From Actinomyces sp. 432 (GTDB lineage Bacteria; Actinomycetota; Actinomycetes; Actinomycetales; Actinomycetaceae): DNA of 64,000 bases. Numbering within the stretch: the stretch's first letter is position 1; each line of letters starts with the position of its first letter. Made by a program: the position numbers and the translations under genes. The notes beneath the pieces are model-generated. The model ran no database searches and had not been told where the DNA came from. It was given only the letters and a program-made list of their open reading frames with translations. Positions 1 through 64,000 of this stretch are shown in pieces. The stretch spans positions 434,001 through 498,000 of the forward strand of contig NZ_CP025249.1 of assembly GCF_009930875.1 (NCBI RefSeq). Direction: 5' to 3'.

Positions 1-537
1 GGCCGTACGCTCAAGTATGAGGTCAACGACATCCGGGTCGTGCTGCCTACTGAAACTGAGTCGTTGAATAAGGTCCCTGGGGAGGACCTGGTCACTCTGA
101 TCACCTGCACCCCCTACGGAATCAACACCCACCGCTTGCTTGTTACTGGCACGCGCGTGCCGATGGACCCGGTGCAGGCGGCGGCAGAGAAGGCGGCGGC
201 TACGCCTGCACCTATGCGACCGTGGATGCTATGGCTGATCGGGGCAGTTGTCTTGATCCTTTCAGTTCTTGCAGTATCCGCCGGGCGTGCGGCGTGGCGC
301 CACGCGAAGCGCAGGCAGGTTGCGGGTGCTGAGGCTCGGACTGAGCCTGCGGCGCACGGAGACATCACTTCCGTACCTACAGGCGAGGGCACGGTTCCGG
401 AGGATCTAACCGAGTTCCTGTCCCCCTACCTGGAGGCGATGAAGGATCAGCGTAAGCCTTCAGCTGGTACGCAGGATAAAGCCGTATCATCCGGGCCTAA
501 TGACGAATCCCAATCTCCGTCCGGAAAGCATCCCTGA
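1..537 (+). CDS. Class C sortase, C-terminal part (cut by window edge)
   Basis: Class C sortases are membrane transpeptidases that link pilin subunits into covalent pili. The reading frame is open from base 1, so the true start lies outside the window. Visible are the active-site stretch TLITCTPYG with the catalytic Cys, followed after a few residues by the conserved Arg in NTHRLLVTG. A hydrophobic segment (MLWLIGAVVLILSVLAVSA) comes next, then a basic stop-transfer stretch and an acidic, polar cytoplasmic tail of about 80 residues. A C-terminal membrane anchor is typical of class C. The catalytic His should lie upstream of the window. Pilin genes would be expected upstream. The end overlaps the next gene by 38 bases. 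Confidence 0.85.
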   Translation, partial: GRTLKYEVNDIRVVLPTETESLNKVPGEDLVTLITCTPYGINTHRLLVTGTRVPMDPVQAAAEKAAATPAPMRPWMLWLIGAVVLILSVLAVSAGRAAWRHAKRRQVAGAEARTEPAAHGDITSVPTGEGTVPEDLTEFLSPYLEAMKDQRKPSAGTQDKAVSSGPNDESQSPSGKHP

Positions 538-1597
538 CGGCGCCCGGCGCCCCGGCGCCGCCCCGCGCCAGGGCGGGCGGCTGCGGCTCCTTGCGGGTGT
601 GCTCGCCCTCGGCTGCTTCGCGGGCGTTATCGGGGTCTGGTGGCTCTCGGTGGCGAACCCGACCGGTCAGGCCATGGAGCAGGCGGCCTTCGCCGGCTCG
701 TTGATAGGGGCGCGCTTCGTCTCCGACCACGCCCGCAGCCTGCTGCACATAGTCTCCCTCCCCGCAGCGATCGGGCTCGTGCTGGTAGTACTGGTGGGAG
801 CCCTATGGCGGGGCAGCAGGCGCAGGGCACTGTGGGCGGCGACCGCCGTCGTCGCCATCAATCTCTCCACCCAGGTGCTGAAGTACCTGGTCCTGTGGCG
901 CCCGGACTACGGGCTGTCCCAGCGGTTCGGCGGTATGAACACCCTGCCCTCCGGGCACACCGCGGTGGCGGCTTCCGCCGCGGTCGCCCTCATCCTGGTC
1001 ACCCGGCCTCAGTGGCGCTCGGGCGCGGCCGGGGCGGGGGCCCTACTGGCCGCCGCCATGGGCTACTCGACGCTCGTGTGCCAGTGGCATCGCCCCGGAG
1101 ACGTAATCGCCGCCCTGCTGCTGGCAACCGCATGGGGCTCCCTGGCGGTCGCCGGCGGCGCCTGGGCGGATGAGGAGGAGACCACAGCGGAGCCTGCCCG
1201 GACCCAGCAGGCCAGCACCCTGCGGGGACCCGCAACCGGACAGCCCCTACCCCCGCAGGCCGTCCTCCCGCAGGCGCCGGCGCCTCGCCGCCGCATGCCG
1301 GGACGCGCGCTCGGGCAACGCACGCCCGGCGCTGCCATCCTGCTCGGGCTCGGCATCCTCGCGGGTGCCGCGGCCCTGGTGCTGGCGGTGCTCAACTGGC
1401 AAGGCGTCATGGCTGCAGGCGGAACACCCACCCCCGCCACCATTCAGGCCCTGGGCCGTACCGGCACGTTCATCGCCTACGCGGCCGGGGCTGTGGGAAC
1501 TGTCGCCGTGGCCTGCACGGGCATGGGGGCGCTCGCCCTGCTCACCCCGCGGGAGGCCGGACAGGGCGGGGCGCTAACGCGCCCGTACGCGGGGTAG
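500..1597 (+). CDS. PAP2-family membrane phosphatase
   Basis: This 365-residue membrane protein carries the three phosphatidic-acid-phosphatase motifs: KYLVLWRP, then NTLPSGHT with the catalytic His, then the CQWHRPGD stretch with the second His and the Asp. These lie at roughly residues 130-205 between hydrophobic helices. Family members hydrolyse lipid phosphates such as undecaprenyl diphosphate at the outer membrane face. After residue 215 there is a Pro/Ala-rich linker and then two further predicted helices (about 273-300 and 318-345), an extension beyond the basic PAP2 fold. The ATG at 500 lies inside the sortase end, suggesting translational coupling. The true substrate cannot be told from sequence. 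Confidence 0.85.
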   Translation: MTNPNLRPESIPDGARRPGAAPRQGGRLRLLAGVLALGCFAGVIGVWWLSVANPTGQAMEQAAFAGSLIGARFVSDHARSLLHIVSLPAAIGLVLVVLVGALWRGSRRRALWAATAVVAINLSTQVLKYLVLWRPDYGLSQRFGGMNTLPSGHTAVAASAAVALILVTRPQWRSGAAGAGALLAAAMGYSTLVCQWHRPGDVIAALLLATAWGSLAVAGGAWADEEETTAEPARTQQASTLRGPATGQPLPPQAVLPQAPAPRRRMPGRALGQRTPGAAILLGLGILAGAAALVLAVLNWQGVMAAGGTPTPATIQALGRTGTFIAYAAGAVGTVAVACTGMGALALLTPREAGQGGALTRPYAG

Positions 1598-1682
1598 CGA
1601 CCGTGCGCCCGGGCGCGTGCTCGCGAGGCGGGGCCTCGCCCGAGTGACGGTGCGCAGCAGCGGCGGGTGGCACACTGGGGTT

Positions 1683-2198
1683 ATGGCTCTACCCCAGAAG
1701 CATCTCAGCAAGGACGAGGTTGTTGTGCGTCACATGCGCACGCACCCAAAGGTCCTGCTGTGGCGCATCATCGTTCTCCTCACCCTGCTCACCGCCGGTG
1801 TGGTGGCATCCGTGCTACTGCCGGACGCCGATTGGCGTACCGGCGTGGTGATCGCCCTGTGGGTCGTCATCCTGGTGGCCTTGGTCCCTCTTTTCATCCT
1901 GCCCTGGCTGCGCTGGTTGGCGACTACCTACACCGTCACCTCCAAGCGTGTTATCACCCGCGCCGGCATCCTCAACAAAACTGGCCACGATCTACCCCTT
2001 TCCCGCATCTCAGACGTCCAGCAGGAGCGGACCATCACCGACCGCCTATTCGGTTGCGGCAGCCTCTCCCTGCAGACCAGTGCGGATGAGCCCCTCGTGC
2101 TAGTGGACGTTCCCGATGTGGAAATGGTGCAGGTGGAGATCGCCAACCTCCTCTTCCACGACGTCGAGGGCGCTATCAACGCCGATCCCGACGACTGA
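1683..2198 (+). CDS. Bacterial PH-domain (YdbS/YdbT-like) membrane protein
   Basis: This 171-residue protein has two membrane helices (about residues 26-45 and 53-75) followed by a bacterial PH_2 domain. The domain contains the characteristic TTYTVTSKRVITRAGIL stretch and the later basic/Asp-rich segment around SRISDVQQERTITDRLFG. Such proteins are common in Actinobacteria; their molecular role is unknown. I chose the ATG at 1683 because the homologous region starts there (MALPQKHLSKDEVVVRHMRTHP); the longer frame from 1617 adds only unlikely sequence. It converges with the histidine kinase on the other strand. Confidence 0.8.
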   Translation: MALPQKHLSKDEVVVRHMRTHPKVLLWRIIVLLTLLTAGVVASVLLPDADWRTGVVIALWVVILVALVPLFILPWLRWLATTYTVTSKRVITRAGILNKTGHDLPLSRISDVQQERTITDRLFGCGSLSLQTSADEPLVLVDVPDVEMVQVEIANLLFHDVEGAINADPDD

Positions 2199-2247
2199 GC
2201 TCGTGCGGCGCGTGGATGTGCCCGCGGGGCCGACGCCCGGCAGCGCA

Positions 2248-4026
2248 CTATGACGGCAGGGAAGTCGGCAGCGTCACCGTGAAGGTGGTGCCGTGATCCT
2301 CGGCGCCGGTACGCGAGTCCACGGTCAGGCTGCCGTGGTGCGACTGCACAATCGCCAGCGCGATACTCATGCCCAGGCCGGTGGAGCCGGTGCGTCGTTC
2401 CCTGGAGGCGTCACCCCTGGCGAAGCGCTCAAACAGGCGCTCACGCACGGTCGGATCAATGCCCGGACCGTCGTCGGCAACCTTGATCACCAGCGTATCG
2501 CCGTCGCCGCGGGAGAGGATGACTTGCACGTGGCTGCCAGCAGGCGTGTGCACGCGGGCATTGGCCAGCAGGTTAACCATCACCTGCCGCAGCCGCGCCT
2601 CATCGCCTACAACCAGCGTCGGCTCGGGCACGAATTCCTCCGCGGCCTGCTGGGACAGCCCGGCAGGCGGCTCAAGAACTGCCAGATCCAGGTCCCACAC
2701 GTGCTCGGGGCCGGCGGCGCGCGCATCAGCGACCGTGTCAAGCAGAATCTCCACTAGATCGACTTCCGCGTGCTCCAGATCGCGCCCGGCATCCAGGCGG
2801 GCCAGTAGCAGCAGGTCCTCCACCAGTGCCGTCATCCGCACCGACTCCGAGTGCACGCGCTCCAGGGCGTGCACGGCCTCCTCCGGCAGCACGGCGTCGG
2901 CGCCGCTACGCTGAATCAACTCGGTGTAGCCGCGAATGGAGGCCAACGGTGTGCGCAGCTCATGCGAGGCGTCGGCAACGAACTGGCGCACCTGCGTCTC
3001 ACTGCGCTGACGCGCCGTCAGTGCCTCATCAACATGCCCCAGCAGGGTGTTCAGGGCATTGCCGACCTGCCCGACCTCCTGGGAGGAGGCAACGTCGACG
3101 GCGTCGACCCGCTCGCGAATGCTTACTTCGCCGCGCGCGAGCGGCTGCGAGGCAACCCGCTCAGCCGTGCCTGCGACTCGCTCCAGCGGAGCCAGCGCCG
3201 TCCGCACCAGCGCCCTGCCCGCCAGCGCGGCGATCACCGCCCCGATGATGGCGATCAGGAGCTGCGCCAGCAGCTGGGCGCGGACCAGCTTCTCATCACT
3301 GCTGGTGGACAGGCCCGTTACTACTACATCTCCGCTGGCGGAGTCCTCGGTGACCAGCACGCGGTAGTCTCCCAGCGAACCGACCGACACCGTTACCGGC
3401 TCCCCGGTGACCTCCAGCGACAACAGGGCCTGGCACTCCGCATCGGTGAGTATGCGGTAGTTGCCGTCGTCGTCGATGTAGCCCGCCTTGACGGTGGAGA
3501 CGGCCGAACCGGTTGCGCCTCCCGCGCCTGCGGAAGCGTCGGCGTCACTGCCGCCACCGCGCTCACCGGAGGCGATCACCGTTAGGGTGCCGGTGGACTG
3601 GCCGACCGCATCCAGGCCGATAGGTACGGCGTTGCTGGGGGCTGCCGACCGCGAATCGTCATCCCCGGGGGACTGGGGGCTGGAGGACAGCCTCGGATCC
3701 TGGACCGGGGCGGCGCCCACGGGGGCGGCCGCCTGACGGCGGGCGGCGACCCGCTCGGAGGCCGCCGCGAGCTGCTCGTCCAGGCGATCGGTCAGTGCGT
3801 GGCGCAGCAAAAGTGTGGACAGCGCCCCGATGCTGCCGGCCATGACCAGGACGATGCCGATAACGCCGGCCACGAGCCGGGTTCGCAGACTGCGGGGTGC
3901 CAGCTGCCGTCGGCCGAGCGGGCCGCTTGCGGCGCCCGCCCCAGCCCCTCCGGAGGCGCGCCGACAGCGCCACCCGCCCTTGGGGGTGCCGTCGGAGTTG
4001 CTGGCAGAGTTGCTAGCGGTCCGCAT
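2248..4026 (-). CDS. Sensor histidine kinase, OmpR/PhoR class
   Basis: This is a 592-residue membrane sensor kinase. A basic N-terminus is followed by a first helix (about 50-75), an extracytoplasmic sensor region (76-250) rich in Ala/Gly/Ser, a second helix (253-275), a HAMP linker, and the dimerisation/phosphoacceptor helix with DASHELRTPLAS, so His355 is the predicted phosphoacceptor. The ATPase domain has an N box (MVNLLANARVHTP), a DDGPGI box (about 518) and GSTGLGMSIA (about 547). It lies directly behind its response regulator with a 15-base gap. The layout resembles mycobacterial TcrXY/PhoPR-type systems; the signal is unknown. Confidence 0.9.
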   Translation of the reverse strand: MRTASNSASNSDGTPKGGWRCRRASGGAGAGAASGPLGRRQLAPRSLRTRLVAGVIGIVLVMAGSIGALSTLLLRHALTDRLDEQLAAASERVAARRQAAAPVGAAPVQDPRLSSSPQSPGDDDSRSAAPSNAVPIGLDAVGQSTGTLTVIASGERGGGSDADASAGAGGATGSAVSTVKAGYIDDDGNYRILTDAECQALLSLEVTGEPVTVSVGSLGDYRVLVTEDSASGDVVVTGLSTSSDEKLVRAQLLAQLLIAIIGAVIAALAGRALVRTALAPLERVAGTAERVASQPLARGEVSIRERVDAVDVASSQEVGQVGNALNTLLGHVDEALTARQRSETQVRQFVADASHELRTPLASIRGYTELIQRSGADAVLPEEAVHALERVHSESVRMTALVEDLLLLARLDAGRDLEHAEVDLVEILLDTVADARAAGPEHVWDLDLAVLEPPAGLSQQAAEEFVPEPTLVVGDEARLRQVMVNLLANARVHTPAGSHVQVILSRGDGDTLVIKVADDGPGIDPTVRERLFERFARGDASRERRTGSTGLGMSIALAIVQSHHGSLTVDSRTGAEDHGTTFTVTLPTSLPS

Positions 4027-4041
4027 GTGTGCCCGCCGCGG

Positions 4042-4782
4042 CTACTGGCCGGCAGCCGGCTTGAGCACGTAGCCGACTCCACGCATAGTGTGGATCATGG
4101 GCTCGCGGCCCTTGTCGATCTTGCGGCGCAGGTAGGAGATGTACAACTCCACGATGTTGGCCTGCCCGCCGAAGTCGTAGTTCCAAACGCGGTCGAGGAT
4201 CTGCGGCTTGGACAGCACACGGCGCGGGTTGCGCATCAGGTAGCGCAGCAGCTCGAACTCGGTGGCGGTCAGGCGGATCTCGTCATCGCCGCGCCACACC
4301 TCGTGAGAGTCCTCATCCATGCGCAGGTCGCCGACCTCCAGCACGTTGGCGGGCTTGTCGGCGCCGGCACCGGAGCGCCGCAGCAGGGCGCGCAGCCGGG
4401 CGACGACCTCCTCCAGGGAGAAGGGCTTGGTGACATAGTCGTCGCCTCCGGCGGTGAGCCCCGCCACGCGGTCCTCGACGGCGTCCTTGGCGGTCAGGAA
4501 CAGGACGGGAACGGTGGGCTGGTGGCCGTGGATACGGCGCATGACCTCCATGCCGTCGAAGTCGGGCAGCATGATGTCCAGTACGACAACGTCCGGGTCG
4601 ATCTCCTGGGCAACGCGGACCGCGGCCCGGCCGGTGCCGGCGGTGGTCACCTCCCAGCCCTCATAGCGCAGTGCGGAGGCGAGCAGATCGGCGAGGGTCT
4701 GCTCGTCGTCTACAACTAGCACGCGTATGGGGGAGCCGTCAGGGCGGGTGAGGGTCTCGGCGGAGGTGCTCATGCGCTTCAT
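4042..4782 (-). CDS. OmpR-family response regulator
   Basis: This 246-residue regulator has a receiver domain (residues 18-135) and a winged-helix DNA-binding domain (about 148-242). The receiver has acidic Asp25/Asp26, phosphoacceptor Asp69 in VVVLDIMLP, Thr97 and Lys119 in YVTKPF. The C-terminal domain has the trans_reg_C signature (EFELLRYLMRNPRRVLSK ... ISYLRRKID ... RGVGYVLK). It is transcribed together with, and ahead of, the kinase 2248-4026. Its closest visible resemblance is to actinobacterial PhoP/TcrX-type regulators; regulon not deducible. Start is ATG at 4782 or the in-frame ATG at 4773; no convincing ribosome site separates them. Confidence 0.9.
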   Translation of the reverse strand: MKRMSTSAETLTRPDGSPIRVLVVDDEQTLADLLASALRYEGWEVTTAGTGRAAVRVAQEIDPDVVVLDIMLPDFDGMEVMRRIHGHQPTVPVLFLTAKDAVEDRVAGLTAGGDDYVTKPFSLEEVVARLRALLRRSGAGADKPANVLEVGDLRMDEDSHEVWRGDDEIRLTATEFELLRYLMRNPRRVLSKPQILDRVWNYDFGGQANIVELYISYLRRKIDKGREPMIHTMRGVGYVLKPAAGQ

Positions 4783-4984
4783 TGAACACGCCTATTCTGT
4801 GGTGAACCTGTGAGCTGTGAGGGGGGGCACCTCAGCGGTGTGACCGTCTTCCGCAACGCAAGTTCGTTATATGCCGAACTCATGTGGCAGCATGGGTGAA
4901 GAGGCTGGTTGGGTCGAACCCTGATCGTCCGGCGCAGCATCCAGCCACAGGATCCCCTTTGTCAACCAATCCCGCGGGAGCGTA

Positions 4985-6334
4985 ATGGACTACGTCGATG
5001 GTAACGAGCGCCGATTCGGTGCCGAGGACCTTTTCTTCTCAACCACAGATGCTAAGGGTATCATCCGCAGCACAAACCGGGTGTTCGACACGCTGTCCCG
5101 GTACAGTGCCGAGCAACTCGTCGGTGCTCCGCACAACATCATCCGTCATGACGACATGCCGGCGGGCGCTTTCCGGCTCATGTGGGATGAACTCGAGCAG
5201 GGACGTCCCGCCTGCGTCTACGTGCTGAACCGGGCCAAGGACGGCCTGGACTACTGGGTCTTCGCCACCGTGGCGCCCTTGTCCGAGGGCTACCTATCGG
5301 TACGTGTACGCCCGAGCAACCATGCCCTGTTCACCCCGGTCAAGCAGATGTACGCCCGGGTGCGCGCCGCTGAACGCGAGTACGCCGCGCAGGGGCACAG
5401 TCGTCGCGAGGTCGGACAATACGGTGCCCAACTCCTGAGCGAAGAGCTGAGTGAGGCGCACTTCCGCGGGCTTTACCCCTTCGCCAGGGCTGCTCTGCCA
5501 CGGGAGCTGGCGCTGCTGGTGGCAGAGGGAGTAAAGGTTCCGGTCCGCACCGCATCCGACAGTCCCATGTCCACCATTCTGTCCGCCATGGCCGCGATTG
5601 AGCGGGACACCGACGAACTGGTCCAGCAACTCGGCGAATATCAAGACCTCATCAATAGCCTGGGATCATGGTCGACGGGGGTCCGATCCATAACCGACCG
5701 TGCCGACCGGGTGGGTTCCATGGTCACGGAGGCGACCAGTCCCGACCGGGAGTCCTCGGTGCCCGCAGTCTCCGCGCGGGTCAGGGAACGCAGCGCTCGA
5801 GCCGTTGAGCTGCTGCAGCAGCTCAACGGCTCCCTGGCAGCTTTGTATGAGATGGCGTCCGAGGTGCGTTTCCGCGCATCACTGATGCGCCTGCACACCT
5901 TGATGACGGGCGTCTTTGCCGCCGCGGTTCTTGATGGGGAGGACAGCGACTCCAGCACGGCGATCGGCGACCTCGCCGAGGCGCTTCTGGCAGATCTGGA
6001 GCCGTTGGTGCCATCGTGCCAGAACGCCGCGGATCTGGTGGAGCGCCTGGATACGGACATGCGTTCGGTAGTGTCCGATCTGGACCGGATCAATCGCCCG
6101 TTTCAGCGTTGGATTCGCGCCCTCCAGGACGAGGGCGCGCTGCCGCTGGATGAGGATGTTGATGTCCAGGCGCTTCTTCATGAGGCGGTGGAGCTGAGCG
6201 ATACGGGGTTCCCGGAGACGTCCTCCCTGGCTGAATTGGCGGCCAAGGCGCGTGGTGCAGTCGTTACCCTGGATGCGTCCGCTATCCGCGACCGCGTGGC
6301 GACGGTCCGCGAGGCGCTGGCAAGAATGCCTTGA
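4985..6334 (+). CDS. PAS-domain protein, Aer-like sensor without output domain
   Basis: This 449-residue soluble protein starts with an Aer-type PAS domain (about residues 15-110). It contains the STTDAKGIIRSTNRVF start and a GAPHNIIRHDDMPAGAFRLMW stretch, which in aerotaxis receptors contributes to FAD binding. The remaining 330 residues look helical and contain no chemotaxis signalling hairpin, kinase, GGDEF or DNA-binding domain that I can recognise. ATG at 4985 follows a GGGAG element. No chemotaxis or flagellar genes are in the window. It may be a redox/oxygen sensor with a novel helical output, possibly protein-protein. It lies divergent to the two-component operon. Confidence 0.7.
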   Translation: MDYVDGNERRFGAEDLFFSTTDAKGIIRSTNRVFDTLSRYSAEQLVGAPHNIIRHDDMPAGAFRLMWDELEQGRPACVYVLNRAKDGLDYWVFATVAPLSEGYLSVRVRPSNHALFTPVKQMYARVRAAEREYAAQGHSRREVGQYGAQLLSEELSEAHFRGLYPFARAALPRELALLVAEGVKVPVRTASDSPMSTILSAMAAIERDTDELVQQLGEYQDLINSLGSWSTGVRSITDRADRVGSMVTEATSPDRESSVPAVSARVRERSARAVELLQQLNGSLAALYEMASEVRFRASLMRLHTLMTGVFAAAVLDGEDSDSSTAIGDLAEALLADLEPLVPSCQNAADLVERLDTDMRSVVSDLDRINRPFQRWIRALQDEGALPLDEDVDVQALLHEAVELSDTGFPETSSLAELAAKARGAVVTLDASAIRDRVATVREALARMP

Positions 6335-6497
6335 GTCATAGTGGTCGTCGCGACACCGTTGTGTTGCTGTCAACTGAGATACGTTAACCTCACCATGGGT
6401 CGGGTCCCATCCCGCTCCCGCCGTCACCTCTGAGGGAGCGTGGCGGTCGTGACGTCTCACCCCAGGGTGTCCATGGTCTGCATAAGAAAGGTCGCTT

Positions 6498-9452
6498 GTG
6501 TCCACCAAGCTCGTCATCGTCGAGTCCCCCAACAAGGTCCGCTCCATTGCCGGATACCTGGGCAAGGACTTCGACGTCGAGGCCTCGGTCGGCCATATTC
6601 GTGACCTGGCCCAGCCGTCCGAGCTGCCCGCAGCCGAGAAGAAGGGCCCGTACAGCAAGTTCGCTGTCGACGTAACCGACGGATTCAAGCCCTACTACGT
6701 GGTCAACCCAGACAAGAAAAAGACGGTCACGCAGCTGCGCAAGGCCCTCAAGGACGCCGACGAGCTCTACCTGGCCACCGATGATGACCGCGAGGGGGAG
6801 GCCATCGCCTGGCACCTGCTGGAGGTGCTCAAGCCCAAGGTGCCGGTCAAGCGCATGACCTTCACCGAGATCACCAAGGAGGCAGTCACCCGCGCCCTGA
6901 GCAACACGCGTGACCTGGACACGCACCGGGTGGACGCCCAGGAGACCCGCCGCATCCTGGACCGGCTGGTCGGCTACGAGGTCAGCCCCGTGCTGTGGCG
7001 CAAGGTGCGTGCCGGCCTGTCCGCCGGGCGCGTGCAGTCGGTGGCCACGCGCCTGGTGGTCGAGCGTGAGCGCGAGCGCATGGCCTTCAAGCCCGCCGGC
7101 TACTGGGGAGTGGAGGCCCAGCTGTCCACCGACCTGGCCGCCGGCAGCTCACTGCGGCCCACCGCGGTGGACAGCTCGTTCACTGCGCGCCTGACCGCCC
7201 TGGACGGACGGCGCGTGGCCACAGGACGTGACTTCACCGACGCCGGGGTACTGCGGCCTGCCGCCGTCAAGGCGGGAACCGTGCACCTGCACGAGGGGGC
7301 CGCTCGCGCCGTCGCCGACGCCATCACCCGCGCCGTGCCGCGCGTTGCCGAGGTGGAGGACAAGCCCTACCGGCGGCGCCCGGCGGCACCCTTCACCACC
7401 TCCACCCTGCAGCAGGAGGCGAGCCGCAAGCTGCGCATGAACCCGCGCGAGACCATGCGGGTGGCGCAGGCCCTGTATGAGAACGGCTTCATCACTTACA
7501 TGCGTACCGACTCCACGGTGCTGTCCGGGCAGGCCGTCGCCGCCGCTCGCAGTCAGGTGGCCGAGCTGTACGGCGCGGAGTACGTCGCGCCGAAGCCGCG
7601 CGTGTACGCCACCAAGACCAAGGGTGCCCAGGAGGCCCACGAGGCGATCCGGCCCGCCGGCGACCACTTCCGCACCCCCGCCCAGGTGTCCGGCCAGCTT
7701 ACCGGCGCCCAGTTCCGACTGTACGAGCTGATCTGGCGGCGCACGGTCGCCTCCCAGATGGCCGATGCCACCGGCTCCACGGCTACCGTGCGGGTGGACG
7801 TGCCGCTGCGCCCCGCGGACGGCGGCTCCCGCGATGCCGGCATTACCTTCAGCACTGCCTCCCTCAGCGCCTCGGGCACAGTCATCACCTTCCGTGGCTT
7901 CCTGGCCGCATACGAGGAGGGGCGTGATGCTGAGCGCTACGAGTCGGAGAACACGCCCGCGGTGGCGGGCAGCGCCGATGCCGCTGCGGCGGGTGAGGGC
8001 GCCGGAGCCGGCGGGGCCGCCGCCGCGAAGGCGGGCAAGGACCGGGAGGTGCGCCTGCCGGCCATGATCGCCGGGCAGGAGCTGGCCGCACTGGCTGCCG
8101 AGGCCGCCGGGCACGAGACCACGCCGCCGCCCCGCTACACGGAGGCCTCCCTGGTCAAGGCCCTGGAGGAGCGGGAGATCGGCCGGCCGTCCACGTACGC
8201 CTCCATCATGTCCACCATCTCCGACCGCGGTTACGTTGAGCACCGTGGCCAGGCACTGGTGCCCACCTGGCTGGCCTTCGCGGTTACCCGGCTGCTGGAA
8301 GAGAACTTCAGCGAGCTGGTCGATTACGACTTCACCGCCTCCATGGAGGCAGACCTGGACCGTATCGCCTCCGGCGAGGAGGACCGGGTCGACTGGCTCA
8401 CCCACTTCTACTACGGGCCGCAGGGGCAGGCGGGTGCGGGCGTGAACGACGCTGCGGCGTCGGGACCGGCGCCCGCGGCAGCGGGGCCTGCGGGGGAGAG
8501 CCAGGGGCTCAAGGCCCTGGTTGACGGGCTGGGTGAGATCGATGCCCGCGCCGTCAACTCTATTGACATCGGTGAGGGCATCACCCTGCGCGTGGGCCGC
8601 TACGGGCCCTACCTGGAGGACGCCGAGGGCAAACGCGCCAATGTGCCCGGCGATCTGGCGCCCGACGAGCTAACCGTGGCCAAGGCGCAGGAGTTGTTCA
8701 TCCGCGCTGCCGATGACGGGCGCGAACTCGGCACCGACCCGTCCACCGGGCACACCATCGTGGCTAAGGATGGCCGTTACGGCCCCTATGTCACCGAGAT
8801 CCTGCCTGAGCCGGAGACCGGTGAGGCGGAGGCTGCGGCCGGCTCGGCGTCGTCGAGGAGCGGTGCCAAGACTGCCCGCCGGGCCCGGAAGGGACCCAAG
8901 CCGCGTACTGCCTCACTGTTTAAGTCGATGGACTTGGCCACCGTTACCTTGGAACAGGCCCTCGACTTGTTGAGCCTGCCGCGCGTGGTTGGCCAGGACG
9001 CCGAAGGTGTTGACATCACGGCGCAGAACGGTCGCTACGGGCCCTACCTGAAGCGGGGCACTGACTCGCGCTCCTTGGAGAGCGAGGAGCAGCTGTTCAC
9101 GGTGACCCTGGAGCAGGCGCTGGAGCTGTTCGCCCAGCCCAAGCGGCGCCGTGGTCAGGCGGCTGCCCGCGGCCCCCTGCGGGAACTCGGCACCGATCCG
9201 GCCACGGGGCGTCCGGTGGTGATCAAGGACGGCCGCTTCGGCCCGTACTTCACCGATGGGGAGACGAACGTGACGCTGCGTCGTGATGATGACCCGGCCA
9301 CGGTCACTCCCGAGCGCGCCTATGAGCTGCTGGCGGAGAAGCGCGCTAAGGGGCCGGCCAAGAAGCGCACTACCCGTAAGACCACGGCGAAGAGAACCAC
9401 TGCCAAGAGGCCGACCGCGAAGAAGTCCACCACCAGTAAAACGAGCGGCTGA
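6498..9452 (+). CDS. topA: DNA topoisomerase I
   Basis: This is a 984-residue type IA topoisomerase that relaxes negative supercoils by single-strand passage. The N-terminal Toprim domain begins with [19 protein letters not shown] and has the acidic [15 protein letters not shown] motif. The nucleophile is Tyr334 in [12 protein letters not shown]. The C-terminal third lacks Cys4 zinc fingers and instead has several repeats around GRYGPYL/GRFGPYF, ending in a Lys/Thr-rich tail ([17 protein letters not shown]), as is usual in Actinobacteria. Start is the GTG at 6498 beside [11 protein letters not shown] hairpin terminator lies downstream at 9618-9650. Confidence 0.97.
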
Positions 9453-9617
9453 ATCAGGCTGCCTGGCTCGCCGGCTCACCGCACTTTGGGGTGTGGTTGC
9501 GGCGGGGTTGCCCGGGAGTCGGTCGGATCGGTGGACATCCTGGCTGAGACTTCAGCAGCCGCTCCGGACGTGCTGTCATGAAAAACGGTGCGAGTCGGGA
9601 CGCCTCCGAATAATGCG

Positions 9618-9650
9618 GCAGCCTGTGACCCGACTCCGGCCACAGGCTGC
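9618..9650. terminator. Hairpin between convergent topA and CPBP gene
   Basis: The arms GCAGCCTGTG and CACAGGCTGC form a perfect 10-bp stem around a 13-base loop. It sits between the convergent genes ending at 9452 and 9693, so it may end transcription from both sides. No T tract follows. Confidence 0.6.
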
Positions 9651-9692
9651 AATGTGGGCGCCGCTGAGGACGCCTTGGCTTGTTAGGCGCTG

Positions 9693-10445
9693 TTAGGCGC
9701 TCTGAGAAGGTGCAATCGCCTCCTGCTTCCGCCTCTTGAGGATGAGGACGAGCGTGATGACGAATTCAACCACCGTAAGCGCCCCCATGGCGATGCTGAT
9801 GGCAGGAATCTTCACGGGCGCATCACTCAGAAGGATGTAGTCCCACAGGAAGTGGGCGGTTACCAGCAGGCCGATGCTCTTGGTGTAGTCGTACATGAGC
9901 GCGTAGAACAGTCCGGCGATGAAGGTTGACACCAGCTGCGACAGTGTGCCGGTCAGGGGCTGCCCGGCGAGGATATTCACCGCGTGGAGCAGGCTGAACA
10001 TGGTTGCGGAGACGAGCAGGGCGCCGTTGACGCGCCTGCCGTTGGGCTCACCCAAGTAGGCGGTGTAAAGGACGCGGCGGAACATTGTCTCCTCTGCAAG
10101 TCCCACCAGGAACGCCACCGCCAGCGGCGTCATGAATGCGGCGCTCAGCTGCCCGTTAGTCAGTAGGTAGTAGGCCGCCATGCCGACGACCGGCACAAAG
10201 ATCACCAGGAAGAGCGTGTAGCTCCTCGGACCGGTGGGAGCGGGCAGCTGCTTTCGCAGAGCGAGGAAGCAGCCGACCGCGCCCAGGGCCAGCAGGCAGA
10301 AGAACGGAAGCATGGCCCTCGCATAACCGGGATCGTTGTAACTCGTGTTGAAGAGGTGGCGAACGGTCAGGTTCGCGATCCCCATGGCGAGGATGTAGAG
10401 GAGGGAGGATTTGAGCGCGGCGCGCGCGGTGTCGGTCTTTGGCAT
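9693..10445 (-). CDS. CPBP-family intramembrane metalloprotease
   Basis: This 250-residue protein has about seven hydrophobic segments. It carries the CPBP (Abi) motifs: the Glu pair in GLAEETMFRR (near residue 117), the His in SLLHAVNIL, and the final AHFLWDYILL with a His that would complete the metal site. Family members resemble CAAX proteases; in bacteria they act in membrane protein processing, bacteriocin immunity or unknown roles. An AAGGAGG ribosome site precedes the ATG at 10445. No bacteriocin gene is next to it. Only a gene-poor, repeat-rich stretch lies upstream. Confidence 0.85.
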   Translation of the reverse strand: MPKTDTARAALKSSLLYILAMGIANLTVRHLFNTSYNDPGYARAMLPFFCLLALGAVGCFLALRKQLPAPTGPRSYTLFLVIFVPVVGMAAYYLLTNGQLSAAFMTPLAVAFLVGLAEETMFRRVLYTAYLGEPNGRRVNGALLVSATMFSLLHAVNILAGQPLTGTLSQLVSTFIAGLFYALMYDYTKSIGLLVTAHFLWDYILLSDAPVKIPAISIAMGALTVVEFVITLVLILKRRKQEAIAPSQSA

Positions 10446-10699
10446 AGTGCCTCCTTATAGCATCTGTTAGTTGGTCATTGGAAATCGGGTTCCAACTCGA
10501 AGATTTCGTGGGGTTCCTCCGGTTTGTGGGTGTGGTGGTTCGCCGTTTGGTGGCTGGTGCGCGTGCCTGGGTGGGTTGGCGTGCTGGGTGTGGCGGTTGT
10601 GGCGTGCCGGGAGTGGCGGCTGGTGTTCGGGGCTGTGCTGGCGCGGTGGTTCGTATGCCCGTGGTTGGCGGTTCGTACGTTCTGGCCGGTGGTTCGCGT

Positions 10700-10920
10700 G
10701 CCCATGGTTGACGGTTCCTGGTGGTGACGGTTCGTACGTTCTGGTCGACGGTTCGTACCTGGTGGTGACGGTTCGTACGTTCTGGTCGACGATTCGTACC
10801 TGGTGGTGACGGTTCGTACGGTAGGGGTACGTAGCGTCACCGAAAGGTACGAAGCGTCGGTGCAAAGGTACGAACCGTCATGCGAAGTGCCGAACCGTCG
10901 CGAGAAGTGCGGAAGCGTCG
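10700..10920. repeat. Phased repeat array with reversed halves (core GACGGTTCGTAC)
   Basis: In the left half the core ACGGTTCGTAC recurs at about 10728, 10749, 10769, 10789 (one mismatch) and 10810, a period of 20-21 bases. From about 10825 the reverse-complement core GTACGAACCGTC and variants (GTACGAAGCGTC, TGCCGAACCGTC, TGCGGAAGCGTC) recur with the same spacing to about 10920. The array is thus two opposed blocks around a centre near 10830. A period of two helical turns would put the cores on one DNA face. Confidence 0.7.
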
Positions 10921-11451
10921 CGCGGGGCGTACGCACGAACCGGCCCGGTCCGCGCCCTTCACAGCGGTGTACTGCTCCACTCCGGTGATCACCTCCCCGT
11001 AGTGCCTGGGGTGCGGTAGCAGAGTCGCTGGAGCTACTGGCCGGCGCCGTCAGCGGTTGCCGCCCCGGTCCAGGTGCCGCATGGCCTCAATGATTTCGGC
11101 GATTTGTCAATGCCTTCAACACGGCCGGAGCCGTCGGCCCGAGCACCGCGCTTGTCTACTTGGACCATCTGCGTGCGCCTATGGGCAGATCCGGGGAGGC
11201 ATGGCTGGTTCAGGTAGGTGCGGCTGGTTCAGACAGACATGGCTGTTCCAGCCAGGCGCGGGCCAGGCAGCCGCGCCCTGGACACCGCCCGACCTCACTC
11301 CCGGCGCGCTCACACCGGACGAGCTGCAATAGCGGCTCTTTGAGTCCGAGGCTTGGGGTTTGCGGCTCGGCGTGAGCCCAGCCACCGTATGGAGTTCTAC
11401 GTGCCGGCCTTTTGCGGCAGCGGTAGAGGCGCGCCAGCGTGCACGCGCTGG

Positions 11452-11574
11452 TGTCATGGAATGCACCACTTTGGGACTCACTGCCGTCGGTCCCGCTGGC
11501 TGTGTGCGCGGAATCGTGCGGTTTGTCGGATTCGGAAGAGGATCCGCAGTCGGAAAGTGGTGCATTTTATGACA
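11452..11574. repeat. 123-bp element with 27-bp imperfect terminal inverted repeats
   Basis: Bases 11452-11478 (TGTCATGGAATGCACCACTT and onward) match the reverse complement of 11548-11574 at 23 of 27 positions, with an unbroken 13-base core AATGCACCACTTT. The layout is like a small MITE or palindromic intergenic unit. No clear target duplication is seen at its ends. It ends 55 bases before the tmk start, so it may carry or disturb the tmk promoter. Confidence 0.55.
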
Positions 11575-11629
11575 GGGACAGGGCGGGGACCAGCCCTGTC
11601 CTGGCACGGTCTGCGGCTACCCTGACGCC

Positions 11630-12307
11630 GTGAACTTGTCCGCTTTCGCCCCGGTGCCGCCTGCGCACGCCTATCCCGGCCTGTTCGTCTCCTTCGAGGG
11701 CGGTGACGGAGTCGGCAAGACCACCCAGATCGAGCTGCTGAGCGAGGCGCTGGGCAAGTCCGGTATCGCCCACCGGCGCACACGTGAGCCCGGCGGCACC
11801 GAACTCGGTGCACAGATCCGTCGGCTGCTGCTCCACGGCGGTGAAGTGAGCCCGCGGGCGGAGGCCCTGCTGTATGCCGCCGACCGCGCCCACCACGTCG
11901 ACTCGGTCGTGCGTCCCGCGCTCGCTCGTGGTGAGGTGGTACTGACCGACCGCTATTTGGATTCCTCAATCGCCTACCAGGGCGCCGCTCGGGCGCTCGG
12001 TCCCCAGGAGGTGCGCGACCTGTCCCTGTGGGCTGTCGAGGGTCTCCTGCCGGATCTGACCATCCTGCTAGATGCCGAGCCTTTCGTCGGCGCCGCACGC
12101 GCCGGCGCGCGCGGGCCGAGCGATCGCCTGGAGCAGGAGCCAGTCGCCTTTCACTCCGCACTGCGCGAGCAGTTCCTGGTACTGGCGCGGCAGGAGCCCG
12201 AACGCATCAAGGTCGTTGACGCCGACCGGCCTGTGGAAGAGGTGGCCGCCGAGGTGTCCGGACTAGTTGAGGGGCTCATTGCCGTCCATGGGGCGGGGCG
12301 CAGCTGA
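11630..12307 (+). CDS. tmk: Thymidylate kinase (dTMP kinase)
   Basis: This 225-residue enzyme phosphorylates dTMP to dTDP in the dTTP pathway. It has the P-loop GGDGVGKT (residues 24-31) directly after LFVSFE, the DR(Y/H)-type TDRYLDSSIAYQGAARALG stretch, REPGGTELG for dTMP binding, and a LID region around GARGPSDRLEQE. Start is GTG at 11630. It is followed by holB, as in other Actinobacteria, where tmk and holB are commonly adjacent. Two inverted-repeat elements flank it. Confidence 0.95.
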   Translation: MNLSAFAPVPPAHAYPGLFVSFEGGDGVGKTTQIELLSEALGKSGIAHRRTREPGGTELGAQIRRLLLHGGEVSPRAEALLYAADRAHHVDSVVRPALARGEVVLTDRYLDSSIAYQGAARALGPQEVRDLSLWAVEGLLPDLTILLDAEPFVGAARAGARGPSDRLEQEPVAFHSALREQFLVLARQEPERIKVVDADRPVEEVAAEVSGLVEGLIAVHGAGRS

Positions 12308-12329
12308 AGGCCTTCCGCGCCCTCTCCCG

Positions 12330-12362
12330 CCGAGGTCGGTGGACGTTACGTGCCGAGGTCGG
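12330..12362 (+). repeat. 3'-end repeat array A, two 23-bp units
   Basis: Two copies of CCGAGGTCGG begin at 12330 and 12353, exactly 23 bases apart, each followed by a T(A/G)GACGT(T/A)ACGT-type spacer. The array starts 22 bases after the tmk stop and reads in the tmk direction. Confidence 0.85.
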
Positions 12363-12372
12363 TAGACGTAAC

Positions 12373-12490
12373 GTCAAAAATGATGACAAACGGGGGCGTC
12401 GACGTCCACGACGCTCTTGAAAATGGCGAAACCATGCGGGTGCCGAACCGCTGTGAGCGGCCACGCGAGTCGTTTGTCATCGATTTTGAC
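12373..12490. repeat. 118-bp element with 20-bp terminal inverted repeats
   Basis: GTCAAAAATGATGACAAACG at 12373-12392 matches the reverse complement of 12471-12490 at 18 of 20 positions. The element is almost the same size as the one upstream of tmk but its ends differ in sequence. It lies between array A and holB. Confidence 0.55.
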
Positions 12491-12650
12491 ACCTAGGCCG
12501 TTCGGCGGGACGTGAAGGTCGGTCGATCTGTCCGCCGAGGCAGGTGCTGGTGGGCTTTGTGGCTAAACGTGTCGGCGGTTGCCGTTAGCCTGGTGCCGTG
12601 ATCCAGTCTTTGACGCCCGCCGCGGAGAACGCAACCAGGTGGTGCCTCGG

Positions 12651-13915
12651 ATGAGCGTGTGGGCCGATGTCGTCGGCCAGGAGAAGGTGGTCGCCGCCTT
12701 CCAAGCTGCCGCGGAGGCCGCACGCATGAGTGTTGCCGCCCGCGGCGCGGCTGCCGACGCCGCACGCGTGGCTGCTGGTACTCGGGGGGTGATTCCAGCC
12801 CCGCTGAAATCGGCATCACCGACTCGGCCGGCGCTGTCGATACGTCGGCCATGACCCACGCCTGGTTGGTGACCGGGCCGCCCGGCTCCGGCCGGAGCGT
12901 CGCCGCCCGCGCCTTCGCAGCAGCCCTGCAGTGCACCGGGGAAGTACCCGGCTGCGGGGTGTGCAAGGCCTGCCGCGATGTGATGAGTGGCGCCCACCCG
13001 GATGTGGTGCGCATGGCCACCGAGAAGCTCCTGATCACGATGGACGAGGTCAAGACGCTGATTGGGGAAGCGCAGCGCCGTCCCTGGACCGGCCGGTGGC
13101 GGGTGATCCTGGTGGAGGACGCCGACCGTATGGCCGAGCGCACCACCAACGTGCTGCTGAAGTCCATTGAGGAGCCGCCCCCGCAGACCGTATGGATCCT
13201 GTGCACGCCCAGCGCCGACGATGTACTACCCACCATCCGCTCCCGCTGCCGGCTGGTGACGCTGCGCGTTCCGCCCGCCGACGCCGTGGCCGAGCTGCTG
13301 GTGCGCCGCGACGGCGCCGACCCGGAGCTGGCGGCCCGCGCCGCCCGCGCCAGCCAGTCCCACATCGGGCTCGCCCGCCACCTGGCCACCGACGCCGGCG
13401 CCTGGGAGCGGCGGCGTCGGCTGCTGCTCGCCCCCGTCTCCCTGCGCAGCGTCGGGGACGCGGTGCTCGCCGCGGCCGACCTGGTGGACGCCGCCGAGGA
13501 GGAGGCGAAGACGGCCACCGCTGAGCGGGACGCCGCCGAGAAGTCGGCGCTGCTGCGCGCCCTCGGCCTGGAGGACGGTGCGCGCGTGCCGCCGTCGCTG
13601 CGGGCTCAGGTACGTCAGCTGGAGGAGGACCAGAAGCGGCGCGCCCGGCGGGCCCGCACCGACGTGCTCGACCGGGCCATGATTGACCTGCTGTCCTTCT
13701 ACCGGGACGTGCTCGCGGTCCAGCTTGGCAGCGACGTGGAGCAGGTCAACATCGACCTTGCCGAGGCCGTCTCACAGGTGGCCGCCGCTACCGTACCGCG
13801 CCAGTCGCTGGCGCGCATCGGTGCCATTGAGGAGTGCCGTGAGCGGCTGCGGTCCAACGCCGCGGTGCTGCTGGCGGTCGAGTCGCTCATGGTGCAGCTG
13901 CGCCCCCAGGCCTGA
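12651..13915 (+). CDS. holB: DNA polymerase III delta' subunit, frameshifted in the assembly
   Basis: HolB is part of the clamp loader that loads the sliding clamp in replication. The N-terminus (MSVWADVVGQEKVVAAFQAA, from ATG 12651) is in one frame; the rest (MTHAWLVTGPPGSGRSVAA with the P-loop, the CGVCKACRDV zinc-finger-like Cys cluster, VILVEDADRM Walker B, LLKSIEEPP) is in another. Adding one G to the G6 run at 12784-12789 joins them into a 421-residue protein (TRGGDSSPAEIG across the join). HolB is essential, and the same type of lesion recurs elsewhere, so I take this as a sequence error rather than a pseudogene. Slippage geometry does not fit a classical programmed -1 shift. Confidence 0.85.
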
Positions 13916-13952
13916 GCACCGCAGGGGCGCGCCGATTCCGCCCGTGGCAGGT

Positions 13953-14882
13953 CTAGCGCGGCTCGGCCGTGGCGGTATCCGCCGGCGCCAGCTCGGTGGC
14001 CGCCCAGGAAGACAGCAGCCGCAACGCCTCCGCGCTCGCGCTGCCCGGTTCCACCCCGTACACGAGCATGCTCATGCCGGGGGTGGTCGCCATGGCGGCG
14101 GACTCGTAGCACAGGTGAATCTCCCCGACGATCGGGTGGTTCACGACCTTCTCGTTGCGGCACACGTAGCGGACGTCGTGGCGCGCCCACAGGTCGGAGA
14201 ACTCCCGGCTGCGCGTGGACAGCTCCCCGATGAGTGCCTGCAGGCACGGGTCGGTCGGGTCCTCGCCGGCGCGCAGCCGCAGCATCGCCACCAGGTCCTC
14301 TGCGCCTGTCTGCCAGTTGGGGAAGAATTCCCGTGCACGCGGGTCCAGGAAGATGAAGCGGGCCATGCTCGGATGCTCGGCTGCTACCTCCGGGATCGGG
14401 TCCACGAACATGGGGTGGTACAGCGCCCGTGCCATCGTGTTGGCCGCCACGTAGTCTCCCGAACCGTTGCGCACCGCAGCAGGCATGGGCATCGCGTCCA
14501 GCAGCCACTGGGTGTCCGGCCGTATGGTGCAGCTGTTGGCGCGCCCGCGCCGACGCCGTATCCGCCCCATAGGGGTGACGGTGCGGGCTAGGTCGATGAG
14601 GTGCTGGCGCTCGGCGTCATCCAGCAGCAGCGCGGAGGCGAGCGCTTCCAGCACCTCATCGGAGGCGCCGGCTGCATTGCCCCGCTCCAGGCGCGTGTAG
14701 TAGTCCACGCTCACCCCTGCGAGCATGGCGACCTCCTCGCGGCGCAGCCCGGGTACGCGGCGGCGCCCGCCGACGACGGGTAGGCCCACCATCTGCGGCT
14801 GCACCTTGGCCCGACGCGTGGTTAGGAAGTCCTTCAACTCAGCGCGGGCGTCGGCGGGCATGGGGGAGGACGACTGGCTCAT
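13953..14882 (-). CDS. XRE-family regulator with MmyB-like ligand domain
   Basis: This 309-residue protein has an N-terminal helix-turn-helix (about 8-75) with RRVPGLRREEVAMLAGVSVDYYTRLERG, typical of XRE proteins fused to an MmyB-like C-terminal domain that probably binds a small molecule. The C-terminal part (110-300) includes the family-typical RARLDARCRAR-free layout with VAANTMARALY and ARFIFLDPRAREFF. I place the start at ATG 14882 (MSQSSSPMPADARAELKDFL); the longer frame to 14951 adds an atypical extension. It is divergent from the peptidase gene at 15046 and may control it, which is inference. Confidence 0.85.
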   Translation of the reverse strand: MSQSSSPMPADARAELKDFLTTRRAKVQPQMVGLPVVGGRRRVPGLRREEVAMLAGVSVDYYTRLERGNAAGASDEVLEALASALLLDDAERQHLIDLARTVTPMGRIRRRRGRANSCTIRPDTQWLLDAMPMPAAVRNGSGDYVAANTMARALYHPMFVDPIPEVAAEHPSMARFIFLDPRAREFFPNWQTGAEDLVAMLRLRAGEDPTDPCLQALIGELSTRSREFSDLWARHDVRYVCRNEKVVNHPIVGEIHLCYESAAMATTPGMSMLVYGVEPGSASAEALRLLSSWAATELAPADTATAEPR

Positions 14883-15045
14883 GCAAGCAAGGTTAGACGC
14901 CAGATGTAGGGCGAGGCAGGCCCGCCCAGGCCCTGTCAGGCGTTTCGGCACGACGCTGGGGCGAGCCTAACGGCTGGGTCGCAATGGGGAGGAATCCACC
15001 TTGCACAGTCAGGGCCGCTTGAGCACGTAACCGTAGGCTGCACGC

Positions 15046-16656
15046 GTGAGTACTCATTCGGGACGCCCCCGCCGCGTTCTCGCGGCTCTCACCGTCGTCC
15101 TCACCGCGACTGGCCTGGCCGCGTGCGCGGTGCTGCTTCCCGCCACTGATGTCAGCCCCTCCGCGGCGGCCCGGGCGACCGACGCCGCCGCCTCGGTGCC
15201 CGCCGGCCTGGAGGACTTCTACTCCCAAGACGTCGACTGGTATCCGTGCGTTGATACGGGCATGGCCGAGGCCGAGGGCGCCGCCGACTTCACCTGCGCC
15301 TATGCGAGCGTGCCGCTGGACTACTCCGATCCGAGCGGGCGGCGCATTGATATCGCGATGAAGCGCCGTGCCGCCACTGGCACCGCGATCGGCAGCCTGT
15401 TCATCAATCCGGGCGGACCGGGAGGGTCGGGTGTCAGCCTGGTGGAGTCCGCGGAGGGCTACTTCTCAGACGCCCTGATGCGGTCATACGACGTGATCGG
15501 CTTTGACCCGCGGGGCGTGGGCAGCTCCACCGCCATCGACTGCCTGACCGATGCCGAGCTGGATGAGGAGCGCGCTGGGTCGGGGGACCAGGCGAGTGCG
15601 GGCAGCGAGGCGTCGGACGCCGCTGCTGCCCAGGACGCGGTGGCGGAGTATGTCGAGTGGTACGAGGGCAAGTGCGCGGCGAACACTCCCGCTGACCTGC
15701 TGGACCACGTCGACACGGTCTCTGCGGCCCGGGACTTGGACGTGCTGCGCGCCGTCATTGGCGAGGACCTGCTGACTTACCTCGGCTATTCCTACGGAAC
15801 ATACCTAGGCGCCACCTACGCCGAGCTCTTCCCCAGCAACGTGGGCCGCATGGTCCTCGATGGCGCAATCGACCCGACTCTCAGCGCCGGGGAGGTCACC
15901 TTGGGGCAAGCGGCTGGCTTTGAGAAGGCGCTGCGCGCTTATGTGGAGGACTGCCTCAGTGGCAATAAGTGCCCGTTGCGGGGCGATGTTGATGCCGGCG
16001 TCTCCCAGATCCAGGACTTCCTGCAAGTCACTGCGGATGCGCCGATTCCGACTTCCGACCCGGACCGGCCCCTGACCTATTCGCTCGCGGAGTCTGCGAT
16101 TTTGGGGATCATGTATCAGTCGGAGTCATGGTCGGTGCTGAGTGAGGGGCTGGACCAGGCGATGAATCATGACGACGGCTCGGTGCTGCTGCGCGTCGCC
16201 GATCTGTTCGCCTCCCGGCAAAGTGACGGCACCTACAGAGGCAATGGCAATGAGGCGATCAATGCCATCAACTGCCTGGACTATCCCGTGGTCGGCGACG
16301 CCGACAGCTGGGAGGCGGAGCGCGAGCAGCTTGAGGCGATCTCTCCGACCTTTGGCGCGGACCTGGGTTATTCCGACCTGTACTGCAGTGTCTGGGGGCA
16401 TGCGTCCAGCCGGGAGCGCGCCGAGATTCACGCCTCCGGCGCCGCCCCGATCCTGGTGGTGGGCACCACCGGTGACCCGGCCACGCCTTATGCGTGGTCG
16501 CAGGCCCTCAGTGAGCAGCTGGAGGACGGCCATCTGGTCACCTGGAGGGGTAATGGGCACACCGCCTACGGGCGAGCGGACGCCTGCGTGGCCGATGCCG
16601 TTGACAACTACCTGCTGGCGGGCGTCCTGCCGGAGGAGGGGCTGACCTGCGGCTGA
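15046..16656 (+). CDS. Secreted S33-family tripeptidyl aminopeptidase lipoprotein
   Basis: This 536-residue alpha/beta hydrolase resembles SlpD/Tap of streptomycetes, which cleave tripeptides from protein N-termini outside the cell. A signal peptide with lipobox GLAAC (Cys27) predicts a lipoprotein. The oxyanion region NPGGPGGSG (about 125), the nucleophile Ser in YLGYSYGTYLG (about 250), a C-terminal TAP-like domain with VGTTGDPATPY (Asp) and GNGHTAYG (His) complete the triad. Start is GTG at 15046. Cys residues near the C-terminus may form disulphides. Confidence 0.88.
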   Translation: MSTHSGRPRRVLAALTVVLTATGLAACAVLLPATDVSPSAAARATDAAASVPAGLEDFYSQDVDWYPCVDTGMAEAEGAADFTCAYASVPLDYSDPSGRRIDIAMKRRAATGTAIGSLFINPGGPGGSGVSLVESAEGYFSDALMRSYDVIGFDPRGVGSSTAIDCLTDAELDEERAGSGDQASAGSEASDAAAAQDAVAEYVEWYEGKCAANTPADLLDHVDTVSAARDLDVLRAVIGEDLLTYLGYSYGTYLGATYAELFPSNVGRMVLDGAIDPTLSAGEVTLGQAAGFEKALRAYVEDCLSGNKCPLRGDVDAGVSQIQDFLQVTADAPIPTSDPDRPLTYSLAESAILGIMYQSESWSVLSEGLDQAMNHDDGSVLLRVADLFASRQSDGTYRGNGNEAINAINCLDYPVVGDADSWEAEREQLEAISPTFGADLGYSDLYCSVWGHASSRERAEIHASGAAPILVVGTTGDPATPYAWSQALSEQLEDGHLVTWRGNGHTAYGRADACVADAVDNYLLAGVLPEEGLTCG

Positions 16657-16751
16657 GCGCCTGCCGGGAGCCTGCGGGGCAGGCCGGCAGGGCAGGCCCG
16701 CGTGCCAGAGTGCCGACGGCGGGTGGCCGGGGCGCATTGGCGGCGGGCGTT

Positions 16752-17834
16752 TCAGTGGCGGGTGGCCGGCGCCGTGAGCTCTCCGGCCAGGTCTCGGCCC
16801 ATCCACTTCCCCAGCTCGGCACCGCGCAGCCCCTGGGAGGCGAGGAACTGCAGCTTCGCATAGGCGGCCTCAAGCGTCATGTCGCCGCTGCCGACGGCGC
16901 CGGCCTGTGCCGCGCCCGCGCCGGCGGCATAGCGCCCGAGCGCCACCTCTCCCTGAGGGCACTGCGAGGCGATCACCACCGTGACCCCGTCCCGGACCGC
17001 CTGGGCCAGCACGTTGACCGGGCCGTCCGCGGCCGCGGGCAGGTTCCCCACGCCGAATGCACGCACGATCACGGCCACGGGAGCTGGTGTCAGTGCGGCC
17101 TTCAGGCGCGCGGAGCTGAGCCCTGGTGCCATGTCGATTACCGGCACGTCGTGGGCAGTGTAGGGCAGTGGCGCGGACCAGCCGACACCGGTGCGCGGGG
17201 CGCGGGGCGACCAGTGCCAGGGCGCGCCGGCGACGGCGAGCGGGGGCGTGTTTGGTGACTCGAAGCCCTGTAGCGACCAGGTGGAAGTCTTCGTGGCCCG
17301 GTTCCCGGCCAGGAGGCGGCCGCCGAAGAAAAGGTGTACCCCGCGGGGCGCGCCCTGGGTGAGCGCGTATACGGCTCCGGTGAGGTTTGCGGCGGCGTCG
17401 GAGTCGGTTGCGCCCAGCGGCAGCTGCGAACCGGTGACCACGACCGGTTGCTCGAGGTCGATAAGTGCATAGGACAGCGCAGAGGCCGTATAGGCCATGG
17501 TGTCGGTGCCGTGCAGCACGACGAATGCGTCTGCGCAGCCGGCGTGGCGCTGTACGTCGTCAATGACTTGCTGCCAGGTGTACGGGGTGGTCTCCGCGGA
17601 GTCAAGCAGGGGTTGCAGGGTGGTGAGCGAGTATGTTGCTCCGGGCGCCGACGACGTTCCCGGGGCAGGTGATTGTGGTGACGGTGGGATGGTCGGAGGT
17701 CTCGTGCATACGGTCTCGGTGAATCCTGGAATCAGCCTGGGCAGCCAGCCTCCGAGGTCGGCGCCGGGCTGGAGCCCGCGGGGCGAATCGATCATGCCGA
17801 TGGTGCCGCCGGCGTAGGTGAAGTGGATGTGCAT
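16752..17834 (-). CDS. L-asparaginase (AnsA-type)
   Basis: This 360-residue enzyme would hydrolyse asparagine to aspartate and ammonia. The first catalytic Thr is in TYAGGTIGMI at the N-terminus, and the second cluster is VLHGTDTMAYTASALSY. VVTGSQLPLG is another family motif. I chose ATG 17834 because the protein then starts directly before the first beta strand (MHIHFTYAGG); the longer frame adds 14 unlikely residues. No signal peptide is visible, suggesting the cytoplasmic type I enzyme. It converges with the peptidase gene. Confidence 0.88.
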   Translation of the reverse strand: MHIHFTYAGGTIGMIDSPRGLQPGADLGGWLPRLIPGFTETVCTRPPTIPPSPQSPAPGTSSAPGATYSLTTLQPLLDSAETTPYTWQQVIDDVQRHAGCADAFVVLHGTDTMAYTASALSYALIDLEQPVVVTGSQLPLGATDSDAAANLTGAVYALTQGAPRGVHLFFGGRLLAGNRATKTSTWSLQGFESPNTPPLAVAGAPWHWSPRAPRTGVGWSAPLPYTAHDVPVIDMAPGLSSARLKAALTPAPVAVIVRAFGVGNLPAAADGPVNVLAQAVRDGVTVVIASQCPQGEVALGRYAAGAGAAQAGAVGSGDMTLEAAYAKLQFLASQGLRGAELGKWMGRDLAGELTAPATRH

Positions 17835-17956
17835 ATGGCCAGGGTACGCAGCTCTGGGTCCGCTTTTGTGCTGCAAACCACCTCACGTGATTGGGCTGCC
17901 GGATTGCGTGTCCCGGCCTTCACGCGGTAGCGTGCGTGTCGCCGCTGCGGCGGCAG

Positions 17957-18029
17957 GCCACCTTAGCTCAGTCGGCAGAGCGATTCACTCGTAATGAATA
18001 GGTCGTGGGTTCGATTCCCACAGGTGGCT
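17957..18029 (+). tRNA. tRNA-Thr (anticodon CGT)
   Basis: This is a complete cloverleaf. The acceptor stem GCCACCT pairs with AGGTGGC, with discriminator T at 18029. The D arm contains AGCTCAGTCGGCAGAGC. The anticodon arm ATTCA-CTCGTAA-TGAAT has anticodon CGT (reads ACG, threonine). The T arm is GTGGGTTCGATTCCCAC. CCA is not encoded. Confidence 0.95.
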
Positions 18030-18195
18030 CTGAGCTTTCGCCTCCCCCAGGGGTTCGTTCAACGCTGAAACATACTCCGACTTGCCGGTTATTGGATTTC
18101 CTTGCTTCAATTGGCCATATATGCCTATCCTGTTACCCGGGATGATCCCGCGCTAGAGGCGGGGCCCGCATATGTCTGTGGCAAGGAGGACCAAT

Positions 18196-18528
18196 ATGGC
18201 ACAGAAGACCCAAATTGTGCTTGTGGATGACATCGACGGCTCTGAGGCGACTCAGACCATTACCTTTGCTCTCGATGGCGTCACTTACGAGATCGACCTC
18301 AACGAGGAGCACGCCGCCGCCCTGCGCGAGTCGATCGAGGAGTGGACCGTGAAGGCGCGCCGCCGCGGCGGACGCCGCACGCTGCGCCGTCGCCCGCCGA
18401 CGGGCGTCACCCAGAAGATTCGTGAGTGGGCGCGTGCCAACGGCTACGAGGTCTCGGACCGCGGGCGTATCCCCGCCCCGGTCCGTGAGGCCTACATGGC
18501 GGCTAACAACCCCAGCAACAACGGCTGA
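18196..18528 (+). CDS. lsr2: Lsr2 nucleoid-associated protein
   Basis: This 110-residue protein bridges DNA and silences AT-rich (often acquired) genes in Actinobacteria, a functional analogue of H-NS. The N-terminal oligomerisation domain includes IVLVDDIDGSEATQTITFALDGVTYEIDL; the C-terminal DNA-binding domain ends in IREWARANGYEVSDRGRIP with the minor-groove RGR motif. ATG 18196 follows a strong AGGAGG site. A long hairpin lies behind the gene. Confidence 0.95.
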   Translation: MAQKTQIVLVDDIDGSEATQTITFALDGVTYEIDLNEEHAAALRESIEEWTVKARRRGGRRTLRRRPPTGVTQKIREWARANGYEVSDRGRIPAPVREAYMAANNPSNNG

Positions 18529-18605
18529 CCTGGGCGTTTCACGCCCACCCGGGCGCGGTGCCGCGGCGTATTCGCCCGGCGCCGACGCCGAAGGCACGTT
18601 TTCCG

Positions 18606-18637
18606 GGCCCCTGGGTCCTTTTTAGGACCCAGGGGCC
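18606..18637 (+). terminator. Strong hairpin after lsr2
   Basis: The arms GGCCCCTGGGTCC and GGACCCAGGGGCC form a perfect 13-bp stem closed by the loop TTTTTA. It lies between lsr2 and gpmA, 36 bases before the gpmA start. No T run follows it, so it could also act as a leader structure for gpmA. Confidence 0.7.
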
Positions 18638-18672
18638 TGGTGGCACCCGGCCCGTCCTGGCACAATGTCCTC

Positions 18673-19410
18673 ATGGCTTACACCCTTGTGCTGCTCCGCC
18701 ACGGCGAGAGCGATTGGAATGCTAAGAACCTGTTCACCGGCTGGGTGGACGTCGCGCTGTCGGAGAAGGGGCGTGCCGAGGCCGTCCACGGCGGTGAGCT
18801 CCTCAAGGAGGCCGGCGTCCTGCCCGATAAGCTCTTCACCTCCGTGCTGCGTCGCGCCATCATGACGGCGAACCTCGCCCTGGATGCCGCTGACCGCCAC
18901 TGGATCCCGGTGGAGCGGCACTGGCGCCTGAACGAGCGCCACTACGGCGCCCTGCAGGGTAAGAACAAGAAGGAGATTCGCGAGCAGTACGGCGACGAGC
19001 AGTTCATGCTGTGGCGCCGCTCCTATGATGTGCCGCCGCCGGCCATTGAGCTCGGCTCCGAGTTCTCCCAGGACGCCGACCCGCGCTACGCCGGCGAGCC
19101 GATTCCCGCCACCGAGTGCCTGAAAGACGTCCTGGCCCGGCTGCTGCCGTACTGGGAGGAGACCATCGTCCCGGAGATCAAGACCGGTAAGACGGTCATG
19201 ATCGCCGCCCACGGTAACTCGCTGCGTGCCATCGTCAAGCACCTTGATGACATCTCCGATGAGGACATCGCCGGCGTCAACATTCCCACCGGTATTCCGC
19301 TCGTCTACGAGCTCGACGAGGAGACCCTGAAGCCCATCAAGAAGGGCGGACGCTACCTGGACCCCGAGGCCGAGGCGAAGATCGCCGCGGTCGCCAACCA
19401 GGGTAAGTGA
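18673..19410 (+). CDS. gpmA: 2,3-bisphosphoglycerate-dependent phosphoglycerate mutase
   Basis: This 245-residue glycolytic enzyme interconverts 3- and 2-phosphoglycerate. The phosphohistidine motif [10 protein letters not shown] is at the N-terminus (His10-Arg9 region), followed by [13 protein letters not shown], the [14 protein letters not shown] motif, and [14 protein letters not shown] with the second active-site His. The length is normal for dPGM. ATG 18673 starts [13 protein letters not shown]; the longer upstream frame crosses the hairpin and is rejected. Confidence 0.96.
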
Positions 19411-19591
19411 GCCTGCGCGCCGTCCACTAGGACCTGCGCAGCCCGCTACGGGCATCCGGCTCCGCGCGTGCAACTTGCAGCACCCGGAGCGCCCGACCCT
19501 GAACTCTGGGTATCCGATTCTGAATCCGATTCTGGGCACCAGCAATGGCGGCGGGGCGGGTGGCGTGACTAACGCGCCCCCGCCCCGCCGC

Positions 19592-20251
19592 CTACGCCTC
19601 GGAGGGGCCGGGCACCGTGATCCCTGAAACCAGGTAGGCCATGCGCCGGGCAACCGACGTCGAGTGGTCCCCAAAGCGCTCCAGGAAGCGCCCCATGAGC
19701 ACCGCGTCCACTACCTGCTGGCGGGATAGCTCGATGGCCGGATCGAGAATCATCTGGAACGACTCCCGGTGCAGCGCATCCAGCTCGGCGTCGCGGCGCT
19801 GGATCGCGGCGGCCAGCTCCAGGTCCTGGGTCTCAATGAGAGTGCACACGTCCCGGCCCGCACGCACGGCGGCGTCGGCCATTTTCACCATCAGGCCGAG
19901 GACGGGCTCGGGCACGGGCGCCTGCGGGTAGCGGCCACGGGCGATGGCCGCGACGTGGCGGGCCAGGTCTCCCTGCCGCTCCAGGGTCTGGGCCATGCGC
20001 AGGGCGGAGATGACATTGCGCAGGTCCCGGTCCACCGGCTGCTGCCGGGCCAGCAGCATCACGCACATGTCGTCGATGTCGCGCTGGAGGTCGTTTATGC
20101 GCTCGTCGGCGTCGATGACCTGCTCGGCGACGATGATGTCCCCGGTGCGCAGCGACTCGGCGGCGCGCTCGATGGCGGTGGCCACCTGCGCCGCCATTGA
20201 CGCCAGATCCGTGCCCAGCTGTTTCAGTTCCTGGTTGAAGATGTCGCGCAC
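19592..20251 (-). CDS. phoU: Phosphate signalling protein PhoU
   Basis: This 219-residue helical protein has two PhoU repeats (about 10-95 and 115-205), each a three-helix bundle with acidic metal-binding E/DxxxD positions such as VIDADERINDLQRDID and the second-repeat IQRRDAELDALHRESF. PhoU links Pst phosphate transport to the phosphate two-component system. I chose GTG 20251 (MRDIFNQELKQLG), the usual PhoU start. It is divergent from senX3-regX3, which supports a phosphate-control locus; no pst genes are in the window. Confidence 0.92.
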   Translation of the reverse strand: MRDIFNQELKQLGTDLASMAAQVATAIERAAESLRTGDIIVAEQVIDADERINDLQRDIDDMCVMLLARQQPVDRDLRNVISALRMAQTLERQGDLARHVAAIARGRYPQAPVPEPVLGLMVKMADAAVRAGRDVCTLIETQDLELAAAIQRRDAELDALHRESFQMILDPAIELSRQQVVDAVLMGRFLERFGDHSTSVARRMAYLVSGITVPGPSEA

Positions 20252-20325
20252 GTTTAGCCTCTTCCCCGTCACGGCCGCGGAGCCGGGCTCGCGGAGCACC
20301 CGGCTACACCTCTACCCTAGGGGGC

Positions 20326-21633
20326 GTGGGAACCGTTTGGCTGATCATCGCGGTTGCCGTCGCGGGTGTCGCGGCCGGCGCCGCGGCGGGACTCGCCCTG
20401 GGGCACGCCACCCGTGACGCCCACGGCGACGGGATAGTCGCCGGATCCACCCTCGAGCGCGACGGCCTGATCCCCATCCTTGCGGCGCTGGGATCCGTAG
20501 TCGTGCTCCTCGACGACGACGGCGAGGTCCTGCGCGCCTCCGCGGCCGCCTACACCTACAACATCGTGCACGACGATGAGGTCAGTGAACCGCAAGTCGC
20601 CGAGATGGTGGAGCGCGTGCGCAGCACCGGGAAGGCCGCTGAAGCCGAGATCACGGTGGCACGCGGGCGCGTCGTCGGAGCGGGCAACTTCCACCTGCAG
20701 ATCCGCGTGGCCGGCATCGGCCGCGGTCGGGTGCTGGTGCTGATTGAGGACCGCACGGCGGCCCGCCGCGTGGAGGACATGCGCCGAGACTTCGTCGTCA
20801 ACGCCTCCCACGAGCTAAAGACGCCAGTCGGGGCGATCTCGCTGCTGGCGGAGACGGTGCGCGAGAACGCGGACGATCCAGCGCTGGTCGCCGACTACGC
20901 CGAGCGGATGAGCCGGGAGTCTCGGCGCCTGGAGCTGCTGGTGGGTGACATCATTGAGCTCTCCCGCCTGCAGGACGGCGACGCGCTGGTCGAACCCGAG
21001 GACGTCAGCGTTGATGAGGTGGTGGTGGACGCCCTGGATCGGGTGCGGGTGGAGGCGGACGCCAAGGAGGTGGCCCTCGTGTCCGGCGGCGTGGAGGATC
21101 TGCACGTACTCGGTGACGCCTCGCTGTTGGTGACCGCCGTCAGCAACCTGCTGGACAACGCGATCCGCTACTCCGACCCGCGCACGCGTGTGAGCGTGGG
21201 CCTGAGTGTGGACACTGACGATCCGGAACTGGTGCGCATCGCCGTCGTCGACCAGGGGATCGGGATCCCCAAGGAGGCGCAGGAGCGCGTATTCGAACGG
21301 TTCTACCGGGTGGACAAGGCCCGGTCCCGGGCTACCGGAGGCACCGGGCTGGGGCTGTCGATCGTCAAGCATGTTGCGGCCGATCACGGCGGCACCGTGG
21401 AGCTGTGGTCAACACCCGGCAGGGGCAGCACCTTCACCTTGGTGCTGCCGCGGCACCGGACCGCGGCGGAGGTGGCGGGGCCTGCCCCCGAGGCGGTCCA
21501 GGCCGTGGCCAGGGGTGCTGCCGGAGCCTCCTTCGCGGCTATCGCCGCGATCTCCGACGCGCCCGCCCCGCGCGAGGCGCACACCCCACCCCCCGCAACG
21601 CCGGGCGCTGAACCGGAGGAGGAACGTCGATGA
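20326..21633 (+). CDS. senX3: Sensor histidine kinase SenX3 (PhoR-like)
   Basis: This 435-residue kinase has one N-terminal membrane helix (5-26), a PAS-like domain (about 45-150) with LIEDRTAARRVEDMRRDFVVN leading into the phosphoacceptor His162 (NASHELKTPVGAIS), and an ATPase domain with SNLLDNAIRYSD, VVDQGIGIP, FYRVDKARS and GGTGLGLSIVKH. The extended Pro/Ala C-terminal tail after residue 385 is unusual but not part of the catalytic core. SenX3 is the phosphate-starvation sensor in Actinobacteria. The ATGA overlap at its end shows coupling with regX3. Confidence 0.92.
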   Translation: MGTVWLIIAVAVAGVAAGAAAGLALGHATRDAHGDGIVAGSTLERDGLIPILAALGSVVVLLDDDGEVLRASAAAYTYNIVHDDEVSEPQVAEMVERVRSTGKAAEAEITVARGRVVGAGNFHLQIRVAGIGRGRVLVLIEDRTAARRVEDMRRDFVVNASHELKTPVGAISLLAETVRENADDPALVADYAERMSRESRRLELLVGDIIELSRLQDGDALVEPEDVSVDEVVVDALDRVRVEADAKEVALVSGGVEDLHVLGDASLLVTAVSNLLDNAIRYSDPRTRVSVGLSVDTDDPELVRIAVVDQGIGIPKEAQERVFERFYRVDKARSRATGGTGLGLSIVKHVAADHGGTVELWSTPGRGSTFTLVLPRHRTAAEVAGPAPEAVQAVARGAAGASFAAIAAISDAPAPREAHTPPPATPGAEPEEERR

Positions 21634-22334
21634 CCCGCATCCTGCTGGTGGAGGACGAGGAGAACTACCGGGAGCCGTTGGCGCTTAATCTGCGGCGCGA
21701 CGGCTTCGAGGTGGTGGAGGCGCAGGACGGCGCGGCCGCTGTGCGCCGCTTCGAATCCGCCGCGAGCCCGGACGGCCCCGGTCCCATCGACCTGGTTCTG
21801 CTGGACCTCATGCTGCCGCGCATGTCCGGTGCGGAGGTATGCCGACGGATCCGGCGCAGCTCCCGCGTCCCCGTCATCATGCTCACGGCGCGGGACGCGG
21901 AGATGGACAAGATCGCCGGGCTGGAGCTCGGCGCGGATGACTACGTCACCAAGCCCTACTCCTACAGGGAGCTCATTGCCCGGGTGCACGCAGTGCTTCG
22001 GCGCACCGCGGAGGAGGCTCCGGAGGAGTCGGTGCTCACTGCGGGGCGCGTGACCATGGATGTGGGCCGCCATGAAGTGAGCGTGGACGGGCAACTGGTC
22101 GCCATGCCCAAGCGTGAGTTCGAGCTGCTTGAGCTCTTCTTGCGCCACCCCGACCACGTGCTCACCCGCGGCCAGATCATTGAGCGCCTGTGGGGTGCTA
22201 ACTATGTGGGGGACACCAAGACACTTGACGTCCATGTCAAAAGGATCCGCGCCAAGATCGAGGAGGACCCGAGCTCCCCGAGGCTCCTGACCACGGTTCG
22301 CGGCGTGGGCTACCGCCTCGTTGCCGGGGCCTGA
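21630..22334 (+). CDS. regX3: Response regulator RegX3
   Basis: This 234-residue OmpR-family regulator is the partner of SenX3. The receiver has acidic Glu8/Asp9, phosphoacceptor Asp59 (LVLLDLMLPRMSG), and Lys in DDYVTKPYSYREL. The DNA-binding domain contains KREFELLELFLRHPDHVLTRGQ in the recognition region and ends RGVGYRLV. It overlaps senX3 by four bases. It likely activates phosphate-scavenging genes and may autoregulate the phoU-senX3 intergenic region. Confidence 0.93.
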   Translation: MTRILLVEDEENYREPLALNLRRDGFEVVEAQDGAAAVRRFESAASPDGPGPIDLVLLDLMLPRMSGAEVCRRIRRSSRVPVIMLTARDAEMDKIAGLELGADDYVTKPYSYRELIARVHAVLRRTAEEAPEESVLTAGRVTMDVGRHEVSVDGQLVAMPKREFELLELFLRHPDHVLTRGQIIERLWGANYVGDTKTLDVHVKRIRAKIEEDPSSPRLLTTVRGVGYRLVAGA

Positions 22335-22443
22335 CTCGCCGCCACCGGTTGCGCCGCACTCCCATGTGAGCTAGCTCCCCGGTCTTCGGGAGTCATTACC
22401 TGATAAACTATTACCCCGCGATTAATCTGGAGTGACCTCACAC

Positions 22444-22938
22444 ATGACATTCGAAGTCGGCGAGACCGTTGTCTATCCCCACCACGGAGCGGCTCGGATC
22501 ATTGATATCCGTCAGCGCAAGGTCAGGGGCGAGGAGAAGACCTATCTGCAGCTCGAGGTCGCGCAGGGTGACCTGACGATCCTGGTCCCGGCGGACAGCG
22601 TCGACCTCATCGGGGTACGTGACGTGGTAGACGAGTCCGGGCTGGAGCGCGTGTTCGAGGTGCTGCGGGCCCCGCTGACGGAGGAGCCCACCAACTGGTC
22701 GCGGCGTTTCAAGGCCAATCAGGAGAAGATCGCCTCCGGTGACGTCATCAAGGTGGCTGAGGTCGTGCGCGACCTGTCCCGCCGGGACACCGACCGAGGC
22801 TTGTCAGCGGGGGAGAAGCGCATGCTCGCCAAGGCCCGCCAGATCCTCGTATCCGAGCTCGCCCTCGCGCAGAAGACCGCCGAGGAGGAGGCCGAGAACA
22901 CCCTTGACGAGGTCCTCGGCTCCGGCACGGCCGCCTGA
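22444..22938 (+). CDS. carD: CarD-family RNA polymerase-binding regulator
   Basis: This 164-residue protein has the CarD N-terminal RNA polymerase beta-binding Tudor-like domain ([19 protein letters not shown], residues 1-60) and a helical DNA-binding C-terminus (about 70-160) with the conserved Trp in [17 protein letters not shown]. CarD stabilises the open promoter complex, especially at rRNA promoters. I chose ATG 22444, matching the usual CarD start, over the GTG at 22432. The carD-ispD order is conserved in Actinobacteria. Confidence 0.94.
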
Positions 22939-23030
22939 CGCTCCTACTCCACCCGGCGCGGGCCGGTCCCCGCGGGATCGGCATTGCCTGATGCGCCGGG
23001 AGGAAGATACCCGCTGGTAGGGTCCCGTAC

Positions 23031-23813
23031 ATGCCGGACGCAAGCACAGGATCCGCCGTCGCCGTACTCACCGCCGCCGGCTCGGGCACCAGGCTAGGCG
23101 CCCGGGGGCCGAAGGCGCTGGTGGAGGTTGGCGGCGAGTCGCTGCTGCACCGCGCCGCCCGCGGCCTGCTCGAGTCCGAGAGCCTCGACCACATCACCAT
23201 CACCGCCCCGGACACCCAGGTGGAGCGCTTCACTGCGGAGGTGGCGGACATGGGCGGGGACGGGCAGATCACAGTAGTCGCCGGCTCACCAGCGTCCCGG
23301 CAGGCGTCGGTCGCGCTCGGACTAGCGGCGGCACTCGCAGCCCGCCCCGGCGCCGAGGTCGTGTTAGTGCATGACGCCGCCCGCGCACTGACACCGCCCG
23401 AGCTGATCCGCCGCGTCGTTGCCGCCGTGCGCGCCGGGCACGACGCCGTCGTCCCCGGCCTGCCCGTGGTTGACACAGTCAAGGAGATCGACGGTGCCGG
23501 GCCGGAGCCGGCCGGGGAGCAGGTTCGTGGTATCGAGGTCGACTACGTCGTCGGCACGCCGGACCGTGCGCGGCTGCGCGCCATCCAGACTCCGCAGGGC
23601 TTCACGCGCAGCACCCTGGAGGCGGCGCACCGCCTGGGCGCCGACGTCGCCGGAGATGAGGCGCGGGCGGCACGGGATGACGCCTCCCTCGTTGAGGCCA
23701 TGGGGAAGCGCGTCATCGTCGTGGCGGGAGACCCGCTCGCCCTGAAAGTGACCACGCCACTGGATCTGGCCCTCGCTCGGATTCTCGCCCGCCGGGAGCC
23801 GGTACAGCCGTAG
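23031..23813 (+). CDS. ispD: 2-C-methyl-D-erythritol 4-phosphate cytidylyltransferase
   Basis: This 260-residue enzyme activates MEP with CTP in the non-mevalonate isoprenoid pathway. It has the nucleotide-binding start VLTAAGSGTRLGARGPKALV with the conserved Arg and Lys, the VLVHDAARAL motif, PGLPVVDTVKEI, and IQTPQGF with the conserved Thr/Gln. IspF, often next to or fused with IspD, is absent here; an MFS gene follows instead. Confidence 0.94.
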   Translation: MPDASTGSAVAVLTAAGSGTRLGARGPKALVEVGGESLLHRAARGLLESESLDHITITAPDTQVERFTAEVADMGGDGQITVVAGSPASRQASVALGLAAALAARPGAEVVLVHDAARALTPPELIRRVVAAVRAGHDAVVPGLPVVDTVKEIDGAGPEPAGEQVRGIEVDYVVGTPDRARLRAIQTPQGFTRSTLEAAHRLGADVAGDEARAARDDASLVEAMGKRVIVVAGDPLALKVTTPLDLALARILARREPVQP

Positions 23814-23823
23814 GCTCGGAGGC

Positions 23824-25313
23824 ATGCGGCCACATGTACCGGGACGGGACTCAGAACTCGGCTCAGCGCTCAGCTCCACCGGTGGAGTGGGTCGCGGCTA
23901 CAACACGTCCGCGCGTGCGAAACTGCTGACGTGGCCAGTGCTTGCCTGGGGGCTGTGGGACTGGGGCTCGGCGGCCTTCAACGCAGTGATCACCACCTTC
24001 GTCTTCTCGGTCTACCTGACCAGTGCCCCCTTCGGTGACCCTGCTGATAGTGAGTCCGCGCTGTCGGTGGGGCTGACCATTGCGGGAGCCTGCATCGCCC
24101 TGCTGGCCCCCGTGACCGGGCAGCGCTCCGATCGCGCCGGCCGCAGCGTGTTCTGGCTCGGCGTCTACACGGCGATCGTCGTTGCGGTCAGCGCCGCCCT
24201 GTATTTTGTGCTGCCCGAGCCTGGGTACCTGTGGCTGGGCATCACGCTGCTAGGGGTCGGCAACGTGTTCTTCGAGTTGGCGTCCGTCAACTACAACGGG
24301 CTGCTCTCGCGCCTTGCCACCAAGGATCGGGTCGGTGCCGTCTCCGGGCTCGGCTGGGGGATGGGGTACCTCGGGGGATCGTGCTGCTGCTGATCCTGTA
24401 CGTCGGTTTTATCAGCCCGGAGGTCGGCTGGTTCGGGGTGACCGACCAGGACGGCATGGATGTGCGCGTGTCGATGCTCGTCTCCGCCGGCTGGTTCGGT
24501 CTGTGCGCGATTCCGGTGCTGGTTACCCAGTCAGGCAAGCGGGCTTGGCGGCGGTGGGCAGCTATCGAGGACACCGACTACGGTGCGGCCCGTTCGCTGG
24601 CCGGGCTGGAGGCCGAGCCGGCAGACCCGGTGCAGGCACCGCCGCGGATTATGCGCCACGAGTCCCTGGTGGCCTCCTACAAGCACCTGTGGCGTACCCT
24701 CGTGGGACTGTACCGTACCCATCCGGAGGTGCTGTGGTTCCTGCTGGCCGCCGCTGTCTTCCGTGACGGGCTGGCCGGGGTCTTCACCTACGGCGGGATC
24801 ATTGCCCAGAACACCTTTGGCTTCTCCCCTGCGGACGTGATTGTGTTCGCCGTGGCGGCCAACGTAGTCGCCGGTGTTGCAACCATCGCCGCCGGGCGAC
24901 TGGATGACCTGCTGGGGCCGCGTCGGGTCATCATTGGGGCGCTTGTCATTTTGGTGGTCGCCGGGTTGCTGGTATTTCTGCTGCACGCGGCGGGGGCACG
25001 CGTCTTCTGGGTGCTGGGACTTGTGCTCTCCGGCTGCGTGGGCCCGGCGCAGTCGGCGGCGCGCTCGTTTCTGGCACGGCTAGTACCGCAGGGACGCGAG
25101 GGCGAGATCTTCGGTCTTTACGCCACCACCGGGCGGGCCGTGTCCTTCATGGCGCCGGCGATGTACGGCGGATCGATCTGGCTGGGGACCCGGATCATGG
25201 GCGGCGGCGCCGGCTATTGGGGCATCCTCGGCATTGTCACGGTGCTCGCTGTGGGGTTGCTGCTCATGCTGCGAGTGCACGACCCCTCGGGCCGCATCAG
25301 CGTTGGCGAGTGA
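23824..25313 (+). CDS. MFS transporter (UMF1/Atg22-like), frameshifted in the assembly
   Basis: The N-terminal half (from ATG 23824, TARGET-like start LTWPVLAWGLWDWGSAAFN, membrane helices to about residue 180) and the C-terminal half (from about 24380, six further helices, ending VHDPSGRISVGE) are in different frames. Adding one G to the G5 run at 24373-24377 gives GMGYLGGIVLLLILYVG and a 496-residue protein with about 12 helices. The DWGSAAFN motif and length suggest the UMF1/Atg22-like MFS group, for which amino acid export is one proposed role. Substrate unknown. Confidence 0.8.
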
Positions 25314-25467
25314 CGCCGCCCCCGCATATACGCGCATGGCCTGAGACTCTCAGTGGTGTCGTCGTCCCGGCTGAGCGGCCCCGCACGCTTACGAGTGCCA
25401 CCAGCTCCTAGCCACGGGGAGTTTTGCCCGTTATTTCAACGTTCTCATATTTTGGACGAAAACGCGG

Positions 25468-25514
25468 ATGTGCTCCTGCGTGCGCCGCCGTCGGCGGCGC
25501 ACGCAGGAGCACAT
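25468..25514. terminator. Very strong bidirectional terminator
   Basis: A perfect inverted repeat with 23-base arms (ATGTGCTCCTGCGTGCGCCG and onward) is centred near 25491 with almost no loop. It lies between the convergent MFS gene (stop 25313) and ohr (stop 25596) and likely stops transcription from both sides. Confidence 0.85.
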
Positions 25515-25595
25515 TGACAATGTTGACTCAATCGAGTTTTCCGCCTGATTCCGCGGAATTGGTGATCGACCCTGAGGGCTGAGCGTGCGGCGGAG

Positions 25596-26033
25596 TCAGT
25601 CGTCGGAGACGGTGATGGTCACCGGGATGTTGCCCCGAGTGGCGTTGGAGTAGGGGCACACCTGGTGGGCCGCCTCTGCCAGAGCCTGAGCCGCATCATG
25701 CGGCTGGGCGGGAATGACAACCTCCAACTCGACGGCCAGGCCGTAGCCGCCCTCACCGTTGGAGCCCATGGAGACTCGGGCACCGACGCTGGAGTCGCCC
25801 AGTTCGGCCTTCTGCATGCGGGCTACACCCTGCAGGGCGGAGTGGAAGCAGGCGGCGTAGCCGGCGGCGAACAGCTCCTCCGGGTTGGGCAGGTTGGCTC
25901 CGGAGCCGCCCATCTCCTTCGGGATAGCCAGGTCGGTGTCGATGCGGCCGGTGGTGGAGGCGACGTGGCCGTTGCGGCCGTCGCCAGAGGCCAGGGCCTC
26001 GATGGTGTAAATCGGGGTGATGGCGTCGGACAT
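25596..26033 (-). CDS. ohr: Organic hydroperoxide resistance protein (Ohr)
   Basis: This 145-residue thiol peroxidase of the OsmC/Ohr family reduces organic hydroperoxides. The peroxidatic Cys62 is in AACFHSAL, the resolving Cys126 in VCPYSNATRGN, and the conserved Arg/Glu context (NPEELFAAGYAACFHSAL) is intact. ATG 26033 is preceded by AAGAAGGTCC. No OhrR regulator gene is adjacent. Confidence 0.94.
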   Translation of the reverse strand: MSDAITPIYTIEALASGDGRNGHVASTTGRIDTDLAIPKEMGGSGANLPNPEELFAAGYAACFHSALQGVARMQKAELGDSSVGARVSMGSNGEGGYGLAVELEVVIPAQPHDAAQALAEAAHQVCPYSNATRGNIPVTITVSDD

Positions 26034-26158
26034 GGTGGACCTTCTTATGTGGGAGTTGTGCTTGACCGTGTCGGGCCTATAGCCGACCGGGCATGGGCAC
26101 AGTATGGATGCTTGTTGGAAGCCAGGTGGGAACTTCGCCCGGGAACCCGGAGTCGGCG

Positions 26159-26635
26159 TCAGGCGCGCAGGTCCGGGAAGTCCTCGGCCGCGTCGGATGC
26201 GCCCTCACGCGCCGCACGGTCCTCGTACTCGGTGCGCAGGCGGTCCAGGTCCTCCTTGGTCAGGGGGCCCTGCGTAGTGCCGTCGGAGCCGTCCTGGCGC
26301 TTCCAGGACACGGCCAGCCCGTCCTCGTAGCCGAAACGGGCCAGGTGCCGACCGGCAACCTCTTCCAGGCGCGGCAGCTCCTGGGCCGAGGCCGACAGGG
26401 TCAGGACGAGTGCGCCCTCCTCGCAAGCCAGGTCCACGATGCCGGCCACGGTCCCCTCGCGGTTGAACACCAGGTGACCGGTGGAGTCAGCTCCATTCCA
26501 CTCGCCGTCGATCTTGCGGCTCATGTGGCTGACCAGGCGGCGGCCGTAGTCTGCCGGCTTATCGGTCGCTACACGCGCCACGGAGCGGGAGTCGAAATCG
26601 GGAGTTCCATTTGCGTTTACTGAATTAGCGGTCAT
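26159..26635 (-). CDS. DUF2218 family protein
   Basis: This 158-residue protein begins with polar sequence and then the DUF2218 domain (about 18-115) with ARVATDKPADYGRRLVSHMSRK at its start and a REGTVAGIVDLACEEGALVLTLSA beta region. DUF2218 proteins are common in Actinobacteria, often beside siderophore or iron-related genes; none is seen here. The C-terminus is acidic. Function unknown. Upstream of it lies a 335-base gap with a repeated GC-rich unit. Confidence 0.8.
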   Translation of the reverse strand: MTANSVNANGTPDFDSRSVARVATDKPADYGRRLVSHMSRKIDGEWNGADSTGHLVFNREGTVAGIVDLACEEGALVLTLSASAQELPRLEEVAGRHLARFGYEDGLAVSWKRQDGSDGTTQGPLTKEDLDRLRTEYEDRAAREGASDAAEDFPDLRA

Positions 26636-26970
26636 GAGACGAGGCTAGCCACGTGCCTTAGCCTCGCCTAGCCTTATCGCTCGCGGCTGAGTGCCCGGTT
26701 TGATGGCCCGTACCGGGAATACGGCGAGTACTTCAGGCGAGGGACTCATAGCCGCGGCCTGGTGCCGCTGAGCGTGCAGGGGCTGCGTCGGTGATGGTGC
26801 CCGAGCGACCCCCCGGCGCCGAGCGGCCGCCGAGCGTGCAGGGGTCGCGCCCATGGGAAACGTAAACGCGCTGAACGCGTGGAGCGGCCGCCGAGCGCGC
26901 AGGGGCCGCGTGTACCCGGGCAGGCGGCGGCCCGCCCACTGAATGCGCCTCCCCTTGGCGGTGTCCGCCC
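26636..26970. repeat. Gene-free stretch with repeated GC-rich unit
   Basis: A 29-base unit beginning GAGCGGCCGCCGAGCG occurs at 26821-26849 and again at 26882-26910 with three differences; a shorter relative (GAGCGTGCAGGGGCTGCG) lies at 26770-26787. The copies are 61 bases apart. No gene is seen in this stretch. Confidence 0.6.
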
Positions 26971-29154
26971 CTAAATCAGGCCGCACACTACGAGCTGCTC
27001 CTTGGTTGGGTGCTTGGCGCTGTCCACGGCGTCGCGCTCGTAGACGAGTACCACGGTTCCGGGCGCTGGCACCAGGTATCCGCTGCTGACAAGCGGGATA
27101 TCGTTCGCGGCGACGAAGTCTTCCGGGGAGGCGACCTGGCCGAGGCCCAGGTGCAGCACGACCTTCTCGTTCAGGTCGAGGACGTCCAGGCCCGAGTGCT
27201 CAAGGTTCTTCTTCACGATTAGTGTGTCAAAGTAGCCGCGGCCCGTGGCCTGCTCCGTCAGGTCCCCGGCGGAGTACACCTGCTCCGTCATGGGGTCGAA
27301 TACGACCGAAAGGGCCGGGCGGTAAGAGCGGTAGGCGTAAGCCTCCGGATCGCGGATGCCGAGTGTGCTCGCGGCGTTGGGGGAGATGGGGCGGTCCAAG
27401 TCCCCCAGCGTCACCGGCTGCGTGTCGGCATCGACCCCGGAAAGGGTGTCGAGGCTGACCGCCTCAATAGAGTATCCGAGTGATTCGGCGTCGAATCGAG
27501 TGCCAAGGCTCTCGCGGACCGCCGCGGGATCGCTGAAGCGCACGGTCCAACCATCCACGATGGCGATGCCGGTGTGATCCCGGTGGCTGTATACAGGAAC
27601 GATGCCTTCCACGGTTCTGCTCGCTCCGGGGTCGGTATCCGGGGCCACGGTTACCTCGCACCACGTGGCGTTTTCAGAAATCGTGCTGGGGTCTGTGCAC
27701 TTGGCTCCAAGAATTAGGGTCGAGTGCCCACCCTGAAGGAAGGGCGAATCGATCCGGGGCGTACCGGGACCCGAACCGCGCGCATACTCCGGCCTTTGTG
27801 CGCCGCTCTGATCGCTGCCGGCGCCGCGGTCCGGAAGCTCGGCCACGACGCTCCCATCGCTTAAGGACAGGACTTCGGCGCCCGCCGTGACTACGTGATC
27901 GGTGATCTGGAATGGGACCGCTGAGCCCCGCCAGTCCACGACGGTTCGCTCAAAGGTGACCTCACCGGTGGCGGTGTCCAGCGAGACGAACAGGCTTCCG
28001 TCGACCCCGGCGTAGACGATCACCAGGTGGGCGCGATCCGGCGACAGCGCCGCGTGGCAATGCACCTGCTCTTCTTCGCCGCAGGGCGGATCATTCAAGG
28101 CGAGGTGCGTGGTATGCGCCTTGCGGCGGTAGGACCATGTGGTTTCGCCGGTGCTGGGGTCCAGGCCCTCGGCGCCGTGTTCGGTGATGGCAATTGGCCC
28201 GGCCGAACCCGGGATGATGCCGTGGATCCGGTCCTCGGCTCGACGATCGAATACGCGTTGCCAAGTGAATTGGCTGCCGAGCGTCTCAGGCACGGGCTGT
28301 CCGGCCGCGGCGGCTACTTGGACCGACTGCGACACATAGACTCGGGCCGGTGCCGCTAGGGCTGTTACCGCTAGACCGACAGTCAGAATCATGGCGATCA
28401 TCGCGGGCCAGTCCGCGCGCGGGCGCCTGAGTGTGCGACGCCGTACCCCGGGGGCCGCCACACTGGCTGCGCGCAGAAGCACTCCGGCCACTGCGCCCAC
28501 TCCTAGTCCGGCGACGGCGACGGCATACTGCAATAGCACCGGGTAAGGGAGCCCGATGTCTTCCGACTGCTGCCACCACGATCTGCCGAGCAAGTAGGCG
28601 CTGATGGCGGGCGGTGCCGCCAGCAGAACCGTCATGAGCGCCATGGGCGCGTGCCTCCAGCGAGGACTCGCGCGAAGATCCTCCGCCATAGAAACGGCCG
28701 CTGCCCAGAAGATCGGGGCGAGGGCTGCCAGGATCAGGATGAAGGATATGTCATCAATGGGCATTAGACCGATCAACGACCAGCAGGCGGCGACGATAAG
28801 CAGCATGCCCAACAGCAGCGCAGCCCGGACGCTGCGTCCGATGAATGGCCTTCGCCCGCCTTCTGGGAGCGTACTCATCGTTATCCAAATGGCCGGGGCG
28901 AGAAGAATTAGGACCAGAATGAGCCCGGCATCCGGTTGCAGCCTCTCCGGGAGTTCCGTATTGACGGTGATCCCGCGGCGCGCCCAGACTCCGGCAGTCC
29001 CTGCGATGGCGGCGGTAAGTAATCCGCCGGCCCGCAGTCCGCGCAGGAAGCCGGTGCGCTGGGCCTGGCCTCGGACCAGGTTCCTGCGCGGGGACCGCGA
29101 GCGGGTCCTGGCCGGGGAGGGCGTGGCGTCGTCGTCGGCGGGGGAGGTGCGCAT
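26971..29154 (-). CDS. Membrane protein with extracytoplasmic PQQ-like beta-propeller
   Basis: This 727-residue protein has a basic, Ser/Pro-rich cytoplasmic N-terminus (1-40), about seven membrane helices (to about residue 270), and a 450-residue extracytoplasmic domain. The latter contains repeated blades such as IAITEHGAEGLDPSTGETTWSYR, LFVSLDTATGEVTFERTV and EVLSLSDGSVVAELPD, as in PQQ-like/WD-like propellers. I recognise no catalytic motif. Similar actinobacterial proteins are annotated as hypothetical. It lies 234 bases downstream of the RNA-repair gene on the same strand; a link is unproven. Confidence 0.75.
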   Translation of the reverse strand: MRTSPADDDATPSPARTRSRSPRRNLVRGQAQRTGFLRGLRAGGLLTAAIAGTAGVWARRGITVNTELPERLQPDAGLILVLILLAPAIWITMSTLPEGGRRPFIGRSVRAALLLGMLLIVAACWSLIGLMPIDDISFILILAALAPIFWAAAVSMAEDLRASPRWRHAPMALMTVLLAAPPAISAYLLGRSWWQQSEDIGLPYPVLLQYAVAVAGLGVGAVAGVLLRAASVAAPGVRRRTLRRPRADWPAMIAMILTVGLAVTALAAPARVYVSQSVQVAAAAGQPVPETLGSQFTWQRVFDRRAEDRIHGIIPGSAGPIAITEHGAEGLDPSTGETTWSYRRKAHTTHLALNDPPCGEEEQVHCHAALSPDRAHLVIVYAGVDGSLFVSLDTATGEVTFERTVVDWRGSAVPFQITDHVVTAGAEVLSLSDGSVVAELPDRGAGSDQSGAQRPEYARGSGPGTPRIDSPFLQGGHSTLILGAKCTDPSTISENATWCEVTVAPDTDPGASRTVEGIVPVYSHRDHTGIAIVDGWTVRFSDPAAVRESLGTRFDAESLGYSIEAVSLDTLSGVDADTQPVTLGDLDRPISPNAASTLGIRDPEAYAYRSYRPALSVVFDPMTEQVYSAGDLTEQATGRGYFDTLIVKKNLEHSGLDVLDLNEKVVLHLGLGQVASPEDFVAANDIPLVSSGYLVPAPGTVVLVYERDAVDSAKHPTKEQLVVCGLI

Positions 29155-29388
29155 GCTACCAGGGTGGCAGGAGGCGCCGCCCCGGCCATGGGGCGCACTG
29201 CCCGCGGGCGGGCGTGGCGAGTCGGCCTGGGGCGGCCGACACCGCCACCCACGGCCGCCGGCACGCCATCTGCCCCGGCCCCGCGGCCCGAGCGCCTACG
29301 GAAGTGCAGGCAAGGGCTCTGCACTGCCGCGGCGCTCGGTGCGCGCGCCCAGCGGACACGGGGCTCGCGCCCGCAGGACGGGATGGCA

Positions 29389-31695
29389 TCACACGTTGGT
29401 TATACCCAGGTGGTCCAGCAGGCCGGGCATGTTGATGCCGACCCCGTCCGCGGGGGTGCGCACCACGTACGCGGCGATGGTGGCCTGCGGGTCGGGGCCG
29501 AGAGCGGCCTGCACGTGGGCGAACTCCTCGGGCAGTCGGGCCCTCGTTCCGGCGTAGACCCGTTCCAGCGCGCTGCGCAGCCGACGGCGGGTGCGGTACT
29601 GGTCGTACTTGACCTTCACCATGTACTGACGGGCGTCTGCGAGTACTACACCTTCCACGGGGTGGTCCTGGCTGGCCAGCGCATCGTCGTGTAGCACCTG
29701 GTCCAGTTCGACGCGGGAGCCCGCAGTGGCGAGCACCTCCACGCTTGCCAGGCCGAGCCCGGCCAGCTCCCCCATCAGCTCGTCGCGGCGGTGGAAGGCA
29801 AAGCTGTTGTCAATGACTGCCAGGGCCGTGACCCCGGGGCGGTGTGACTCGTCCACAAGGTGGGGGTCGTTGGCCAGCGTGACCTCCAGAGCCACTGACA
29901 CGTCATGATCGGACAGGAAGTCGATGAGTCGCCGACGCGCCTCACCGGCCACTACCCGCTCCACCGCCTGGGCCGCGGCCTGGCCGTAGCCGGTGTCCCC
30001 GGCCTTGGACCACACCCGCAGGTCCCCGTCCAGGGCGAACATGATCCCGAGGAACCCATTGACCTTGCGGGTCAGGGTCACGGGATACGTGAGATCGTCC
30101 AGGGTGGTGCCGCGCTCGCCGACGTTGAAGAACTTGTCGAACCCGCGGCCCACTACCTTCCCGTCGCGCACGAACAGCCCGCGGGCGGTGGAGGTCAGCT
30201 CGTCCCAGTTGCCCGTGTAGAAGGCCCGCCGGGTGAAGATGTAGGACACCACCCCGTCAGGTCCTTCCCGTCGACGGATGTCCGGGTGGGCTTCCAGACG
30301 GGCGACGACGCCGTCGGCACAGCCGGTATCAGCGGCGGAGTCCTCGTCGTCGCGGTACTCCTGGACGCGGACCTCCAGGGCACCGCCCTTCCCGGCCCGC
30401 AGGCGGGCCACGCGCAGCGCGCCGCCCTCCTCCACCCGGTTCTCCAGGTTGTAGACGCCCGCCACGGCGTCGGCAGGGGCGGGTTGGCTGTCATGCTTGC
30501 CGTTGCGGTGCCCGTGGAGCTGGACCACCTGCCCGCCCTCCAGGACCAGGAGCTCATCGACGTGGTCGTAGGTGGATCGGCCCGAGTAGGTCAGGGCCCT
30601 TTGGGAGGTTCCGTAGACGAACTCGTTGTCCACCAGGTGCGCCAGGCCACAGCCCGACTGCCTCCCCGCCAGGGCGCGCTCCAGCGCCGCCTGAGTGACA
30701 CCGCCGTGAGTGACCACGCAGACGGTGTCACAGCCGTGGACACGGAAGGTGCACAGGGGCACGGTACGCCGCAGCAGATCCAGGATGTCACGGTCGCCGT
30801 AGCGGGTCCTGATCTGCTCGTGGCTCGTGCCGGTCCGAGCGGACGGCTTGCCGGTACGGTGGATGAGCTCGAGCATCCGCAGCTCGTGATTGCCTTGGAC
30901 CAGCACCACTCGGGTGGGATCCAGGGCGCGCACCTGCTCGAATACGCCCAGTGCGTCAGGCCCGCGGTCGAACAGGTCACCGGCGAACACGATAACCTCA
31001 CCGTCTGGGGTGTCGGCCAGCGCCCGGGACAGGGCGCGGGAGCACGACTGCACGTCACCGATGACTGTCACGCCCCGCGCGGAGAGCATGACGTCCTCCC
31101 CGGAGAGCAGGCCGGTGCCGGTGCCGGTGCCGGTGGCTGCCGGCTCGGGGGCGCCAGTGGCTGGGGCGGCAGCGACGTCGGCTACGTCATCCGCGTAGGA
31201 GAAGAACCTGGCCACAGCGGCCGCGTCATCGGGGCTGATTCGCTCGATGCCCCTCACCACGGCGTTGCCCTGGGCGCGCAGGAGCATGCGCTCTAGGGCG
31301 GACTCGTCCAGCCGGTTGGGCCCTCGGGTGATGTTGCGCCGACGCAGCTCGGCGTCGCTGATGCCCTCCTGGCAGTCCACCAGGCCTACCCGGTAGTGGT
31401 GGCGCAGCGCCAGCTCACGCCACTGGTTCTGCTCCTTGGAGCTCAGATTGGTGGAGTCGACGACGACCGTCGCTCCACGGGCCATGCGCGCCTCGGCGGC
31501 GTCGAACACCATCCGCCAGATCATCTTGTCTGCGCCACCCAGCAGCGAGGTGGCACCGTCCAGGGTCATGGCGCGCGGGTACACCAGCTCGCGGAACTGA
31601 TCGGCGGAGACCACCTGGTCCTCCAGCCCGTGGCTACGTACCCAGGTGGTCTTGCCGCACCCGGGCGCCCCTCTCATCAGCAGCAACCGCCGCAT
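29389..31695 (-). CDS. Three-domain RNA repair enzyme: kinase, phosphatase, Rnl1-like ligase
   Basis: This 768-residue protein can carry out all steps of RNA break healing and sealing. Residues 1-165: T4 Pnkp-like 5'-kinase with P-loop GAPGCGKTT (9-17), VVVDSTNLS (78-85) and RRRNITRGPNRLD as lid. Residues 205-410: calcineurin-type phosphatase with GDVQ (213), GDLFDRGPD (239), GNHE (268) and THGG (329). Residues 420-768: RNA ligase with RGLFVRDGKVVGRGFDKFFN (505-524) and the adenylated Lys544 in KVNG, SKAG (563), EGVVL (681) and VKVK (693), closest by motif to T4 Rnl1. Ala/Thr/Gly-rich linkers join the parts. An AAGGAGA site precedes ATG 31695. Cellular substrate probably cleaved tRNA, by analogy only. 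Confidence 0.85.
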   Translation of the reverse strand: MRRLLLMRGAPGCGKTTWVRSHGLEDQVVSADQFRELVYPRAMTLDGATSLLGGADKMIWRMVFDAAEARMARGATVVVDSTNLSSKEQNQWRELALRHHYRVGLVDCQEGISDAELRRRNITRGPNRLDESALERMLLRAQGNAVVRGIERISPDDAAAVARFFSYADDVADVAAAPATGAPEPAATGTGTGTGLLSGEDVMLSARGVTVIGDVQSCSRALSRALADTPDGEVIVFAGDLFDRGPDALGVFEQVRALDPTRVVLVQGNHELRMLELIHRTGKPSARTGTSHEQIRTRYGDRDILDLLRRTVPLCTFRVHGCDTVCVVTHGGVTQAALERALAGRQSGCGLAHLVDNEFVYGTSQRALTYSGRSTYDHVDELLVLEGGQVVQLHGHRNGKHDSQPAPADAVAGVYNLENRVEEGGALRVARLRAGKGGALEVRVQEYRDDEDSAADTGCADGVVARLEAHPDIRRREGPDGVVSYIFTRRAFYTGNWDELTSTARGLFVRDGKVVGRGFDKFFNVGERGTTLDDLTYPVTLTRKVNGFLGIMFALDGDLRVWSKAGDTGYGQAAAQAVERVVAGEARRRLIDFLSDHDVSVALEVTLANDPHLVDESHRPGVTALAVIDNSFAFHRRDELMGELAGLGLASVEVLATAGSRVELDQVLHDDALASQDHPVEGVVLADARQYMVKVKYDQYRTRRRLRSALERVYAGTRARLPEEFAHVQAALGPDPQATIAAYVVRTPADGVGINMPGLLDHLGITNV

Positions 31696-32587
31696 TGTCT
31701 TGTTCTCCTTCCTGTTGGTACTTCATCTCGACTTCCTGTTATCTGCCGACCCGTTCGTGCTGCCCTGCCTGCGTACCTGTGCCGGTGCCCCCGCGAGGCC
31801 AGGAGGGCCTGCGGGCCGACGGGGACCGGGCAGGCCCCTGGACCGGCTGGCTGCGGGCGGTGTGGGCGCCGGGTTCTGCCGGTTCCTGGCGGGGAGCAGG
31901 GTCGCCGACGCCGTTTCGCGCCGCGCAGGTCCGCTCTGGGGCTTGGGGTGCCTGGGGCACACGCACAGTCGGCGGGCGTCACCGCCCCCGGCCGGGGGAG
32001 CCTTGGGAGTGCTCGGGACCACGCCACGGGCGCCGGAGTTGTCAGTGCGACAGACCAGCGCCGCCCCCGGAAGGGCAGTCACTCACGGAAGATGGAACGC
32101 CCAGGGGGACCTGCTGTGTGATGCCCGCCGACCACTCGCACACGGTGTCGCAAGGCGTGGGCGCCTGCGGTGCGGGGGCCGGGGAACGGGTCAACTGCGC
32201 TGTCGTCGCGGATTCAACGGTTTTCGTCCCCACGTGGCTGCAATGCGCACGTCACTCCGGCGCCGCTTGACATGGAGCAGCGGCGCTGGAGACATTGAGG
32301 ATGACGAGAACACGGGCCATTTATACATCCTTGACGACTTGGGGACAAGAGGCGTTCCCGGCGCGGGGTGGCCGGGGCGGAGGCAGGAGAGGCGTCGTCG
32401 TCGACGGGGTCGGGGTGATCCCGCTCCGGACCGGCGACGACCGGGCTGGCCGGTAGCCGACGCAGATTCCCGGGTACCGGGGTTGAAAGGGTTATTCCCC
32501 CGGAACTGCGCGGTCGTCCGCGCTCGCAGTTCCGCGCGCCCGGTCCCGACCGCCTTACTTCCCACATGTAGGAGAAAGGACGGAAAC
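31696..32587. other. Gene-poor leader region upstream of the RNA-repair gene
   Basis: No credible protein gene is seen in about 0.9 kb of GC-rich DNA. A minus-strand promoter is visible at 32320-32348, so the repair gene would have a leader of about 0.6 kb. The stretch could hold a structured or small RNA. A stem GGAACTGCG/CGCAGTTCC lies at 32502-32533, ahead of the plus-strand start at 32588. Confidence 0.5.
32320..32348 (-). promoter_or_regulatory. Promoter reading toward the RNA-repair gene
   Basis: On the minus strand TTGTCC (32348-32343) and TATAAA (32325-32320) are separated by 17 bases, a good sigma-70-like match. Transcription would start near 32313, about 620 bases before the ATG at 31695. 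Confidence 0.55.
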
Positions 32588-33012
32588 ATGACTCTCAAAC
32601 GCGCAGTGGCCCTGTATGCGCTCCAGGACGCCTACGGGCGCGGCGGCCTCGGCCTGGAGGGGTGCATCAGTCTGGTCGAGAACATGGGCGCCCGGGTTCG
32701 ACGGATACATGACACATCCGGTTCTTCGTGTTGGCGAGTGCGGTGGGTTGGCTGGTTGCGGTGCTCGCCGCTACCTGGCGAACCGTTGTCCAAGCACACG
32801 AGCCGTCCGCACCCGCAACGGCGCCGACGACGTTCCTGCCTGCCCGAACACGACCGCATCAGCGCGAGACGACCCCCCGCGCCCGAACACGGCCACCAAT
32901 TGTCAATCCCCAGCCGGCACCATCACGCCTCAAACCGGGAGAGCCGTATGCCCTGGGGCGATGGAAATCAGGCCGGCTCGTACTGGACGATGGCCGGATC
33001 GCTGGTCGTTAG
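32588..33012 (+). pseudogene. Possible small membrane protein gene, broken or frameshifted
   Basis: An ATG at 32588 follows a good GGAGAAAGGA site and starts a protein-like stretch (MTLKRAVALYALQDAYGRGG, on to about GARVRRIHD). In another frame from about 32719 comes a convincing membrane helix (IRFFVLASAVGWLVAVLAAT) followed by a Pro/Thr/Arg-rich tail. A single base change near 32715 would join them. The tail to 33012 overlaps the convergent monooxygenase gene and is doubtful. It could equally be two chance fragments. Confidence 0.3.
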
Positions 33013-33252
33013 GGCGATCAGCTGCGGGATGAGCGTGGTGAAGTGCGCGGAGGCGTTGTGCGCCTCGATGGCGGTGTCGTCGGCCCACGTCTCCAGGAAG
33101 GTGAGGGTAGTGGCGTCGTCGCGGGCGCGCAGCAGCTCGTAGGAGACGTTGCCAGACTCCGCGCGTGAGGCCTCCACAAGCTGACGGGCCTTGGCGGTGA
33201 ACTCGTCGACGGCGTCGGGCCGGACGGCGAACGTGGCGATGATGTGGATCAT
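32968..33252 (-). CDS. Antibiotic biosynthesis monooxygenase (ABM/YgiN-like) domain protein
   Basis: This 94-residue single-domain protein has the ferredoxin-like ABM fold: an N-terminal strand IHIIATFAVRPDAVDEFTAK, a central helix, YELLRARDDATTLTFLETWADD with the conserved Glu/Trp, and a later HNASAHFTTLIPQL helix with the His. Such enzymes act as quinol monooxygenases or detoxify quinones; some only bind ligands. ATG 33252 has a strong AGGAGG site. It lies between an uncertain small gene and a repeat array. Confidence 0.85.
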   Translation of the reverse strand: MIHIIATFAVRPDAVDEFTAKARQLVEASRAESGNVSYELLRARDDATTLTFLETWADDTAIEAHNASAHFTTLIPQLIALTTSDPAIVQYEPA

Positions 33253-33307
33253 GGGAGCCTCCTCGTGCATGGGTACAGCTGCCGACAGTGCGGCTGTGTC
33301 ATTACTA

Positions 33308-33363
33308 CCGACCTCGGCACGTAACGTCTACCGACCTCGGTAGGTAACGTCTACCGACCTCGG
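33308..33363 (-). repeat. 3'-end repeat array B, three 23-bp units
   Basis: CCGACCTCGG begins at 33308, 33331 and 33354 on the plus strand, exactly 23 bases apart, with GTAACGTCTA-type spacers. Read on the minus strand it gives CCGAGGTCGGTAGACGTTAC, the direction of the ABC exporter gene whose stop is 81 bases upstream (33444). Confidence 0.88.
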
Positions 33364-33443
33364 TGAAGGGGGACTGCGGGGTGCTTCCTGGGGCACCCCG
33401 GGGTTACCCCTGCCGCTCCAGGGCGACTCCAGTTCGTCCTGGT

Positions 33444-35456
33444 CTACTCCAGTTCGAAGGCGCCGGTGTAGAGCTGGTAGTAGGTGCCGCGCTGCTCGAT
33501 GAGCTGGTCGTGGTTGCCGCGCTCGATGATGCGGCCGTGGTCCAGCACCATGATCGCGTCGGAGTTGCGCACCGTGGACAGCCGGTGCGCAATCACGAAC
33601 ACCGTCCGCCCCCGCATGAGGTTGTCCATGCCGGCCTGCACCAGTGCCTCGGTGCGGGTGTCGATGGAGCTGGTGGCCTCATCCAGGATCATCACCGGCG
33701 GGTCGGCGACGGCGGCGCGGGCGATCGACAGCAGCTGAGCCTGTCCCTGGGACAGGCTCGAGCTATCGCCCGAGATCACCGTCTGGTACCCCTGGGGCAG
33801 ACGGCGGATGAAGCCGTCGGCGTTGGCCAGCTTGGCCGCCTCGATGCACTCCTCGTCGGTGGCGTCCAGGCGCCCGTAGCGGATGTTGTCCATGACCGTG
33901 CCGGTGAACAGGCGCACGTCCTGGAGCACCACGCCCAGCGAGCGGCGCAGGTCTGCCTTGGCGATCTTGTTGATGTTGATGCCGTCGTAGCGGATCTTGC
34001 CGTCGTCGATGTCGTAGAAGCGGTTGATCAGGTTGGTGATCGTGGTCTTCCCGGCGCCGGTGGCGCCCACGAAGGCGATCTTCTGCCCGGGCTTGGCCCA
34101 CAGGGAGACGTCGTGGAGGACCTCCTTGACGCCGTCGTAGGAGAAGTCCACGTGCTTCATGACGATCTCGCCCCGCAGCCGCGTGTAGGTGACGGTGCCA
34201 TCCGCCTGGTGGGGGTGGCGCCAGGCCCACACGTCGGTCTTGCGGTCGGCGGGCTGGACACCGCCGTCGGCCGTCTCGACGGCGTCGACCAGGCCCACAT
34301 ACCCGCCGTCCTGCTCGGGCTGCTCATCGATGAGCGCGAAGACTCGGCCGGCGCCGGCCAGGCCCATGGCGATCAGCGCCACCTGCTGAGAGGCCTGGTT
34401 GATGGTCTGGGACAGCTGCCGCACCATCGTCAGGTAGGAGACGATGATGCCGACGGTGATGGTGCCCATGCCGGCGAAGCCGATGTTGGTGACCTGCAGC
34501 TGAATGAGCAGGCCGCCAACCAAGGCGATCAGCACGTACAGCAGGTTGCCGAGGTTGCCCATGACGGGGCCGAGGATGTTGCCGTACTGGTTGGCCTTCT
34601 CCGAGTCGGAGAACAGCTGTCGGTTCAGGGCGTCGAAGTCGGCCTTGGCGGCCTCCTCGTGATTGAAGACCTGGACGACCTTCTGCCCGCCCATTATCTC
34701 CTCGATGAAGCCCTCCTCGGTGGCCAGTGACTGCTGCTGGGCGACCATGTACTGCGAGGACTTCCCGCCCAGGCTGCGGGTGGCGGCGACCATGATGGCG
34801 GCCACGACCAGTACCAGGATCGTCAGCCAGAGGCTGTAGTAGAGCATCATCGCCAGCATCGCCCCGAGCGTCAGGCCGGACTGAATGAGCGTGGGCACCG
34901 ACTGGCCGATCAGCTGGCGCACGGCGTCGGTGTCATTGGTGTAGGTCGACATGATCGCGCCGTGGGCGTGGGTGTCGAAGTACTTGATCGGCAGGGACTG
35001 CATACGGTCGAACATGTCGTCGCGCATGTGCTTGAGCGAGCCCTGCGTGACCACCGCCATGATGCGTGAGTACAGGAAGCTGGTGATCACCCCGAGGGCG
35101 TAGACCACGCCCATGGCGGTGATAATCCGCACCAGCGTGGGCATGACGGCGTCTAGGCCCGCGCTCAGGCCGGGGGTGATCACCTCGTCGACCACCCGCT
35201 GCATGAAGATGGAGGCGACCGTGGATGCCACCGAGGCGATCACGATGCTGATGGCGACGACGATCAGCTGCCACGGGTAGTAGTGGAAGACATAGGCCAG
35301 CAGCCGACGCGCCGGGCGGTCGATGTGCGGCAGGTCGTGCGGGTCAGACTGGCCATCGGGGTGCTGTGCGGTGGCGCTGGCCTCGACGACGGCCTCCGGC
35401 TGCTCGGCGTCGGGACGCTCCTCGGGCCGGTCGGTGCGGTTGCGCGCCATGATCAC
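33444..35456 (-). CDS. Heterodimeric ABC exporter subunit, catalytically competent NBD
   Basis: This 670-residue fused permease/ATPase has a charged N-terminal tail of about 45 residues, six membrane helices (about 55-390) and a nucleotide-binding domain. Walker A is GATGAGKTT (about 463), the signature LSQGQAQLLSIARA (about 570), and Walker B VMILDEATSSID with the catalytic Glu; the switch His is in VIAHRLSTV. It is the canonical partner of the degenerate subunit upstream, like BmrCD or LmrCD multidrug exporters. The start overlaps the upstream stop by four bases (GTGA); the ATG at 35450 is an alternative. Confidence 0.9.
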   Translation of the reverse strand: MIMARNRTDRPEERPDAEQPEAVVEASATAQHPDGQSDPHDLPHIDRPARRLLAYVFHYYPWQLIVVAISIVIASVASTVASIFMQRVVDEVITPGLSAGLDAVMPTLVRIITAMGVVYALGVITSFLYSRIMAVVTQGSLKHMRDDMFDRMQSLPIKYFDTHAHGAIMSTYTNDTDAVRQLIGQSVPTLIQSGLTLGAMLAMMLYYSLWLTILVLVVAAIMVAATRSLGGKSSQYMVAQQQSLATEEGFIEEIMGGQKVVQVFNHEEAAKADFDALNRQLFSDSEKANQYGNILGPVMGNLGNLLYVLIALVGGLLIQLQVTNIGFAGMGTITVGIIVSYLTMVRQLSQTINQASQQVALIAMGLAGAGRVFALIDEQPEQDGGYVGLVDAVETADGGVQPADRKTDVWAWRHPHQADGTVTYTRLRGEIVMKHVDFSYDGVKEVLHDVSLWAKPGQKIAFVGATGAGKTTITNLINRFYDIDDGKIRYDGININKIAKADLRRSLGVVLQDVRLFTGTVMDNIRYGRLDATDEECIEAAKLANADGFIRRLPQGYQTVISGDSSSLSQGQAQLLSIARAAVADPPVMILDEATSSIDTRTEALVQAGMDNLMRGRTVFVIAHRLSTVRNSDAIMVLDHGRIIERGNHDQLIEQRGTYYQLYTGAFELE

Positions 35457-37204
35457 GCCACCTCCTGTTCCTGACTGGTGCGATTCTGCGACTCGTAGAT
35501 CTGCTGGTACTCGCCGCCCAGGGCCATCAGCTCCGCATGGGTGCCGCGCTCCAGGATGCGGCCGTCGTCGAGCACGATGATCTGATCGGCGTGCTCAACG
35601 GAGGAGAGCCGCTGGGCGATGATGATCTTGGTGGTGTCGGGGATCTCCTGGTCGAAGGCCCGGCGGATCAGGGCGTCCGTGCGGGTGTCGACGGCGGAGG
35701 TCGAGTCGTCCAGGATCAGGATCCGCGGCTTCTTCAGCAGGGCGCGGGCGATGCACAGGCGCTGCTTCTGCCCGCCGGAGACGTTGGTGCCGCCCTGTTC
35801 GATGCGGGTGTCGTAGCCGTCGGGGAACTGACGGATGAACTCGTCGGCCTGGGCCAGCTCGCAGGCGCGGACGAGCTGGGCGTCGGTGGCCTCCGGGTCG
35901 CCCCAGCGCAGGTTGTCCTTGATGGTGCCGGCGAACAGGACGTTCTTCTGCAGCACGACGGCGACGGCGTCACGCAGGGACTCCAAGTCGTACTCGCGCA
36001 CGTCGACGCCGCCGACGCTCACCCGTCCGGAGGTGACGTCGTACAGGCGGGAGATTAGCTGGATGAGTGTGGTCTTAGCCGAGCCGGTGCCGCCGACGAT
36101 CCCCAGGGTGGAGCCCGATGGGATGGTCAGATCGATGTCGTGCAGAACGTCGGCCTGGGCATCGGCGGAGTAGCGGAAGGAGACGCCCTCGAAGCGGACC
36201 TCGCCGTCGGGAACCTCGGTGCGGCCGTCGGCGGGGGAGGTGAGGGTGGGGCGGTGCTCGATGACCTCGGCGATACGGTTGGCGGACTCCACCGACATCG
36301 ACACCATCACGAAGATGAAGGCGAGCATCATCATCGAGGCCAGGATCTGCACGCCATAGGTCATCAGCGAGGAGAACTCGCCGGTGGTCAGCTCGGTACC
36401 GCCGCTGCCTACTACCACCCGGGCGCCCAGGTAGTTGACCAGCATCAGCGACACATAGATGAAGAAGACCATGATCGGGCCGTTGAGCGCCAGGATCTTC
36501 TCGGCGTAGGTGAAGTCCTTACGCACCTGCTGGGAGGCGGCGCGGAACTTCGTCTTCTCGTGCTCCTCGGTGACGAAGGACTTCACCACCCGGATCGCGG
36601 AGACGTTCTCCTGCACCGAGTTGTTCAGGGCGTCGTACTTCTTGAAGATCCGCCTGAAGATCGGGAACACGTAGGCGGCCAGGCCGATCAGCGCGCCCCC
36701 GAGCAGCGGCAGCATGATGATGAAGATGAGCGCCAGCCGGGCGTTGATCGTGAGCGTCATGATGATGGAGAAGATGACCATCAGCGGGACGCGCACGGCC
36801 ACGCGGATGATCATCTGGTAGGCGTTCTGCACGTTGGTGACGTCGGTGGTCATGCGGGTGACCAGCGACGACGTCGAAAAGCGGTCGATGTCCGCGAAGG
36901 AGAACTCCTGCACCCGGTAGAACAGGTCCTGGCGCAGGTTGCGGGCCAGGCCGGCGGCCGCCGTGGCGGCGCGCACTCCGGACATGACGCCGCACACGAG
37001 CGAGATGAGTGCCATGACCACCAGAACCAGGCCGATGCGCAGGATCGGGCCCATGGAGCTGCCGGTGAGGGTGTCGATGAGCTCGGCCATCAGCAGTGGC
37101 AGGACGCACTCCAGCCCGGCCTCGCCCACCATGAACAGCGGCGCCTGCAGTGACGGCCTGCGGTACTCGCGCAGGCTGCGCAGGAGGGTACGTACGGTCT
37201 TCAC
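35453..37204 (-). CDS. Heterodimeric ABC exporter subunit, degenerate NBD
   Basis: This 583-residue subunit has six membrane helices (about 20-310) and an NBD. Walker A reads GGTGSAKT (371-378, Ala for the second-last Gly), the signature NVSGGQ (474-479) is intact, Walker B ends in Asp-Asp (499-500), so the catalytic Glu is replaced by Asp, and the switch His is Gln531 (IIIAQRLSS). These changes are typical of the inactive-site half in heterodimeric exporters. It is the first gene of a two-gene operon. Substrate unknown; drugs, lipids or peptides are possible. Confidence 0.9.
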   Translation of the reverse strand: MKTVRTLLRSLREYRRPSLQAPLFMVGEAGLECVLPLLMAELIDTLTGSSMGPILRIGLVLVVMALISLVCGVMSGVRAATAAAGLARNLRQDLFYRVQEFSFADIDRFSTSSLVTRMTTDVTNVQNAYQMIIRVAVRVPLMVIFSIIMTLTINARLALIFIIMLPLLGGALIGLAAYVFPIFRRIFKKYDALNNSVQENVSAIRVVKSFVTEEHEKTKFRAASQQVRKDFTYAEKILALNGPIMVFFIYVSLMLVNYLGARVVVGSGGTELTTGEFSSLMTYGVQILASMMMLAFIFVMVSMSVESANRIAEVIEHRPTLTSPADGRTEVPDGEVRFEGVSFRYSADAQADVLHDIDLTIPSGSTLGIVGGTGSAKTTLIQLISRLYDVTSGRVSVGGVDVREYDLESLRDAVAVVLQKNVLFAGTIKDNLRWGDPEATDAQLVRACELAQADEFIRQFPDGYDTRIEQGGTNVSGGQKQRLCIARALLKKPRILILDDSTSAVDTRTDALIRRAFDQEIPDTTKIIIAQRLSSVEHADQIIVLDDGRILERGTHAELMALGGEYQQIYESQNRTSQEQEVA

Positions 37205-37359
37205 AGGGGTCTTTTACCAGCTTCCCGGTAGATTAGGTAGTGGCCGATCGACGTGATCTGTGGCCAACGGGGACAATGGCAATCCTGCTACTGGCTTGGG
37301 CACGCAGGTTCTACTGATCGTGGCGAATAGGTGGCGACTCCGGGCTGCCGCATGAGTGC

Positions 37360-37956
37360 TCAGTCTCCGCGCCGCTGCAGGTAGGCGACCAGGCTGATGG
37401 CGATGCCTCCCAGCAGCGCCACTGTCATCACGCGCGGCACCCAGACTGCCGCCAGCACCAGCCCCAGGATCTGGATTGCCCACTCCGCCGGCGCCAGGGC
37501 CCGGCGCTCACGGAGCAGCGGAACCAGCGCCTGATTGTTCGGGTCGGCGGCCCGCAGTGAATGGTGCACGGCGACGCGACTGACGGAGGTCAGCAGGAAG
37601 ACCAGGCCGTAGAGCACCTGTGCGGTGCTGTTGCCCGGATTCTGGGCGACCAGCGTCGTGGTGTACGGGAAGAACGAGGCGAAGAAGAGCAGCAGCAGGC
37701 TCAGGCCCACTGTCGTGCGGGTTACCAAAACGGCCGGGTCCCACTCGTAGTGAATGCGCGCCCACAGCAGGCCCAGCCAGGCGAAGGAGACCGTATAGGC
37801 CAGCAACTCGTTGCGCAGTTGCCACAGCCCCGCAGGGCTGACCACCTCGGGCTGAGGCAGGTCCAGGATGAGGATGGTGATGATGATGGCAAGGACCGCG
37901 TCCATGAAGGCGGCGAGCCTCTCCTTGCCCATAGTTACGGGCGGCTTCTTGACCAT
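37360..37956 (-). CDS. TMEM175/DUF1211-family channel-like protein
   Basis: This 198-residue protein has about six hydrophobic helices and begins with the family signature KERLAAFMDAVLAIIITILI (residues 11-30), the pore-lining helix of bacterial TMEM175 potassium channels, normally RxxxFSDxVxAI. Here the motif reads RLAAFMDAVLAI, so the key Phe and Asp are present while Ser is Met. A second repeat is missing, as in other bacterial members that form tetramers. Selectivity unproven. Confidence 0.8.
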   Translation of the reverse strand: MVKKPPVTMGKERLAAFMDAVLAIIITILILDLPQPEVVSPAGLWQLRNELLAYTVSFAWLGLLWARIHYEWDPAVLVTRTTVGLSLLLLFFASFFPYTTTLVAQNPGNSTAQVLYGLVFLLTSVSRVAVHHSLRAADPNNQALVPLLRERRALAPAEWAIQILGLVLAAVWVPRVMTVALLGGIAISLVAYLQRRGD

Positions 37957-38193
37957 GCGATTTCCTCCGGGGGTCTACTGCGCCGGTTCGCCGTCTACTA
38001 CGTCACTTGGGTGTCTGCTGAATGGCTGTGGGCTGTTCAGCAAAGGTCTAACCGGCGTACCTAACGGTGAAGTAGCGTAGTAGACGACTGGCGACGGGCG
38101 CGGATGGGGGCGGCTAAGCGGAAGTACTCGGGGCGGGCAGTCCGATGAACGCCGTCCTCGGCCGCGGTCGTCCCAGTCGGCGCGGGTGGCCGG

Positions 38194-39435
38194 TCAGGGC
38201 GTCACCGGGTCGGCGGCATCGGGAATCCATGCCAGCAGGTCGAGTGCCAGGGCGATGTCGGTTCGGTGCCCCTCTAAACCGTCCGGAAGCATGCCGACCG
38301 CTTGGGCAATGCGGTAGTTGACCGTATTGCGGTGAACGTAGAGGCGTTCAGCAGTGACGCTTCCGTTCTCACCTGCTGCCAAATAGTGGCGCAGGGTGAA
38401 GCGCAGCCGCTCCGCGTCCGCGGTCCCGCCTGCCAGTGGGCCGAGCGTGGCTCCGAGCCAGCGTCGGGTGTGTTCCGGGCTGTGCAGCATGAAGGTCAGT
38501 GGCGCTACCTCGCTGTAATCTGCCGCTCTGGGTCCGTTCCCCGACGCGCTGACCACTCTGAACGCCGCCGTGGCCTGCTCATAGGTTCGCACAAAACCGG
38601 TGATGCCCCACTCCGGCTGCCCGAAGGCACCGACCAGGGATTCGTCCTTACGGATCTGCTCCGCCCAGTGCTGCTGGGCGGGCTGCGACTGGCAGGAGGA
38701 CCACAGGGCCGCCGTGTCCTCCGCCAAGTTCACGACCAGCGTCCTTTCGGTCGGCAATGTCTCACGTAGCCGTCGCTCCAATCCGCTGATCGCCTCGTCG
38801 AAGTCATATTTGGTCCGCACCACGGCGGCAATATTCCAGGAACTCACCGGATACCCGAGCAGGCGGGAGGCCACTGCGCCGTCGGTGACCTCACCGTCCA
38901 GGACCGAACGGAGACGTGCCTGGAGGGCCGCGTCGCTGCGCTGCTGACGGCGTTGCCGCCGCTCGATGAAGGCTCCCACCGTTTTGCGGTGCCGCGCCGC
39001 GAGCTGAGCCAGCACGACGTCGACCAGGGGCGGCAGCACCTGCGACGTCATGCCGGCGGGCAGCACCTCTACCGCCGTGGACACCACATCCCTGACGAAC
39101 ACCCTACTGGCATTGAGGAACACGGACTCGACGACGTCTGCCGCGGCACCCCGGTCCGCCAAGTGCTGGACGATCTCCTCCGTCGCGGCGAGCAAGGGGT
39201 CCTGCCCGGAGGTCTCCAGCAGGAGCGTAGTGCTGAGTGACTGAAAGGAACCTTTGGTTACCTCGGTGGTCAGTCTTCGCAGCTCGGCGTCGACCACCAG
39301 GTCCGGCAGGTCGCGTGCAACTTGTCTAAGAGTTGCGGCGGCCTCGCTGTCTGCACGGTTGGTGAGCCTTCGTACGAACTCGTGGCGCAGCTGCTCGGGA
39401 AGTCCCAGCGGCTCCGGTGCGGCGTCGGGAATCAT
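38194..39435 (-). CDS. PucR/CdaR-family transcriptional regulator
   Basis: This 413-residue protein has an N-terminal RsbT co-antagonist-like region (about 20-160), a middle GGDEF-like fold of the CdaR type, and the C-terminal PucR helix-turn-helix (AERLYVHRNTVNYRIAQAVGML, 375-396). The family controls purine, diacid or other catabolic genes, usually as activators. Start is uncertain: ATG 39435 or the in-frame ATG 39486. A palindrome at 39466-39478 lies between them, which favours the shorter form if it is an operator. It is divergent to a DUF1269 gene. Confidence 0.85.
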   Translation of the reverse strand: MIPDAAPEPLGLPEQLRHEFVRRLTNRADSEAAATLRQVARDLPDLVVDAELRRLTTEVTKGSFQSLSTTLLLETSGQDPLLAATEEIVQHLADRGAAADVVESVFLNASRVFVRDVVSTAVEVLPAGMTSQVLPPLVDVVLAQLAARHRKTVGAFIERRQRRQQRSDAALQARLRSVLDGEVTDGAVASRLLGYPVSSWNIAAVVRTKYDFDEAISGLERRLRETLPTERTLVVNLAEDTAALWSSCQSQPAQQHWAEQIRKDESLVGAFGQPEWGITGFVRTYEQATAAFRVVSASGNGPRAADYSEVAPLTFMLHSPEHTRRWLGATLGPLAGGTADAERLRFTLRHYLAAGENGSVTAERLYVHRNTVNYRIAQAVGMLPDGLEGHRTDIALALDLLAWIPDAADPVTP

Positions 39436-39465
39436 GACGAAAACTGTGCGCGCAACGCGCGCCTT

Positions 39466-39478
39466 GTGCAAGTTGCAC
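39466..39478. promoter_or_regulatory. Palindrome in the pucR-DUF1269 intergenic region
   Basis: GTGCAAGTTGCAC is a 13-base palindrome (arms GTGCAA/TTGCAC). It lies between two divergent genes and may be an autoregulatory operator of the PucR-type protein. Binding is inference. Confidence 0.35.
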
Positions 39479-39590
39479 GACGGCATGGGCGAATTCTGGT
39501 CGCGGGACCATGGCTGTTACGGGATGCGGCCGGTTGACTGTTCACCGAACGCGCGGTGAGGGACGCCGTGCGTCACGGAAGGAGCAGAAC

Positions 39591-40199
39591 ATGACCGACC
39601 ATAACTTCGCCGTCGTCACCTTCACGGAGTCGAGCAAGGCCTATGAGACGCTGAGCGACCTGCGCGGGGCCTCCCGTGAGGGGCGCATCGGCGTCGCCTC
39701 GGCGATCATTGCGGAGCGCGAGCCCGACGGCCGCCTGCACCTGGCGGAGGGCAGCGACGCGGTCATCGGCGCCGGAGCAAGCACCGGCGGCCTGGTGGGC
39801 ATGTTCGTCGGCATTCTCGGTGGCCCGCTGGGCGTGCTGCTCGGCTGGGGCACCGGCGCGTTGGTTGGATCCATCGCTGACAGCAAGCGGCTGGGCCGCA
39901 ACGAGACCATCGTCGGCGAGTTCAGCTCCCGTCTGCCCGCGGGCACGACGGCGATCCTCGCAGAGGTGAACGAGGTGACGCCGGAGGTACTGGACGGGTT
40001 GGCCGCGTCCCAAGACGGCGTCGTCCTGCGGCGTGCCGCCGTGGACGTACTTGCCGAGCTGGAGGCGGCCGAGGCTGCCGCGGAAGCTGCGGACAAGGAG
40101 GCCAGCCGCGTCATGCGCGAGCAGCGCCGTCAGGAGCGCAAGGACTCCTGGGATGAGCGTGTCGCCCGCCTCAAGGCGCGCTTCCAGCGTAAGAACTGA
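39591..40199 (+). CDS. DUF1269 family membrane-associated protein
   Basis: This 202-residue protein has a small alpha/beta N-terminal part (NFAVVTFTESSKAYETLSDL) and then a Gly-rich hydrophobic hairpin (about 62-95: GAGASTGGLVGMFVGILGGPLGVLLGWGTGALVG) typical of DUF1269. The C-terminus is a charged helix rich in Glu/Ala and then Arg/Lys. DUF1269 proteins are stress-linked and sometimes called general-stress membrane proteins; function is not known. ATG 39591 has a GGAAGGAG site. Confidence 0.82.
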   Translation: MTDHNFAVVTFTESSKAYETLSDLRGASREGRIGVASAIIAEREPDGRLHLAEGSDAVIGAGASTGGLVGMFVGILGGPLGVLLGWGTGALVGSIADSKRLGRNETIVGEFSSRLPAGTTAILAEVNEVTPEVLDGLAASQDGVVLRRAAVDVLAELEAAEAAAEAADKEASRVMREQRRQERKDSWDERVARLKARFQRKN

Positions 40200-40247
40200 T
40201 GTCCTGCTGTAGGGAGGGCGGTGCCGGGCGCACTCCTCTGCGCCCTA

Positions 40248-42691
40248 TTACGAGCCGGGGTGCACGTCCTCGCCGGCGGCCGTCCGCCAGGCGAAGGTGT
40301 GGATGAGCGCGCTGGTGGCGGCCCGCTGGGCGGATATCGCCGTGCCGGCGTGCCCGCCCTCGCTCTGCTCCACATAGCCGACTTGAAGGCCCAGTTCGCG
40401 CATCCGGTAGGCCATGGCGCGGGCGTGCGCGGGGTGCACGCGGTCGTCGGCGGTGGAGGTGAGCAGCAGCAGCGGGGGATACTCCCGCCCCGGCACCAGG
40501 GCGTGGAAGGGGGACAGGGACCGCATGGTCTCCCATTCGTCGGGATTGTCTGGGTCCCCGAACTCGGAGCGCCACATGGCGCCGGTCAGCAGCCGCGTGT
40601 ACCGCTCCAGGTCCAGCAGTGGCGCCTCCGCGATTGCCCCGCCGATCAGCTCGGGGTGGCAGGTGAGCATCTCACCCGCGAGCAGCCCGCCCGCGCTGGC
40701 GCCGTGCACCACCAGCTGCTTCGCGGTGGTCACCCCGCGGTCGATCAGGGAGCGCGCCACCGCCGCGAAGTCCTCCACCACCCGCCTCCGGCCCTGGCCG
40801 GTGCCCGCCAGGTGCCAGCTGGGACCGTACTCGCCGCCGCCACGGGTGCAGGCCACCACGTAGGTGCCACCCCGCTCCAGCCAGGCCTTCCCGGTCAGTG
40901 GCTGGTAGCAGGGCGTCTGGCTGGTGCCGAAGGCGCCATAGCCGTACAGCAGGGTCGGGCCTGGCGATGGCTCCCGCTCCGGAGACCCCGCCGCGGGCGT
41001 GCTCGCAGCCAGAACCGGTGTCGTCCCGTCGGCGCCGGTGCCTGCATCCGCTCCGGTGCGTTGCCGACCGATCTGGAAGTAGGGCACGCGCGTGCCGTCC
41101 GCGCTGACCGCAGCGTGCTGGCTGACCCGCACTCCGCGGGCGTCGAAGCGGGCGGGCGCCTGCCGCAGCACCGACATACCGGTCACCTCGCCCGCCTCGG
41201 TCAGGCGGGCGAGCGTGAGCGTGGGCGGGGTGGCCCACCCCGAGGCGGAGATGAACAGGTAGTCGGTGTCCCGCTGCCGCACCGCCTGCGCGCTCACCTC
41301 CAGCAGGGGGCGGCCCGGCCGCAGCTCGGTGAGGTCCGGGGCCGCGGCGACCTCGGCTTCACTCGGGCGGTAGGCGGCCCCGGTCAGGTCGACCCAGTGG
41401 TGGTGCCATCCGCCCCGGCCGACGGCGGGCTCGCCCGCCTCCGGCTCACGCTGCGACGGCGGCGTGCACACCTCCAGCCGACCGGCGACGTCGTCCAGCA
41501 CCGTGAGCACCAGGTGGTGGCGGGTCCAGGTGGCGGCGGACAGGAAGGACGAGGACGTGGGGGCGAACAGCACCTCCAGCCCGTCGCGCTCGCCGCGCAG
41601 CCACTGATCCAGTGGAGCGCCCAGCAGCACGCCCGCCTCGTAGCGTTCCCCCGACACCTCCCAGGGTTCACGCAGCTGGATCGTCAGCCATTGCGCCCCC
41701 ACGCCGACGGAGGCCGACGGTGGCGCCTCGATCCGGATCGCGCCCGCGGGCACGCCCTCGCCGTCGGCCACAAGCGCCCGCCGCGCCTCCGCCTCGCCGA
41801 CGGGCACGACGGCGTCATCGGGCAGCCACCACACGCGGGTGTCACCCAGGCCGCCCATGCTCATGAGCCAGGTACGGCCCCACGCATCGCAACTGGCCCG
41901 GGTGACGATCGCATCCGCGGCGCCGGTGATCAGCACCTCGGCGTCCCGGGGCCCCTGCCCACGGCGCAGGCGACGAGCCTGGCGCGGCAGTCCGGCTGGC
42001 GACAGCGACCCGGCACCGAAGTCGTCCGAAAGCAGGCAGGTGTCGCCGTCGGCGCCCCACGTCAGCGTGCCCTTGGACAGGGGCTTGCGGAAGCCGCCCT
42101 CGGCCGTCCCCAGAAAGCGCCGCTCGTCCAGATCGAATTCCTCGGTGAAGGTGGCGTCCGTCCCGCCGTCGGACAGGCTCACCAGGGCGCGGCGCCCTGC
42201 CAGCGGGCCGATTTGCAGCACCTGCGCCCCGCCCAGGCCAGGTCGTGGCCGCGCCGACGGCGCTCGGCATCCAGGTCGAGCAGCACCTCCCACTCGGTGG
42301 CGGAGGCGTCGTCGGGGCGCGGCGGGCGGGAGGGTGCCCCGGCCGCGTATGACGCCCAGGTGGTGCGCCGCCACACTCCGCGGGGGTGCTCCGGGGAGGT
42401 CCAGAAGTTGTAGACCATGCCGACGGCCTCGGTGACTGCGGGAATGCGGTCCGGGGAGTCGAGTATCTCCTGAAGGTCCTGAGTCAGGCGCAGGTAATCG
42501 ACGTCGTCGGTGAAGGCGGAGACCGTCTCATCCGTCCGTGCCGCCGCCCAGGCCAGGGCCTGCTCGCCGGTTGGCTCGTCCAACCAGGCGGGCACCGGCG
42601 GCAGTTCGCGCGCCTCGGTGGGGTCCGGCGGCGCGGAGTCGTCTGCACGGGGCGGGGCGTCGGTGCGATCCACCGGCCCATTGCAGCACAT
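40248..42691 (-). CDS. Prolyl oligopeptidase (S9A), frameshifted in the assembly
   Basis: A cytoplasmic-type serine peptidase that cleaves short peptides after Pro. The N-terminal 155 residues (from about 42691; ELPPVPAWLDEPTGEQALAW, then WEVLLDLDAERRRRGHDLAWAG) are in one frame; the propeller and catalytic domain are in another. Adding one C to the C4 run at 42227-42230 (plus strand) joins them (814 residues). The catalytic Ser is in VVHGASAGGLLAGEM, Asp in STADDRVHPAHA and His in SEGGHAGTA. The triad is intact, so a sequencing error is more likely than decay. Confidence 0.82.
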
Positions 42692-42915
42692 CCCGGGCCG
42701 GTGGCGTAGCCTGCCCGCTGCCCGGGCGGGGCCATCGACGCCGCGGGGTGAACCTCCAGGACGCCGGTTAACCGTCGAGGACCTCGCCGCCGGCGCGCGC
42801 TGATAGCAGTGCAGTAGCGTGCGGGGAACGCCGAAGCCCGGCCCTGACGGGTAATAACCCGACCTGTCTTGTGCCTATTTGGCTTGCCAGCCAGATCCGC
42901 CGCGGGCACAATAGA

Positions 42916-42950
42916 GGGGAGCCACCCGGCAGCAACCCGGATGACTCCCC
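42916..42950 (-). terminator. Terminator behind the 47-residue gene
   Basis: On the minus strand GGGGAGTCATCCGG pairs with CCGGGTGGCTCCCC (14 bp, two G-U pairs), followed by TCTATTGT. It starts 13 bases after the stop of the small gene at 42963. Confidence 0.65.
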
Positions 42951-42962
42951 GACGTAAGCGGC

Positions 42963-43106
42963 TCAGCTGAACCACTTACTGAGGGCATCCGTCAGGACAC
43001 CTACGGCCCGGACCAGGCGAGCGATGTCGTTAATTATCTCGCTCACCTGCCGGGCCGTAATCCTGTCCTTCCGGACCTTGGCGTGTCGGCCTTTCGGTTT
43101 GGACAC
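42963..43106 (-). CDS. Small basic protein, 47 residues, not recognised
   Basis: GTG 43106 is preceded by GGGAGGAGG at good spacing. The peptide starts MSKPKGRHAKVRKDRITARQ (ten Lys/Arg in 20) and continues into an amphipathic helix with IINDIARLVRAVGVLTDAL and a WFS end. A hairpin terminator follows directly. The combination of ribosome site, compact frame and terminator supports a real gene. It has no family I know; a membrane-active peptide, an RNA- or DNA-binding peptide, or a phage-derived small protein are all possible. It is too short for the usual ORF cut-off. Confidence 0.6.
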   Translation of the reverse strand: MSKPKGRHAKVRKDRITARQVSEIINDIARLVRAVGVLTDALSKWFS

Positions 43107-43295
43107 GGCCCCCACCTCCTCCCTAACTTCCTTCTTCCCCGGCTGTCAGGACAGTGGTGTTCCGGGAGAAGGTGCCGGAGAAGGCGGGTTCAGTGTAGCT
43201 GCGGGCACAGACGCATATCGGTGCGGGCGTCCTAATGGGCCGTTCAGGCGTCGTCGAGATCTCGCAGCGAACCGCGCATGTGGCACGCTGGGGCC

Positions 43296-44869
43296 ATGCG
43301 CAAGGAAGCCTTCCCGCGGGCCGACTGGCCCCGCGTCGTGGTCACGACCGACCCCGAGCTGGATGACCTGAACTCCATGATCCGCCTGCTCACCCACGCC
43401 GCCGAGATCGACCTGTGTGGGCTGGTGTACGCGGGCAGCAAGTTCCACTACGCCGGCGACCCCGCCCGCGGCATCGCCTCCCACCGCTGGCCCGCCCCCG
43501 GTGACAGGCTCCACATCGACGAGGCCATCGACGCCTACGCCCAAGTGGAGGACACCTTGCGCGTGCACGACCCCCGCTTCCCCACCGCCGCCCACCTGCG
43601 CTCCCTGGTGCGCATGGGCAACATCACCGCCGAAGGGGAGATGGACGAAGACACCCCCGGCTCAACGCTCATCGCCGATCTGCTGCGGGACATCGCGCTG
43701 ACCCCGGACGCCGCCACCGGCGAGGGCGGCGCGCTGCTGGACGCCGCCCGCCCCTGTTCATCCAGGCCTGGGGCGGCATCTCCACCTTTGCCCGCGCCCT
43801 GCGCACCCTGGAAGAGGAACTCGGAGGCCGGGAGGACTGGCCGACGCTGAAGCAGCGGGTGCTGGACCGGGTGGTGCTGTCCTCCTTCGGGGAGCAGGAC
43901 TCCACCCTGAGTGAATACATCCGGCCGCGCTGGCCCGGCCTGGAGCACCGCGAGGTCGCCACCCGCGCCTGGGGATACACCACCCGGGACGTGCTGCTCC
44001 CCGCGGACCTCGAGCTCGTTGGCCCGCAGTGGACGCGCGAGAACGTCAGCGCCCGCGGGCCCCTGGGGGCCGCCTACCGGGTGTGGGGCGACGGGCGGCG
44101 CATGGCCGCCGACTTCGACCCCGAGGACTACTTCGGCGAGACGGGCAAGACCGAGGCGCAGCTGCGCGCGGAGGGCTACCGGGTGTGGTGCCCGGTGCAG
44201 GAGGCGGGTTCTTTCATCTCCGAGGGCGACACCTCCAACTTCACCCTGCTGATCCCCAGCGGCCTGCACTCCTGGGAGGACGCCACCTTCGGCGGCTGGG
44301 GCGGCCGCCAGGTCCCCCACCCGCAGCTGCCCGACACGCTCACCTCCGACATGCGCTTCGACCTGCCCGGCCTGCCCCAGCCCGACTACCCCCAACAGGT
44401 GGTCGACCACGCCGCCGACGGCTCCGCCCCGCCCGAGTACCACATGACCCGCTGGTGGCGGGCCCTGCAGAACGAGTTCGCCGCCCGCCTGACCTGGTCG
44501 GTGACGCCACGCTACGAGGACGCCAACCACCCGCCGGCCGTCGTCGTCGAGCACCCCGACGGCGGCAGTGGGCTGGTGCGCCGCGTGCGCCCCGGCGAGG
44601 TGGTTACCCTGACCGCCACCGCCACCGCCACCGACCCCGACGGCGACCACGTGCTGCTGCGCTGGTGGGCCTACCCGGAGGCCGGGCCGAATCCCTGCCC
44701 GACGCCGCCGCGCATCCAGGACGACGGCGCCGGCACCGCCGTCGTCACCGTCCCCGCCCAGGCGCGCCCCGGCCAGGCGATCCACCTGATCGTCGAGGGC
44801 ACCGACACCGGCACCCCGCCGCTGACCCGCTACCAGCGCGTGGTGCTGGAGGTCGCGAACGCAGGCTAA
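43296..44869 (+). CDS. DUF1593 (nucleoside hydrolase-like) protein, frameshifted in the assembly
   Basis: The N-terminal half (RVVVTTDPELDDLNSMIRLL, with the Asp cluster resembling the Ca site of nucleoside hydrolases) is in one frame from ATG 43296; the remainder (LFIQAWGGISTFARALRTLEEEL, later SWEDATFGGWGGR) is in another. Adding one C to the C4 run at 43751-43754 yields RPLFIQAWGG and a 524-residue protein ending in a Pro/Thr-rich beta domain. DUF1593 members are often in polysaccharide loci. No signal peptide is seen, so it is probably cytoplasmic. It heads the glycoside region. Confidence 0.78.
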
Positions 44870-44877
44870 GCCAGGAG

Positions 44878-46152
44878 TCAGGCGCCGGGCTCGAGCGAGG
44901 CGGCATTCTTCGCGGCGATCCGCCCCAGCCAGGCCAGGGAGGGCTTGGGCATGCGGGCGAAGTCGCGCTCGCGGTCCACGGCGATCAGCCCGAAAGTCGG
45001 CTCCCAGCGGCCCCACTCATAGTTGTCCAGCAGTGACCAGTGGCAGTAGCCGCGTACATCCGCGCCGTCGGCCACGGCCGCGATCAGGCCGCGCAGCGCC
45101 TCGGTGGTGTAGGCGATGCGGCGGGCGTCATCGGAGGTGGCGATGCCGTTCTCGGTGACCAGCAGGGGCTTGCCGTAGCGCTCCCAGTAGCGGCGCAGGT
45201 TGATGCCCAGCGCGTCGGGACGGTAGGCCCAGCCGGTCAGCGTGTTCTCGGGCGAGTCGGGGTGCGGGACGGGGCCGGAGGCGTCCACCGGCTGGGAGGT
45301 GTAGGCCTGCACGCCGATGAAGTCGTCCTCGCCGGTGGCGTCCAGGTAGACGCCCTCCCACTGGTGGAAGACCCGCTCGAACGCCTCATCATTACCGGGG
45401 GTGGAGGTGAAGGCCTGGGCGGCGATCGCCCAGCCGACCTGCGCCTGCGGCACGGTCTGGCGCAGCACGGCACGGGCGGCGGCGTGCATGGCGATCAGCT
45501 TGGGTGCCAGCTCGAGCGACGGGGCGGGCAGGGCGGCCATCTGCTCGGTGGGCGCGGCCGCCTCGACGTCGTCGGCCCCATGTTCGGCGTTACCAGCCGC
45601 CACGCCCCCGGCCGGAGCGCGCTCCGTCCCGGGGTTCTCGCCGATCACGGCGGTCAGGCCGCTCATCAGGTTCAGGATGTTGGGCTCGTTGATGGTGATG
45701 ATCCAGCGCACGTCGTGCAGGATCTCGGAGACTTGGCGTACGTAGGCGGCGAAGCGGTCGGCGGCGTCGGCGCGCTGGATGCCGCCGCCGAGCGTGAACC
45801 ACAGCGGGCAGGTGAAGTGGTGCAGGGTGATGATCGGCTCCAGGCCGTACTCGTGGCAGGCGTCGATCATGTCCCGGTAGTGCAGCAGGGCGGCGCGGGA
45901 GAAGTCGCCGTCGGCCGGCTCGATGCGAGCCCACTCGATGGAGAAGCGGTAAGCCTTCAATCCGCCCGCGGCGGCCAGGCGGATGTCCTCGCGGTAGCGG
46001 TGGAAGGAGTCGCAGGCGGAGCCGGACTTCTCCGGCAGCAAACCGGCGGGGGAGTGCTCCACGGCCCAGAAGTCTGAGGCGATGTTGTCGCCCTCCACCT
46101 GATGGGCGGCGGTGGAGGCGCCCCAGATGAAGTCGTCGCGCAGGATGGTCAT
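44878..46152 (-). CDS. GH1 beta-glucosidase
   Basis: This 424-residue enzyme has the GH1 N-terminal signature FIWGASTAAHQVEGDN, the acid/base Glu in WIITINEPN (about residue 150) and the nucleophile Glu in LLVTENGIAT (about 332); a Trp-rich C-terminus (YCHWSLLDNYEWGRWEPTFG) is typical. GH1 enzymes remove beta-glucosyl or related sugars from disaccharides and plant glycosides. I chose ATG 46152 over an upstream frame that runs into the repeat array. It is convergent with the DUF1593 gene. Confidence 0.92.
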   Translation of the reverse strand: MTILRDDFIWGASTAAHQVEGDNIASDFWAVEHSPAGLLPEKSGSACDSFHRYREDIRLAAAGGLKAYRFSIEWARIEPADGDFSRAALLHYRDMIDACHEYGLEPIITLHHFTCPLWFTLGGGIQRADAADRFAAYVRQVSEILHDVRWIITINEPNILNLMSGLTAVIGENPGTERAPAGGVAAGNAEHGADDVEAAAPTEQMAALPAPSLELAPKLIAMHAAARAVLRQTVPQAQVGWAIAAQAFTSTPGNDEAFERVFHQWEGVYLDATGEDDFIGVQAYTSQPVDASGPVPHPDSPENTLTGWAYRPDALGINLRRYWERYGKPLLVTENGIATSDDARRIAYTTEALRGLIAAVADGADVRGYCHWSLLDNYEWGRWEPTFGLIAVDRERDFARMPKPSLAWLGRIAAKNAASLEPGA

Positions 46153-46227
46153 GGCTGGTCCTTTTGCTGAGGTGAATGGCGCAGTGGTCAGTGTCCAACG
46201 GGAGCGGACCGCATTGCGCCGCTTCGA

Positions 46228-46329
46228 CCGAATTCGGCACGTTACTTCTACCGAACTCGGCACGTTACTTCTACCGAACTCGGCACGTTACTTCTACCGA
46301 ACTCGGCACGTTACTTCTACCGAACTCGG
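46228..46329 (-). repeat. 3'-end repeat array C, five 23-bp units
   Basis: CCGAA(T/C)TCGG begins at 46228, 46251, 46274, 46297 and 46320, each exactly 23 bases apart, with the spacer CACGTTACTTCTA nearly unchanged. On the minus strand it reads CCGAGTTCGGTAGAAGTAAC, the direction of the CocE-type gene. That gene's TAG stop at 46317 lies inside the array. Confidence 0.93.
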
Positions 46330-48262
46330 TGAGGGGGAGCGGCGGGGTGAGCCGTCAGATCGACGGTGGTGACGACGACGGCGCTGGGGTGGTCGGCGTC
46401 GTGCAGCACCCGCATGGCCACCGGGGCGCCGTCGGCCGGGTCGGCCACGCTGTAGCGCGGCCAGTTGGAGCCGGCCAGGTCCAGGCGCAGGCGGTGTCCG
46501 GCCGGCAGGTGCACGCCGGTGGCCCACATGTCCACCTCCGCCTCCACGGGCTCGCCCGGTGTGAGCGGGTCGCGCCGATCCAGGCCGGCGTGGGCGCTGA
46601 GCCGCAGCACGCCGTCGGTCAGCAGGGTGGAGGTGCCGTCCGGGGCCACGTCGGTCAGGGCGGCGTGCAGGTGGGCGTCGACGGCGTCGGCCGCCACCCA
46701 GGCCTCAAGCCGCACCGGCCCGAGGATCGTCACCGGCTCGGTCAGCGGCGCACTGGTGAACACCGCGACGTCCCCGCGAGCCTCAACATCGCGCTGGTCG
46801 TGCGGGCCGGCGTCCTCCGGCGGCCCCATGAGCATCTGGCCGCCCGCGGTGGGCACCGGATCCGCGGGGTCATGCACCCAGGCGGTGAAGCCCGGAGCAG
46901 CCTCATGGGCGGACCGTTCCCGCGGCGAGACCGCATCGGCCGCTCCGCTCGTGACACCGTCGGACTGTGCGGCGGGTTCAATCCGCCCCTCTCCTGGGGC
47001 GTCCAGTATCCCGCCCGAGCCCAGGTGCCAAGCCTGTTCGACGGCGTCGGGGGCGGGCCAGGCGGGCAGGTCGATCCACCGGTCCGCGCCCATGATGTAA
47101 ACGCGTACCGGGTCGCGGGGCAGCCGCGCCGCCGCCTGCGCGTCCCCGAGCACCGCCTTCCAGAAGTCCAGGCTCAACTCGCCCAGGCCGACGTCGTCGA
47201 TGCCGCCGCCGGGAAGTCGCGCCCGGCCAGGTGCCCGTCGAAGGTCAGGTGAGTCCAGGGGCCGATGACCAGGCGTACGTCGCCGGGGCGTCCCCGCGCC
47301 GCCGCACCGGCGGCCATGGCCGTGAAGTTGCGCAGGGTGCCGCCCTGGAACAGGTCGTACCAACCGGACATGTGCAGCGTCGGCACGTCCAAGTCGGCCA
47401 GGGCACCAGTCGGGTAGGCGACGGATTCCCAGTAGGCGTCGTGCAGCGGATGGTTCACCCAGTCCACCACGTGCCCGCCGGCCCGGTGCGCGGCCGCCAG
47501 ATCGCGTGCCGCCTGCCCGATCCCGACCCGCTTTAGATATGGGGTGAAGTCCTCCACCGGCTCGGGCAGTGTCTCCTGCGGGGCGTCCGCGCGACCGTCG
47601 CGCCACAGCCCGGTGCGTACCTGCTGGCGCGCCCACTCATACGACGGACCCTCCAGCAGCACACCGCCGCGCATGGCCAGGTCATCGTCATAGGTGGAGG
47701 GAGACACCCAGGCGGTCATGCCCGCCAGGTTCTCGACGCTCGCCAGGGCAGCGGTGAACTGGGTGGTGGTCAGGTAGGAGTTGCCGAAGGTGATCACCCT
47801 CCCGTCGCACCAGGGCAGTGCGGCCAGTGCCGTCCGTGTGGCCACGCCGTCGGCGGCCTCATCGAAGTAGAAGCGGAAGCCGCCGTCGGAGATGTCCGTG
47901 CCGCGACAGGCCTGGGCGACCACCGCAAAACCCGCGGCGACGGCCCGATCCAGGCTCACGCCCGCCTGCATGCCCAGCACCCCCGCCATGAGGCCGGGCG
48001 TGGCCGGGTCCGCGCCCGTGACTTCGGCGACCATGGGGCGCCAGGCGCCGAAGTAGGGGCAGCGGGTCAGCAGCGCCGGGTGGGCGGCGTCGTCATCGGG
48101 ACGCACGACGTCGGCGCGCAGCACGGTCCCGTCCGGCATCGGGACCTCCAGTACCTCGTGGATGGCGCGGGAGGCGGGTCCGTCCGCAGCGGGCAGCTTC
48201 AGGGCGGCGCGCACGGAGGCCGGGATGGCGGTGGCCCGGGTGTTTTCAGGGCCATCGGTCAT
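46317..48262 (-). CDS. CocE/NonD-family hydrolase (S15-like), frameshifted in the assembly
   Basis: A cytoplasmic alpha/beta hydrolase with a C-terminal jelly-roll, related to cocaine esterase and X-Pro dipeptidyl peptidase. The catalytic Ser is in TFGNSYLTTTQF and GPWTH carries the likely His. The frame breaks at GRDFP; adding one C (G3 at 47211-47213 on the plus strand) gives GRDFPGGGIDDVGLGELSL and a 648-residue protein. ATG 48262 has an AGGAG site. The last codons (HRVR-stop) are encoded by the repeat array. It follows the GH78 gene by 94 bases, probably in one operon. Confidence 0.8.
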
Positions 48263-48356
48263 GAGCACTACTCCTGTCCGCGGTCGGTTGTCGGCTACTC
48301 CGGTGAGGTCGGCGTGGCAGCGGCTTCGGCTCGCACGCCGGCCCACTGGCTCTGCC

Positions 48357-51302
48357 TCAGGCCACCAGGTGGTGGCGGCCGTGGGACAGCTCGATGGGTT
48401 CCTCGCCCTCCCGGCCCGGCAGCGTGACGCGTGCGCTCGCCCCGACCGGGACGACGACGTCGACCTCCAGCCGCCCCTGCCCGGCCGCTGCCGCCTGCGA
48501 GGTGATCTCGTGTCCGGCCTCGTCCACCAGCCGCCAGGCCACGGCCGCCCAGCCGTAGGGGGTGCGGTGCACGGACTCGGCGTGGGTCAGGCCCCCGCCC
48601 GGGGCCGGGGCCACCTCGATCACTCGGTAGCCGGGGCCGCGGGAGCCATGCCCGCGACGCTGCGCTGCAGCCAGGCCGCCACCGCGCCCAGGGCGTAGTG
48701 GTTGAAGCTGGTCATGTCGCCGGGGTTGATGCTTCCGTCGGGCAGCATGGAGTCCCAGCGCTCCCAGGTGGTGGTGGCGCCCATGGTGACCGTGTACAGC
48801 CAGCTCGGGCACGTCGTCGTCAGCAGCAGCCGGTAGGCGGCATCGACGTGGCCGGTGGCGCTAAGCGCGCCGGTGAGCACGGGCGTGCCCGCGAAGCCGG
48901 TGGACACGTGCCCGCCGGAGGCCTCCACCAGCTCCGCCAGGCGGTTGCCGGCGACCTCGCGGTTGCCCTCCGATCCGGTCAGGTCGAAGGTGATCGCCAG
49001 GGCGTAGGCGGTCTGGGTGTCTGAGGTCATGCGCCCAGCGCCGTCGGTGAAGCGGGCGCGGAAGCCCTCCCCGATCGCCTCCGCCAGGGCGGCGTAGTGC
49101 GTGGCGTCCTCCTCATTGCCGAGCACCTGCGCCCAGCGTGCCACGATCCGGGCCGACTGGGCGAAGAAGGCCGTGGCCACCAGGTGTGGCTCGGTCATCG
49201 CCTGCATGGGGTTGTCCGGCGGGGCGGAGGGGTCGAGCCAGTCGCCCAGCTGCATGCCGGAGTCCCACACGTGGTCATCCGCGGCCAGGGAGTCCACCAG
49301 ATCCACCCACGCCTTGGCGGAGTCATACTGCTGCGCGAGCAGGTCCCGGTCGCCGGTGGCCCGGAACAGCTCCCACGGCACCACGGTGGCGGCGTCGCCC
49401 CACACGGCGGCGGGCCGCGGCGGCGTCCACAGGCCGCCCGGAACAACGGGCACGTACCAGGGCACGGTGCCATGCGCCTGCTGCTCGATGGCCAGGTCCG
49501 CCAGCCAGGAGGACAGCAGCCCGGTGCAGCCGTAGTGGAAGGCAGCGGTGGGGGCGAAGGCCTGGATGTCACCGGTCCAGCCCAGACGCTCGTCGCGCTG
49601 CGGGCAGTCGGTGGGCAGGGCGACGAAGTTGTCCCGCATGGACCAGCGCGAGTTCTCATGCAGGCGATTCACTCGGGCGTCCGAGCATTCGAAGGCACCC
49701 AGCCGCTCCATGGAGGTGTGCACGACGACGGCGGTGATCGCCCCGGCCTCGATGTCCCGCTTGGCGGCCGCCGCCCCGCCCGGCCAGCCCGAGACGTCTG
49801 CGTAGCGGAAGCCGTGGATGGTGAAAGCCGGCTCCCACTCCTCCACGCCGTCGCCGGCCAGGGTGTAGCGGTCGGTGGCGGTGGCGCCGCGCAGTGGGCG
49901 CGTGCCTAACTGGCCGTGCTCGAGCACCTCGGCGTGCCGCAAGGTGATGGTGGTGCCGGCCGGGCCGGCCACGCGAATGCGCAGGCGGCCGGAAATGTTC
50001 TGGCCGAAGTCGATCAGCGCCCGCTCCGGGGAGGTCTCGATCTCAGCCTCCCCGATGCGCATCGCCCACCGCTCCTGCACGGTGACCGCCACCGGGAGCA
50101 GGGTCTCCTGCGCGCGCACCGGGGCATCGACCGGCATGATCAGCCGCTCGGCGTCGGAGTCGCCCACCGCTACCGGTGACCAGGCGTCGTCGTCGAAGCC
50201 GGGGCGGACCAGCCGGGAGTGGTCAGGCGGGCATCGACTGTCTCGCCGTCGTACAGGCCGGTGAACAGGATCTCGCCCGCGCCGGCCCGCCACTCGGGGC
50301 CGGTGGCGACGGTGCTGCGGCTGCCGTCGGCGTGGGTGAGCTCGAGCTGGATGATGGCGGCGACGTCGTCGCCATACAGGTTGCGGTAGCCGCCGTCGAA
50401 GCCGATGTGTCCGCGGTACCAGCCGTCTGCCAGCTGCGCGCCGAGCGCATGAGTGCCGACGCCATCGCCGGCGGGGAGTGGTCCAGGAGTTGGGTGGTGA
50501 CGTCGTAGGTGCGTGCGACCAGCCGCTGCCCGTACACGGTCCAACCGGGCACCAGCTCGTCGGTGCCGACACGGCCGCCATCGAGCTCGGCGCGAATGAG
50601 CCCGTGGGCGCTGACATAGGCGCGGGCGGAAACCACCGGGCGGTCGACCCTGAACTCGTGGCGTACACGCGGCGGGCGGCGGTCGCTATCGGGGTTCTCC
50701 GGCCAGGCGGGGCCCACCGGCAGGGCCTGCCAGTCGGCGGCATCCAGCAGGCCGGCCTCGTAGACGGCGGGCTCTGACCATCCGGTGGTGGCGGGCACCG
50801 CAGTGGCCGGGGTGGTGGCGGAGGCGGCGACGGCGACCGAGCCGGTCACGCGTACCCGCACCACTACCCGCTCGCGGGATGCCAGCGCGACGGCGGGCCA
50901 GGCGGTCAGGACGCCGTCGGCGGTGGCCAGCGGGAGTGTTTGCGGGCTGCCGAGTGGGTTGCCGGCGGGATCGGTGCGGGTGAGCTCCACCTCGGCGTCG
51001 GTGGGGGACCAGCCTGCTGGGGCGGTGGGGATTTCCCAGGACAGGCGGGGGGTGGGGGAGGCTCCGCCCAGGACGTCACCGGGCAGGTACTGCTCGAACT
51101 TGAGGTGGGTGGGGGCGGTCAGCTCGCCGACGGGGTCGGGCAGGGCGGCGGCGGTGATCGCAGCCTCGGGGATGGAGGGGTGGGCAGCGGGGAGGGTGCC
51201 GTCGGGTTGGGACAACGAGACTTCGGGTAGTGGGGCATTTGGTGAGGCCGAAGTAGCGTGCTGCTGCGGCGAGGGGGACGTCTGCGATGTCTGCACTGAC
51301 AC
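48357..51302 (-). CDS. GH78 alpha-L-rhamnosidase, frameshifted three times in the assembly
   Basis: Removes terminal alpha-L-rhamnose from plant glycosides. Restored length is 982 residues. The order is an N-terminal beta-sandwich region (from GTG 51302), a carbohydrate-binding-like domain (WYRGHIGFDGGYRNLYGDD), the (alpha/alpha)6 barrel with CPQRDERLGWTGD (general acid Glu in DER), WERWDSMLPDGS with the base Glu, and a C-terminal beta domain. Breaks lie at the G4 runs 50473-50476, 50201-50204 and 48633-48636 (plus strand); each is cured by one extra base. All motifs are intact. A LacI-type operator lies upstream at 51338. Confidence 0.82.
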
Positions 51303-51337
51303 GATGTGGCTCCGTCTGCGGTGACGAGGGGCGGGTG

Positions 51338-51351
51338 TTGAAACGACTCAA
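51338..51351. promoter_or_regulatory. Possible LacI-type operator before the GH78 gene
   Basis: TTGAAACGACTCAA is an imperfect palindrome with the CG centre typical of LacI-family operators. It is 36 bases upstream of the GTG at 51302 and just behind a weak minus-strand -10 element (TATTCT), so a bound repressor would block transcription. Confidence 0.4.
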
Positions 51352-51422
51352 AGAATAATTGCCGGGGTGGGCGCAGTCAACGGGGACGGCGAGCCGTCCG
51401 CGGCCGCCACCACCGCCTTCCC

Positions 51423-51810
51423 GAGTACGTCCTCGGCGGCTCGGGTACGACCGCGTGAGCCCCAGGACGACCTCCGCGCCCACCTGAAGACAACCTCGGC
51501 GCGGCGAGTACGTCCTTGTTCGCCCGAGCACGACCTCGGCGCGGCGAAAACGTCCTCATCAGCCCGAAACCCTCCACGATGTGGAGGGTTTGGGGAGTAC
51601 GAGGTCGTATTCGGCTGGTGTGGGGTGGTCGAGTACGACCTCGTGAGCCCGAATACGCCCTCATCGGCCCGAATACGACCCTGTGTGCTTGCTCGACTAC
51701 GTCCTCATGAGCCCCAAAACGACCTCGGCGTGGCGAATACGTCCTCGTGCGCCCGAGTACGTCCTCGGGCGGGCAAACATGTCATCGCCCGGCCGAGAAC
51801 GACCTTTTTA
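51423..51810 (-). repeat. Degenerate repeat array, about 15 units of a GAGGWCGTATTCGGGC type
   Basis: On the plus strand ACGWCCTC and close variants recur about 15 times in 390 bases, often as GCCCGAATACGACCCT or GCCCGAGTACGTCCTC. Units are irregularly spaced (roughly 20-30 bases). A perfect 11-bp hairpin (AAACCCTCCAC/GTGGAGGGTTT) lies inside at 51567-51591. The array begins 40 bases after the stop of the DUF559 gene (minus strand). The rest of this 547-base gap holds no gene. Confidence 0.7.
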
Positions 51811-51849
51811 CCCGCGCGGGTGCTCGCCGCGATTGATACTCGACCCGCG

Positions 51850-52941
51850 CTACTCCCACAGCCCGGGAACGCGGCGGGCACGCAGCGTCACGCTCGGCGG
51901 CATGCGCTCCATGATTCTCGCGGTCAGCCGCTCTTCGTCGTTGAGGTCCGCGTACGTCACCCGTATGAATGACCATCCCATGGCGCCGATGGCGTCCTGC
52001 CGGAGCTTCTCCTCCCAGAGGTCGTCATTCAAGCTGTACTTGCTGCGGCCGTCGAACTCGATCGCCAACCGCAGGTCCGGCCAGGCGAAATCGAGGAAGC
52101 GGTGGCCGTCGGCGTCGAGCATGATTTCGTGCTGCAACTCCGGCCCGGGCAACCCGAGCGCCACGACCAGACGCCGCGTCAGGCTCTCGCCTGGCGACTC
52201 CGAGAATGGGCTCGCCATGGCAGCGACGGCGCGAGCGCGCACCGCTCCCCGCCGTGGGCCTTCCGCCCCAACCGCCGCCAGCAGCTGGGGACGAACGCGC
52301 TCCCACTTTGCCTTCGCCTGCTGCGGGCTGAATCGGTCGGGTTGGCACAGCGCACGCATGGCCGAATCGACGATTGTGATCGACTCTCGCGCAGGCAGGT
52401 CGAAGGCGCAGTCGACCGCCGTTCTCAGCAGGGACGTGACCGGGAGCCCGTTGACCACTTCTACATCATCGGCCTGCAGCCGGGACCGACGCCGCCGCAG
52501 GCTGATCGCACGACCCGCCCCGGATGGGTGCGGGAGGTTCCCGTCCGTGAAGGCGACCGGAGCCAAGGGAAGCCGGGTGCGCTTGGGATTCGTGGGCACT
52601 GCGATGCGAATATCGGTCTCGCCATGGCGCAGCCACAGTCCGTGCACGAGTGCCGCCGCCTCGTGGGTGAGTACTACTGCGGATCTGGCCGAGTGCACGG
52701 CGGCCACACACCGGGCCAGGCCGACCTCGCGCTGCTGCGCCCACACCGCCCGCCCGGGAGTCGGAAGCAAGGCGACGCCGGGAGCGATCTGCACACGGGT
52801 GTCACCGGCACGGGACCTGCTGGGGCGCCCGGCATAAGTGAACTCAATCGTGGGCAGCGGGGGTGGCGCGGGGATGGTGTCCATGAACTGATGCTCGGAC
52901 AGTTGCGGCTTTCGCGCACGCGGGGACCGCCGACTCTCCAC
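51850..52941 (-). CDS. DUF559/AbiEi-like protein with endonuclease-type fold
   Basis: This 363-residue protein resembles actinobacterial proteins with an AbiEi-like winged-helix and middle domain (about 35-230) and a C-terminal DUF559 (Vsr-like endonuclease fold) part: HRFLDFAWPDLRLAIEFDGRSKY holds the Asp and Glu-x-Asp positions of a possible nuclease site. AbiEi is the antitoxin of type IV toxin-antitoxin AbiE, but no AbiEii nucleotidyltransferase gene is adjacent. Such lone proteins are common in Actinobacteria; their function is unknown. Start at 52941 or ATG 52884. Confidence 0.7.
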   Translation of the reverse strand: MESRRSPRARKPQLSEHQFMDTIPAPPPLPTIEFTYAGRPSRSRAGDTRVQIAPGVALLPTPGRAVWAQQREVGLARCVAAVHSARSAVVLTHEAAALVHGLWLRHGETDIRIAVPTNPKRTRLPLAPVAFTDGNLPHPSGAGRAISLRRRRSRLQADDVEVVNGLPVTSLLRTAVDCAFDLPARESITIVDSAMRALCQPDRFSPQQAKAKWERVRPQLLAAVGAEGPRRGAVRARAVAAMASPFSESPGESLTRRLVVALGLPGPELQHEIMLDADGHRFLDFAWPDLRLAIEFDGRSKYSLNDDLWEEKLRQDAIGAMGWSFIRVTYADLNDEERLTARIMERMPPSVTLRARRVPGLWE

Positions 52942-53518
52942 AGGTGTTGGGCGAGCCCTGCGACGAGGATGAATTGTGGACTCCGGCGGCGCGTATTGCG
53001 GACTGATGACCCGCAGCCCTCCACGACGCCGTCGGCCGCGGATGGGGGGAGAACTACCCGCCGACCTTTCGGCACTGCCCAGCCCTTTCGGACCGCGGTT
53101 ACGGTGCCGGAGCGCCGCTTAGCGGCGAGCGGAAGTCGGCGACACGTGGAACATGACGATCGAGCAGGCGGCCGCTGGGGTGAACGGCAGGGCCTACGTG
53201 CCGCTTCCGAGCCGCCCTTGGATGGCGGCGCGGGTGCGCTGCGACTGAATCGGCGGGTGTTCTTGCGCCTGCAGCAGCCGGGCTGAGCCAGGTAGATCCG
53301 CGTTTTGTTGGTATTGCGCGGAATTGTCAGTTGGGCTGGAGTTGGGTGATAGTGCTCCAGTGCGCAACGGGCACCTCGGCGCGCACAGGAGGCAACCCAC
53401 GGCCGCTAACGGTTTCGGTAGAACCGCGGAATCGTGTGGACTGTGGGAATGGGCCTTGCGGAGACGTGCACAGCCGTACAGCCGTCAACCGGGCTCATCC
53501 TGCCCGAGCCTGACGTGT
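52942..53518. other. 577-base stretch without a recognisable gene
   Basis: No intact frame with coding character is seen on either strand. A short protein-like end (GDTWNMTIEQAAAGVNGRAY, plus strand near 53140-53200) has no upstream support and is probably chance or a remnant. No repeat array is seen here. Confidence 0.4.
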
Positions 53519-55093
53519 CTACAGCGGTTGGTAAATGAAGCGCTCAATGGTTGCCGTGCCGCTTACGGCGCGCACGCCCACGACCCGCCCGGTGAAGCCG
53601 CCGGCGACCTCGGTGGACAGGTAGCGGCCGTCCAGCCGGCCCAGCTCTATGTCTCGCCCATCCACGCTCACGCCCAGCACCAGTTCGTCGGGCACGCGCT
53701 GGCCGAAGAATCCCGACTCCGGGAGCTGCGCGCTCACCCACATCCGCAACGCCCGTCCCTGCGGCGCCTCCATGTACTCCGCAGCCAATTCGCCAAGAGT
53801 CTGTTCAAACGGCGCCGCGGTCGCCACGGCCACGGCACGGTCCCCGTCCCAGCGCACGGCGGCCCGGTGACCGGGGTCCAAGTACACGCAGAGCTCGACG
53901 GCGGCGCCCGGCTCCACCACCAGTTCCGCCTCGGCGCGCCAGGCGGCGTCGCGGCAGCGGGTAGCCAGCAGCGGGCGCGGCGCGGCGTCGTCGCCGGGCG
54001 CGGTGAGCCTCAGTCTCCCGGCCTCGTTGCGCGCCAGTGCGGCACGGGCGAGCCCGCCCGGGGAGACCCACTGGTCGGGCAGATCCCAGGGAGCGTCGGC
54101 GTCGGCCACCGGACCCGGCCGACCGCGCAGCTCATCGGTGAAGGCGTGCGTGGAGGAGGCGTCGCGCGCGGCGATCGCCTCCGCGTAGCGGTCCTCGACG
54201 ACGACCGGCCAGTCCCCCTCCCAGTGGGCGCCGACCAGGAAGGTCTCCCGGCCGTTGACGTGATACCCGGGGAAGGGCTCCAGCTGGCGAATGCCCAGGT
54301 GCACCATGGCGAAGCGCGCCCCGTCCCATCCGTCGGCGTCGAGGGGCACCAGGTCGGCGTGCCCGGTGGCCTGCACCGGATGGTCGGTGGAGCGGTGGGT
54401 GAGGATCGGGTTGCCGGGGTGCTCCTCCCACGGGCCGGTCAGCTCGCGGGCGCGCGCCATGGTCACGCAGTGCCCGATGCCGGTGCCGCCCTCGGCCAGC
54501 AGCAGGTACCACCAACCGCGGCGGCGGTACAGGTGCGGCCCCTCCGCGTCGCGCATGCCCGTGCCCTGCCACAACTCGACCGCCTCGCCCAGGCGTCGGC
54601 CGGTGCCCGGGTCGATCGGCACCGAGCGCAGCGTGGATACCGCGGTGCCGGTCTCGAAGGACACTCCGCGCCAGCTCAGGTGGCAGACGCCCTCCTCGTC
54701 CCAGCACAGGTCCGGGTCGATGCCCGGGGTGTCGGGCACTTCCACCGGGTCGGACCAGTCGGCGGCGGGATCTGTGGTGCGCACGATGCGCTGGCTCAGC
54801 GGGTCCTGCCCCATATTGGTGACGATCACGTAGAAGACGCCGTCGTGGTGGCGGATGGTGGGGGCGAAGGTGCCCTGGGAGCCGGCGTCGCCTCCCGGCA
54901 GCGGCAGGGCGGAGGGGCGGGCGTAGGCGTGACCGACCTGCTCCCAGTGCACCAGGTCGGCGGAGCGGTGCACGGGCACGCCCGGCAGGTACTCGAAGCT
55001 GGAGTTGACCAGCCAGAAAGCTCCGTCCACGCGGCAGATGGACGGATCCGGGTAGTAGCCCGGCAGAATCGGGCGGGCGGACCGGGTGGGCAC
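53519..55093 (-). CDS. GH43 beta-xylosidase/alpha-L-arabinofuranosidase
   Basis: This 524-residue enzyme has the five-bladed propeller of GH43: base Asp16 in YYPDPSICRVDG, the pKa-modulating Asp near 126-128 in GIDPDLCWDEEG, and acid Glu184 in DAEGPHLYRR. A C-terminal beta-sandwich (about 320-520) is typical of the larger xylosidase-like subfamilies. No signal peptide is seen, so it probably acts on imported oligosaccharides. GTG 55093 has a strong AAAGGAGGA site. It lies just downstream of the second GH78 gene. Confidence 0.9.
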   Translation of the reverse strand: MPTRSARPILPGYYPDPSICRVDGAFWLVNSSFEYLPGVPVHRSADLVHWEQVGHAYARPSALPLPGGDAGSQGTFAPTIRHHDGVFYVIVTNMGQDPLSQRIVRTTDPAADWSDPVEVPDTPGIDPDLCWDEEGVCHLSWRGVSFETGTAVSTLRSVPIDPGTGRRLGEAVELWQGTGMRDAEGPHLYRRRGWWYLLLAEGGTGIGHCVTMARARELTGPWEEHPGNPILTHRSTDHPVQATGHADLVPLDADGWDGARFAMVHLGIRQLEPFPGYHVNGRETFLVGAHWEGDWPVVVEDRYAEAIAARDASSTHAFTDELRGRPGPVADADAPWDLPDQWVSPGGLARAALARNEAGRLRLTAPGDDAAPRPLLATRCRDAAWRAEAELVVEPGAAVELCVYLDPGHRAAVRWDGDRAVAVATAAPFEQTLGELAAEYMEAPQGRALRMWVSAQLPESGFFGQRVPDELVLGVSVDGRDIELGRLDGRYLSTEVAGGFTGRVVGVRAVSGTATIERFIYQPL

Positions 55094-55183
55094 GGTGTCC
55101 TCCTTTGACGCGGCGTTCTACTTCGGGCGCTGGGGGTGGTGGTCCGAGAGGACACGGGGCGCCTCGGACCACCGCCATATCTA

Positions 55184-55239
55184 CCGGTCTCGGTGTGTAA
55201 CTAATGCCGGTCTCGGTGTGTTACAAGTGCCGGTCTCGG
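55184..55239 (-). repeat. 3'-end repeat array D, three 23-bp units
   Basis: CCGGTCTCGG starts at 55184, 55207 and 55230 on the plus strand, 23 bases apart. On the minus strand it reads CCGAGACCGG followed by CAYTWGTTAC-like spacers, in the direction of the GH78 gene whose stop is 13 bases upstream (55252). The last unit ends in GGTAGATATGGCGG, shared with array E. Confidence 0.85.
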
Positions 55240-55251
55240 CGGGAGTGGGGG

Positions 55252-58200
55252 TTAGCCGCGCTGGGCGGCGGGGACCTGGGGTGCGTTCGGCGCCACTTCG
55301 GCGATGACGGCGTCAAGCGCGGCCTTTACCGCCTCCATGCCGGGAATGAAGCCGTACATGGTGGCAGCTCCGGGCACGACCCGCGCCGTCGAATCGAGCT
55401 CATGGGTGAGGAATCCGGTGAGCGTGGCCGCCGGGTCCGCCATGTAGGCGCCGTGCTTGCCGCGCACCGCCTCCACCGCGCGCTCCCAGGCCGCATCATC
55501 GTCCATCAGGTCCCGTACCGTCCGGATCTCTCCGTTACCGTCGCGCAGCTGCGCGGGCAACGCCACCGTGCGCTCATGCAGCCCGTGGCCGAGCACCTCC
55601 GGCGCCACACCGGGCAGCACCAGCTCGGCACTCGCCCCCACCGGCACCTGCACGCTCACGTGCAGCGTGTCGCCGTCGAGCTCCCAGGCGGTGCGGGCGG
55701 TGCCCAGCGGCAGTCGCCGCACCACGCTCGCGGAGGTGAAGCCGTGGCCCACCTGCGGGGCCACCCGCAGCGCGCGCCCGCCGACGTCGACCACGTCCAG
55801 GCCGGCCAGGTCCGTAATCAGCCACTGGGTTACGGCGCCCAGGGCGTAGTGGTTGAAGCTCGTCATCTCCCCGGGGTTGATGTCCCCGTTGGGCAGCATG
55901 GAGTCCCAGCGCTCCCAGATGGTGGTGGCGCCCATGGTCACCGGGTACAGCCAGCTGGGGCACTCCCGCTCCAGGATGAGCCGGGCCGCCGTGGCCGCCT
56001 GGCCGCCCTTGACCAGCGCCGTCGGCACCAGCGGGGTGCCGACGAAGCCGGTGGAGATCCGGAAGGACCGCAGCCGCACCAGGTCCGCCAGGCGCTGCCC
56101 CGCCCCGGTCACGCGCCGCGGCGTGTCCAGCAGATCCCAGGCCAGTGCCTGGGCGTAGACGGTGGCGCAGTCGGACAGGATCAGCCCGTCGGCGGTGACG
56201 TAGGCGTCCAGGTACGCTTCCCGCACGCTCGCGGCCAGTGCCTCGTAGTGGGCGGCGCGCTCGGCGTTGCCGAGGATCGCCCAGGCGCGAGCGGTGATGT
56301 CCGCGCTGCGGGCGAAGTAGGCGGTGGCCACCACATCCGGGTCGGCCTTGGCGGCGCCCGGGTTGTCCGGCGGGGCGTCGGGGTCCAGCCAGTCGCCGAA
56401 CTGGAAGCCGCCCCGCCACAGGTGCGAGTCCCCGGCCACGGCGGCGACGCCGTCGACGAAGCAGCTCATCGCCTCCACGCTGGCGGCCAGCACCGCCGGG
56501 TTCCCGGTGGCCTCATATACCGCCCAGGGCACCAGGGTGATGGCGTCGCCCCAGGCACACGTGAGCTTGTTGCCCTCCAGCACATCGGGGGAGACCACCG
56601 GCAGGGCGCCGTCCGGGGTCTGGGCGGCGGCCAGGTCCCTCGTCCAGGAGTTCAGGAAGGCGGCGGCGTCGTACAGACTCAGGGCGGTGGGGGCGAAGAC
56701 GCCGATGTCCCCGGTCCAGCCCAGGCGCTCGTCGCGCTGCGGGCAGTCGGTGGGGACGGTGATGAAGTTGTCGATGGCGGACCAGCGGGTGTTCTCCACC
56801 AGCTTGTTCACGAGCGGCTGGGAGCTGGTGAACCAGGCGGACCGATCCATGCCTGCGGAGACCACGCGCGCCGTGAGGGAGGCGAGCAGCGCGTCGTCGT
56901 CGCCGGGGAAGCCCTCGACCTCCACATAGCGGAAGCCGTGCTGGGTCAGAGTGGGGGCGAAGATCTCGGGTCGTTCGGCGGTGCCGGTTCCGGCCAGGGT
57001 GACGCGGTCGGTGCACTCCGCATTGCGCAGCGGGCGCGTGCCCAGCTCGCCGTGCTCCAGCACCTCGGCGTGGCGCAGGGTGATCACGTCCCCCGCCTGG
57101 CCGCCGGGCACCGTCAGGCGCACGTGCCCGGTGAGGTTCTGCCCCAGGTCCACCACGCGTCTGTTCGACGGCGTGGTGATCACCTCCACGGGCCGCACCT
57201 CGCCGACGACGGTGGGCAGGGGCAGCGTGGTCGGCTCCAGCGCCGCCTCGGGCAGGTCGAGGACGGCGACCGGGGATTCGGCCTCCGCCTCACCCAGCGC
57301 GGGCAGGCGCAGGTCGGTGGACTGGCCGTTGTACAGGTCGTTGGCGGTGATATTGGAGGGCCGCCAGGCCCAGCCGCCGTCCGTGCCGACGACGGTCGTG
57401 CTCGCGCCGTCGCTCAACTCCACCTGGGCCAGCAGCCAAAGGTCCTGGCCGTAGACGGCCTCGCGCATGTTCCAGGTGAGGTGGCCGCGGTACCAGCCGT
57501 TGCCCAGGACGACGGCGAGTTCGTGCTCACCGGGGGTCAGGACGGTGGTGACGTCGTGCGTCTGCACCAGGATGCGTCGGGAGTACTCGGTCCAGCCCGG
57601 GGCGAGCTCGTCGGTGCCTACCTTGACGCCGTCTATGAAGGCCTCGTAGGTGCCGCCGGCGGTCAGGTGCAGGCGGGCGGCGGTGGTGCCGGCGGGGACG
57701 GTGATGCGGCGCACCATCACCGGTGCCGGATCGGTGCGCCGGTTGCCGGGGGCGGTGATGGGGCGGGCGGTCCAGTCGTCGCGTTCCAGCAGCCCGGTCT
57801 CGACGACGGCGGGCGCCGACCAGGGGGACCAGACTCCGTCCTCCCCGGCAACGCGCACCCGCCAGGCGGCGCTCTCACGCGACTTCAGCGGCGGGGCGGG
57901 CCAGGGGACGAACAGGGAGTCCGGGCCGTCCAGGGCGAGCACCTCGGGGGCTCCGGGCAGGGCGCCGACGCGGCCGCGGACCACCTCGATCTCGGCGTGG
58001 GCCTGGGCCCAGCCGGCGGGGGCGGACGGCACTTCCCAAGACAGCGCCGGGGTGGGGCCGGTGCCGCCGAGGACGGGTCGGTCGGGGCGGTGGTGGTCCA
58101 CGCGCAGGCCGACCGGAGCGGTGAGAGCGCCGACCGGATCGGTGACCTCCGGCGCGGGGACGGTGAGAAGGTTGGCGTTGGGGGAGAGGGAGCCGGCAGG

Positions 58201-58347
58201 ACTGTCGGCCGTGGTCCGCTTGATGTCCGTGCCAATGGAGTCGGCTGAGCGCCTCGGGGACGTGGGGCTGTCACCTGCGGGGAATGCGGCGCTGCCGCCT
58301 GCGCCCCCGGCGGGGGAGGCGGATTGATTTGAACGGTGTGCGGGCAT
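55252..58347 (-). CDS. GH78 alpha-L-rhamnosidase
   Basis: This is an intact 1031-residue enzyme. It has N-terminal beta-sandwich domains (to about 420) with WYRGHLTWNMREAVYGQDLW, the catalytic (alpha/alpha)6 barrel with TDCPQRDERLGWTGDIGVFA (general acid Glu) and TIWERWDSMLPNGDINPGEM (base Glu), and a C-terminal beta domain (to the HGL motif). No signal peptide, so it acts on imported substrate. I chose ATG 58347 (GGAGAG site); the GTG at 58380 would put a LacI-type operator inside the gene. Close in architecture to the first GH78, suggesting duplication. Confidence 0.94.
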   Translation of the reverse strand: MPAHRSNQSASPAGGAGGSAAFPAGDSPTSPRRSADSIGTDIKRTTADSPAGSLSPNANLLTVPAPEVTDPVGALTAPVGLRVDHHRPDRPVLGGTGPTPALSWEVPSAPAGWAQAHAEIEVVRGRVGALPGAPEVLALDGPDSLFVPWPAPPLKSRESAAWRVRVAGEDGVWSPWSAPAVVETGLLERDDWTARPITAPGNRRTDPAPVMVRRITVPAGTTAARLHLTAGGTYEAFIDGVKVGTDELAPGWTEYSRRILVQTHDVTTVLTPGEHELAVVLGNGWYRGHLTWNMREAVYGQDLWLLAQVELSDGASTTVVGTDGGWAWRPSNITANDLYNGQSTDLRLPALGEAEAESPVAVLDLPEAALEPTTLPLPTVVGEVRPVEVITTPSNRRVVDLGQNLTGHVRLTVPGGQAGDVITLRHAEVLEHGELGTRPLRNAECTDRVTLAGTGTAERPEIFAPTLTQHGFRYVEVEGFPGDDDALLASLTARVVSAGMDRSAWFTSSQPLVNKLVENTRWSAIDNFITVPTDCPQRDERLGWTGDIGVFAPTALSLYDAAAFLNSWTRDLAAAQTPDGALPVVSPDVLEGNKLTCAWGDAITLVPWAVYEATGNPAVLAASVEAMSCFVDGVAAVAGDSHLWRGGFQFGDWLDPDAPPDNPGAAKADPDVVATAYFARSADITARAWAILGNAERAAHYEALAASVREAYLDAYVTADGLILSDCATVYAQALAWDLLDTPRRVTGAGQRLADLVRLRSFRISTGFVGTPLVPTALVKGGQAATAARLILERECPSWLYPVTMGATTIWERWDSMLPNGDINPGEMTSFNHYALGAVTQWLITDLAGLDVVDVGGRALRVAPQVGHGFTSASVVRRLPLGTARTAWELDGDTLHVSVQVPVGASAELVLPGVAPEVLGHGLHERTVALPAQLRDGNGEIRTVRDLMDDDAAWERAVEAVRGKHGAYMADPAATLTGFLTHELDSTARVVPGAATMYGFIPGMEAVKAALDAVIAEVAPNAPQVPAAQRG

Positions 58348-58367
58348 GAGGCTCTCCGGGTCTTCGT

Positions 58368-58379
58368 TGAACCGTTTCA
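58368..58379. promoter_or_regulatory. LacI-type operator before the second GH78 gene
   Basis: TGAACCGTTTCA is a 12-base near-palindrome with a CG centre, as in LacI-family operators. It ends 21 bases before the ATG at 58347. It resembles the site at 51338, suggesting one shared regulator that is encoded elsewhere. Confidence 0.55.
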
Positions 58380-58504
58380 CGGATTGGGGTGAGCGTATGC
58401 GGGCTGCGGGGATTCGTCAACCGTAGCGCATGTGCGGTCGAGCGCCTCCGGCCTTGGGCGGCGGTGCTTGTGTCCTCCCGCGTACTGCACGACCCTGGGC
58501 GACG

Positions 58505-58650
58505 TTAAACGACCTTGGTGCCTGTTCCACGACCCCGGGGTGGTCGTGGAACAGGCACCAAGGTCGTGGAGTATCACCAAGGTCGTGGAATGCGCACAGG
58601 GTGAATCATTAGCGGCGTCCCGCTGAAGGACTATCACCAAGGTCGTGGAA
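58505..58650. repeat. Perfect 26-bp inverted repeat plus two direct copies
   Basis: ACGACCTTGGTGCCTGTTCC and the next six bases (58509-58534) match the reverse complement at 58542-58567 perfectly, with a 7-base loop (58535-58541). Two direct copies of TATCACCAAGGTCGTGGAAT follow near 58571 and 58632. This gap (58348-58854) holds no gene. Confidence 0.85.
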
Positions 58651-58854
58651 TGGGGGTGCAAGAGACGGCTGTCAGTCCCATGCCGGACAACGTCAAGCCC
58701 GATCTGGCCTGGTTGGGCGCAGCACCACTTGCTGCCGCGTGCTGCTCAGATGTGAGTCGCTCCGTGTGTGGCCGCTCGGTGCGGGGAGGATCCACGCCGT
58801 TGGCGCCAGGATCGCGGAGACTCGGGCGGGGCGGTGGCTCCGGCTACCGGGTGG

Positions 58855-59463
58855 CTAGGCCTTGCGCAGGCGCTCGGCGAAGTCTCGCACCACGGCCGCC
58901 ATGTCCACGCTGCGGTCCAGCAGCCACTCCGCCTGCACGCCCTCAATGAGCGCCACAAGCTGCGTGGCGGCCAGATCCAGGTCCACGTCTTCGCGCAGTC
59001 GCCCCGCCTCGTGCTCGCCCTCCAGGTCTGCGCGTACCGCCGCCCGGAAGCGACGTGTGAGGCCAACGATGTAGTCGTGTGCGGGGTGCTCGGGATTGAC
59101 CGCCTCGGCGCGCATGACGGCGTCGAGCTGGATGAGGCCCGGAATGGTGGCGTTGTGCTCCATGACCAGCGGGAGGGCCTCCAGCAGGCCGTGCTCGGTG
59201 AACAGCCCCGCGCGCCACTCGGACTCGGTCTCCTCGCGTCGTTTAAGGACCGCCTCAAGCAGCTTCTCCTTGCTGCCGAAGTGGTGGCGCAGCAGGGTAT
59301 GGCTGACCCCTACGGCGTCGGCGATCTGCCGCAGGGAGAGGTTGTTGTAGCCCTGCTCGGCGAAGACCTCCATGGCGGCGTCGGCGATGGCGGCGCGGCG
59401 TCGTTCCCCGTTGGCATAGCGCGTGCGCCCGTCGGGCGGGGCGACGGCGTCTGAGTCGGACAC
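58855..59463 (-). CDS. TetR-family transcriptional repressor
   Basis: This 202-residue regulator has the N-terminal TetR helix-turn-helix (NLSLRQIADAVGVSHTLLRH, about 36-55) after EVFAEQGYNN, and a helical ligand domain of BetI-like length. It is divergent from the sugar MFS gene; a good operator lies between them. Start is ambiguous: GTG 59463 has a GAGG site six bases away; ATG 59475 and the longer frame to 59535 are less likely. The ligand is possibly an imported glycoside or aglycone, by context. Confidence 0.88.
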   Translation of the reverse strand: MSDSDAVAPPDGRTRYANGERRRAAIADAAMEVFAEQGYNNLSLRQIADAVGVSHTLLRHHFGSKEKLLEAVLKRREETESEWRAGLFTEHGLLEALPLVMEHNATIPGLIQLDAVMRAEAVNPEHPAHDYIVGLTRRFRAAVRADLEGEHEAGRLREDVDLDLAATQLVALIEGVQAEWLLDRSVDMAAVVRDFAERLRKA

Positions 59464-59659
59464 GGTCAACCTCATCTCCGGGCAAGTCGCGGTTCTCGGG
59501 CGCGCGGGCCCGGCGGGTGGAGCCGGGTCCGCCACAAGCCTAGACGATTGGTTTCTGGGGCCTGGCGGCCGTATCGCCGGGGACTGTTGGTGACTTGCGT
59601 TGACTCACCGCGACCCGCGAGGAGAACCTAGACCGTATTGGAAGTGATTTAAATCTTGA

Positions 59660-59678
59660 CCAACATGGTGCATGTTGG
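59660..59678. promoter_or_regulatory. TetR operator overlapping the MFS promoter
   Basis: CCAACATGGTGCATGTTGG has perfect 8-bp arms with a 3-base centre. It begins inside a TTGACC -35 element (59656-59661) and fills most of the spacer to a GATATG/TATGGT -10, so a bound repressor would block the MFS-GH1 promoter. Confidence 0.7.
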
Positions 59679-59763
59679 GATATGGTGTTGACCGCAAGGC
59701 GCCGCGGGCTCCGTGGGCGCACCATCGCCGGCACTGTCGCCGGCCGCATATCAAGGACGATTG

Positions 59764-61139
59764 ATGACTACCCCACCCAGTACCAGGCGTGAAGGCGCCG
59801 GCGCCCCCACGCCTCCACCGCCGTCGACGGCGCCTATGTGCAGCAGGCGGCCGAAGACGGGTATCCCGCCGGCGGCGCGGCGATGAGTCCGGAGGACGAG
59901 GAGGCGGCGCGCATAACCGCCAAGTTCGGCAACCCGCGCAAGACGATCTGGCTGGTCCTCGTCGCCGCCATCGGCGGATACATCATGATGATGGGCATGG
60001 GCACGGCTCTCCAGCTGCGCCTCAGCGTCATCAACGAGGACCTCGCCACCCTGGTCTACTCGCGCGCCACCTCCCTGTCCGCGCTGCTCATGCTCGCCGT
60101 GGTTCCGATCGTAGGGGCCCTGAGTGACCGCACTCTTTCGCGGTTCGGCCGCCGTCGCCCCTGGATCGTCGGCGGCTACCTTGTCGCTTTCCTGTGCTTC
60201 CTCATCATCGGCTACTCGACGAGTTCCATCGTCATCATCGCGGCCTACGTCATCGGTATCGCCTCCGCCCAGGCGGGCTTCAATGCCTATTCCGTCATCC
60301 CCGTAGAGGGCGTTCCCGGAAACATGCGCGGACGCATCATGGGCTTCATGGGCCTGTGCGGCGCGCTCGCGATGAGTGCAGGCTCCTACATCGCAGGCGC
60401 CCTCGTTGACATCTCCACCGTCCTGCTGATGACCGTGCCCCCGAGCCTCGCGATCATCTGCGCCCTGCCGCTCCTGTTCCTCTACCGGGACCCGCGCCAC
60501 GGCCCCGAGGAGATCCCCCAGGGCGGCCCGCTGGACATGTTCGCCCACATGTTCGTCAATCCGGTCAAGCACCCGAACTTCGGCATCGTCTGGCTCTCCC
60601 GCTTCCTCGCCGGCGCCGGCATGGCCGCCTTCCTCGGCTTCTTCGTCCTCTACCTCATCATCGGCCTGCACATGACTCCGGCCGAGGCCGGCGCCCAGGC
60701 GGGGCACCTGTCCCTCATGAGCGCCCCCGTCTCCATCATTGTCTTCATCGGCTCCGGCTGGATCTCCGACAAGCTCGGCATGCTCAGGCCCCTCGTGGCC
60801 CTCGCCGCCATCATCATGGCGGCCGGCCTGATCATCGCCGCCACCTCCACCACCATCGCAGGTTTCACCGTCGCCTGGATGGTCTTCGCCGTCGGCCAGC
60901 CGATGTACCTCACCGTGGATCTCGCCCTGTGCGCCAAGGTGCTGCCCAACGAGGCTGACGCCGGCAAGGACATGGCCGTCTTCGGCCTCGCACTCAACCT
61001 CGGAAACGTGCTTGTGCCGGCCGTTGCCCCGACGCTGCTCGGTCCCGCGTCAAACAACTACCCGTTGTTGTGGGGCACGGCTGCTGCGCTCGTCTTCGCA
61101 GGCGCCCTGCTCATGCCGCTCGTCAGGGGCGTCAAGTAG
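59764..61139 (+). CDS. Sugar MFS transporter, N-terminus frameshifted in the assembly
   Basis: This 12-helix transporter (458 residues restored) has the start KFGNPRKTIWLVLVAAIGGY and the loop motif GALSDRTLSRFGRRRPWI after helix 2, as in glycoside-cation symporters. The ATG at 59764 has a nearby AAGGA site, but its frame closes after about 40 residues; adding one C to the C5 run at 59804-59808 joins it to the rest (GAPHASTAVDGAYVQQ). Without the fix, the GTG/ATG region near 59838-59883 would be the start. It is coupled to the GH1 gene 94 bases downstream. Confidence 0.88.
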
Positions 61140-61233
61140 GCGGGCCGGCCCCACCACGCAACCTGCCGCAGCGTCCGGCCCCCGGCTCTCCCGCAGCACT
61201 AACCAGCCAACACACCACGGAGATAATCACCTC

Positions 61234-62541
61234 ATGACTTCCCCTGCATCCTCGCCGGCACCCGCCGCCGGCTCCTCTGCTGCAACCCGCACCACCCCCT
61301 TCCCGGAGGGATTCCTCTGGGGCACCGCCACCGCCTCCCACCAGGTGGAGGGCGGCAACACCAACAACGACGTCTGGCTGTACGAGCACGTACCGAACAC
61401 CATGTACGCCGAGTCCTCCGGTGACGCCTGCGACCACTACACCCGGTACCGGGAGGACATCGCCCTGCTCGCCTCCCTGGGACTGAACTCCTACCGCTTC
61501 TCCCTGGAGTGGAGCCGCATCGAGCCGGCCGAGGGGGAGTTCTCCGCCGTAGCCATCGCGCACTACCGCGACATGCTGCGCGCCTGCCGCGAGCACGGGC
61601 TGACCCCGATCGTCACCTACCACCACTTCACCTCCCCGCAGTGGCTCATCGCCCGCGGCGGCTGGGAGGACGCCGACACACCCGCCCTGTTCGCCCGCTA
61701 CTGCCGCCGCGTCACCGAGGAGCTCGGCGACCTGTTCGACATCGCCTGCACCATGAACGAGCCCAACCTCGCCATCCTGCTAGGGGAGATGGGCATGTGC
61801 GAGCGCGAGCCGGCCCAGCGGCTCGGCAACCCCACTTGGGAGGGCGCCGCCCGTGCCCTGGGGACGACGGCGGACAAGGTCGCCGGCTTCCAGCTCTCGG
61901 CCACGCCGCAGGCCTACGAGATCAAGTGCGCCGCCCACAAGGCGGCGGTTGAGGCCATCAAGGCCGTCAAGCCCGAGATGCAGGTCGGCTGGACCCTGGC
62001 CAACTCCGACTTCCACGCGGCCCCAGGCGGCGAGGACCGGGTGGCGCGCATGAACGAGGAGAACAACCTGCGCTACCTGCGCGTAAGCGAGGGCGACGAC
62101 TTCGTCGGGCTGCAGACCTACAACCGCACGGTGCTCGGCCCCAACGGCCCGGTCCCGCCCGAGGAGGGCGCAGTGCTCAACCAGGGCGGGGAGGAGATCT
62201 GGCCCTGGGCGATCGGCGCCGTGGTCCGCCAGGCCTGGGACGCGGTGCAGATGCCGATCTACGTCACCGAGAACGGGCTGAACACGGAGGACGACACCCA
62301 GCGGGTGGACTTCCTGCGCACCGCCATCGGTGAGGTTGGCGCCGCGATCGCCGACGGGGTGGACGTGCGCGGCTACATGTGCTGGTCCGCCATGGACAAC
62401 TTCGAGTGGATCTTCGGCTACGGCCCCAAGTTCGGCATCATTGCCGTCGACCGGGATACGCAGGCGCGTACCCCCAAGCCCAGCGCCCATGTGCTGGGGG
62501 AGATCGCCCAGTCCAACGGGGCGGTCCTGGACTGGAACTGA
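61234..62541 (+). CDS. GH1 beta-glucosidase
   Basis: This 435-residue enzyme is related to the GH1 at 44878 (FLWGTATASHQVEGGNTNND; FDIACTMNEPN with acid/base Glu near 175; IYVTENGLNT with nucleophile Glu near 345; YMCWSAMDNFEWIFGYGPKFG). The short Ala/Pro-rich N-terminus of about 25 residues is unlikely to be a signal peptide. It is transcribed with the sugar transporter, so it probably hydrolyses the imported glycoside inside the cell. ATG 61234 follows a GGAG element. Confidence 0.93.
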   Translation: MTSPASSPAPAAGSSAATRTTPFPEGFLWGTATASHQVEGGNTNNDVWLYEHVPNTMYAESSGDACDHYTRYREDIALLASLGLNSYRFSLEWSRIEPAEGEFSAVAIAHYRDMLRACREHGLTPIVTYHHFTSPQWLIARGGWEDADTPALFARYCRRVTEELGDLFDIACTMNEPNLAILLGEMGMCEREPAQRLGNPTWEGAARALGTTADKVAGFQLSATPQAYEIKCAAHKAAVEAIKAVKPEMQVGWTLANSDFHAAPGGEDRVARMNEENNLRYLRVSEGDDFVGLQTYNRTVLGPNGPVPPEEGAVLNQGGEEIWPWAIGAVVRQAWDAVQMPIYVTENGLNTEDDTQRVDFLRTAIGEVGAAIADGVDVRGYMCWSAMDNFEWIFGYGPKFGIIAVDRDTQARTPKPSAHVLGEIAQSNGAVLDWN

Positions 62542-62591
62542 GATGGTCGGCCCGGCCATCTACGGGTGGTCGGGCCGCCTCGCGTTCCGCG

Positions 62592-62646
62592 CCGAGGTCG
62601 GTCGAAATAACCGCCGAGGTCGGTAGTAGTTACGCATCGAGGTCGG
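62592..62646 (+). repeat. 3'-end repeat array E, three 22-23-bp units
   Basis: CCGAGGTCGG starts at 62592 and 62614, and a one-base variant at 62637. It reads in the direction of the GH1 gene, whose stop is 51 bases upstream. The last unit continues into GGTAGATATGGCGG, identical to array D's end. Confidence 0.85.
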
Positions 62647-62719
62647 TAGATATGGCGGCTGCGCCCGTCCTCGGATTGCGTGGTCCTAGAGGAAGTGCAG
62701 CGTCGCCAGGCAGCAAGAA

Positions 62720-62745
62720 GGGCGAGGACCTCGTCGTCCTCGCCC
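62720..62745. terminator. Bidirectional hairpin terminator
   Basis: GGGCGAGGAC and GTCCTCGCCC form a perfect 10-bp stem with loop CTCGTC, followed by GTGTTTTCC on the plus strand. It lies between the GH1 gene and the opposed 30-residue frame. Confidence 0.75.
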
Positions 62746-62826
62746 CGTGTTTTCCGTGGCCTCAGGGCCGTCGCGGGAATGCCCGCGGGGTGATCCGCCT
62801 CAGGCGGTCACCGGTTGCAGTCACTT

Positions 62827-62919
62827 TCAGCGCTGCTCGTTCTCGGCGGCAATAGCGCGCTCGAGCTCGCGCTCGCGGGCGGCAGCGGCACGGACGGCCA
62901 GATCGATGTCGAAGAACAT
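62827..62919 (-). CDS. Possible 30-residue peptide, not recognised
   Basis: ATG 62919 has a GAAAGGA ribosome site at good spacing and opens MFFDIDLAVRAAAARERE, a highly charged helix ending in ENEQR. It stands alone between the third GH78 (stop 63109) and a terminator. A palindrome at 63001 lies upstream. Another frame on the same strand (from an ATG near 63050, MTDCTLAGLDRAP) also looks protein-like and overlaps it. I cannot assign a function; a short regulatory peptide is one option. Confidence 0.4.
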   Translation of the reverse strand: MFFDIDLAVRAAAARERELERAIAAENEQR

Positions 62920-63000
62920 GTGCGGTTCCTTTCGGTTGAGTTCTCCCGGCCGGTTCTCCGACCGGGGCCGGCTGGCTGTTCCTGCCGACGCCCATAAATG

Positions 63001-63012
63001 TACCGATCGGTA
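63001..63012. promoter_or_regulatory. Perfect palindrome TACCGATCGGTA
   Basis: This 12-base perfect palindrome resembles TetR-type operators. On the minus strand it partly overlaps a -10-like TACATT, 82 bases before the small ATG at 62919. Differs from the operator at 59660, so a different regulator is likely. Confidence 0.4.
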
Positions 63013-63108
63013 GGCGCCCGATCCAGTCCTGCGAGTGTGCAGTCTGTCATGCTTTCAGTAACGACATGAAACTGGTTGCGGCCGGTGTGCGTGGTGCGTC
63101 CGCGGCGG

Positions 63109-64000
63109 TTACGCGACCAGCACCGTGCGCCCACTGGCCAGCTCGCGAACGTTGCCGTCGGGCGTCGCCAGCTCACCGGTGACCCCGGCCGGCAGGGTGA
63201 TCTCGTAACGCACCGGCGTCCCCGCGGCGGGTGAGTCCGCCCCGGCGGCCCCGAGCGCCTCGCCGTCGGCGCGCTCCCAGGCGACCTCCACCCTGCCGAA
63301 GGGCGTGTCCCGGTGCGCACGCGCCCAGGACACCGGCCCGTCGGTCAGCGGCGCCACCCGCACGCGCCGGTAGCCGGGCTCGGTGGGGGCGATCCCGCCC
63401 AGGCGCCGGAACAGCCAGTCGTCCACGCAGCCGAAGGCGTAGTGGTTGAAGCTCATCGCCCCCACGGTGCCGTCCGGGGCGACGGCGTCCCAAGACTCCC
63501 AGATCGTCGTGGCCCCCTCGGCCACCTCATACAGCCAGGAGGGCACCGTGTCCTGCATGAGCACCGCCCAGGCCACGTCGGCGTTTCCGGACTCGACCAG
63601 TACGTCGAGCAGGAACGGTACCGACAGGAAGCCGGTGTCCAGGTGGTCGCCCGCCTGGTGCACGAGCCGCACCAGCCGGTCCGCCACGGCCCGACGCCGC
63701 GCGCCGCCGTCCGGATCATCGGCCGCGACGATGCCGAAGGCGAGGGAGAGCACGTACATGCCCTGCAGGTCCGGGGTCATGGCGCCATCGGCACCGATGT
63801 ACTCCGCGGCCACCGCGGCACGCACCGCCTCCCAGCGCTCCCGATAGGCGGCGGCGTCGCCCGCATACCCGAGCACCCGCGCCACCTCGGCCAGCGTGCG
63901 CAGTGCCTCGGCGTGGAAGGCGGCGCCGACGAACTCGCTGGTCAGGTGCGGCGCCGTCATGATCGCGTCCGGTGCCCCACTGTCCAGGGTGGAGGGCGCC
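63109..64000 (-). CDS. GH78 alpha-L-rhamnosidase, C-terminal part (cut by window edge)
   Basis: The frame is open through base 64000 (APSTLDSGAPDAIMTAPHL before the first in-window ATG), so the start is outside. Visible are the end of the (alpha/alpha)6 barrel (MTAPHLTSEFVGAAFHAEAL, TTIWESWDAVAPDGTVGAMS with the base Glu) and the C-terminal beta domain (GYRRVRVAPLTDGPVSWARA). It differs clearly in sequence from the other two GH78 proteins, so it may have another specificity. It is the third rhamnosidase of this region. Confidence 0.9.
   Translation of the reverse strand, partial: APSTLDSGAPDAIMTAPHLTSEFVGAAFHAEALRTLAEVARVLGYAGDAAAYRERWEAVRAAVAAEYIGADGAMTPDLQGMYVLSLAFGIVAADDPDGGARRRAVADRLVRLVHQAGDHLDTGFLSVPFLLDVLVESGNADVAWAVLMQDTVPSWLYEVAEGATTIWESWDAVAPDGTVGAMSFNHYAFGCVDDWLFRRLGGIAPTEPGYRRVRVAPLTDGPVSWARAHRDTPFGRVEVAWERADGEALGAAGADSPAAGTPVRYEITLPAGVTGELATPDGNVRELASGRTVLVA

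Follow-up and report, generated by a model that had tools for sequence, protein, structure and literature searches.

Tandem 22-23 bp repeat arrays behind stop codons: a polar 3'-end element common to many species of Actinomyces

Results

Repeat arrays in the 64-kb window

The DNA analysed, called the window here, comprises 64 kb (positions 434001-498000 of a 3.14-Mb contig) of the genome of Actinomyces sp. 432 (G000). It contains five arrays of short direct repeats, A-E, each at the 3' end of a gene (Table 1). The arrays had been described in an earlier note on this DNA. All five were located again by eye and with a 20-bp weight matrix, and the matrix detected no further array in the window. 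Each of the five reads in the same direction as the gene whose stop codon precedes it, as the note had stated. It had also placed the array starts 0-81 bases after the stop. This holds for A, B, D and E, but not for C, where the gene's own TAG stop (46317-46319) lies inside the first unit. The gene names are consistent with Pfam for thymidylate kinase, ABC exporter, alpha-L-rhamnosidase and GH1; the name CocE is only compatible, PepX_C being the sole Pfam domain of that gene.

Table 1 Repeat arrays A-E and the leader of array A (positions in the window)
Feature	Position	Strand	Units and steps	Stop to first unit (nt)	Gene context
Array A	12330-12372	+	2 units, 23 bp apart	22	3' of thymidylate kinase (tmk), stop 12305-12307
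C-rich leader of array A	12308-12329	+			spans stop to array
Array B	33298-33363	-	3 units, 23 bp apart	80	3' of ABC exporter, gene 33444-35456 (-)
Array C	46218-46329	-	5 units, 23 bp apart	-13	3' end of PepX_C/CocE-like gene 46317-47636
Array D	55174-55239	-	3 units, 23 bp apart	12	3' of alpha-L-rhamnosidase, gene 55252-58380
Array E	62592-62656	+	3 units, 22 + 23 bp steps	50	3' of GH1 gene, end 62541

The core of array D is CCGAGACCGG and not CCGAGGTCGG, as had been given before, and a stable hairpin lies 3' of this array. The third unit of array E starts with TCGAG. The last units of the arrays are unlike the inner ones (often ..TAGATATGGC). For CCGANNTCGG 15 matches were counted in the window, compared with 2.8 expected and a maximum of 9 in 100 shuffles.

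Transcripts of the five arrays are predicted to fold more stably than shuffled sequences (z -2.35 to -5.06), in the form of several small hairpins. At gathering score, the sole Rfam match in the window was a tRNA (17957-18029), and the arrays match no structured RNA family. No intrinsic terminator (GC-rich hairpin plus T-run) overlapping A-E was detected in the three stretches scanned; terminator-like sites are located 3' of array A (12453) and of array E (62720). An inverted pair, GTCAAAAATGATGACAAACG and a near-complement about 90 nt further on, was seen by eye 3' of array A (12370-12495). Directly 5' of tmk (11452-11574) there is an inverted repeat whose arms, 27 nt each and 69 nt apart, are 85% complementary.

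Other periodic repeats are present as well. Units of 20-21 bp similar to GACGGTTCGTACCTGGTGGT occur at 10650-10910, first direct and then inverted (74-nt arms, 73% complementary), and related arrays were found elsewhere in G000 and in the relative G005. A third family with a period of about 20 bp, with units like ACGACCTCGGCGCGGCGAA and ACGTCCTCATCAGCCCGAA and short inverted parts, lies at 51420-51800. Further intergenic families of G000 and G005 have periods of 19-26 bp, for example CACCAAGGTCGTGGA, also found near 58554 of the window, and GGTGCAAAGCGTCGTAGCA. Both genomes hold several unrelated periodic families.

Placement and polarity in the genome

The survey of G000 covered 1.259 Mb, made up of the window and 60 further stretches (46 picked for hits, 14 without). 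Genes were called with our own script instead of the annotation. With the weight matrix 248 units of at least 13 bits were found, compared with 7 in the reversed sequence. The steps between units on the same strand were 23 bp (116 cases), 22 bp (16) and 21 bp (1). Two cores at a distance of 22-23 bp occur 197 times in the genome and 0 times in the control, palindromic cores being counted on both strands. A chance origin of the arrays is excluded. The non-random nature of the family, claimed in the earlier note, was also confirmed with CCGANNTCGGNNNNNGTWAC, which occurs 51 times in the genome, against 0 for the reversed pattern.

A first list contained 114 arrays. After removal of 23 lone units that had no core next to them, 91 remained, 6 overlapping called genes and 85 intergenic. 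Sense arrays, which lie behind a stop codon and have the orientation of its gene, account for 66 of the 85 (42 in co-directional and 24 in convergent gaps), with a median distance of 28.5 nt after the stop. The others are reversed in co-directional gaps (13) or lie in divergent gaps (6). For the co-directional gaps, 42 sense against 13 antisense arrays correspond to a binomial P of 1.1e-4. When gaps of at least 30 nt were considered, 24 arrays were found in 137 convergent gaps, compared with 6 in 145 divergent gaps. Eight of the 13 reversed arrays end at most 65 nt from the stop of the gene that they face. Facing arrays are few in G000, e.g. 989286 and 989346.

The 42 co-directional sense arrays are located at a median of 25 nt from the stop, whereas random placement in the same gaps gave a mean of 85 nt and a minimum of 29 nt in 5000 trials. 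At least 100 nt besides the array are present in 37 of these 42 gaps, but only 262 of 682 co-directional gaps without array have this length. Where a sense array is present, a co-directional gap resembles the end of a transcription unit. The polarity is strong, but not absolute, because of the reversed arrays and those in divergent gaps. Thus, the fixed position and polarity proposed earlier stand as a strong sense bias and a 3'-end location, while the word fixed does not apply to the 19 of 85 intergenic arrays that are reversed or lie in divergent gaps. Equal numbers in both orientations or a location far from gene ends, which had been named as arguments against the idea, were not found.

Structure of units and leader

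A unit consists of the core CCGARNYCGG and a spacer, with a period of 22-23 bp. From 5' to 3', an array opens with a C-rich and G-poor leader of about 20-30 nt, followed by between two and nine units, each 22 or 23 bp long, of which the last often has a divergent spacer. The main unit forms in G000 are CCGAGGTCGG-TAGACGTTAC-GTG and CCGAGACCGG-CACTTGTTAC-GTG or ACA, sometimes both in one array. In 243 units of this genome, a single base was present in 98-99% at positions 8-10 and in 91-93% at positions 1-3. In G000 the ending GGC was found in 24 or more of the 80 last units and in one inner unit among those listed. The gene's own stop codon lies inside 23 of 105 sense arrays of three genomes, in 12 cases TAG (unit positions 11-13) and in 5 cases TAA (positions 17-19).

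The 30 nt upstream of sense arrays in G000 contain 52% C and 22% G. For the noncoding leader from stop to array the values are 55% C and 19.5% G, compared with 37% C and 34.5% G after 588 array-free stops, and the C-richness declines beyond about 30 nt. Arrays that are not in sense orientation have a leader, too (45% C, 22% G); therefore, the leader belongs to the element. A C-rich and G-poor upstream region, as looked for in Rho-dependent terminators, is thus found at the sense arrays of G000 and is weaker in G041. In distant species this leader is less pronounced, with C and G contents of 46 and 29% in G028, 40 and 27% in G020 and 35 and 30% in G041, the loci of the last being assigned by elimination in this comparison and in that of frame closing.

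Folding of the sense strand was more stable than that of the antisense strand in G030 (-35.6 vs -25.7 kcal/mol, P = 5.5e-5) and in G005 (-27.3 vs -22.4 kcal/mol, P = 0.024). No sense advantage was observed in G000 (-20.1 vs -19.4 kcal/mol, P = 0.39). Covariation at 12 pairs around the core showed no consistent excess in three genomes; isolated excesses at 12:18 (G000, G030) and 4:7 (G000) have no backing from neighbouring pairs. Hairpins (z < -2) are not clearly enriched at array ends, with 15 of 66 compared with 15 and 12 per 100 control ends in two windows.

Distribution in relatives

Of the 49 genomes of the genus, 20 share core and period, with 25 to 676 two-core matches for any spacer (control at most 3), and the remaining 29 have at most 9 matches. 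The clade's own unit form was detected in 8 of 149 genomes, all within the genus and one with a single match. Exact matches to a 20-mer come from Actinomyces succiniciruminis, A. glycerinitolerans and A. ruminis records. The spacer is mostly uniform inside a genome and different between the species examined: TAGATCTTACGTA in G030, TCGAAATAACCAT in G005, TTCAGTTCCGCA in G028, GACATATGGCACC in G020 and TCGAAAACGCCA in G004. Hence, the earlier definition of the family by one 23-bp sequence has to be replaced, as the 10-bp core and the period of 22-23 bp are conserved and the spacer is species-specific. The order-wide two-core search covered periods up to 22 bp. G297, from another genus of the same order, has 75 two-core matches (control 0), many more than the other genomes from outside the genus. 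Phages gave no match, and no viral contig carries the two-unit pattern. Literature searches yielded no publication on the array family among the matches listed.

Sense orientation also prevails in relatives. With lone units included (12 of 35 in G005, 4 of 32 in G030), the sense share of intergenic arrays is 28 of 34 for G005 and 20 of 30 for G030. In 24 loci of G028, G041 and G020, 17 of 19 arrays are sense. Many species of the genus have the arrays as a polar 3'-end element. In G004 and G036, two-unit arrays face each other in pairs about 40-50 bp apart and could form long hairpins.

Arrays are found at the same orthologous gene ends far above chance. Comparison of G000 with G030 (126 ends) revealed arrays in both genomes at 10 ends and in one only at 5; for G005 (80 ends) the numbers are 8 and 4. 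In each case about 1.2 shared ends are expected from the margins. At gene end C1:1346807, searched in 12 genomes, an array with the stop in its first unit occurs in 6 of the 10 genomes shown, with 1 to 6 units by matrix; in G005 TCG replaces TAG and the gene ends at TAA six bases on. A second orthologous end has arrays in 5 of 9 genomes and a weak unit in G015. The ABC-exporter end of array B has arrays in 5 of 11 genomes shown, one being an uninformative fragment, and G030, G014, G047 and G039 carry them there. The tmk end has arrays in 2 of 10 genomes shown, plus one degenerate unit. For 18 usable shared pairs the median local score was 35.5 for orthologous and 28 for non-orthologous arrays, a slight gain only. 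The downstream flanks of shared arrays are alike beyond chance in 7 of 17 cases. The place of an array is retained while its sequence turns over.

On a tmk tree with 30 of the 49 genomes, the distribution of arrays requires a minimum of 4 changes (2 forced by starred branches; the shuffled mean is 8.5). G029 lies inside the carrier group of this tree, yet it is essentially array-free. Its stretches L201-L220 (400 kb including N runs) gave 3 weak units, compared with 7 in the reversed sequence. The 96 array genes yielded just 4 usable orthologous ends in G029, in which hairpins in place of arrays were looked for; z < -3 was obtained for 0 of these 4 and for 11 of 60 controls. As a group, these few ends have 39% C, 40% G and no C-rich leader.

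Discussion

We infer that the arrays are sites for a putative sequence-specific factor that marks the ends of transcription units, probably by termination, and assign to this reading a probability of roughly 40%. Each unit would be a recognition site for the factor, which would co-evolve with the spacer. The factor would act on transcription leaving the gene, most likely with the array as pause or roadblock, and its target could be DNA or RNA. The C-rich leader in the nascent RNA would be the place where Rho is loaded, and transcription would stop at or soon after the array. The combination of Rho loading at the leader and a roadblock at the array is our proposal.

Sites for a factor explain most of the observations with the fewest additions, namely polarity, 3' place, core, the period of about two helical turns, leader and species-specific spacers. 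Recognition of the sequence rather than of pairing is suggested, because core positions 8-10 and 1-3 are highly conserved and no consistent compensating changes were seen. The loss of arrays in G029 is what the loss of a trans-acting factor would predict. The 13 reversed and 6 divergent arrays, the missing hairpin enrichment and the weaker leader in distant species count against this reading. The earlier note had suggested a 3'-end function such as termination or RNA stability. The association with gene 3' ends stands; both functions are possible readings of the sequence.

Yeast Reb1 and the TTF-I sites of rDNA are examples of roadblock termination. The arrays are similar to protein-roadblock termination as presented in PMC10310618 in being repeated, apparently sequence-read sites behind genes; with a factor that is putative only, this is a resemblance and not a membership. 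Like the hairpin-cluster intrinsic terminators covered in PMC8355165, the arrays occur within about 80 nt behind stops, and those of the window form small predicted hairpins. In contrast to these terminators, they are conserved by sequence and not by pairing, and both strands fold equally in G000. A bacterial roadblock-terminator system in the full sense, in which a single factor specific to the genus shifts its specificity along with the spacer, works with a Rho-loading leader and delimits a sizeable share of transcription units, would go further and is rather unlikely.

The serious rivals of the factor sites are a selfish repeat with biased survival and a 3'-UTR RNA element. A REP-like or minisatellite-like repeat, copied and homogenised in each genome and surviving mainly behind stops, where harm is small, is conceivable but doubtful. 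Units alike within a genome and different between species fit such a repeat, and uniform spacers are expected from its spread as well. The same is true for orthologous arrays barely more alike than non-orthologous ones, for 1 to 6 units at one gene end and for the other families of about 20 bp in intergenic DNA of G000 and G005. However, harmless placement alone does not yield a polarity of 42:13, and the sites recur at orthologous ends. The lack of the two-unit pattern in viral contigs also argues against it.

REP/BIME elements are described in PMC2817692 as hundreds of short extragenic, species-specific, partly palindromic repeats in composite arrays, associated with RAYT transposases. Numerous short extragenic, species-specific and partly palindromic repeats in composite arrays are also what we observed. 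Unlike REP/BIME, the units are direct and not alternating, as seen from the 133 same-strand steps of 21-23 bp, and they are polar towards the preceding gene. Furthermore, they have no fixed GT(A/G)G head; the spacers start with TAG, TCG, CAC, TTC, GAC or CGG. GTAG spans the border of core and spacer in the G000 and G030 forms and is absent from those of G028, G020 and G004. A RAYT (Y1-type) transposase (PF01797) was detected in 0 of the 49 genomes of the genus, while the control search was positive in 5 of 14 known genomes. Membership in REP/RAYT was therefore rejected.

According to the second rival, the units bind a protein or fold as a hairpin chain in the 3'-UTR and stabilise or process the mRNA 3' end, with no role in termination. 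Such an RNA element is unlikely. It agrees with sense polarity and 3' location and with the folding of the five window transcripts beyond shuffles, and the sense-strand folding advantage in G030 and G005 fits it at least as well as the factor sites. The missing advantage in G000 and the lack of consistent covariation around the core, where the 12:18 and 4:7 excesses are isolated, speak against it.

Dialects of DNA uptake signals differ by species. Signals of this kind, as in Neisseriaceae and Pasteurellaceae, here partly co-opted near gene ends, are a very improbable explanation. A conserved core with species dialects and the inverted pairs in G004 and G036 would suit them. They are also known in terminators, mainly in tail-to-tail regions, and are given as 9-11 nt long with generally at least 1,000 copies per genome (PMC1852404). 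The arrays share with the Neisseria and Pasteurellaceae signals of that source a repeated short sequence near gene ends, sometimes in inverted pairs. They differ in being tandem, direct and sense-polar with 22-23 bp, and such tandem arrays are not known as a feature of uptake signals.

A polar site for replication or chromosome organisation has a similarly slim chance. Several hundred regularly built sites are distributed around the G000 chromosome, but their polarity goes with the genes. They show no replication-strand bias: with dnaA as the origin and a terminus half-way round, the leading strand carries 33 of 66 sense arrays, compared with 626 of 1103 genes, and other terminus positions give 33-35. 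A site gap at 1.35-1.96 Mb, seen with the strict pattern, was filled by the looser pattern. The dnaA domain was found with equal scores at both contig ends (645-1127; 3137454-3137936), as if the assembly ends overlap.

Backup translation stops, by which arrays would close all frames behind a gene, had been suggested in the earlier note and have next to no probability. In their favour are the stops inside sense arrays, a period that is not a multiple of three, so that frames rotate, and 59 of 80 G000 arrays closing two or three frames (29 of 80 antisense, 41 of 80 in one shuffle), but just 15 of these 80 arrays close all three. As a general function the backup is refuted outside the clade, where arrays that leave every frame open make up 5 of 6 in G028, 1 of 5 in G020 and 5 of 8 in G041.

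Short intergenic repeats of bacteria are often attributed to selfish spread or simple hairpins. The present family stands out by its polarity to the preceding gene, its core with a species spacer and its shared gene ends, without the transposase that explains REP. The roadblock system, if true, would be the bacterial equivalent of termination by Reb1 or TTF-I. If the arrays terminate transcription, they would be an undescribed class of terminators, and species pairs with different spacers, together with the array-free G029, would offer a direct route to the putative factor.
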